Of a DNA stretch of 25,705 nucleotides, positions 1 to 25,705 are shown piece by piece. A program made the translations under genes and the position numbers. The stretch comes from a virus: positions 1 to 25,705 of IMG/VR virus record IMGVR_UViG_3300032087_003584; one strand, written 5' to 3'. Every line of letters starts with the position of its first letter. Position 1 is the stretch's first letter. Under the pieces are notes generated by a model. The model worked only from the letters and a program-made list of their open reading frames with translations. It made no database searches and was not told where the DNA came from.

Positions 1-80
1 CTCTAGCCGCACCGCGACATTTTAGAAAAACTCCAAATTTTTTTCAGAAAAAACAAGACTAGAAACCCAAAAAGGAACAA
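1..80. other. Left edge, leader of terminase gene
   Basis: This is non-coding sequence before the first gene. It is A/T-rich, with an A3T7 tract near 36-45. It ends in AAAGGAAC at about 71-78, which serves as a short-spaced SD site for the ATG at 81. I see no clear -35/-10 pair and no hairpin. The window cuts in here, so the upstream promoter may be missing. Confidence 0.5.
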
Positions 81-749
81 ATGACAAAGCTAGGAAGACG
101 AACGAAGCTAAACAAAGCACGAAAAGAAGCGATTATCGAAGCGATAGAAATTGGAGCGACATACGAAATCGCCGCCGAAAACGCCGGCATATCCAAGTCA
201 ACATTATTCGCATGGATGAAACGTGGCGAGGAAGAGAAGAGCGGTAATTTCTCGGACTTTCTGAACTCAGTTAAAAAGGCAGAAGCGACCGCCGCGTTAA
301 AATCTCTTCGTACGATAAATCTCGCCAGCTCGGATGGAGACTGGAAAGCCGCCGCGTATTTATTGGAACGTCGACACAACTACAAACGAGATTCGCAACA
401 TTTACGGTCCGATCAGATTACAGAAAAGCCGAAAGAAGAAGTAATCGCCACCACGCCCATTGAAATCATGAACCGCCAAGCCGCCGAACTACGAATCGCC
501 ATCAAGAAAGCAGAAAGCGCGGAATCGTGGCAAGCGTACAGCGCATTACAACGCCAGCTTTTATCGGTACTTGTGCAGATCAGACAAATATCAACCGAAG
601 ACGACAACACGTTCGAAGACCTGACAGACGAACAGATACTCGGAGAAATATCGACCATGGTTTCGATTTTACCGCCGGTTTTAAAACAACGACTCGTCGA
701 CGAAATCGCCGGCTTAGAATCACCGAACATAAAAATATTCAAACGATGA
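81..749 (+). CDS. terS: Terminase small subunit
   Basis: This 222-residue protein probably recognises phage DNA and hands it to the large terminase for packaging. Residues about 12-50 form a helix-turn-helix of the resolvase/transposase type (AAENAGISKSTLFAWMKRG), as in many TerS proteins. A long helical region follows, with a stretch resembling the central oligomerisation domain (AAAYLLERRHNYKRD, about residues 91-105). The C-terminus is acidic and then basic. It lies two genes before the large terminase, the usual place. The ATG at 81 has AAAGGAAC upstream. Its TGA (747-749) lies inside the SD region of the next gene, so the two are probably translationally coupled. A general DNA-binding regulator is less likely given the context. 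Confidence 0.85.
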   Translation: MTKLGRRTKLNKARKEAIIEAIEIGATYEIAAENAGISKSTLFAWMKRGEEEKSGNFSDFLNSVKKAEATAALKSLRTINLASSDGDWKAAAYLLERRHNYKRDSQHLRSDQITEKPKEEVIATTPIEIMNRQAAELRIAIKKAESAESWQAYSALQRQLLSVLVQIRQISTEDDNTFEDLTDEQILGEISTMVSILPPVLKQRLVDEIAGLESPNIKIFKR

Positions 750-760
750 AAGGAGACAAG

Positions 761-1135
761 ATGGAAATCGGTATCGCGTTATTGGTTGGTTTACTCGTTG
801 GGGTAGGTTCCACCGTTATTGGTACGAAGCTGGACAAAAAAGAACCAATCATTATCGAAGACAAGACCAGTCAAGTACAACAGGAAGTTATTAAACAGCT
901 AACCGACCTTGATATAGTCGAGAAGTTATGTACACCAGAAAACGTGGACACAACCGAGAATCGACTTTTATGTCGCGAGCTGACATGTCTTGTATATTCG
1001 CGCGGTATCGATTCCAAGACCGGCGAATCGTGCGAAGAAATACAGAATCTTGCGAATACGGTCTCTTTGTTCGACTATTGTTCGAAACAAACCGACGTCG
1101 AAAAGTGTTTCGAAACTTTCTGGAAGAGGAAATAA
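761..1135 (+). CDS. Small membrane-anchored six-cysteine protein
   Basis: I do not recognise this 124-residue protein. Residues about 3-21 are a hydrophobic glycine-rich segment (IGIALLVGLLVGVGSTVIG), probably a transmembrane anchor or uncleaved signal. An acidic linker follows, then a domain with six cysteines (residues 57, 71, 76, 91, 107 and 116). The even number suggests three disulfides if the domain is exported. However, lysines just after the membrane segment would favour a cytoplasmic C-terminus, so topology is open. I chose the ATG at 761 because AGGAGA lies 5 nt upstream; an ATG at 746 overlapping the previous stop is the alternative. Sitting between the two terminase genes is unusual for a membrane protein. 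Confidence 0.75.
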   Translation: MEIGIALLVGLLVGVGSTVIGTKLDKKEPIIIEDKTSQVQQEVIKQLTDLDIVEKLCTPENVDTTENRLLCRELTCLVYSRGIDSKTGESCEEIQNLANTVSLFDYCSKQTDVEKCFETFWKRK

Positions 1136-1139
1136 CCGA

Positions 1140-2570
1140 ATGAAATTGGCGGCTATGGCTAGAAAGGTACAGACATTGAAAAAACGAGCGAACGTCGACC
1201 CGCTTGTTTATTTCCGTCCTACCTTGCCACAAAAAAACTTTATCGAAGACACGTCGAAGTTAAAAATACTACTTGGCGGTAATCAAGTGGGTAAGACCTG
1301 GGCAAGCGCGGCATTATTACTAATGCATGCACTCGGAAGACATCCAACGATAAAAGGAGTTACGCGCGAATCGTGGCTTATATGCTATTCGCACGAACAA
1401 AGCCGAATCATTCAACAGAAGTTATACGACTTGTGCCCAAAATACGCACTCGCAGACGATTGCGAGTTTCGCGCCGGTACTGGTTTTCGTGGTCTCGCTC
1501 CAATAGTCCGTTTTAAAGAGGAGTACGGCGGCGCGATTATCCGCATAAAAACGGCGTCGCAAGGTATAGGATTGGAATCTGGTACGTGTGGAGTCATAGT
1601 GGTGGATGAACCGGTCAATAGCGAGACCCTAAATAGCTGTATAGCAAGAACCACGCGCGGTGGTCCGAATGGTACACGAGGAATCGTGGCCATGAGTTTA
1701 ACACCGGTTGGAAACGTCGATATATCGTATCTTAAAAAGATGATTGAAGAGGACAAAATATCAGTACACCGCGCGCCGTTAAACGTAGCGAATACCACGC
1801 CGATTGGATGTCGCCCGCTCATGTCACAAGACCAAATCGATTCGATGGTCGAAGCGTTTTTACCGATAGACCGCGAACAGCGGGTTAATGCTTCGTTGGA
1901 TGTCGCCGCCGAAGGGGTTATTTTTGACAACTTCGACCCGAGTATGATTTCGTCGCACCCGGTCGCGCCCGGTGGAAAATATGAATTCTGTATCGGTATC
2001 GACCACGGCTCTTCGCCAAATAGCCAAGTCGCGACATTGGCTTGTATCGATATGAGGGAACCAGTAAACCCGCGTATTTACATGTTAGACGAGTACGTGT
2101 CAGGACAAGCACCACCGGAAACACACGCGCGCGCGATTATCGAAATGTGTAAACGTAACGGACTACGACCAGAACAGGTCCAACACTGGACAGGCGATGG
2201 AACACACCACGCCACACGAAGTCGAGACGGTTTTAAAATGTCGAACATTCTTTTAATGCGAGCTTTCGAAGCGTTACTAGGATACCCGCCGCGAAATCTA
2301 CCATTCACGATTCGACGGCCGGTAAAATGGCGACATAGTGTATACTATACAGCGTCGTTAATTCATGCTATTATGAGTCGAAAACATTTCTTTATACATC
2401 CAAATTGTAAACAACTGATTATATCTATTAAAAACTGGACTATGAAACGGTCCAGCTCTTCGCGTTCGACTGATCCACATGGACATGCGATAGATAGTAT
2501 GCGCTATTGTGTATCGTCTTGTATCGACCGAAGAGTAAGCAGACCACACAGTATCCAAATTCAAAGGTAG
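1140..2570 (+). CDS. terL: Terminase large subunit (ATPase-nuclease)
   Basis: This 476-residue packaging motor cuts concatemeric DNA and pumps it through the portal using ATP. The N-terminal ATPase has a Walker A motif (GGNQVGKT, residues 46-53) and a Walker B motif (VIVVDE, residues 152-157). A coupling motif may lie near MSLTPVG (about residues 185-191). The C-terminal RNase-H-fold nuclease shows the acidic residues expected: D288 in CIGIDHGSS, D353 in WTGDGTH and D452 in HAIDSMRYC. Length is normal for the family. The reading frame stays open upstream to 990, but the ATG at 1140 follows the previous stop by 4 nt and has GAGGAA upstream. An ATG at 1155 is a less likely start. Confidence 0.95.
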   Translation: MKLAAMARKVQTLKKRANVDPLVYFRPTLPQKNFIEDTSKLKILLGGNQVGKTWASAALLLMHALGRHPTIKGVTRESWLICYSHEQSRIIQQKLYDLCPKYALADDCEFRAGTGFRGLAPIVRFKEEYGGAIIRIKTASQGIGLESGTCGVIVVDEPVNSETLNSCIARTTRGGPNGTRGIVAMSLTPVGNVDISYLKKMIEEDKISVHRAPLNVANTTPIGCRPLMSQDQIDSMVEAFLPIDREQRVNASLDVAAEGVIFDNFDPSMISSHPVAPGGKYEFCIGIDHGSSPNSQVATLACIDMREPVNPRIYMLDEYVSGQAPPETHARAIIEMCKRNGLRPEQVQHWTGDGTHHATRSRDGFKMSNILLMRAFEALLGYPPRNLPFTIRRPVKWRHSVYYTASLIHAIMSRKHFFIHPNCKQLIISIKNWTMKRSSSSRSTDPHGHAIDSMRYCVSSCIDRRVSRPHSIQIQR

Positions 2571-2575
2571 CAGAC

Positions 2576-4030
2576 ATGAAGAATCCACCACCATTTCCAC
2601 AAATGCCAAACGCCGAGGAACAACGCCGCGCCGAACACCAAGCGTTACGACGTCGTCTCATAATGGGAACGTACGAGGACGATTTAGAGGAAGAAATGTT
2701 ACGACATTTTAGCGCGGACCGATACATGGCACTGGGACCGGTCGATATGTCTTCGAATGTACTAGAACAGATTTCGCGACAACTCGCAGTACTATACAAC
2801 ACCGCGCCGACCGTACACCATAGCGAAGATATATCGGAGCTCACCGGGTCCGATGGATATGTTACGAACGCCGGTTTATTTCCACTCATGCAACAGGCTC
2901 AACAATTCATACTCGCAATCAACGAGGCATTCGTACGAATCGACGTCGCACCACACAAAATCGGACAACCAACACACAAACCCGGCCTTAACTATCGAAT
3001 CGTTACGCCTGATTATGTATATTGCGAGTCGAGTCCAGACAATCCAGACGAGCCGGTTTATTATCGCGAGATTCGATTACGTATCGACCCAGAAAACGAC
3101 GAACCAGTGTACGTGGCCGATGTACTGGACATTCGAAATCCAGACGAACCGGTTTTCGGGATGTACATTGTACACCACGACGGCACACTAGGCGCGGATG
3201 TATCCGAGAAATTTATGGGACATCCTACGCACCGCGGCGCGGATTACCCATATCGATACGCAGATGGTCGACCGTTCCTTCCCTTGGAACTATACCACGC
3301 ACAAAAGACCGGTTTACTTTGGAATACGTTTCGAAATAGCCAGACATGTTACGGCTCTTTAGTATCGTCTTGTTTGACGAGCTGGGCAATCCACTTAATA
3401 CGCGATTGTTCGTACCCTCAACGCTATGTCGCCGGGCTAAATATTTCTGGTCTTGGAGTCGAGAACGGCGATTTATCTTCGCGGCGCGCGGCGATTGCGA
3501 CCGACCCTTCTTCGATACTCATGTTTTACAGTGACCCCGAAAACACCGGTCAACCGCTGGTCGGACAGTTCGAACCGGGCGCGGACCCTGTAAAAATGTT
3601 CGAAACGATAGCACAATACGAATACAAAGTCGCCACCGCCGCTGGTCTTTCGTCTTCGGTATTGAAACAAACCGCCGATATACGGTCGGGTTTTTCGTTG
3701 TCAGTTTCTAGAGACGGACAAAGACAAGCGAGCGCAAGATACGCACCCTTGCAAAGTTACTACGACGAACGTTTACTCGCAAAATCCGCGGCGTTATGTA
3801 ATCGGTTCCTGGGCACGAGTTTACCAGAAAACGATTATCGAATCCAATACGCACAGGTCCCACAATCACCGGAAGAAATAAAAGCAACTCGCGAAGATGT
3901 TTTGGCGAAACTCGCCGCCGGTTTGATTTCACCAATCGACGCGATGATTATTTTAAATCCTGGAATCGACGAAAACACAGCGCGCGAAATGCTTCTTAAA
4001 ATCAAGCGAGAACGCGCCGAACTCATGTAA
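2576..4030 (+). CDS. Portal protein
   Basis: This 484-residue protein most likely forms the dodecameric ring at the capsid vertex where DNA enters and the tail attaches. It directly follows the large terminase (5-nt gap) and precedes the scaffold gene. The length fits portals. The C-terminal third has the helical wing/crown character seen in portals: an arginine- and alanine-rich stretch, a segment ending YDERLLAKSAALCNRF, then APVPQSPEE-like text (AQVPQSPEEIKATREDVLAK) and a closing helix. The ATG at 2576 is preceded by AAAGG at 2563-2567. The frame is open upstream into the terminase gene, but that extension would overlap it. No single motif proves the call; context and overall character do. 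Confidence 0.88.
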   Translation: MKNPPPFPQMPNAEEQRRAEHQALRRRLIMGTYEDDLEEEMLRHFSADRYMALGPVDMSSNVLEQISRQLAVLYNTAPTVHHSEDISELTGSDGYVTNAGLFPLMQQAQQFILAINEAFVRIDVAPHKIGQPTHKPGLNYRIVTPDYVYCESSPDNPDEPVYYREIRLRIDPENDEPVYVADVLDIRNPDEPVFGMYIVHHDGTLGADVSEKFMGHPTHRGADYPYRYADGRPFLPLELYHAQKTGLLWNTFRNSQTCYGSLVSSCLTSWAIHLIRDCSYPQRYVAGLNISGLGVENGDLSSRRAAIATDPSSILMFYSDPENTGQPLVGQFEPGADPVKMFETIAQYEYKVATAAGLSSSVLKQTADIRSGFSLSVSRDGQRQASARYAPLQSYYDERLLAKSAALCNRFLGTSLPENDYRIQYAQVPQSPEEIKATREDVLAKLAAGLISPIDAMIILNPGIDENTAREMLLKIKRERAELM

Positions 4031-4036
4031 TACGAG

Positions 4037-4076
4037 TTATCATCATTTATCATCATTTATCATCATCATTATCATT
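4037..4076 (+). repeat. G-free intergenic element 1 (3 decamers plus tail)
   Basis: It has three copies of TTATCATCAT (4037, 4047, 4057) followed by CATTATCATT (4067-4076), without a single G on the + strand. It is identical over 40 bp to the elements at 7264 and 17795. It lies between the portal stop and the scaffold SD site (AAAGGAGA, about 4085-4092). TTATCA at 4047-4052 and TATCAT at 4070-4075 are 17 bp apart, like a weak sigma70 promoter. Function unknown. Confidence 0.95.
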
Positions 4077-4101
4077 CACCCCATAAAGGAGACTAGCCAC
4101 C

Positions 4102-4758
4102 ATGGAAACCAAAGAAATCGACGGCGTCGAATACGTCAAAAAATCCGAAGTCGAGAACATCATAAAACAACGCGTCGACAAAGTCGCCAGCCGCGCGAAC
4201 GAAGCCGAACTAGCGAACAAAGATTTACAAAGCAGACTAGAAAAGGCATCGAAGAGCGATTCGACAATCGATTTACTGACACAACAAATCGAACAGATGA
4301 AACAACAGCTCACGAAAAGCGAACAAAAGTATACGAGATTCCAAAGCATGTCGAAACATGGACTCGTCGACCCAGACATCGTGGACGCGATAGAGTGGAG
4401 TTACGAAAAGTCGCAAGCCGGAAAGAAGAAAAGCGAAGTCGTAAACCTTGGCGAATGGTTGGACTCAATCGTGGAAGACCCAACGACCGCGCCCACGGTC
4501 CTACGTCCACACCTCCAAAACCTACGACCAGAAGCGGTGGACACTCCAGACGATATGGACGTCGATACGTCGACACAAAACCAACTCGCACAACTGGAAC
4601 AGGTCGAACGGCGACCAGCTCCACAAACAAACAACGGCGTACGACCTTCGCCAGAACCATCGAACCTTATCGACCGCGGTTTACAGGACGCCGAGTTTTA
4701 CGCACAGAATCGCGAACAGATTAAAAAGGCGTGGATGTCGCGAAGAAGAGAGAAATAG
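4102..4758 (+). CDS. Probable capsid scaffold protein
   Basis: This 218-residue, highly charged protein is probably the internal scaffold that guides capsid assembly and is then lost. Residues about 12-80 are predicted by eye to be helical or coiled-coil (many Glu, Lys, Gln; ITQQ-type heptads such as LLTQQIEQMKQQLTKSEQK). A middle region around 85-135 is more globular. Residues about 135-195 are Pro/Gln/Asn/Thr-rich and likely disordered. The C-terminus is helical and basic (REQIKKAWMSRRREK), like the capsid-binding tail of known scaffolds. It lies between portal and major capsid. The SD site AAAGGAGA stands about 9 nt before the ATG. It carries no protease motif. Confidence 0.75.
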   Translation: METKEIDGVEYVKKSEVENIIKQRVDKVASRANEAELANKDLQSRLEKASKSDSTIDLLTQQIEQMKQQLTKSEQKYTRFQSMSKHGLVDPDIVDAIEWSYEKSQAGKKKSEVVNLGEWLDSIVEDPTTAPTVLRPHLQNLRPEAVDTPDDMDVDTSTQNQLAQLEQVERRPAPQTNNGVRPSPEPSNLIDRGLQDAEFYAQNREQIKKAWMSRRREK

Positions 4759-4760
4759 TC

Positions 4761-5063
4761 ATGGCGGAAAATCTTAAAGGGGTAAACGAGTTTCCGTATT
4801 ACAAAACGATTGCAGTCGACACGACGACGACCGAGATACAGTTACCAAGCGAAGCGAGAATCATAACCATCGGTTCGGAAACATTGACCGTATATGTAAG
4901 TCAGAACGGAGCCAGCGACGGTGGAGCGGTCCCCGCGGACCGCGTGTTTATTCCGTCCAATAACTTGTTACCGATTCGAATCGGTGTCGGTTTACAAAGG
5001 CGAAATATTTTTATTTCGGCGAAGACCGGAACCGGGAACGTACACATACAGTTAGAAGAATAG
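4761..5063 (+). CDS. Small beta-rich virion protein, head module
   Basis: This 100-residue protein is not assigned to a family. Alternating hydrophobic and polar residues suggest an all-beta fold (for example EIQLPSEARIITIGSETLTVYVSQ, spread over residues about 25-48, and RNIFISAKTGTGNVHIQLEE at the end). It starts at ATG 4761, 2 nt after the scaffold stop. No strong SD site precedes it, which suggests coupling. Its place between scaffold and capsid, with two further beta-rich genes after it, suggests a head decoration protein or head-fibre base. It contains a 7-bp GC-rich inverted repeat at 4926-4943 with a 4-nt loop. Confidence 0.65.
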   Translation: MAENLKGVNEFPYYKTIAVDTTTTEIQLPSEARIITIGSETLTVYVSQNGASDGGAVPADRVFIPSNNLLPIRIGVGLQRRNIFISAKTGTGNVHIQLEE

Positions 5064-5084
5064 ACCACATTATATGGATTGACG

Positions 5085-5342
5085 ATGGCGGGATTTATCT
5101 ATACAGTATCAACAGGAGCGGAAGAAGTGAAAAAAGAAAACCTGACTTCGCAGATCAACGGAACACGAACGACATTTACCGTACAAGAAGAGTACAAAAC
5201 CGGTTCGTTGCGTGTATATTACAACGGAGTACGACAAATCGAAGACGAAACGTTTACCGAAACCACTTCGACGACTTTTACTCTCACTTTTACAACGATT
5301 ACAGGCGACTACTTATCAATTGATTACACACCAAACAATTAG
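5085..5342 (+). CDS. Small fibre-type beta-domain protein
   Basis: This 85-residue protein shows a beta-sandwich pattern common in phage fibre and appendage proteins: an NGTRTTFTV strand, then GSLRVYYNGVRQ, an F-T-E stretch, a FTLTF strand and GDYLSIDY near the end. The C-terminal domain of the next gene (5351-6943) follows the same order (TSFTLS, DVFVFRNGLFL, CTIVF, DKVVVKY), so the two probably share a fold. I chose the ATG at 5085; a TTG two codons earlier (5079) is possible. No convincing SD site is seen. It is probably a virion surface component, either a decoration protein or an accessory to a head fibre. Confidence 0.65.
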   Translation: MAGFIYTVSTGAEEVKKENLTSQINGTRTTFTVQEEYKTGSLRVYYNGVRQIEDETFTETTSTTFTLTFTTITGDYLSIDYTPNN

Positions 5343-5350
5343 GAGATACC

Positions 5351-6943
5351 ATGGCCATCCAAATCGCCGGTAACCAAATCAAAAGTGGAGCGGTAGACAC
5401 TTCACAAATCGCAGACGCGGCAATCGAAGCCGCAAAATTAGACCTATCCGATAACTTTGTTTTTACGGGACAGCTTCGCGCACCAACACCGAGCAATGAC
5501 GCAGACGTAGCGATTAAATCATACGTCGACGGCATCGTAGGAAGTGGTGTTTTTTGGAAGGAGCCGGCCGAAGCCGCTTCGACTGGAAACGTAACTCTTT
5601 CGAATCCCGGCGTATCGGCGTTCGATAACCATACTGTTTCTAGTGGAGCTCGTATTTTGATTAGAGCTCAGGACGCGGACGACGAGAACGGAGTTTGGAT
5701 TTACAACGGCTCATCTAGTGCGATGACACGCGCCACAGATTGTGACAGCGCAGAAGAGCTGAACGGAATGGCAATCTTCGTAACCGACGGCGATACATAC
5801 GCCGACCAAGCGTTCGTACAGACTTCAACGATTTCGACCCTAGATACCGACGCAGTTACATACGTTCGATTCTCTGGACTCGGACAAGTTACAGCCGGCG
5901 ACGGTCTCGCCAAATCCGGTGATACTCTTTCTGTAAACGTCGACGATTCATCTATCGAAATCTCTCTTGATTCACTACGCGTAAAAGACCTCGGAATCAG
6001 TAACGCAAAACTCGCCGGGTCCATTTCAGCCGATAAGCTCGCGGGCGGTATTGGAGATTCCAAACTTTCTACAATCACTAGCGCGAACAAAGTTTCCGGT
6101 AGTGCGGTACAACTCAACGGTAGTGGAGGACTTGAAAATCTATCCGGTCTGAAAATTTCCGACCTTGGAGTTAGCGCGGCAATGCTAGCCGGTTCTATTC
6201 CAGATTCCAAGCTCAACCAAATCGCAACCGCGGACAAAGTCGCCGGTAGTGCGGTCCAACTTGCGACCGGTGGTGGACTTGCAGACGACAGCGGATTGAA
6301 AGTGGATACCAACGGAATCGAAACCGCGATGATTGGCGATTCTCAAGTGACAAGCGCAAAACTCGCCGGCTCTATTCCAGATTCCAAACTTTCCACAATC
6401 AGCACCGCCGACAAAGTATCTGGTAGCGCGGTCCAACTCGCCGCGAGCGGTGGACTATCCGATAACTCAGGTCTTCAAATTTCAGCCAGTGGCGTTAGCG
6501 CGGCAATGCTCGCCGGTTCTATCCCCGATTCAAAGCTCAACCAGATTACCAGCTCGGCAAAAGTCGCCGGTAGTGCGGTTCAACTTGCGAGCGGTGGTGG
6601 ACTTGCGAACGACAGTGGATTGAAGGTCGATACCAACGGAATCGAAACCGCGATGGTTGGAGCAAATCAAATCACAGCGGCTAAGATTAACTTCGAACCA
6701 ACACGCGAAACATTGACGACAAACGGTAACGATACTTCGTTCACTCTTTCGAACTCGGTTCCAGATAACTTCGACGACGTATTCGTATTTCGTAACGGTC
6801 TATTCTTGGACCGCGTCGCATCGAATCCAAGTGGAGTCGACGAATACACATCTTCGATTACTTCTAATTCTTGTACAATCGTTTTCGGAACCGCACCAGC
6901 GGCATCAGATAAAGTCGTTGTAAAGTATTTCCAACTTAAATAG
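5351..6943 (+). CDS. Repeat-containing fibre-like virion protein
   Basis: This 530-residue protein is probably a trimeric fibre or appendage. Residues 1-70 resemble the attachment region of T4/cyanophage-like fibres (IKSGAVDTSQIADAAIEAAKL). Residues about 70-210 form a beta-rich domain beginning VFWKEPAEAASTGNVTLS. Residues about 215-445 hold four units of about 50-58 residues, each with AGSIPDSKL, GSAVQL and SGLK motifs. The C-terminal 80 residues form a beta-sandwich. AGGAGA lies 6 nt before the ATG. It sits in the head module, upstream of the capsid gene, rather than with the tail tip, so a head fibre is plausible; a displaced tail fibre is the alternative. Confidence 0.75.
   Translation: MAIQIAGNQIKSGAVDTSQIADAAIEAAKLDLSDNFVFTGQLRAPTPSNDADVAIKSYVDGIVGSGVFWKEPAEAASTGNVTLSNPGVSAFDNHTVSSGARILIRAQDADDENGVWIYNGSSSAMTRATDCDSAEELNGMAIFVTDGDTYADQAFVQTSTISTLDTDAVTYVRFSGLGQVTAGDGLAKSGDTLSVNVDDSSIEISLDSLRVKDLGISNAKLAGSISADKLAGGIGDSKLSTITSANKVSGSAVQLNGSGGLENLSGLKISDLGVSAAMLAGSIPDSKLNQIATADKVAGSAVQLATGGGLADDSGLKVDTNGIETAMIGDSQVTSAKLAGSIPDSKLSTISTADKVSGSAVQLAASGGLSDNSGLQISASGVSAAMLAGSIPDSKLNQITSSAKVAGSAVQLASGGGLANDSGLKVDTNGIETAMVGANQITAAKINFEPTRETLTTNGNDTSFTLSNSVPDNFDDVFVFRNGLFLDRVASNPSGVDEYTSSITSNSCTIVFGTAPAASDKVVVKYFQLK
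6170..6654 (+). repeat. In-frame 324-bp duplication inside the fibre gene
   Basis: The stretch starting at 6170 recurs at 6494, and the one starting at 6241 recurs at 6565, both with an offset of exactly 324 bp (108 codons). The copies differ by only scattered bases. This is a recent tandem duplication of two protein repeat units within the gene at 5351-6943. Confidence 0.85.
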
Positions 6944-6967
6944 ACACTCTCCAACCGTACTGTTTGT

Positions 6968-6998
6968 GGCCGGTCAGTAATGGCCGGCCTTTTTATTT
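6968..6998 (+). terminator. Rho-independent terminator after fibre gene
   Basis: GGCCGG (6968-6973) pairs with CCGGCC (6984-6989) across a 10-nt loop and is followed by T5ATTT. It lies 24 nt after the fibre stop codon and before the HNH gene. It would separate the fibre transcript from the HNH/capsid segment, at least in part. Confidence 0.8.
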
Positions 6999-7011
6999 CC
7001 TCGGATAGACA

Positions 7012-7260
7012 ATGGCAACAAAGAAAAAAAATTACAAAGAGATATACAAGAAATACCACGCGGACCCAATCGACAAAAAACGCCGCGCGATGCGAAACAC
7101 AGCTCGTCGACGAATGGCGAAAGCTGGACTCGTAAAAAAGGGAGACGGTAAACACGTCGACCATATAAAACCACTTTCGAAAGGTGGAACCAACGGTCGA
7201 AAAAATCTTCGCGTGGTATCGGCGCGAACGAATCTTCGAAAAGGGAATCGCAGAAAGTAA
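7012..7260 (+). CDS. Small HNH-family endonuclease
   Basis: This 82-residue, very basic protein carries a HNH nuclease core at residues about 45-80: HVDHIKPLSKGG, N65 in KNLRVVS, then NLRKGN. The third motif position is Asn rather than His (a HNN variant), as in many small phage HNH proteins. No zinc-binding cysteines are present. The first 40 residues are Lys/Arg-rich and probably bind DNA. It is the only gene between a terminator and the capsid promoter, which fits a mobile insertion. A role in packaging or head processing is the alternative, because HNH proteins assist terminase in some phages. It has no strong SD site; GGATAGACA precedes the ATG. Confidence 0.85.
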   Translation: MATKKKNYKEIYKKYHADPIDKKRRAMRNTARRRMAKAGLVKKGDGKHVDHIKPLSKGGTNGRKNLRVVSARTNLRKGNRRK

Positions 7261-7263
7261 TTT

Positions 7264-7303
7264 TTATCATCATTTATCATCATTTATCATCATCATTATC
7301 ATT
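7264..7303 (+). repeat. G-free intergenic element 2
   Basis: It has three TTATCATCAT units (7264, 7274, 7284) plus CATTATCATT (7294-7303), identical over 40 bp to the elements at 4037 and 17795. It starts 3 nt after the HNH stop codon and ends directly against the -35 box of the capsid promoter, so here it occupies the place of an UP element (about -37 to -76). Confidence 0.95.
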
Positions 7304-7304
7304 G

Positions 7305-7333
7305 TTGCACGTAACCGAATAAACGTGTATACT
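7305..7333 (+). promoter_or_regulatory. Strong sigma70-like promoter for the capsid gene
   Basis: TTGCAC (7305-7310) and TATACT (7328-7333) are separated by exactly 17 bp. Each is a 4/6 to 5/6 match to the consensus. The predicted start is near 7340, giving a leader of about 97 nt before the capsid ATG. An A/T-rich element lies immediately upstream. Confidence 0.75.
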
Positions 7334-7339
7334 GAAAAC

Positions 7340-7436
7340 GAGCTATAAACATTCGCTCTCAGTGGGGACGGTCGCACCGGTAACAGCAGAACACCCCCGG
7401 AAAAAGAATAACCTTTAGACCCCACGAGAAAAAATC
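7340..7436 (+). promoter_or_regulatory. Structured 5' leader of capsid mRNA
   Basis: The leader contains two inverted repeats: GAGC (7340-7343) with GCTC (7355-7358), and GTGGGG (7362-7367) with CCCCAC (7420-7425). The second would close a 52-nt loop and bring its 3' arm next to the weak SD site (GAG at 7426-7428). This arrangement could modulate or stabilise the capsid mRNA. Folding is inferred by eye. Confidence 0.4.
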
Positions 7437-8363
7437 ATGGCAACAAATACTTATTCGTCTATGTCAGACGTTCGTATGGCCTCAATGGTCAGCGCAGAAA
7501 TTAACCTACTCTTAAAAGATACCGCAAACCTTCGAAACACTGGTCTTATTCAGTACATAGGTTCCATAAATGGCCTAGGAACATCAGCGATTAAAGTTCG
7601 AAAAATCGGTTTGGGGGGGCGAGACTCGTTCGCTAGTCGTACCGAAGTACAAGCAGTGTCCGACACAAGCATTACAGACGATTCAGTAACCGTAACACCG
7701 TCTCGTTATTCACTACGTTACGACATTTCGGACCTATTGAACCTCACAGCAACAAACGCACGTTTTGAGCCGGACCCCTTCGCATTGGCGGCATCTATGG
7801 CCGGTTCATACGACAAACTCTTCGCGGAGCTCACAGGCGCGGCGGGAGCGGCGGCGACCGCCGGAACCAGCACCAGTGGCGCGACAATGTCCGTATCTAC
7901 TTTCTTCGAAGGTATTTACGACTTGGAACGAGCAGACAGCGAAATCGGCGCCCCCGGTCCATTCTATAGCGTTTTGCATCCAAAAAGCTTAACCGAGCTA
8001 CAAGCATCACTTAGGTCAGAACAGAACAACATTATTTCTCAAATGATGGCGACCGAGGAAATGATTGCGGCCAAGGGACTTGGATACGTTGGAAAACTTT
8101 TCGGCGTAGACGTATATCGCTCTTCTCACATCGATAGCGATGGAACAGACTACGAAAACTTCATGGCCGATAGTGGCGCGCTCGGATACGCGGACGGTGT
8201 ACCACAGATTCTCGGAGCACCAGAAACCATGGAAATGGATAAATTAGTCGTGGAGCTACAGCGTGAGGCAACAACAGCAATTACAAGTGTTATTGGGCAT
8301 TGTTACCTCTCGGTGTCTATTTTAGACCAAAACCGAATTGTACGACTTCTTGCGGTAGACTAG
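7437..8363 (+). CDS. Major capsid protein
   Basis: This 308-residue protein is the likely HK97-fold shell subunit. Support comes from its place after portal and scaffold, its typical length, and its sequence character. It has an N-terminal helix-rich arm, a strand region with YSLRYDISDLLNLT, an Ala/Gly-rich loop (about residues 135-150), a peripheral helix with FYSVLHPKSLTELQASLR and a C-terminal beta segment. The VGKLFGVDVYRSSHI stretch is characteristic of HK97-type capsids. It has its own promoter and a long leader but only a weak SD site. No N-terminal delta domain or protease gene is seen, consistent with a separate scaffold. A G7 run at 7613-7619 does not disturb the frame. Confidence 0.88.
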   Translation: MATNTYSSMSDVRMASMVSAEINLLLKDTANLRNTGLIQYIGSINGLGTSAIKVRKIGLGGRDSFASRTEVQAVSDTSITDDSVTVTPSRYSLRYDISDLLNLTATNARFEPDPFALAASMAGSYDKLFAELTGAAGAAATAGTSTSGATMSVSTFFEGIYDLERADSEIGAPGPFYSVLHPKSLTELQASLRSEQNNIISQMMATEEMIAAKGLGYVGKLFGVDVYRSSHIDSDGTDYENFMADSGALGYADGVPQILGAPETMEMDKLVVELQREATTAITSVIGHCYLSVSILDQNRIVRLLAVD

Positions 8364-8381
8364 AACCGTATTCTTTGTGGC

Positions 8382-8425
8382 ATAATCGGCGGTAGTTTAT
8401 CTAGTCGCCTGTTATCGCCGGTTAT
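8382..8425 (+). promoter_or_regulatory. Hairpin in the gap after the capsid gene
   Basis: Arms at 8382-8394 (ATAATCGGCGGTA) and 8413-8425 (TATCGCCGGTTAT) pair over 13 positions, with two changes that can form G-U pairs, around an 18-nt loop. There is no U-tract afterwards, so it is more likely an mRNA 3'-end stabiliser or partial attenuator than a full terminator. It fills most of the 96-nt gap. Confidence 0.6.
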
Positions 8426-8459
8426 GTCACTCTTTAACATCAGGCACTAGGATTTTAAC

Positions 8460-9098
8460 ATGTCATACGACAACATTTCGCAACCTTGGCAAGCATCCAA
8501 GACAAGCGTAACCAAACGAATACCGAAACAAGCGAACTCATCTTGGAGATACATACACCATCCGACATCGTGGTCGCTGGAATATGTACAGGACGGGAAG
8601 AAGAAAGACAAGAAACCAATTTGGTTACCAAAGTTTTCTCGACTCGTACTAAAGCCAGGCGTAAACGGTATTTCGGGAACCGAGGATAATCCAGATACTC
8701 GACTTGCACGATTACAAGTAACCGACAACGGATGTACGATTATCGACCCAGAGCGATACGATTATCTTCGAATATACCCCGCTATCGGTGGAGACTTGAC
8801 CGTAAACAAGTGGACGAAAATCGAAAACCTTGGCGGTCGTGTCTTCATGAGTGGAGACGACGCCGGATTCGCTGAGTTTCGACGCGAGCTGGTCGCAGAC
8901 GGAGCGATTAAACCCCCACACGAACAAGTAATCGCCGGTCTCATAATGAAACAACAAGAAATTATTACCATGCACTCTTCGAAGCCGCATATACCACAAG
9001 CGATGAAAGAACAAACCGCCGCCGAACAGAAGCTCGCAGACATGCAGAAAGCGACCGAAGCGGTAAAAAAAGAAGGGATAAAGTATTATGAATCGTAA
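8460..9098 (+). CDS. Head-module protein of unknown function
   Basis: I do not recognise this 212-residue protein. Residues 1-30 are polar and probably flexible. Residues about 30-130 look beta-rich and aromatic (SSWRYIHHPTSWSLEY, then KPIWLPKFSRLVLKPGVNG). Residues about 135-212 are helical and charged, with a likely coiled coil near the end (AAEQKLADMQKATEAVKK). It directly follows the capsid gene and precedes connector genes, so it is probably a head-associated structural or assembly protein. The ATG at 8460 has only a weak SD site. Its last codons overlap the start of the next small gene by 11 nt. Confidence 0.7.
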   Translation: MSYDNISQPWQASKTSVTKRIPKQANSSWRYIHHPTSWSLEYVQDGKKKDKKPIWLPKFSRLVLKPGVNGISGTEDNPDTRLARLQVTDNGCTIIDPERYDYLRIYPAIGGDLTVNKWTKIENLGGRVFMSGDDAGFAEFRRELVADGAIKPPHEQVIAGLIMKQQEIITMHSSKPHIPQAMKEQTAAEQKLADMQKATEAVKKEGIKYYES

Positions 9099-9246
9099 CG
9101 ATAGAGACGCTTTTAACCGCGTCGCGAAAAGAATCAAAGAGCACAGCGAAAAGACCGGTCGACCAGTAACGATGGACACCGCGAAACGTGAGCTCGCAAA
9201 ACATTTAACACAGGCCGACAACCGCAAAAACCAACGGAGAAATTAA
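9088..9246 (+). CDS. Small basic protein, 52 residues
   Basis: This short gene is supported by AGAAGGGA 8-9 nt before the ATG at 9088, an 11-nt overlap with the previous gene, and a stop 1 nt before the ATG of the next gene. Without it there would be an unexplained 149-nt gap. The product is very basic and helical (RDAFNRVAKRIKEHSEKTGR, then TMDTAKRELAKHL) and may bind nucleic acid or act in head assembly. The family is unknown. Confidence 0.65.
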   Translation: MNRNDRDAFNRVAKRIKEHSEKTGRPVTMDTAKRELAKHLTQADNRKNQRRN

Positions 9247-9247
9247 C

Positions 9248-9577
9248 ATGGCATACGCATCAGATAACGGATATGTATTCGACAACCGCCCCCTTTTTCG
9301 TGGTGGTGTCAAAAAAGAAGAACTTTCAGGCGCAAAAGTATTAAATGAATCAAGCGAATCATTTTTGATTTACGACAATCAGGCTGGAAGCTCGGTTATC
9401 GTGACACTCGCACCAGAAAAAGACGGTTCGTATCAGTGGATTAAATGCCATGCAGATTCCGGACACCAATTGGAAATCAGAAACGACGCCACCGCAACAA
9501 TTACATATTTGACAGTCGGACAAAGCGCACTTTTCGTATGTGCTGGTTCAGATTGGCATGTAATGATTAAGGCATAA
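9248..9577 (+). CDS. Beta-rich structural protein, possible decoration
   Basis: This 109-residue protein looks all-beta: short alternating strands (SFLIYDNQAGSSVIVTLAP, then ATITYLTVGQSALFVCAG) separated by Gly/Asp turns, ending in DWHVMIKA. It sits between head genes and the connector gene, with CGGAGA 6-7 nt before the ATG. Size and location fit a capsid decoration or cementing protein, or a small neck component. No family-specific motif is recognised, so the role is inferred from context. Confidence 0.6.
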   Translation: MAYASDNGYVFDNRPLFRGGVKKEELSGAKVLNESSESFLIYDNQAGSSVIVTLAPEKDGSYQWIKCHADSGHQLEIRNDATATITYLTVGQSALFVCAGSDWHVMIKA

Positions 9578-9583
9578 TAAATC

Positions 9584-10357
9584 ATGTCGACCGACTCCAC
9601 ACCGTACGCACCACGTATTCGATACATCGAACTATTAGAACGAAATGTATCGAATACTACACGCCTTGAAATATACAGAGACGGCGCGCAGATTATACCG
9701 ACCGCCGCGAAGTATACTTTAATACGTCCAGACGGTGTCGGAGTCGTACAGGACGCGACCGCCACCGTACTTGGCGACGGTACGTTACAATATACACATC
9801 CATCTAATCATTTCCCAGATAATATAAATCTAGGCGAGGGATATGTACAAAGCTGGACAGCCACGATCAGTGGCGAAGATTATGTATTTCGTCGTTCGGT
9901 TGCTCTTGTATTGCGTCGACTATATCCGACGGTATCCGATACAGATTTAGAGACCGAATACAGCGACCTTGGAAACCTACGCCCGGCGAGTCTATCTTCG
10001 TACCAAACGTATATCGATTCTTCGTGGTACGAGATTCTTCGACGCGTTCGTCGTACTGGAATGGGATACGAGTATCTTGTATTAACGCCAGAATCGTTCC
10101 ACGATACTTTGTTACACCTGACACTCTATAAAATCTTTCGTGATTTTCACAGCTCACTTGGACAAGCTGGTAACGCGCGTTTTCTCGACTTGGCGAACGC
10201 CCACCTATCGCACTACAACGCAGAGTATGACGCAATTAATTTCGTTTACGATGAAAATCACGAAGGAAGAGCAGACGAACCGAACAAAAGAACACGCGGT
10301 CGACCTGTTATTTACTTGACCGCGCCCGGTCCTAACCGATTCCTAAAAAGACGATGA
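9584..10357 (+). CDS. Head-tail connector (adaptor) protein
   Basis: This 257-residue protein appears to have two parts. Residues about 10-115 form a beta domain (TRLEIYRDGAQIIPTAAKYT and later SWTATISGEDYVFRRSVAL), similar to immunoglobulin-like add-ons. Residues about 118-230 form a helical bundle (SSWYEILRRVRRTG, FHDTLLHLTLYKIFRDFHSS, AHLSHYNAEYDA) that resembles adaptor proteins docking under the portal (HK97 gp6 or SPP1 gp15 type). It lies between capsid genes and the tail terminator, the usual adaptor position. The SD site is weak. The stop overlaps the next ATG as ATGA at 10354-10357. Confidence 0.65.
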   Translation: MSTDSTPYAPRIRYIELLERNVSNTTRLEIYRDGAQIIPTAAKYTLIRPDGVGVVQDATATVLGDGTLQYTHPSNHFPDNINLGEGYVQSWTATISGEDYVFRRSVALVLRRLYPTVSDTDLETEYSDLGNLRPASLSSYQTYIDSSWYEILRRVRRTGMGYEYLVLTPESFHDTLLHLTLYKIFRDFHSSLGQAGNARFLDLANAHLSHYNAEYDAINFVYDENHEGRADEPNKRTRGRPVIYLTAPGPNRFLKRR

Positions 10358-10773
10358 ATTTATCCGGTGTCAGAAATGCAATAATCGCGAAAGTGGATGG
10401 TATGACAGGTTTTCGAATGTCTCCATTTCCGGTGGAGCTCTTCGACCGGTCACAAAACACACTCGCACATCTTGCGTTCGCGGTCTCTATTGGTTCAACA
10501 CAATCGATGGACGAACGACAAAGAGTACCGACACGCGTATACATGTCTTCGAACGTTTCTGTAATCTTCGCGTATCGGATTCGACCGCATAGCATATCAA
10601 CAGATTACAATAACGCACTAGATAAAGAAGTCGAAGTTATCGAAACCTTGCTCGGTTCTTATGCTTCGACGCCTGGAATCGAAATAAGATATAATCAATC
10701 GACGCGAACATTCGCCCAAAGTCTAGAATATGTTCTCGTCGAACTAACCTTTACAGTAATACACACACCATAA
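10354..10773 (+). CDS. Tail terminator / tail completion protein
   Basis: This 139-residue protein probably forms the ring that caps the finished tail tube and joins it to the head. An N-terminal helix (VRNAIIAKVDGM) is followed by strands and a central helix with the pattern of lambda gpU-type proteins (DKEVEVIETLLGSY), ending in paired strands (LEYVLVELTFTVIHTP). The length is typical. It precedes the tail tube gene directly and overlaps the adaptor gene by 4 nt, suggesting coupled translation. Identity rests on fold pattern and gene order. Confidence 0.7.
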   Translation: MNLSGVRNAIIAKVDGMTGFRMSPFPVELFDRSQNTLAHLAFAVSIGSTQSMDERQRVPTRVYMSSNVSVIFAYRIRPHSISTDYNNALDKEVEVIETLLGSYASTPGIEIRYNQSTRTFAQSLEYVLVELTFTVIHTP

Positions 10774-10782
10774 GGAGAAACC

Positions 10783-11292
10783 ATGAGTTACAGTGTTGTA
10801 CCCAAAATGCGCCGCGATGGTAAAATCGTCTTGAAAGATGCAACCGGAACCCCAGTTACATTGGAAGTCGCGTTCGAAAGTGGAGATTTTAACTTTACAC
10901 CAACAAAGGCCGCCGAAGTCGTAATCAGAGACCGACACGCGATTACAAATGTTCGAAAAGGCGACGAAGAACCGACCGCGACCGGCTCATTTACAATTTT
11001 TATGCGAGAGTTTACAGACAGCGCGCAAGCTGGAAACGTAATGGATTTCGTAAACAAAACCGGTAACTACTCTTCGAACATTTCCACCGGTGCAACCGGA
11101 ACACCACGTATCGAAGAATACTGTATCGACATCGAATATACAGCAGAAGGAACCGACAATGGAGACGACGCGGACCACGTCGCGACACTTTCGAAATGTA
11201 TTTGTAATGTCGTATTTACAGAAGGCGACCCAAGTACATTGGCGATAAACTTTACTTGTTACGGTGGTGTAACTTATACCGGACCGGCATAA
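10783..11292 (+). CDS. Major tail (tube) protein
   Basis: This 169-residue protein probably builds the non-contractile tail tube. It is beta-rich with one short helix region (QAGNVMDFVNKTG), as in tube proteins of siphoviruses. Strands include GKIVLKDATGTPVTLEVAF and ATLSKCICNVVFTEGD, ending in the common final strand of tube proteins (TLAINFTCYGGVTYTG). It has a clear SD site (AAGGAGA) and stands between the tail terminator and tail chaperone, the conserved place. Length is on the short side but within the range for tube subunits. Confidence 0.8.
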   Translation: MSYSVVPKMRRDGKIVLKDATGTPVTLEVAFESGDFNFTPTKAAEVVIRDRHAITNVRKGDEEPTATGSFTIFMREFTDSAQAGNVMDFVNKTGNYSSNISTGATGTPRIEEYCIDIEYTAEGTDNGDDADHVATLSKCICNVVFTEGDPSTLAINFTCYGGVTYTGPA

Positions 11293-11295
11293 AGT

Positions 11296-11331
11296 TTATC
11301 ATCATTTATCATCATCATTATCATTATCATC
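11296..11331 (+). repeat. G-free intergenic element 3
   Basis: It has two TTATCATCAT units (11296, 11306), the CATTATCATT tail (11316-11325) and a further ATCATC. It lacks one decamer compared with the 40-bp form but keeps TTATCA (11296-11301) and TATCAT (11319-11324) 17 bp apart. It lies between the tube gene stop and the chaperone SD site (GAGGAC). Confidence 0.93.
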
Positions 11332-11345
11332 TGTGAGGACTAGAC

Positions 11346-11720
11346 ATGGACGTAATAAAACTCGGTAAATGGGGAAGCGTAAAAACTTCCCCGCCAAACA
11401 TGGCCACCTGTTTTGAATTTGTTATATCGTGGACAAATTGTGGAGACGATATGGCCCAGCTCGCGCGGATATGCAGTGGCGCAATTGGAGCAATCGCGAA
11501 CGAACGATTACCCAAGTATCGACCGTCAGTACATAAACCAAGCGAGTATGGACATATCTGTTTAAATACAATGTTAGAGAACGGAATCGACACCGGTTCG
11601 ATACTCCAAAACGGTACGCGTGTATTACAGTACATGTCGGAACAATTGCCACGTACGGAGGATGTCGACGACAAAGCCGATTTTTTGTCGGACACACCGC
11701 CGGCGGACTTAGGCGGTTAG
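11346..11720 (+). CDS. Tail assembly chaperone, short form
   Basis: This 124-residue protein is the zero-frame product, equivalent to lambda gpG. It should bind the tape measure during tail assembly and is not expected in the finished virion. It is helical in the middle (DDMAQLARICSGAIGAIA) and contains NTMLENGIDTGSILQNG. The last ten codons lie after a slippery heptamer, so a fraction of ribosomes will leave this frame before the TAG at 11718. GAGGAC serves as SD site for the ATG at 11346. Position between tube and tape measure, plus the frameshift arrangement, supports the call strongly even though the sequence itself is not distinctive. Confidence 0.82.
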   Translation: MDVIKLGKWGSVKTSPPNMATCFEFVISWTNCGDDMAQLARICSGAIGAIANERLPKYRPSVHKPSEYGHICLNTMLENGIDTGSILQNGTRVLQYMSEQLPRTEDVDDKADFLSDTPPADLGG

Positions 11721-11929
11721 AGCTTGATATATGTAAAGAGTGGAACAAGGACCCGGATTGGTTCGCAAGTCTACCCGCCGAAACGAAAGTCGAGTTAATC
11801 GCATACCATCAAATATCGAACGAAACGTCCAAAGATACAAAGGACAGATTAAAGAGGTATAATGTAAAAAAGATCAGGCGCGCACAAGAGAACCACCGGA
11901 AGAGATATGGCGAGAAAAATATCAGTTAA
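11346..11929 (+). CDS. Tail assembly chaperone, -1 frameshift form (gpG-T type)
   Basis: Ribosomes slipping by -1 on T TTT TTG (11681-11687) read on through a second open frame to TAA at 11927-11929. The product is 194 residues: 114 shared, then 80 from the new frame. The extension carries EWNKDPDWFASLPAETKVEL followed by IAYHQISNE, the hallmark of the T domain of tail chaperones (Trp-containing acidic start, then a leucine/proline turn and a helix). Its C-terminus is basic (KKIRRAQENHRKRYG). This explains the 186-nt stretch 11721-11906 that otherwise has no gene. It overlaps the start of the next gene by 23 nt. Confidence 0.85.
11681..11717 (+). promoter_or_regulatory. Programmed -1 frameshift site with stimulatory stem
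   Basis: The heptamer T TTT TTG at 11681-11687 is in the correct phase for zero-frame GAT TTT TTG. After an 8-nt spacer, ACCGCC (11696-11701) can pair with GGCGGT (11712-11717) around a 10-nt loop, giving a perfect 6-bp GC-rich stem. The heptamer, spacing, stem and downstream open frame together match known bacterial and phage -1 sites. Confidence 0.85.
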
Positions 11930-12473
11930 AGGCGATGAGATTTCGATGTTACTTCGTGGTAGTGGATTCGATTACGTCGATAAACTTTTAGACCTAGCCG
12001 CACCGAAGACAAAGAAGCTCATACAAGACGAGTTCGAAAAGATATTAGACAACGCGCGCGCGAAGTGGTTGGTACGTGGAGCCAAGCCAGAAACGGTGGC
12101 ACAAGTGAAAGAACGAACATTCGCCGCGATGGTCAATACTGGAAAGTACACACCGGACGCGGCGCGCGTGATTATCGAAAAGATGGACATAGCCGGCAAG
12201 TTTAACGCCGATAACAGCTTTCGCAAGTCTCCAAAGTCGCAAGATTCGCGAGGAAAGTTACGAATGGGGATACGTGTAAACCAGAAATTTGAACTCGTCG
12301 CAACCTTAAATAACGACGCGCCGTACGCCTGGGCGATTAAAGTCGGAAAGAATAGCGATACCGACATGTCGTACGGTACACGTATATCGAACGAGTTATT
12401 ATGGCAACCAGCCAGAAAGATTACGGACAAAATCGCCGAATCGATGGCGAATGAAATCTTAAAGACAAGATAG
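11907..12473 (+). CDS. Tail or neck protein between chaperones and tape measure
   Basis: This 188-residue protein has no secure assignment. It has a helical N-terminus (EISMLLRGSGFDYVDKLLDL, then KTKKLIQDEFEKILDNARAK). It also has the pattern DAPYAWAIKVG near residues 144-154, which resembles the APYA..VE.GT strand of HK97 gp10-like neck/tail-completion proteins, and a closing helix (KITDKIAESMANEILK). Such genes usually precede the tube gene, so finding it here would be a rearranged order. GGAAGAG stands just before the ATG; the start overlaps the frameshift product by 23 nt. A minor tail protein is the alternative. Confidence 0.6.
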   Translation: MARKISVKGDEISMLLRGSGFDYVDKLLDLAAPKTKKLIQDEFEKILDNARAKWLVRGAKPETVAQVKERTFAAMVNTGKYTPDAARVIIEKMDIAGKFNADNSFRKSPKSQDSRGKLRMGIRVNQKFELVATLNNDAPYAWAIKVGKNSDTDMSYGTRISNELLWQPARKITDKIAESMANEILKTR

Positions 12474-12481
12474 GAGACCAC

Positions 12482-14485
12482 ATGGCAGACGTGAACAAGA
12501 CAATCGAAATCAGCATGACAGCCGATTTGAAAAGTCTCCAAAAGCAGTTATCGAAAATCCCGGGGATGACAAAAGAAGAAGCCAAGGCAATGACGAAGGC
12601 TTTACAAAAGGAGCTCAAACAAGCACAAGCCGCCGCGAAGAAGACCGCACAAGTAAACAAGCGGGCAATGGCACAAGTAACCAAGGCGAACAACCAAGCC
12701 GCACGAAGCGCAAAGAATCTACGAACACAATCTCGCGAAATGGGCGCGGCGTTCGGTTCGTTGGAAGATGTTGTCGGGGAAGTATCGCCAGAGCTCGCCG
12801 GTCTCGCGATGACAGTCGGTACAGTCGGACAAGGTTTTCGCGCGTTATCGCGGTCCATGGCCACTGGTAATCCACTTGTCTTGGCACTCGTCGCAAGTGT
12901 CGCCGCACTCGCCGCCGGCTATCACATCTTGACCAGCGCAAGTCGAGAAGCCGAGCAAAGACAAAAGGACCTTGCGAAAGCCGCGGAACAACTCAACGAA
13001 AAGTTATCGAAACAACGAGACATCGCGAACGAAGTCGTATCGGCACATCGCGAAGCGACGTTGGAACTAGAAGTCTTTACCGGTCAGATTTCAGAACTAG
13101 ACGCGGAAATCTTGAAGGCAAGAGACGCCGCCGGGGACCAGCTCGCGAAACAACTAGAGAAACAAGACGAGATTATATCGGCACAAGAGAAAAACATAGA
13201 GCTCGCAAAGAAAGCCGAATCGTCGTATTCAAGTCTCACAGACGAAGAAAAAGAACAACTTCGGTTACTTATGAACTCGTCGAAACTTCGCGAAGTTAAT
13301 AACGGTATGGCTTCGACGAGCGCTGGTTTCGGTGCACAAATGCGAGCTTTACAAACCGAGTTAAACGAGCAACTCGCAAGAGAAGCCGGATTTCGAACAA
13401 AAATCGAAACCACCAATAAACAGACATTGGAGACACGCGAAGAACTTTTACGACTACAAGAGGAATACGCCAAAGAGCAACGCGAAGAAGAGAAGAGACA
13501 AGAGCAAATCGCGAAGGCTAGAGAAGCCGCACTACAACGACAAAAGGATTTACAAGACGCAATAAACGCAAGTACAAAGACGTTCGAAGCCACACAAGGT
13601 CGTATCGATTCTTTACGTATTTCACGACTCGCAGACGAAGAGCAGATCAACGCGAACGCACAAAAGCGAAAAGAAGAAATACAAGCGGAAATAGATTTAT
13701 TATACGAACAATTCGAAGCCGCCGAAGAGATAGCACGAACACAAAAAGATAAAGCCAAACTCGCTGAATTAGATATGGAAGCCGCGAAGGCGACCGCCAA
13801 ATTAATGGAAGAACAAAGCGAAGTCGAGAAGCAACGTTTACACGAAGTCGCAGAGCTTCGAAAGAAGTTACGCGAAGACGAACAGAAAGAACAAGAGAAG
13901 GCAGACAAAAAGAAAGCGAAGGCAGATAAAGAGCTCGCCGATCAGTTTATCGCACTACAAGAAACAAGACTTAGAGCGGTTACGGATGTCTTCGCGTACG
14001 GACTACAACTGGCACAGGAGACCGGAAACAAAAACAAAGATTTAATCAATGTCTTGTTTCGTGCGAACCAAGCCGCCGCCGTCGCTGATATTGTAATGAG
14101 TACGGCGCAAGCGGTCGCCGCCGCCCCAGCTCAGTACGGACCATTCGCACCGGCCGCGATACCAGCAATCGTGGCGAGCGGTGCGGTCCAACTTGGAATC
14201 GTAGCCGCACAGAAACCACCGTTACACATGGGTGGTATTGTACAACCACTTGCACCGGATGAACAAAATCGTACTCTTTTATCCGGTGAAGCAGTTTTAG
14301 ACCGCGCCACCACTAGACGCCTGGGCGAAGATGGAATAAATCGTCTTCAAAATGGGAAAAGTGGAGGACCAGACGTTATCGTTATGTCTCCATTTAAACA
14401 TCTTGACCGGTACAATCGATCAGCTCTTCGAAATCCGAACTCGTCATTTTCGAAAATGAAGCCAACCAGACGAAGTCGGTATTAG
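12482..14485 (+). CDS. Tape measure protein
   Basis: This 667-residue protein sets tail length and is injected with the DNA. Long Glu/Lys/Gln/Ala-rich coiled coils fill residues about 15-75 and 155-510. A hydrophobic segment near residues 138-155 (LVLALVASVAALAAGYHI) could enter the host membrane. Residues about 540-585 are Ala-rich and hydrophobic, and LHMGGIVQ (about 590-597) is a motif common near the C-terminus of tape measures. At about 0.15 nm per residue, the known scaling predicts a tail of roughly 100 nm. AGGAGA precedes the ATG. It follows the frameshift chaperone as expected. No lysozyme or peptidase domain is visible. Confidence 0.9.
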   Translation: MADVNKTIEISMTADLKSLQKQLSKIPGMTKEEAKAMTKALQKELKQAQAAAKKTAQVNKRAMAQVTKANNQAARSAKNLRTQSREMGAAFGSLEDVVGEVSPELAGLAMTVGTVGQGFRALSRSMATGNPLVLALVASVAALAAGYHILTSASREAEQRQKDLAKAAEQLNEKLSKQRDIANEVVSAHREATLELEVFTGQISELDAEILKARDAAGDQLAKQLEKQDEIISAQEKNIELAKKAESSYSSLTDEEKEQLRLLMNSSKLREVNNGMASTSAGFGAQMRALQTELNEQLAREAGFRTKIETTNKQTLETREELLRLQEEYAKEQREEEKRQEQIAKAREAALQRQKDLQDAINASTKTFEATQGRIDSLRISRLADEEQINANAQKRKEEIQAEIDLLYEQFEAAEEIARTQKDKAKLAELDMEAAKATAKLMEEQSEVEKQRLHEVAELRKKLREDEQKEQEKADKKKAKADKELADQFIALQETRLRAVTDVFAYGLQLAQETGNKNKDLINVLFRANQAAAVADIVMSTAQAVAAAPAQYGPFAPAAIPAIVASGAVQLGIVAAQKPPLHMGGIVQPLAPDEQNRTLLSGEAVLDRATTRRLGEDGINRLQNGKSGGPDVIVMSPFKHLDRYNRSALRNPNSSFSKMKPTRRSRY

Positions 14486-14488
14486 AAG

Positions 14489-14531
14489 TTATCATCATTT
14501 ATCATCATCATTATCATTTATCATCATCATT
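14489..14531 (+). repeat. G-free intergenic element 4
   Basis: It has two TTATCATCAT units (14489, 14499), CATTATCATT (14509-14518) and a further partial unit ending CATCATCATT at 14531. TTATCA (14489) and TATCAT (14512) are 17 bp apart. It lies between the tape measure stop and the SD site TTGGAG of the next tail gene. Confidence 0.93.
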
Positions 14532-14543
14532 GGAGCCGTAACC

Positions 14544-17500
14544 ATGGGAACCAACAAAACGCCAGACAATCTACGCGGGTTTTTATTACCACACAACATG
14601 GACTCGTCAAATATATGGTCCAGTGAATCGACATATACGAACGCCAATACACAACCAGCACAACCGAAACCCGGTGGAGATTATGATTTAGGTTTGACCA
14701 GCACCGGAAGCCACGACACGACCGATACAATACGAGTACAGACACAAAGAGCCGGACACATAGGCCGCGCGGCGTTCGTATGGCGCGAAGACGACGAGAC
14801 AGACTTTTACGGATACGACGCGCCGAACGCTATCGCGCGCTGGGATTCGATAATCAGTGGAACCACCGCAACATTAAACGAAAATGTATTACTGGACTCA
14901 ATCGGTAACGACGATGGCTCTTCGGTAATCTTGTATCAGTTTAAAGAAGCCGCAATCAGCCAAGAGAGACGAATAAAAGTATCTAAACGAAATCAAGTCG
15001 GAAGCCTAACAACGACGACCATATTTACGCAATCTTCGACCAGTACGCCAACGTTATACGGTGGTTTGTGCAGACTTTCGGACGGTTCGATACTTGCTGT
15101 GTATATGGAAGCAAACAACGACGCCGCGAATCTACAATCGGCGCGAAGCTACGACAACGGCGCGACATGGTATGTACAGTCGAAAACATGTTTACCAGCG
15201 GACATCGATTTAACCGGGTCTTTCGGAACTGGTAACACTGGTTTCGATTCCATCCAACGAATACGAATCGCCGAGTCGAGAGGAGAGATTTTATTGATTA
15301 TCGCGGCGGTCGCTCACAACACGACACCGGCTTCGACGGACCTAGTATTACAGTACGTTTCGACCGATAATGGATGTTCTTTCGTACATGTCGCCAATAA
15401 CGGTGGAACATTCGCATATTTTCGACCCGATTTAATCGTGAAGAACAACTCTTTCTTTGTGGGTTATATTTCGGCAACAGGACAAGCCGAAATCGTGGAA
15501 CTAGAATCGGCTACAATCCAATTGGATATAGCGAAGTTATTTTCGCCGCCGGAAATCACCGACTTATTAATCGCGTCGACATTGGTAAATAAACATTTCA
15601 CGAAAGGCGAGTTTTCTATGTGGACGAACGAAACTGGTCGAATCTATGCGGTATTTCATGCGGTGACATTGGAAGAACAGTTTTTTATCTTGCAAAGCGA
15701 CGACGCGACGAGCTGGTTTTATCTTGGCGGGAATCCGCTAACAAACCAAATAGACGCAAGCCAGATTTACAACATAGACGACAATCAATCGCGACCAAGT
15801 GTACTGGCCGGATGTAACGCGCGCGGTGTAAATCAACTATTTCACAACTACGAGACGAGAACACACAGTCGAGATAATGGTATACACTGTTTCGAACTTG
15901 GAACGTTTACGACCGTATCGATGCCAGCCGTAAAAGAGTTTCCTTTATCGTACGACTTTGGAGGATGGGACCGTACGTGGTGTTCATACGACAAGCCAGA
16001 CGACACAACCGAGTATACCGCGTTCGGTAGTGGGACCATAACCGCCGCCGCCGAGTATACCGAGTTTTCGACAACGACTTCACAAAACAAATTCGTACGG
16101 TCCGCGGCGATTACTTCGACATCTTCACAAGGGATTATTTTACGAACACGTCTTCGCGCGGTACAAGAAGGTTCGAACACCAGCGGTCGTGGAATAAACA
16201 TAACCACGAACGACAACTCGGTTAATATCTGGATAAATACAGACGCGATATACGTCGAAGATGATTTAGGCAGTTCGTCGATCAGTAATTACACGATGGA
16301 TACGACAACGACTTTCGAAATCTTGGCGAGTATTGCGAACAATAAATTAAATGTATGGGTAAATCAAAACGCCGATAGACCACGCGTAAAACGTTGGGTA
16401 AATATAGCGAGCGCAACCGTAACCACAAGCGGTGGATACCCGAACCAGTACGTACGATTCGGACACATAACCACAACCAGTGGAGCCACACAAGACACCG
16501 AGACAGAGTGGTACGAAATGCACTTCGCGTACGGCGACCGGACCGGCGCACAGCTAGACGGACAAACAAACCCCGAAGACCTGAACGCGAGACAATACCC
16601 CCCGAAAGGACAATTTGTTTATTTAACGGATGGTATAAAAATATCCACGTTCGATGGTCCGGCGTATCTTGGAGAGTATTACGACATCGAACCGGATTCG
16701 TTATATCCGATTCGACGCATATTCCATACGAGCTCACCAACACCAAGACAAGTGTACAGATCAGCAAACGAGACCGAACAGAAAATCGCGCTCTATTGGG
16801 ATACAACATTACAAGCCAGCGCGAATGGAAACATTGGTTCGGATTCAATCGGCGTATACCTGGGCAACATAAACTTTCGTTCGTTCGATATAGATGTATA
16901 CGACCAGTCTACGACATCTTGGGTAAATCTGGACACTGTAAATAATAAAATCGGCGGTACGACGTGGGAGAGAGTCGGGAACGTCATACGGTCCACAAAC
17001 GCAAGCGCGACCGGCGGTTATGTGGAGCTGGACGAATGTAAAGGATACTCTTTCGATTTCGGCGGTGGTATTGTTCGAAAGATTAAAGGAAATACAGCGG
17101 GATACCTGAACAACTCCACAACGACGATACGCGCGGTTCTATTCTTGGAAGATTTCGACAACTCAGACCCGACCACGATTACGACTGGTTATCTTATTCC
17201 CAATCAGGTCGTATATCTTCGACATCTTGCCGGCGCGACACCGGGCGCGGCCCTTCGAATCACAATCGACGCACAAGACACCGCCGACGGTTATTTTCAG
17301 ATAGGAGCATTTATGGCCGGTCCTTTTATCGCTCCACAGCAATACAGCAACGGTCGAACGATTACACATACGCCCGGCATCGAATCAAGCGAGACACAAG
17401 ATGGAGTTATACGGACCAGAAAAGTACACGACGGATACAGAAACATTCGTATCGCGTGGTCCCAAGGTGTCGACGTTTCGGAACTCTTCGAAGCAACGAG

Positions 17501-17792
17501 CGCAGATTATTACGCGGCGACCACAGCCGGTGGAGCATTACCGATCAGCGCGCCGGCGGATACTCCATATACGATGTTAAATCTACTTCGTAAAATGGAT
17601 GGCGAGTCGAGACCACTTGTTTACATTCCATCGATACCGGTAGGGATAAAACAGGATTATATAGGAAACTCGCGAAACGAGTTATTTTATGGAACTATCC
17701 AAGGTGAAATCAGTATCGAACACGTAATCGGGAACGAAAACGATTCGGAAGTATTCAGAGTTTCGACCATGAACATTCGCGAAATCATATAA
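14544..17792 (+). CDS. Large tail-tip protein with sialidase-like propeller
   Basis: This 1082-residue protein is the largest in the window and probably sits at the tail tip. The N-terminal 400-450 residues look like a beta-propeller of the sialidase/BNR type. Asp-box motifs are seen at SYDNGATW (about 202-209) and STDNGCSF (about 272-279), with a degenerate one at QSDDATSW (about 384-391). Residues about 500-680 resemble a concanavalin-like lectin domain. The C-terminal part (about 700-1082) is beta-rich and ends in RVSTMNIREII, a region like tail-tip or distal-tail proteins. It may bind or cleave surface glycans, but catalytic sialidase residues (Arg triad, Tyr, Glu) were not identified, so lectin-like binding is equally possible. 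Confidence 0.75.
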   Translation: MGTNKTPDNLRGFLLPHNMDSSNIWSSESTYTNANTQPAQPKPGGDYDLGLTSTGSHDTTDTIRVQTQRAGHIGRAAFVWREDDETDFYGYDAPNAIARWDSIISGTTATLNENVLLDSIGNDDGSSVILYQFKEAAISQERRIKVSKRNQVGSLTTTTIFTQSSTSTPTLYGGLCRLSDGSILAVYMEANNDAANLQSARSYDNGATWYVQSKTCLPADIDLTGSFGTGNTGFDSIQRIRIAESRGEILLIIAAVAHNTTPASTDLVLQYVSTDNGCSFVHVANNGGTFAYFRPDLIVKNNSFFVGYISATGQAEIVELESATIQLDIAKLFSPPEITDLLIASTLVNKHFTKGEFSMWTNETGRIYAVFHAVTLEEQFFILQSDDATSWFYLGGNPLTNQIDASQIYNIDDNQSRPSVLAGCNARGVNQLFHNYETRTHSRDNGIHCFELGTFTTVSMPAVKEFPLSYDFGGWDRTWCSYDKPDDTTEYTAFGSGTITAAAEYTEFSTTTSQNKFVRSAAITSTSSQGIILRTRLRAVQEGSNTSGRGINITTNDNSVNIWINTDAIYVEDDLGSSSISNYTMDTTTTFEILASIANNKLNVWVNQNADRPRVKRWVNIASATVTTSGGYPNQYVRFGHITTTSGATQDTETEWYEMHFAYGDRTGAQLDGQTNPEDLNARQYPPKGQFVYLTDGIKISTFDGPAYLGEYYDIEPDSLYPIRRIFHTSSPTPRQVYRSANETEQKIALYWDTTLQASANGNIGSDSIGVYLGNINFRSFDIDVYDQSTTSWVNLDTVNNKIGGTTWERVGNVIRSTNASATGGYVELDECKGYSFDFGGGIVRKIKGNTAGYLNNSTTTIRAVLFLEDFDNSDPTTITTGYLIPNQVVYLRHLAGATPGAALRITIDAQDTADGYFQIGAFMAGPFIAPQQYSNGRTITHTPGIESSETQDGVIRTRKVHDGYRNIRIAWSQGVDVSELFEATSADYYAATTAGGALPISAPADTPYTMLNLLRKMDGESRPLVYIPSIPVGIKQDYIGNSRNELFYGTIQGEISIEHVIGNENDSEVFRVSTMNIREII

Positions 17793-17794
17793 AT

Positions 17795-17834
17795 TTATCA
17801 TCATTTATCATCATTTATCATCATCATTATCATT
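17795..17834 (+). repeat. G-free intergenic element 5
   Basis: It has three TTATCATCAT units (17795, 17805, 17815) plus CATTATCATT (17825-17834), identical over 40 bp to the elements at 4037 and 7264. Only GGTTCGACC separates it from the ATG at 17844, with no SD site. The element itself is therefore the main feature upstream of this start. Confidence 0.95.
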
Positions 17835-17843
17835 GGTTCGACC

Positions 17844-19484
17844 ATGCAGTACACACAGACAGATTACGAAAACGCCGAACTCGTCTTTCTTATCGAAATA
17901 AACTGGTTCGGACAATACCACCGATTTAGTACACGACCAGTGGTGTTCGATGGATTCGAATACGGTGGCAGTCTATCCGAGATTACGTTCGAAGAGCAAG
18001 TCGACGACATGGGAATCGACCCACAATCGAACAGCGCGTCGATTAGTCTACATTTTGATGGATTCGACATGGTCCAAGAATACAGACGCGGTCGAACATT
18101 GGAAGGACAAAGAGCGACATTATCGTACATCCTCGTAAAAGACGACCAAGTATATTCGACCAGCTCGGTTCGTGTTTTATCTGGAATCATACAAGAGCCA
18201 ATAATCGGAGACCCGGAAGAGCCAGTATCGTTCGTCGCGTTTTCGTTGGAAGAGAAAGAGTACGACATCGAAGTACCGTTACTTTCTTCGAACAGTGAAA
18301 TAAACGAGAACAAGCACCCGAACGCAGACGACGCCGCAATCGGTAAAATGTACCCATTTATTCTTGGCGAACCGGGCGTAACAAGAAAAGCGGGAACGAT
18401 TGAACAACTCTTTTCGACACCAGCATACAATAACAAAGCGTACGACGTTGGAAGCCCACCACACGACGTATATTTTATCGTCGCGGGACATGCTACCATA
18501 GGCGAAACCGTACAGATATGGGACGGTGTAACAACTCCACTAACCAAGACCATCGAACCGGCAGTCGATGAGGATGGACAAAGATACGGTTATATCGATG
18601 TAACGTCGTCGCATCTTCTTTACACTGGACAAACCAGTCTCGCGAACAACGCCGAACACCCTAGCGAATACTGGTTAGCATGGACCGACGGTGGAGGAAT
18701 CGCGAACCCATACGGCGAAGGAGTATTAACCGGCGGCGGTGATGTGGTCCGGTATTTATTGAGTCGAACAGGAGTCGAGATGGACGACGCCGCGTTCGCG
18801 AACATTTCGCCGATACTGAACGAGTACAAATTCGCCGGATTCGTAAACGATGGAATCACGACCGCGTCATTATTGAACGAACACATATTACCGTACTTGC
18901 CTATACAGATAAAAGCCGGTCCGAAAGGTCTTCGACCTATTTTGTACCAATATATCGCACTTCAAAATGTACAACCGGTCGCGCATGTCATAAGCGGCCA
19001 AGGGGACTGGATACAAATTGGAGCACTTGAAACGACAACGAATACAAGTGAGATTTACAACGCGGTTCGACTCCACTACGCTTGGAACGGTATCGAAGAT
19101 TCGTTTTTCCATTCGTTGTATATGGGACCGGACGGCGTCGACGATGATTATTCGAAACGTAATCTTTATTCGCAGACATCGAAAAACCGTTACGGTGTTT
19201 CACAACAGACTTTCGAAGCAATGTTTATTTACGAAACGAGGACCGCCGCGCGATTTTGTGGAGATTTCATAAGACGAAACTCGTTTCCACGAAGATTCGT
19301 TCGGTTTATTGCTTCTTTGGAATACGGATTTTTACAACTTGGCGACGTAGTCGAGTTAACCAGCTCGTCGCTATACATGGATAGACAAAAATGTACGGTC
19401 GTTTCAAAAATGTGGGACGTTACCGAGTGGGTTTTCGTGCTCATGTTCGAAGATACGCCACTACATGTCGACCGCGCGACATAA
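17844..19484 (+). CDS. Tail-tip hub / baseplate protein
   Basis: This 546-residue protein is probably a tail-tip hub component. The N-terminal half has repeated strand pairs (ELVFLIEINWFGQYHRFST, then a segment around residues 40-75). The middle contains a beta domain around VYFIVAGHATIGETVQIWDG. The C-terminal 100 residues (TAARFCGDFIRR, then SLEYGFLQLGDVVELTSS and WVFVLMFED) have the pattern seen at the ends of siphophage hub proteins: ring-forming strands followed by a loop with LGDVVELT. It follows the propeller-bearing tail protein and precedes the lysin. No SD site is seen before the ATG; a G-free repeat lies directly upstream. A minor tail protein of lambda gpL type is the alternative. 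Confidence 0.7.
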   Translation: MQYTQTDYENAELVFLIEINWFGQYHRFSTRPVVFDGFEYGGSLSEITFEEQVDDMGIDPQSNSASISLHFDGFDMVQEYRRGRTLEGQRATLSYILVKDDQVYSTSSVRVLSGIIQEPIIGDPEEPVSFVAFSLEEKEYDIEVPLLSSNSEINENKHPNADDAAIGKMYPFILGEPGVTRKAGTIEQLFSTPAYNNKAYDVGSPPHDVYFIVAGHATIGETVQIWDGVTTPLTKTIEPAVDEDGQRYGYIDVTSSHLLYTGQTSLANNAEHPSEYWLAWTDGGGIANPYGEGVLTGGGDVVRYLLSRTGVEMDDAAFANISPILNEYKFAGFVNDGITTASLLNEHILPYLPIQIKAGPKGLRPILYQYIALQNVQPVAHVISGQGDWIQIGALETTTNTSEIYNAVRLHYAWNGIEDSFFHSLYMGPDGVDDDYSKRNLYSQTSKNRYGVSQQTFEAMFIYETRTAARFCGDFIRRNSFPRRFVRFIASLEYGFLQLGDVVELTSSSLYMDRQKCTVVSKMWDVTEWVFVLMFEDTPLHVDRAT

Positions 19485-19487
19485 CTT

Positions 19488-19527
19488 TTATCATCATTTA
19501 TCATCATTTATCATCATTTATCATCAT
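19488..19527 (+). repeat. G-free intergenic element 6 (four decamers, no tail)
   Basis: It has four perfect TTATCATCAT units (19488, 19498, 19508, 19518) without the CATTATCATT tail. This is the only element lacking the 17-bp hexamer spacing. It is followed by the SD site TTGAGG and the lysin ATG at 19539. Confidence 0.95.
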
Positions 19528-19538
19528 TGAGGCACCAC

Positions 19539-20150
19539 ATGTTATACGAAGTCTTCCCAAACTCAGAACCAGAAATATTGGAGTATGTCGAAAGCCATGG
19601 TTTTACAGTATTTCGAAACGGCGATTACAATCTAAATATAATCGGCGTTCGCAATCTATCGGAACGCCGCGCCGGTCTCTTCGACGACAAAATATATATT
19701 GTGTTCAAGAAGGAAGGTATATGGCAACAGTGGACAGCAGACATAACAACGGACCCCGGCCGATACTATCTTGAAAAAGAAGATTATCGACAAGACGGTG
19801 TCGCTATCTTGGTACACCCGCAACAATGCAAAGGAGCGTACAAGATAGGACCACATGGACGGACACGATACACCGCGCTTCGACAACATAAAAAGGTGAA
19901 AATATGGCGCGATAATGACCACGATTCTATATTAGATTTTGATACATATACCAAAATATACGAAGGAATCTTCTTTATTAACATCCATAGAGCTTCGACG
20001 AATCCCAATGGTACAAAGTACGTTTCCAAATTTTCGGCGGGTTGTCAGGTTTTCAGTAACATACACGATTTCGACATATTTATGGAACTATGCTATAAAA
20101 GCGCACAGACCTACGGCGACACATTTACCTACACACTCGTTGCACGATAG
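19539..20150 (+). CDS. Probable endolysin, L,D-transpeptidase-like fold
   Basis: This 203-residue protein begins the lysis cassette. The C-terminal third has INIHR (H150) and then SAGCQ (S166-C169), an arrangement resembling the His and S-x-G-C-x catalytic motif of YkuD-type L,D-transpeptidases and related peptidoglycan enzymes. A preceding segment (IWRDNDHDSILDFD) has a metal- or turn-like acidic motif. If active, C169 would be the nucleophile and the target peptidoglycan peptide cross-links. The next gene is a holin-like membrane protein, which supports a lysis role. The ATG at 19539 follows GAGG; a GTG/ATG-type start four codons earlier would lie inside the repeat. There is no signal peptide, so release would need a holin. 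Confidence 0.6.
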   Translation: MLYEVFPNSEPEILEYVESHGFTVFRNGDYNLNIIGVRNLSERRAGLFDDKIYIVFKKEGIWQQWTADITTDPGRYYLEKEDYRQDGVAILVHPQQCKGAYKIGPHGRTRYTALRQHKKVKIWRDNDHDSILDFDTYTKIYEGIFFINIHRASTNPNGTKYVSKFSAGCQVFSNIHDFDIFMELCYKSAQTYGDTFTYTLVAR

Positions 20151-20158
20151 GAGACAAC

Positions 20159-20521
20159 ATGGACCCAAGTACATACCACGACGTCTGGATTAATCTCGCC
20201 ACAAATAGTCCGTTTCTTGGATGGATGATTTATTCGTACGTCTCCACAAATAAAGACTTGAAGGAGACGAGAGAACAGAGCCGGACAGAAGCGCGCGAGC
20301 TTCGCGCCGAAGCCAAAGCAGAAGAACAAGAGATACGAAAAAGATTCGACAAGGTTATCGAAGATTTAAACAAGGACCGAACACAACTGGTCGAAACATT
20401 TTCAAGTCGTATCGATTCTTTGGAACGTGGACAGCGTAAACTATTCGCAATCTTGGAACCAATGAAAGAACAGATAGTCGAGTTACGCATAAAAGAGAAG
20501 ATAAAAGAGGGCCAATCATAA
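20159..20521 (+). CDS. Holin-like membrane protein (BhlA/UviB type)
   Basis: This 120-residue protein has one N-terminal hydrophobic segment (residues about 11-29, INLATNSPFLGWMIYSYVS). A long, highly charged helix follows, with coiled-coil character over residues about 32-110. This layout, one membrane span and then a charged coiled coil, matches BhlA/UviB-type holins of phages and bacteriocin loci. It directly follows the lysin with AGGAGA before the ATG. It probably permeabilises the membrane and lets the lysin reach the wall. A virion or spanin-like protein is less likely. Its TAA overlaps the next ATG (TAATG). Confidence 0.7.
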   Translation: MDPSTYHDVWINLATNSPFLGWMIYSYVSTNKDLKETREQSRTEARELRAEAKAEEQEIRKRFDKVIEDLNKDRTQLVETFSSRIDSLERGQRKLFAILEPMKEQIVELRIKEKIKEGQS

Positions 20522-21006
20522 TGGCGAAGATTCGAAAAGTACCGTCGAAGTATACCGCCGGTCTAAAGAAGTCCACCGCCGCGAAACGAGCCGCCGAGAT
20601 TCGGAAACGTTCGAAAGGCGAGGTAAAAGGCGCGGACAAATACAAACCGTTACCGGGCGATAAAGTCGCGAAGACGAAACCGAGCCAATACACCATTAAA
20701 GCCAGCAACGTTCGAAAAGCGATACTAGAGAAGGCGACGACATTAAAGGGACCACAGGACGAACGATTTGTTACGGCGGTCGCCAGTGTTACCGGTGTAC
20801 CCAAGTCGATAATACGCCAAGTGTACGATAAAGGGTTAGCCGCCTGGGCAGTCGGACACAGACCCGGAACGACGGCGGCACAATGGGCGCGAGCTCGCGT
20901 TTATTCATTCTTGACCGGTGGCAAAACGACCAGAACAGCAGACCAGACATTATATTTACAAGCAAAAAAGGCGACGAAAGACAAAAACAAGTATCGTCTA
21001 CCATGA
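20521..21006 (+). CDS. DUF5824-type protein
   Basis: This 161-residue basic protein has two conserved blocks typical of the DUF5824 family found in many marine and T4-like phages. The first is KYTAGLKKSTAAKRAAEIRKR near residues 10-30, with YKPLPGD at 41-47. The second is AAWAVGHRPGTTAAQWARAR near residues 107-126, followed by VYSFLTGGKTTRTADQ. The family function is not known; a structural or DNA-packaging-linked role has been assumed because of its virion-gene neighbours. It overlaps the holin gene by one base and its TGA overlaps the next ATG, so the four lysis-region genes form one coupled unit. Confidence 0.8.
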   Translation: MAKIRKVPSKYTAGLKKSTAAKRAAEIRKRSKGEVKGADKYKPLPGDKVAKTKPSQYTIKASNVRKAILEKATTLKGPQDERFVTAVASVTGVPKSIIRQVYDKGLAAWAVGHRPGTTAAQWARARVYSFLTGGKTTRTADQTLYLQAKKATKDKNKYRLP

Positions 21007-21086
21007 TTTATGAACTATCCGACATGGTCGTTATGATTTTATTGATTATTATCGCTTTACAACTGATTATCGACAATAAGATTTAA
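21003..21086 (+). CDS. Tiny single-span membrane protein, 27 residues
   Basis: The start overlaps the previous stop as ATGA (21003-21006). The product is almost entirely one hydrophobic helix (MVVMILLIIIALQLII) with acidic residues on the N side and NKI at the end. It is too small for a domain call. Its place at the end of the lysis cassette suggests an accessory holin, antiholin or similar pore protein. Its TAA (21084-21086) overlaps the stop of the leftward exonuclease gene (21083-21085 on the - strand). Confidence 0.6.
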   Translation: MIYELSDMVVMILLIIIALQLIIDNKI

Positions 21087-21643
21087 GCCAGTCGACGACC
21101 AAGCCAAGCCGCAAAACGCGCGCGAATCGCGAAATACCAACGTTTCCACAACGCACACCGCCAGAGCAAGTGGAACAGACGTTCGGTATCTTGCGCGTCG
21201 ATGTATGCGGTATGATTGGCAACCATAGACCATCCAAGATACGACCGTATATGGTCCAAAGCGTACGAACGACAATACGGTAAATGTTCACGCGCGAGGA
21301 CCACCGTATCGATATATCGGCGGTCGACGTATGGGTTACAGTTATACAGGTCCCACAGCTCACGAAGGAAAGACATATCGAACGAGGGATTGTGGCCGAT
21401 TATCGTTTTACCGTCTAGCATCTTCGCGGACCGTATCGCCACGTCTTGAGCTGGGACCGCGCCGAACCAGTCTTTTTCGTTATATCCGTTGATCTCCAAT
21501 GCTTTTGGCGAAGCGTATTCGATGTTCATTGGAATAACCTTGGCGTGGTACGATTCGTTTTCGGTAATAATCGCGATTTCGATTATTTCGTGTTGGTTTG
21601 GATTTAATCCGGTCGTTTCGATGTCGATTACCGCGTATTTCAT
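21083..21643 (-). CDS. DnaQ-like 3'-5' exonuclease (DEDDh)
   Basis: This 186-residue protein is a stand-alone exonuclease. Exo I is DIETTGL (D7, E9), Exo II is HNPSFDMSFL (D89), and Exo III is HTAYIDAQDT (H144, D149), giving the DEDDh set. It probably trims 3' ends of DNA or RNA using two metal ions. The C-terminal 25 residues are Trp/Arg-rich (WRCALWKRWYFAIRARF) and may contact nucleic acid. Its ATG overlaps the TGA of the upstream repressor gene (21640-21643), so the two are translationally coupled and made together. It is read opposite to every other gene here except the repressor. A proofreading role is possible, but no polymerase lies nearby. Confidence 0.88.
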   Translation of the reverse strand: MKYAVIDIETTGLNPNQHEIIEIAIITENESYHAKVIPMNIEYASPKALEINGYNEKDWFGAVPAQDVAIRSAKMLDGKTIIGHNPSFDMSFLRELWDLYNCNPYVDRRYIDTVVLAREHLPYCRSYALDHIRSYLGWSMVANHTAYIDAQDTERLFHLLWRCALWKRWYFAIRARFAAWLGRRLA

Positions 21644-21999
21644 TTTTTAAACTCCGTTCCATAGTCGAGTACATACTGGTATAACTCGCTGAATACCTCT
21701 TCGATTGGTTTGTTATCTTTATCGGCGACATACTCCAAAAAGAAGAAGAACAGGCGAAAGTTAGGAGAACCCACCCCTTTATCCCATCGCGACAACGTAT
21801 ACGGATGTATACCGGTTTCCATGGCGAAATCTTTAATCAACATGTCTTTCGGGCGATGCTTAGCATAGAACATGGACCAGCCGTTATTCATTACGATTTT
21901 ATGTTCTTTCGGCTTCGATTCGGTGGTCTCTTCGGTTTCTTTTGTCTTTTTCGGCGTCCATTCAGTTACCAGAACTTTTGGATTTATTTGTTTTCTCAT
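21640..21999 (-). CDS. HTH transcriptional repressor
   Basis: This 119-residue protein is probably the regulator of the divergent early operon. Residues about 53-80 form a helix-turn-helix of the XRE type (MLIKDFAMETGIHPYTLSRW). The N-terminal 35 residues are Lys/Glu/Thr-rich and probably flexible. The C-terminus is a short helical, acidic dimer-type region with no LexA-like serine peptidase, so induction by RecA-driven self-cleavage is unlikely. The ATG at 21999 was chosen over an upstream ATG at 22116, which would run through the promoter/operator region. The SD site is weak (AGGGAA). It may act at the palindrome 22075-22091. Confidence 0.75.
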   Translation of the reverse strand: MRKQINPKVLVTEWTPKKTKETEETTESKPKEHKIVMNNGWSMFYAKHRPKDMLIKDFAMETGIHPYTLSRWDKGVGSPNFRLFFFFLEYVADKDNKPIEEVFSELYQYVLDYGTEFKK

Positions 22000-22039
22000 G
22001 TGGTGTATTCCCTGTTTTTTGAAAAAATAATGTTTTGTG

Positions 22040-22068
22040 TTGCAATACGAAAATAGACCGGCTATGTT
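22040..22068 (+). promoter_or_regulatory. Early rightward promoter
   Basis: TTGCAA (22040-22045) and TATGTT (22063-22068) are separated by 17 bp. The predicted start is near 22075, at the first base of the operator-like palindrome. It would drive the early operon from 22128 onward and shares the TTGCA-type -35 of the capsid promoter. Confidence 0.65.
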
Positions 22069-22074
22069 TATAGA

Positions 22075-22091
22075 GTATTGACATTCAATAC
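22075..22091. promoter_or_regulatory. Operator-like palindrome
   Basis: GTATTGA-CAT-TCAATAC is a perfect 7-bp inverted repeat with a 3-bp centre. It covers about +1 to +17 of the early promoter, so a bound dimer would block transcription. A related imperfect palindrome, GTGTTGCAATAC (22037-22048), overlaps the -35 box with different spacing and may be a second, weaker site. Confidence 0.65.
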
Positions 22092-22127
22092 ACACAAACA
22101 CCACACCACCACACAACAGGAGACGAC

Positions 22128-22247
22128 ATGGACGCGATTATCTTCGTATCTATTTATATCGTAAAACCAAGCCTTTACGCTACAATGATTTTTTCAAATA
22201 TCGTTGCGAGCTTCGTAATCTATCAATCAATCACAAAAGGAGAATAA
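22128..22247 (+). CDS. Small hydrophobic early protein, 39 residues
   Basis: This is the first gene after the early promoter, with AGGAGA 6 nt before the ATG. The product is largely hydrophobic (IIFVSIYIV, then TMIFSNIVASFVIYQS), probably one or two membrane passes. It ends in KGE. Those last codons carry the SD site of the next gene (GGAGAA). The family is unknown. First genes of early operons often act on the host, but nothing in the sequence shows this. Confidence 0.6.
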   Translation: MDAIIFVSIYIVKPSLYATMIFSNIVASFVIYQSITKGE

Positions 22248-22250
22248 ACC

Positions 22251-22472
22251 ATGGATTATATCGATACTTATGTTCAATTTCAAAAGCTGACAGACTACTA
22301 TACATTCGGACGAGGGATGGTCGTATATCTCCACTACAAAGACCAACGAATCGAAAAGCGGTTTTCGTGTGTAGTCGACGCCATGAAATACGCAATCGAA
22401 CGAGAACAAGCGAAACAATTTCTTTCATCAGAAAAACTGACACGAACACCATATACCAAAACAGGAGAATAA
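22251..22472 (+). CDS. Early protein of unknown function, 73 residues
   Basis: I do not recognise this 73-residue protein. It appears to be alpha/beta with strands (GRGMVVYLHYK, then KRFSCVV) followed by one helix (DAMKYAIEREQAKQFL). It is soluble with no cysteine pair or obvious active site. It starts 3 nt after the previous stop with AAAGGAGA before the ATG, and ends in TGE*, again because the SD site of the next gene is encoded in its last codons. Small size and position suggest a host-interaction or regulatory protein, which is inference only. Confidence 0.7.
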   Translation: MDYIDTYVQFQKLTDYYTFGRGMVVYLHYKDQRIEKRFSCVVDAMKYAIEREQAKQFLSSEKLTRTPYTKTGE

Positions 22473-22475
22473 ACC

Positions 22476-22751
22476 ATGAACACATTTAACAAGTACGGCG
22501 ACGAGTACCCATTCGATAGTATGTATGCACAAACAATGGCCGATTACATGATTACACCACTTTACGACGAACTATCCCAAGTCGAGTGGAACATGTACCG
22601 AGATTTCGCGATTACCAAAGACATGTCAATCGAAGACATGGTCGCCTTTATGGTCTCCAAAGATAGCGGCGTACATAATCTTATCTTGGGACATTCGCCA
22701 CAATCACTGGCAGACCTTCAAACCGTATACAACGCACAATTCAATCAGTAA
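22476..22751 (+). CDS. Early protein of unknown function, 91 residues
   Basis: This 91-residue acidic protein is not recognised. It is Tyr/Met/Asp-rich in its first half (GDEYPFDSMYAQTMADYM) and helical later (SIEDMVAFMVSKDSG). The acidic, compact character resembles DNA-mimic or host-inhibitor proteins of early phage regions, but this is only a resemblance of composition. The SD site is GGAGAA, inside the last codons of the preceding gene. Confidence 0.7.
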   Translation: MNTFNKYGDEYPFDSMYAQTMADYMITPLYDELSQVEWNMYRDFAITKDMSIEDMVAFMVSKDSGVHNLILGHSPQSLADLQTVYNAQFNQ

Positions 22752-22767
22752 AGAGGAAAATAAGACC

Positions 22768-23001
22768 ATGAAAAAATTATGTATATGTCTAAAAGACGAT
22801 TCACCAGTCGAAATCGTAATAAGCGAAGAGCAATACGACCAGCTCTACAAACGAGCAATAAACGAAGGTTCCTGGAAAAGACCAGTTTTTATCGTTCGAC
22901 GAGTGGAGCTAATCGACGATGGAAAAATAACAGCAGATACCAAAAGACTCACATACACAGACAAAACATTTACACAAGTAAACAATACACAAGGAGAATA
23001 G
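22768..23001 (+). CDS. Early protein of unknown function, 77 residues
   Basis: This 77-residue protein is not recognised. Strand-helix-strand order is likely: KLCICLKDD, then VEIVISEEQYDQLYKRAINEG, then PVFIVRRVELID. The two cysteines near the N-terminus (CIC) are not part of a visible metal site. AGAGGAAAAT lies before the ATG. It ends in TQGE*, the third early gene whose last two codons are GGA GAA, forming the SD site for the next gene. Confidence 0.7.
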   Translation: MKKLCICLKDDSPVEIVISEEQYDQLYKRAINEGSWKRPVFIVRRVELIDDGKITADTKRLTYTDKTFTQVNNTQGE

Positions 23002-23005
23002 AACC

Positions 23006-23182
23006 ATGAAATACGAAATAATCGAAATCGTAATTATTCAGTATCCAAACGGAAGTACAACAGCATATCGACGAGACGACCCAGCGTTATTGGACATCTT
23101 GATTTATGAACACGACATTATCGAAGAAGTTACAACCGCCGAACTACACAACCCAAAACAAGAGACCAAAGACAATGAATAG
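23006..23182 (+). CDS. Small early protein, 58 residues
   Basis: This short gene is supported by AAGGAGAAT before its ATG (same junction layout as the neighbours), a 4-nt gap from the previous stop and an 8-nt overlap with the next gene. The product begins with a hydrophobic strand (YEIIEIVIIQYP) and then an acidic helix region (ALLDILIYEHDIIEEVTTAEL). No family is recognised. Confidence 0.65.
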   Translation: MKYEIIEIVIIQYPNGSTTAYRRDDPALLDILIYEHDIIEEVTTAELHNPKQETKDNE

Positions 23183-23579
23183 AAGCATAATCGAAGACAA
23201 GTTACGCGATATAAGCGAACACATGGAATACTTAGATAGAAACGTCGAAGACTTAGATTTCGTAATGAAACGAAGCCCCGGAGACCGCGAAATACACTTG
23301 GCACTATCCGAACTTTCTTGTATCGTTGCGTATCAAAACGAAATCATTAAAGGACTGGTCGAAGCGATTTCGATCAGTCCAGAAGAAGTGGAAATCGAAC
23401 GAAAAATCGTGGAGCTTCGAAAGACGTTCGAAGACTTCGACGAAAACGAAAAGGACCGCCACGAAATACGCCGCGATTTTCTCTTTTCATACCTGTATAC
23501 GTTGGACAGACTTAGTCGAGAAGACGTTCGACAAATGCAATCAATCGACAAACTCAAAAGGAGCAACCATGGCGCGTAG
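23175..23579 (+). CDS. Early coiled-coil protein of unknown function
   Basis: This 134-residue protein is almost all charged helix. It has an N-terminal segment (IIEDKLRDISEHMEYLDRNV), a central one (LSCIVAYQNEIIKGLVEAIS) and a third (EEVEIERKIVELRKTFEDF). Coiled-coil oligomerisation is likely. No catalytic motif is visible. The ATG at 23175 overlaps the previous stop region; the frame is open further upstream but that would overlap the whole of the preceding gene. It overlaps the next gene by 11 nt. Confidence 0.7.
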   Translation: MNRSIIEDKLRDISEHMEYLDRNVEDLDFVMKRSPGDREIHLALSELSCIVAYQNEIIKGLVEAISISPEEVEIERKIVELRKTFEDFDENEKDRHEIRRDFLFSYLYTLDRLSREDVRQMQSIDKLKRSNHGA

Positions 23580-23841
23580 TATTTTCGGGTCCGTAATCGA
23601 AGGACTTTTACCACAATCGAAATATAAGTATCGTTCGCAACTCGCCGCCGACATTGGCATACCGAAAGCGACGTTCTCTAATTGGATACATGGACGACAT
23701 AAACCGGAATACAACGCGGTCTTAGCTATCGCGCAAAGATTGAACACCGGCAAGTCGAAACAGTATCGCGAGCTCGTGTTCCAGCTCGTCGACGCGCTCG
23801 CGATGGATGAAGCAATCAGACAAGAGCGGTCGAAGAAATGA
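23569..23841 (+). CDS. Cro-like HTH DNA-binding protein
   Basis: This 90-residue protein carries a helix-turn-helix at residues about 22-57 (RSQLAADIGIPKATFSNWIH). The recognition helix is followed by a basic loop (GRHKPEYNAVLAIAQRL), typical of the XRE/Cro family, and then a C-terminal helix. It may compete with the leftward repressor at the early operator or regulate later genes. Its place is unusual: eighth in the operon rather than first, as lambda cro is. AAAGGAG lies 6 nt before the ATG at 23569. The stop overlaps the next ATG as ATGA. Confidence 0.78.
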   Translation: MARSIFGSVIEGLLPQSKYKYRSQLAADIGIPKATFSNWIHGRHKPEYNAVLAIAQRLNTGKSKQYRELVFQLVDALAMDEAIRQERSKK

Positions 23842-24200
23842 TTACACTAGACATCGAACCGAAAGCCACACCACGTCCACGAGTCGCACGAAATCGCGCG
23901 TACTATCCGAAGTCGTATACGCAATGGAAGAAGACCGCGAAATCGTTGTTACCACCGTTGCAACCGCCGAACGGCTCCATACATATATGTTTCGTCTTCA
24001 AACGTCCACAACGACTGAAGAAGGGACCAAGACAACCGCATGACAAACGACCAGACCTGGACAACTTGTGTAAATCAGTATTCGACCTTTTTGATTTTGA
24101 CGACGGTATAATCTCACATTTTAGCGCCGAAAAAGTGTACGCGGCCAGCGACGAAACACCACGAATCGAAATACATTGGAGTACCGATGGACAGATTTAA
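23838..24200 (+). CDS. rusA: RusA-family Holliday junction resolvase
   Basis: This 120-residue nuclease probably cuts branched DNA arising during replication and packaging. The RusA signature is clear: N-terminal ATPRPRVARNRAYYPKSY, then KRPDLDNLCKSVFDLF with D73, D75 and K79, and a further acidic pair at D88/D89 (FDFDDG), followed by K99. These match the metal-binding aspartates and lysine of the family, and length is normal. It works as a homodimer. Translation is coupled to the HTH gene by ATGA overlap, and it overlaps the next gene by 14 nt. Confidence 0.9.
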   Translation: MITLDIEPKATPRPRVARNRAYYPKSYTQWKKTAKSLLPPLQPPNGSIHICFVFKRPQRLKKGPRQPHDKRPDLDNLCKSVFDLFDFDDGIISHFSAEKVYAASDETPRIEIHWSTDGQI

Positions 24201-24486
24201 AATACAAGCGGGCGATACTATCGTCGAACAGATGTTACGCGATTATCGTTTCGTCCACGAACGCAAAGTCGAGTACATCGAAAATAAAACCATGACTTTC
24301 GATTTATTCGACATCGGACCGTATCGAACAATCATTACACAAGGCGACGACATATCGTTCGCGACGTGCAATTGTAAAGGGTTTCATATCCTCACAAAAT
24401 GTAAACATATCCACTATGCACTAAATAAAATGGGCGGTCTCACACCACACGAGACCGCCCAACACAAACAGGAAACAAACAAATGA
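24187..24486 (+). CDS. SWIM-type zinc finger protein
   Basis: This 99-residue protein has CNCKGFHILTKCKHIHYAL with C61, C63, C72 and H74, the CxC-x8-CxH layout of SWIM domains. These bind zinc and often DNA or protein. The N-terminal 60 residues form a beta-type domain (TMTFDLFDIGPYRTIITQ). It lies between a resolvase and a primase, so a role in replication or recombination is likely but unproven. TGGAG precedes the ATG at 24187. The last codons contain a perfect 10-bp inverted repeat. Confidence 0.75.
   Translation: MDRFKIQAGDTIVEQMLRDYRFVHERKVEYIENKTMTFDLFDIGPYRTIITQGDDISFATCNCKGFHILTKCKHIHYALNKMGGLTPHETAQHKQETNK
24432..24460 (-). terminator. Perfect 10-bp hairpin, possible minus-strand terminator
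   Basis: GGGCGGTCTC (24432-24441) and GAGACCGCCC (24451-24460) pair perfectly around a 9-nt loop. On the - strand the stem is followed by ATTTTATTTA, the layout of an intrinsic terminator for antisense transcription. On the + strand no U-tract follows, so there it would be an mRNA hairpin 22 nt before the primase ATG. It lies inside the SWIM gene. Confidence 0.6.
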
Positions 24487-25472
24487 GAAAATACAAAGTT
24501 AGCATTTATCCAAATGTCAAAGAACCAGAGAACATACACGAATACGACGTTACATTCGACCAGCTCTTCGACTTTATATCAAAGAAGAGAAAGAAAGTCA
24601 ATAAAGACAAAATGGTCGCGTGGTCGCCGTCCATATTCTATCCGAAACACCGTAAAGCAGACAACGCGCAATATATGTATTTTATGGTACTGGATGTCGA
24701 TCAGAAAAACGGACCGTCCTACAAAGAGACGTACACAACCGAAGACGGCGAAACGATCCACGTCGACTGGACATACGATTACATTTTGCGCGACCTACAA
24801 CACAACCAGACACGCGCAATAATGCACACTTCATACAGCCACACAGACGAACACCACAAGTTTCGAATAATCTTTCCACTGAAAAACCCAATACCAGCAG
24901 ATGAAAAGACGTGGAAACCGATTTATCGGGCCGCGGTCGAATGGCTCCACTTGACGTGGTGCGAAGGTCTATCGGATAAATCGACGTGTGACCCATCGCG
25001 CGCTTTTTACACCTCACCATATACAGATCAGTTTAGAGCCGACAAAATCGACGGCGACTATATCGACTGGACGGCGAAGGGAGACGAATACAAAGAACGA
25101 GAGCGCATCGAACAAGAGAAGCGAAGACAAGAGCACGAAAACCGACTCGCAATACGTCGAAGCCACATCGAAAACATAGACGGTAAACGTCAAGTTACAT
25201 TTTCAGACCATCGAAGATACATGTACGATTTACTCAAGTACGACTACAACGCGCGTTTATCCCTAGCCGCGAAACTTGGAGCCACTGTTATTGGCAATCG
25301 TGCGGAGCGGTGGACGTGTCCGGCATGTCTTCGAAAAGATGCTACGTATTTTTATCTCAATCCAACGACCGCGACGAGCTTGTTTTGTGGACATGTGAAC
25401 TCATGCGGAGACAAGAAACGACCGCGCTATTTCGCGCCCGGTTATATAGCTGAGTTTTACGGTTTTTTATAG
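24483..25472 (+). CDS. AEP-type primase / PrimPol-like protein
   Basis: This 329-residue protein looks like an archaeo-eukaryotic-type primase that makes primers, or primes and extends. The core shows DVD at residues 71-73 (FMVLDVDQK), a HTSYSHTDEHHKFRIIFPL segment (about 115-132) as in bifunctional primase/polymerase proteins, and CDPSRAFYTSP (about 169-179). A charged helix follows (EYKERERIEQEKRRQEHE). The C-terminal zinc-binding region has C279, C282, C302, H304 and C308. No helicase domain is fused, so a separate helicase is expected beyond the window. It overlaps the SWIM gene by 4 nt (ATGA). Confidence 0.8.
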   Translation: MRKYKVSIYPNVKEPENIHEYDVTFDQLFDFISKKRKKVNKDKMVAWSPSIFYPKHRKADNAQYMYFMVLDVDQKNGPSYKETYTTEDGETIHVDWTYDYILRDLQHNQTRAIMHTSYSHTDEHHKFRIIFPLKNPIPADEKTWKPIYRAAVEWLHLTWCEGLSDKSTCDPSRAFYTSPYTDQFRADKIDGDYIDWTAKGDEYKERERIEQEKRRQEHENRLAIRRSHIENIDGKRQVTFSDHRRYMYDLLKYDYNARLSLAAKLGATVIGNRAERWTCPACLRKDATYFYLNPTTATSLFCGHVNSCGDKKRPRYFAPGYIAEFYGFL

Positions 25473-25480
25473 GAGAAAAC

Positions 25481-25705
25481 ATGGCACTAAAAGAAGAAAT
25501 ACAAAAATACGGTATCGACTGTTTCGTCGGTTATTCCGGCGGGAAAGATTCGACGGCGGTATGTTTACACCTCAAAGAACACGAAGTACCGTTTACGCCG
25601 GTTTTCGCTAATACTGGTTGGGAACACGAACAGACATACGAATACATCCAAGAAATCGAACAAATAATCGGACCAGTACACATGGTACAAAACGAAATCG
25701 AAGTC
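25481..25705 (+). CDS. PAPS reductase-like / ATP-pyrophosphatase protein (partial)
   Basis: The first 75 residues are visible; the window ends inside the gene. SGGKDS (residues 19-24) is the PP-loop that binds ATP in N-type ATP pyrophosphatases, and PFTPVFANTGWEHEQTYEYI matches the PAPS reductase/DndC-like group. Such proteins activate sulfate or handle sulfur, and in some systems modify nucleic acids. Which applies here cannot be told without the C-terminus. AGGAGA lies 4-5 nt before the ATG. It is the last visible gene of the early operon. Confidence 0.85.
   Translation, partial: MALKEEIQKYGIDCFVGYSGGKDSTAVCLHLKEHEVPFTPVFANTGWEHEQTYEYIQEIEQIIGPVHMVQNEIEV

Follow-up and report, generated by a model that had tools for sequence, protein, structure and literature searches.

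The late region of this virus carries six short tandem arrays without G, all in one orientation and each between two genes. What might such arrays do at these junctions, and are they kept in related phages? The stretch analysed is the whole virus record of 25.7 kb (hereafter the window). Its late module runs from the terminase small subunit to portal, head decoration, HNH protein, tape measure and tail genes, and is followed downstream by an exonuclease-like gene on the minus strand and a primase-like gene. The names MCP (capsid, 7437-8363) and scaffold (g05) are taken from gene position and are thus putative.

Queries with the terminase, portal and g14 proteins found no relative among cultured phages, and the capsid protein found none among genome contigs. 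Where genome contigs matched the leader pattern, tblastn found nothing in them that resembles the window's late-gene proteins. Relatives were drawn from uncultured viral contigs and placed with the window proteins (tblastn) at 99% down to ~30% identity.

Arrays and other elements of the late gaps

The first-pass annotation had described six arrays in the same orientation, and our scan bears this out. With at most one mismatch, TTATCATCAT matches the whole window 25 times, always on the plus strand and within the six array sites, whereas shuffled windows give a mean of 2.03 such matches and a maximum of 5. A loosened array pattern recovers only the six known arrays, leaving the early region without any, as had been claimed; Markov-1 genomes give 0.01 full-length matches each. 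The exact TTATCATCATTTATCATCAT occurs in only nine stretches (eight contigs) among 2.9 million viral contigs, a rarity that speaks against a chance origin of the arrays. Four of these contigs are relatives (L011, L013/L014, L016, L017); the other four (L009, L010, L012, L015) have a single copy in unrelated context. Matches to a wider hexamer pattern are mostly single CATTAT or CACTAT microsatellites in unrelated contigs. The arrays and their neighbouring elements are:

4037..4076, + strand: G-free array at the portal/scaffold junction, followed by AAAGGAGACTAGCCACC-ATG; present in every element-bearing relative covering the junction
6968-6995: intrinsic terminator GGCCGGTCAGTAATGGCCGGCCTTTTTATT, 3' of the decoration gene and retained in relatives
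7264..7303, + strand: G-free array at the HNH/capsid junction, adjoining promoter-like sequence, not a Shine-Dalgarno (SD) sequence
7306..7334, + strand: promoter-like TTGCAC-N17-TATACT between the 7264 array and the capsid gene, read in gap sequences, putative in function
7364..7400, + strand: capsid-gene leader RNA GGGGACGGTCGCACCGGTAACAGCAGAACACCCC, kept in 13 relatives, to ~45% capsid identity
8364..8459, + strand: hairpin of the capsid/g11 gap, with an anti-RBS loop CTAGTCGCCTG complementary to the g11 RBS
11296..11332, + strand: G-free array at the g16/g17 junction, followed by GTGAGGACTAGAC-ATG
14489..14531, + strand: G-free array at the tape measure/g20 junction, followed by GGAGCCGTAACC-ATG
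17795..17834, + strand: G-free array at the g20/g21 junction, followed by GGTTCGACC-ATG
19488..19528, + strand: G-free array at the g21/g22 junction, with four perfect decamers, followed by GAGGCACCAC-ATG

Each of the six copies starts 1-9 nt past a stop codon, and in five of them the next start codon lies 9-25 nt downstream. The sixth, at 7264, is 133 nt upstream of the capsid gene, with the promoter-like sequence and the conserved leader intervening. Sequence comparison upholds the earlier observation that three copies (4037, 7264 and 17795) share one and the same 40-bp sequence (TTATCATCATTTATCATCATTTATCATCATCATTATCATT), the remaining ones having gained or lost parts. Also as first reported, arrays fill six of the eight non-coding late gaps longer than 40 bp; the two without an array hold the intrinsic terminator and the conserved hairpin. 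An apparent ninth gap (11721-11906) can be read through in the -1 frame. Here g17 runs on (11650-11906) after a GATTTTTTG-like run common to the relatives checked, a probable tail chaperone frameshift of the gpG/gpGT type.

The 17-nt spacer of the promoter-like sequence is also found in L038 (TTGCGT..TATAAT) and L025 (TTGCAA..TATAAT). The capsid leader has double changes in 3 of 10 predicted pairs and no match in Rfam. The hairpin loop at 8364..8459 is also complementary to the RBSs of scaffold, g17 and terS (RBSs of terS, scaffold, g11 and g17 at ~56-80, 4088-4101, 8444-8459 and 11333-11345, respectively). Hairpin and RBS covary across five lineage groups: the pair is CTAGTC/GACTAG in the window, GTAGTCTCC/GGAGACTAC in L048 and L050, GTGGGTCTC/GAGACCCAC in L030-L036, and GCTCCTC/GAGGAGC in G1 (contig 3300006802_010118; L157, L183), a distant relative whose portal is ~50% identical to that of the window. 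Among all 120 assignments of hairpin to RBS, mean duplex energy is lowest for the true pairing, whether g11 or the remaining genes are considered, in a comparison of five groups, which are few, and of a gene set picked after the pattern was seen. This hairpin of the capsid mRNA is possibly a late-gene riboregulator that would act in cis on g11 and perhaps in trans on scaffold, g17 and terS.

Related phages and turnover of the repeat unit

The check for conserved placement proposed at first pass was made on homologous gaps excised from the relatives; these unfiltered gap sequences give a fairer view than the G-excluding detector. Arrays lie at corresponding late-gene junctions, and at additional ones, in related uncultured phages to ~50% protein identity, and every array found in them sits on the late-gene strand. 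Arrays at the same junctions occur in L105, L018, L106, L022/L023, L041, L038 and L025. The unit changes between them: it is TTATCATCAT in the window and L105, CACCATCATTATCATTAT in L018, CACCAT in L106 (partly), TTATCATCATCACCATCATCA in L022/L023, CATTATCATTATCAC in L041, and CACTATCCTAT in L038, L019 and L025. L018 is 98.7% identical to the window in terminase and 96.7% in portal, yet all three of its arrays are of the CACCATCATTATCATTAT type.

Single junctions also gain and lose arrays. The 7264 array has the same position in L105, L018, L023 and L038, is shortened in L106, and lies before HNH in L025. Arrays with no counterpart in the window precede terL (L019, L022, L025, L038), g14 (L025, L047, L038), the tape measure gene (L025, L038), HNH (L025) and g07 (L041). 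At the g16/g17 junction, L025 has no array but a gap of just 23 nt that carries the same RBS, GGAGACTAGAC. Where an orthologous junction has no array, it consists of stop codon, SD and start codon only, in 16-27 nt (for example, TAAAATACAAACAGGAGACTAGACAC in L025 versus TAATAA-array-TTGGAGACTAGACATG in L038), and the array is therefore inserted between the stop codon and the SD. In many other relatives, at 45-58% identity, gaps are short and arrays are absent. The array label changes twice on the portal tree, and the arrays may have a single origin there.

In the distant relative G1, nine (CTATCA)n arrays are scattered along the late strand, each ending in CTGTCA followed by SD and start. The identical stretch runs on through GTCATAACAAGAGAATCTCATG at three genes, so that the SD and start codon belong to the copied unit.

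Three further observations concern these junctions. A second small repeat, the palindromic TTCGAGTACTCGAGTA, lies between array and start codon in L038, L019, L024, L041 and L047, that is, near start codons in CACTATCCTAT-type lineages and in L041. The array is 3' of the HNH gene in the window (7012-7260) and 5' of it in L025 (7015-7304), which suggests either that HNH was inserted on separate occasions or that the array moved. In a comparison of the window with L013, g13 (9248-9577) is 44% identical while its neighbours g12 and g14 are 88% and 98% identical, a gene replacement at junctions without arrays.

Composition and similarity were compared over 42 array copies from nine lineages. These contain one G in 1,631 bases, a count made with a detector that itself excluded G; in the unfiltered gap sequences some L038 copies contain one or two G's. 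The distance from one A to the next is exactly 3 nt in 392 of 449 cases, and A-Y-A is absent. Folding predicts little pairing, in keeping with the proposal that the RNA is G-free and unstructured. The suspected homogenisation of separated copies is also borne out: 5-mer similarity is 0.947 within a genome versus 0.496 at the same junction of different lineages, which is no higher than for random copies (0.47 for unrelated pairs), and none of 2,000 label shuffles reached the observed within-genome excess. The homogenising process would be gene conversion or array copying. Constraint acts on the class (~40 nt, no G, an isolated A at about every third base, a place between stop and SD), not on the sequence.

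Candidate roles of the arrays

Several roles can be set aside. Helical phasing, which the 10-bp period had suggested together with phased protein-binding sites, fails because relatives use units of 6, ~11 and ~18-21 nt at the same junctions; A's within arrays are spaced 3 nt apart, not by one helical turn. A transcription start, likewise put forward at first pass, is not supported: the best sigma-70-like score inside an array is 9/12 in the window but 7/12 in G1, in most G2 and G3 copies and in one G4 copy, and -35/-10 hexamers at 16-18 nt are not kept in relatives. An UP element could apply solely to the 7264 copy, as the others do not adjoin promoter-like sequence; we thus rejected promoter and UP element as the general role. 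Judged from sequence, the units keep neither RNase E nor IHF site motifs, and they keep no reading frame, which dismisses coding repeats.

In RNA folding the array alone has no predicted structure, and in context 56-90% of it is unpaired versus 46-51% for random inserts. In five copies this places a single-stranded region upstream of an SD; the 7264 copy is not upstream of one. Deleting the array in silico leaves predicted RBS accessibility unchanged, which speaks against unmasking of the RBS. An open array without effect on predicted RBS accessibility is more in line with a standby or loading site than with a device that unmasks the RBS. Our preferred reading, to which we would give somewhat less than an even chance, is that the arrays are a dispersed 5'-leader module, uniform within each genome, that serves ribosomes as a standby site or binds S1. 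Within the polycistronic late mRNA, every array would form ~40 nt of single-stranded, G-free RNA with isolated A's between pyrimidines, lying past the stop codon of a cistron and ahead of the SD sequence of the following one. Here 30S subunits could load independently at cistrons that are translationally uncoupled from their neighbour.

This reading is built on what we observe, namely where the arrays lie, their conservation, their freedom from G and from predicted structure, their gain and loss at single junctions, and their uniformity within a genome. The arrays would further have to be transcribed as leader RNA, bind S1 or the 30S subunit, and affect expression. Two copies speak against a leader, as does the predicted RBS accessibility, which the array leaves unchanged. 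The main misfit is the 7264 copy, upstream of a conserved promoter-like sequence and far from its gene; it may be a displaced leader, because at that place the array precedes HNH in L025 or a short ORF in G1. The other is a degenerate copy in L044 (6755-6790), which follows a terminator-like hairpin and has no plus-strand gene downstream. The isolated A's and the within-genome uniformity are left unexplained by a plain standby role.

The main rival is Rho loading, and among the roles first suggested we favour the translation enhancer over it. If the arrays were rut-like sites, transcription would continue past a junction only where the next gene is translated; at the capsid junction, transcripts from upstream would be cleared ahead of the capsid promoter. 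The copy before this promoter and the L044 copy after the late terminator fit such a role better than that of a leader, copies begin directly after stop codons, and the RNA is pyrimidine-rich, G-free and unstructured like Rho sites (PMC12350095, PMC12691595). Known rut sites, however, are ~80 nt and C-rich, whereas the arrays are ~40 nt with more U than C (PMC12691595). The nearby start codon in five of six cases also argues against Rho loading, as does the G1 unit, in which SD and start are included although Rho does not require them. We consider this rival unlikely.

A little less probable still is that the arrays are mainly products of slippage or recombination between spacers, selfish or neutral, or mark boundaries of gene exchange, with little effect on expression. 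The low-complexity unit, its fast turnover, and the coming and going of arrays at single junctions would be expected then. Constraint is indicated instead by strand bias, by the absence of G and, the genome being compact, by retention at the same junctions to ~66-72% identity, and the sharp replacement of g13 occurred where no array lies.

Recognition by a single phage-encoded late-gene regulator that binds RNA or DNA, its specificity drifting with the arrays of its own genome, would account for the uniformity within genomes and the wholesale change between close lineages; the ESAS of Cluster K phages, also subcluster-specific in consensus, have been proposed as binding sites (PMC3203893). No candidate gene was identified, and among lineages whose terminase and portal are 97-99% identical, unit length and spacing differ widely, a pace of change that would be rapid for a protein coevolving with its sites. 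We therefore regard such a regulator as improbable, and a late-gene RNA regulon as more improbable again; in the latter a phage or hijacked host protein would read YAY-type repeats, and coevolution of array and reader would give relatives distinct codes.

Should the arrays indeed be leaders, they would represent a portable, repeat-built module of translation initiation, copied among late genes, uniform per genome and changing wholesale between relatives. They would then offer a natural set of G-free enhancers of translation, and show clearly how a regulatory sequence evolves in concert within a virus. The function of start-associated repeats in phages becomes testable, because natural variants with and without an array share the same junction.

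Known systems

Our literature search found no paper describing these arrays. Rut sites share pyrimidine-rich, G-free, unstructured RNA, but the arrays are shorter, built of repeats and mostly followed directly by SD and start. The omega leader of TMV is a G-poor, repeat-containing translational enhancer that is active in E. coli too. It resembles the arrays as G-free, unstructured, repeat-built RNA directly upstream of a start site; its sequence is unrelated, and it is a single copy at the 5' end of a plant-virus mRNA, whereas the arrays are numerous and internal to a phage polycistron. In halovirus HF2, too, gaps between virus genes hold several repeats; these contain AT-rich motifs and were tested as promoters (PMC8707807), unlike the arrays, whose promoter-like scores are not kept across lineages.

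The closest known kind is the start-associated sequences (SAS) of Cluster K mycobacteriophages. The SAS has a fixed sequence of 13 bp that includes the SD and occurs in the non-structural half of the genome, and the ESAS are 17-bp inverted repeats whose consensus differs by subcluster; the position of both suggests a role in translation (PMC3203893). The SAS sequence GGGATAGGAGCCC itself was not found at start codons in the gap sequences of the window or its relatives. Arrays differ from SAS/ESAS in being G-free tandem repeats that precede the SD and belong to the structural (late) half, and in having almost entirely different units in close lineages. Like SAS/ESAS, which are dispersed upstream of the starts of some genes in nearly one orientation and mostly in gaps longer than 50 bp (PMC3203893), the arrays are dispersed, lie in a single orientation upstream of starts at gene gaps, and have a lineage-specific consensus.

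Follow-up and report, generated by a model that had tools for sequence, protein, structure and literature searches.

Introduction

The accessory genes rexAB of phage lambda are read together with the cI repressor gene. A related arrangement is described in lambda-imm434, where, according to excerpts of the published account, the accessory protein Hex is made from an ORF that overlaps the repressor ORF and is carried on the repressor mRNA (PMC3564112). Two further systems bring nucleases of the DEDD type close to a regulator. Excerpts of the work on Pseudomonas phage Fc02 describe olg1 (sie1), a 7.9-kDa protein made from the repressor transcript that excludes phages and has a partial match to the DEDDh family (PMC9936078), and excerpts of that on the diDNases of Actinomycetes and Clostridia describe a DEDD nuclease that adjoins an HTH gene on mobile elements (PMC11706625). 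The openly accessible literature that we searched yielded no study in which a full-length DEDDh exonuclease is linked to a repressor in phages. The layout itself can be seen in the genomes of the Triavirus/Phietavirus phages phi2958PVL, LH1, vB_SauS_320 and vB_SauS_I73, where a DEDDh exonuclease comes directly after an HTH repressor on the same strand, 15 bp away, the two facing the early genes.

Here we describe such a pair in the IMG/VR virus record IMGVR_UViG_3300032087_003584, the whole of which, 25,705 bases, forms the window analysed. The exonuclease is a core gene of an integrase-less phage group and appears to have come to lie behind a repressor in one sub-clade, and we consider what it might do there.

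Results

The repressor and exonuclease genes share a conserved overlap

The features of the locus are listed in Table 1. Tiling of the window with ORFs gives five that run leftward, namely the repressor, the exonuclease and ORFs at 6974-7273, 11972-12367 and 22231-22485, each of the last three overlying rightward ORFs. The initial annotation, which took the repressor and exonuclease for the only leftward genes and had them share an ATGA, is exact in coordinates, strand and overlap. The rightward genes up to 21006 are of terminase, portal, capsid, tail and lysis type. A rightward early module begins at 22129 and comprises small ORFs, an HTH protein, RusA, a SWIM-type protein and a primase-like protein, the last two labels being taken from homologues in the record of a relative, L003. 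At the end of the window the start of a gene with a PAPS-reductase domain (25481-25705; PF01507, E = 1.9e-7) is truncated where the record stops.

Table 1. Positions of the features discussed, numbered along the window
Feature	Position	Strand	Details
Conserved late gene (anchor for collecting the group)	20159..20521	+	From the group search
DEDDh 3'-5' exonuclease gene	21083..21643	-	186 aa; class from sequence and model
Exonuclease C-terminal tail	21086..21163	-	Residues 161-186; basic, aromatic-rich; helix 165-180 in the model; beyond the matched exonuclease core
ATGA overlap, repressor stop and exonuclease start	21640..21643	-	Same in L002 and L003
HTH repressor gene	21640..21999	-	119 aa; Cro/CI-type five-helix fold at residues 37-113 and disordered N-terminal arm in the model
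GGAG, Shine-Dalgarno-like	21652..21655	-	Within the repressor gene, 8 nt ahead of the exonuclease ATG
Divergent promoter region	22000..22128		Repressor to first early ORF (ATG 22129); from ORF coordinates
Operator-like site GTTTTG-TGTTG-CAATAC	22032..22048		From pattern search
Operator-like site GTATTG-ACATT-CAATAC	22075..22091		Perfect palindrome, 43 bp from the first site; from pattern search
Second HTH protein, early operon	23569..23841	+	90 aa; Phage_CI_repr, E = 6.2e-6

The pair, with the same ATGA overlap, is present in two relatives, L002 and L003, where the exonuclease is 92% and 70% identical to the copy in the window and the repressor 92% and 57%. In searches of viral contigs the exonuclease as query gave 11 loci, the repressor one and a profile of the three repressors two; the L003 repressor escaped the single-sequence search and was located by reading the DNA. 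Against L002 the dN/dS is 0.089 for the exonuclease and 0.098 for the repressor (against L003 the synonymous sites are saturated), and judged by these ratios both genes are under purifying selection. As L002 and L003 retain both the pair and its overlap, and the dN/dS is low, the pairing is not due to chance.

The ATGA overlap suggests that translation of the exonuclease is coupled to that of the repressor, perhaps loosely. Since the exonuclease has its own Shine-Dalgarno-like site ahead of the ATG, which is identical in L002 and reads GAGG in L003, it could be translated independently. It is the overlap, too, that points to co-transcription of the two genes. A scan of the repressor/early region for sigma-70 promoters gave sites no more numerous than in shuffles, and a search downstream of the exonuclease found no simple consensus terminator.

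The HTH protein faces paired operator-like sites

The repressor has no confident match in Pfam (HTH_26, E = 0.23), and its homologue in L003 matches phage regulators weakly (1.6e-4). The model is confident across about residues 40-110 and has five helices (residues 37-48, 55-62, 66-73, 81-95 and 99-113) arranged in a lambda-repressor-like HTH fold. It aligns with C.EcoT38IS with a Z of 9.1 and rmsd of 2.9 over 79 residues, with C.Esp1396I with a Z of 8.4 and with the P2 C protein with a Z of 6.2; Foldseek alone, run with the same model, gave nothing below E = 0.001. Assigned through its modelled fold rather than through Pfam, the protein would be a Cro/CI-type regulator.

Between the repressor and the first early ORF there are exactly two TTG-N5-CAA sites in the window, and the same number is found in the corresponding regions of L002 (at 80 and 123 of the record, 43 apart) and L003 (at 7754 and 7775, 21 apart). 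The spacings of 43, 43 and 21 bp are near whole helical turns. Over the whole records the pattern occurs 7 times in the window and 6 times each in L002 and L003, the sites at which 6/6 of the arm bases match being confined to the repressor/early regions. When the window was searched for GTATTG-N5-CAATAC with up to two mismatches, there were 4 matches against 0.88 expected and the best two lay in the divergent region, where the related pattern with a spacer one base shorter has no match. Taken singly, the palindromes are marginal against single-base shuffles (p 0.06 for the window and 0.20 for L003). As the sites recur in three genomes with spacings near whole turns, it would seem likely that they are the operators of the HTH protein, to which binding is predicted from sequence. 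The naming of the HTH protein as a repressor is borne out by these pairs, which argue for its control of a divergent switch, by the Cro/CI fold, and by the position of the leftward unit facing the rightward early operon. The second HTH protein, within that operon, is a candidate for a Cro- or CII-like regulator.

The exonuclease is a core gene of the group

To avoid bias toward the pair, the phage group was collected through the anchor late gene, which gave 28 contigs and, with the window, 29 records. Pfam RNase_T is found exactly once in 26 of these; the three records without it (L023, L031 and L035) stop 0.8 to 1.6 kb beyond the anchor gene. Each of the 26 exonuclease genes runs against the late genes. 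For 17 of these records the neighbours were inspected by eye, and the remaining nine were assigned to clades by exonuclease identity. Clade A (n = 3) has the repressor upstream of the exonuclease with the ATGA overlap. In clade B (n = 13) the exonuclease stands alone. In clade C (n = 7) it is followed by two small genes and then by a gene matching head-decoration and tail-fibre families, and this position before virion-like genes would mean late expression there. In clade D (n = 3) the start of the exonuclease is overlapped by the gene of a hydrophobic 44-aa protein, then come two HTH-like genes and, where the contig reaches that far (n = 2), a methylase downstream.

A repressor of the window type is thus upstream of the exonuclease in only 3 of the 26 records, which rules out the pairing as a rule across the group. 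Since the gene is single-copy in 26 of 29 records yet has the repressor upstream in 3 of 26, the exonuclease, on this distribution, predates its pairing with the repressor, and its retention in genomes that lack this repressor favours a general role.

The 44-aa protein of clade D is encoded at 8673-8807 of L040, 8012-8146 of L041 and 8705-8839 of L042. Residues 1-24 of the window repressor match one of the clade D HTH-like proteins (hhalign E = 1.3e-5). A similar starting arm of the form M-R-R/K-x-x-x recurs in several small HTH-type proteins of the group, encoded on either strand; the comparison of these arms for homology covered clade A against clade D.

Across clades the anchor gene is 68-79% identical and the exonuclease 32-47%. 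Repeated swapping of the exonuclease for unrelated ones at a fixed site was considered and ruled out, as between clades its identity tracks that of the other genes of the genome, gene by gene, and these diverge equally or more. The anchor is the outlier, other genes being far more diverged between these clades or not found, and may have been exchanged between phages or be unusually constrained. The exonuclease tree is uncertain between clades, where the branches are long.

The group lacks integrases

Neither tyrosine (PF00589) nor serine (PF07508) integrases, as expected of an integrating temperate phage, were found in any of the 29 records, the search having covered these two families. Three of the genomes look complete, their contig ends overlapping at 94% identity in the L003 record of clade A, 98% in one record of clade B and 93% in one of clade C, with implied unit lengths of about 27.5, 30.5 and 29.7 kb, respectively. 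Because the ends overlap, the missing integrase in these three is not an artefact of fragments. In the L003 record (G028) the end overlap is about 1.6 kb long but only 94% identical, which means that variants have been joined in the assembly. The absence of integrases from 29 of 29 records fits a carrier state rather than integration. With a repressor but no integrase, such phages could persist as carriers or in plasmid-like form, or could be lytic and use the repressor to time their genes.

No cultured relatives were found for the terminase, capsid, tail protein, primase-like protein or anchor among 50,697 phage records. A prophage in a bacterial genome was also sought and rejected: the scan of genome contigs with the anchor gene gave a single 9.8-kb contig of an Altibacter MAG, with no host flank. 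This contig, L128, is either a weak hint of the host or a mis-binned phage.

The exonuclease belongs to the DEDDh class

The exonuclease matches Pfam RNase_T (E = 2.9e-16) and PHROG 192 (phrog_192, 'DNA polymerase exonuclease subunit'; 4.9e-33), and contains the DEDDh Exo motifs D-x-E, D and H-x4-D. The residues Asp7, Glu9, Asp89, His144 and Asp149, which we take to be catalytic, are invariant across seven homologues; among 34 relatives the first four are invariant and Asp149 is present in at least 90%. The AlphaFold model (pLDDT 93) has an RNase H-like DEDDh fold, and its best matches include the folds of PolC, RNase T and epsilon. It aligns with S. aureus DinG with a Z of 21.0 (rmsd 3.8, 179 residues) and with the DnaQ domain of S. 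thermophilus with a Z of 20.1 (rmsd 2.1, 161 residues). A search of the PDB with the profile of the 34 relatives placed the PolC exonuclease domain 2p1j first (2.8e-41), followed by DinG, PolC, DnaQ, epsilon and RNase T (1.4e-20). The DEDDh identity is firm, and neither the fold nor the sequence matches decide the substrate.

Acidic residues are absent from the C-terminal tail in 12 of 15 sequences, the other three having one each. An amphipathic membrane helix in the tail was considered and set aside as a lead only, as the amphipathicity is seldom above that of shuffles of the same residues.

Repressor-linked exonucleases occur outside the group

Neighbours were listed at 60 exonuclease loci, 51 of which yielded an exonuclease ORF. 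A Pfam-confirmed HTH gene lies directly upstream on the same strand in at least three (L014, L091 and L094), a lower bound since Pfam was run on promising neighbours only. Downstream of the exonuclease there is a tyrosine-integrase-like ORF in L014 and a serine recombinase in L094. In L082 the exonuclease lies between an upstream IrrE-type peptidase and a downstream integrase, and in L060 an HTH-like ORF with no Pfam match overlaps the exonuclease by 20 bases. L014 is Staphylococcus phage O1-69, the exonuclease of which matches 129 phage records.

Seventeen annotated regions were opened, and in 6 a repressor-type gene is directly upstream of the DEDDh exonuclease and an integrase downstream: the unrelated temperate Staphylococcus phages O1-69, phi2958PVL, vB_SauS_I73, LH1 and vB_SauS_320, and the Streptococcus satellite Javan739. 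The other 11 have no such layout, several being chromosomal PolC or DinG genes. The regions were picked by promise, so 6 of 17 is not a frequency, and four of the six are near relatives. The check called for by the initial annotation, whether the pair occurs elsewhere, is thus answered in the affirmative by L002 and L003 and, independently, by the five Staphylococcus phages and the satellite.

In O1-69 the exonuclease (L014, 3713-4510), lying between repressor and integrase, has an N-terminal hydrophobic hairpin, and in Javan739 the exonuclease (L145, 3013-3939), which overlaps the HTH repressor, has a C-terminal TM2 membrane domain; that of phi2958PVL has a BRCT domain. As the outside enzymes differ in these extra parts and are 20-30% identical to that of the window, multiple origins of the layout are probable. 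The repressor-linked DEDDh exonuclease is thus a recurrent arrangement.

Discussion

We lean, by a little over even chances, towards a leftward switch operon in which the repressor and exonuclease are made together, the exonuclease likely serving in general DNA trimming, with exclusion as a possible by-product. Dimers of the short Cro/CI-type repressor would occupy both palindromic operators between the repressor and the early module and shut off the rightward early genes, and probably also the repressor's own promoter. The exonuclease would be made from the repressor message via the ATGA overlap, and would be produced both before repression builds up and in any state that the repressor maintains. 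We infer that a core gene came to lie behind the repressor in this sub-clade, and that its product may trim intracellular DNA (3' ends and single strands, of the phage or incoming) beside the host replication machinery. General intracellular trimming seems the most likely role because the group is without an integrase and without a detected family-A polymerase. The core status of the enzyme without the repressor likewise points to a general role, one put under immunity control in the repressor-linked clade. The genes, their overlap, the paired sites, the conservation and the core status can be read from the sequence, which supports the operon and switch well, whereas a single transcript, coupling, repression, substrate and role are inferred. 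The interpretation in the initial annotation is therefore supported in part.

A tentative alternative, which we hold possible rather than probable, is that the enzyme is a helper of lytic replication, acting in trans in proofreading or end-trimming for replication by the host polymerase, with the repressor operon merely its route to early expression. Its nearest relatives are the exonucleases of PolC, DinG and epsilon, in keeping with the PHROG label, and the group encodes primase-like proteins, VapE-type helicases and RusA but, in a search of the 29 records with PF00476, no family-A polymerase. In four more distant records, L007-L010, the exonuclease does follow a VapE-type helicase gene on the same strand, after a gap of 385 bases in L007-L009. 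The generalisation that stand-alone exonucleases are found with replication genes therefore holds for these four and fails within the group, in 0 of 26 records: wherever the neighbours were read the exonuclease is opposite to the early genes, and in no record does it share a strand with the replication genes. Clade C also retains the enzyme, although the initiator protein encoded in the early module of that clade is a different one, and this again speaks against a replication helper. The gap upstream of the exonuclease in L007 and L010 contains iteron-like repeated ATCTGTCATT units.

Exclusion by a repressor-linked exonuclease is, by analogy with the outside precedents, a fair hypothesis. That the enzyme is dedicated to it, being made with the repressor in a carrier state and degrading incoming phage DNA, perhaps at the membrane via its basic hydrophobic tail, seems unlikely. 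Such a role would suit the order repressor, exonuclease, integrase in the five Staphylococcus phages and Javan739, and the hydrophobic parts found with several of the enzymes (the N-terminal stretch of O1-69, the TM2 domain of Javan739 and the 44-aa protein of clade D). The repressor-transcript protein of Fc02, with its partial DEDDh-family match, does exclude phages according to the excerpted account (PMC9936078). In PADLOC the window exonuclease matches a CRISPR-linked DEDDh model (9.3e-26) and the candidate PDC-S48 (4.6e-23), matches that may only reflect the shared fold; the repressor has no match among the PADLOC defence models. Against dedication to exclusion, the exonuclease is present in 26 of 29 records, mostly without a window-type repressor, and genes for exclusion tend to be accessory. 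The six examples from outside the group were chosen as promising and are not homologous operons, the tail is no more amphipathic than shuffles in most sequences, and the enzyme of phi2958PVL has its BRCT domain and no membrane part.

A broader version, that repressor-linked DEDDh exonucleases are recurrent, independently assembled entry-exclusion nucleases of prophages or carrier states, often anchored in the membrane, where they would degrade a second phage's DNA, is speculative and decidedly improbable. The anchors would be the hairpin of O1-69, the TM2 domain of Javan739, the 44-aa protein of clade D and, in this non-integrating group, the basic aromatic tail. Least probable is an RNA turnover enzyme like RNase T or oligoribonuclease that tunes host or phage transcripts, since, although RNase T ranks high among the structural matches of the model (Z 18.5, rmsd 2.5, 164 residues), the sequence is closer to the exonuclease domains of DNA polymerases (2p1j well ahead of RNase T in the profile search) and the fold does not decide the substrate.

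Should the exonuclease be produced under repression, its expression would be tied to immunity itself, making it a nuclease of the prophage or carrier state. This would bear on how phages with a repressor and no integrase live, whether as carriers, as plasmid-like prophages or lytically with the repressor as a timer.

In the excerpts of the report on lambda-imm434, Hex guards the repressor from RecA and is not described as a nuclease (PMC3564112). The Fc02 protein is too small for a full DEDDh domain, is encoded upstream of the repressor and belongs to a transposable phage, as far as the excerpted text goes (PMC9936078), and the diDNases, in the excerpts of their description, are dinucleotide-specific NrnC-like enzymes with a proposed role only (PMC11706625). 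Javan739 is alike in that its HTH repressor overlaps the DEDDh exonuclease, by 11 bp, on a strand that ends in an integrase; it differs in being a satellite element and in the TM2 domain of its exonuclease. The Staphylococcus aureus phages that share the layout have an S24 repressor, a 306-aa BRCT exonuclease 28% identical to that of the window, and an integrase downstream. The window pair, by comparison, has a short repressor, no S24 or BRCT match in either protein, an ATGA overlap and no integrase, so that it is not a staphylococcal lysogeny module; the same layout in the Staphylococcus phages nonetheless provides ready laboratory systems.
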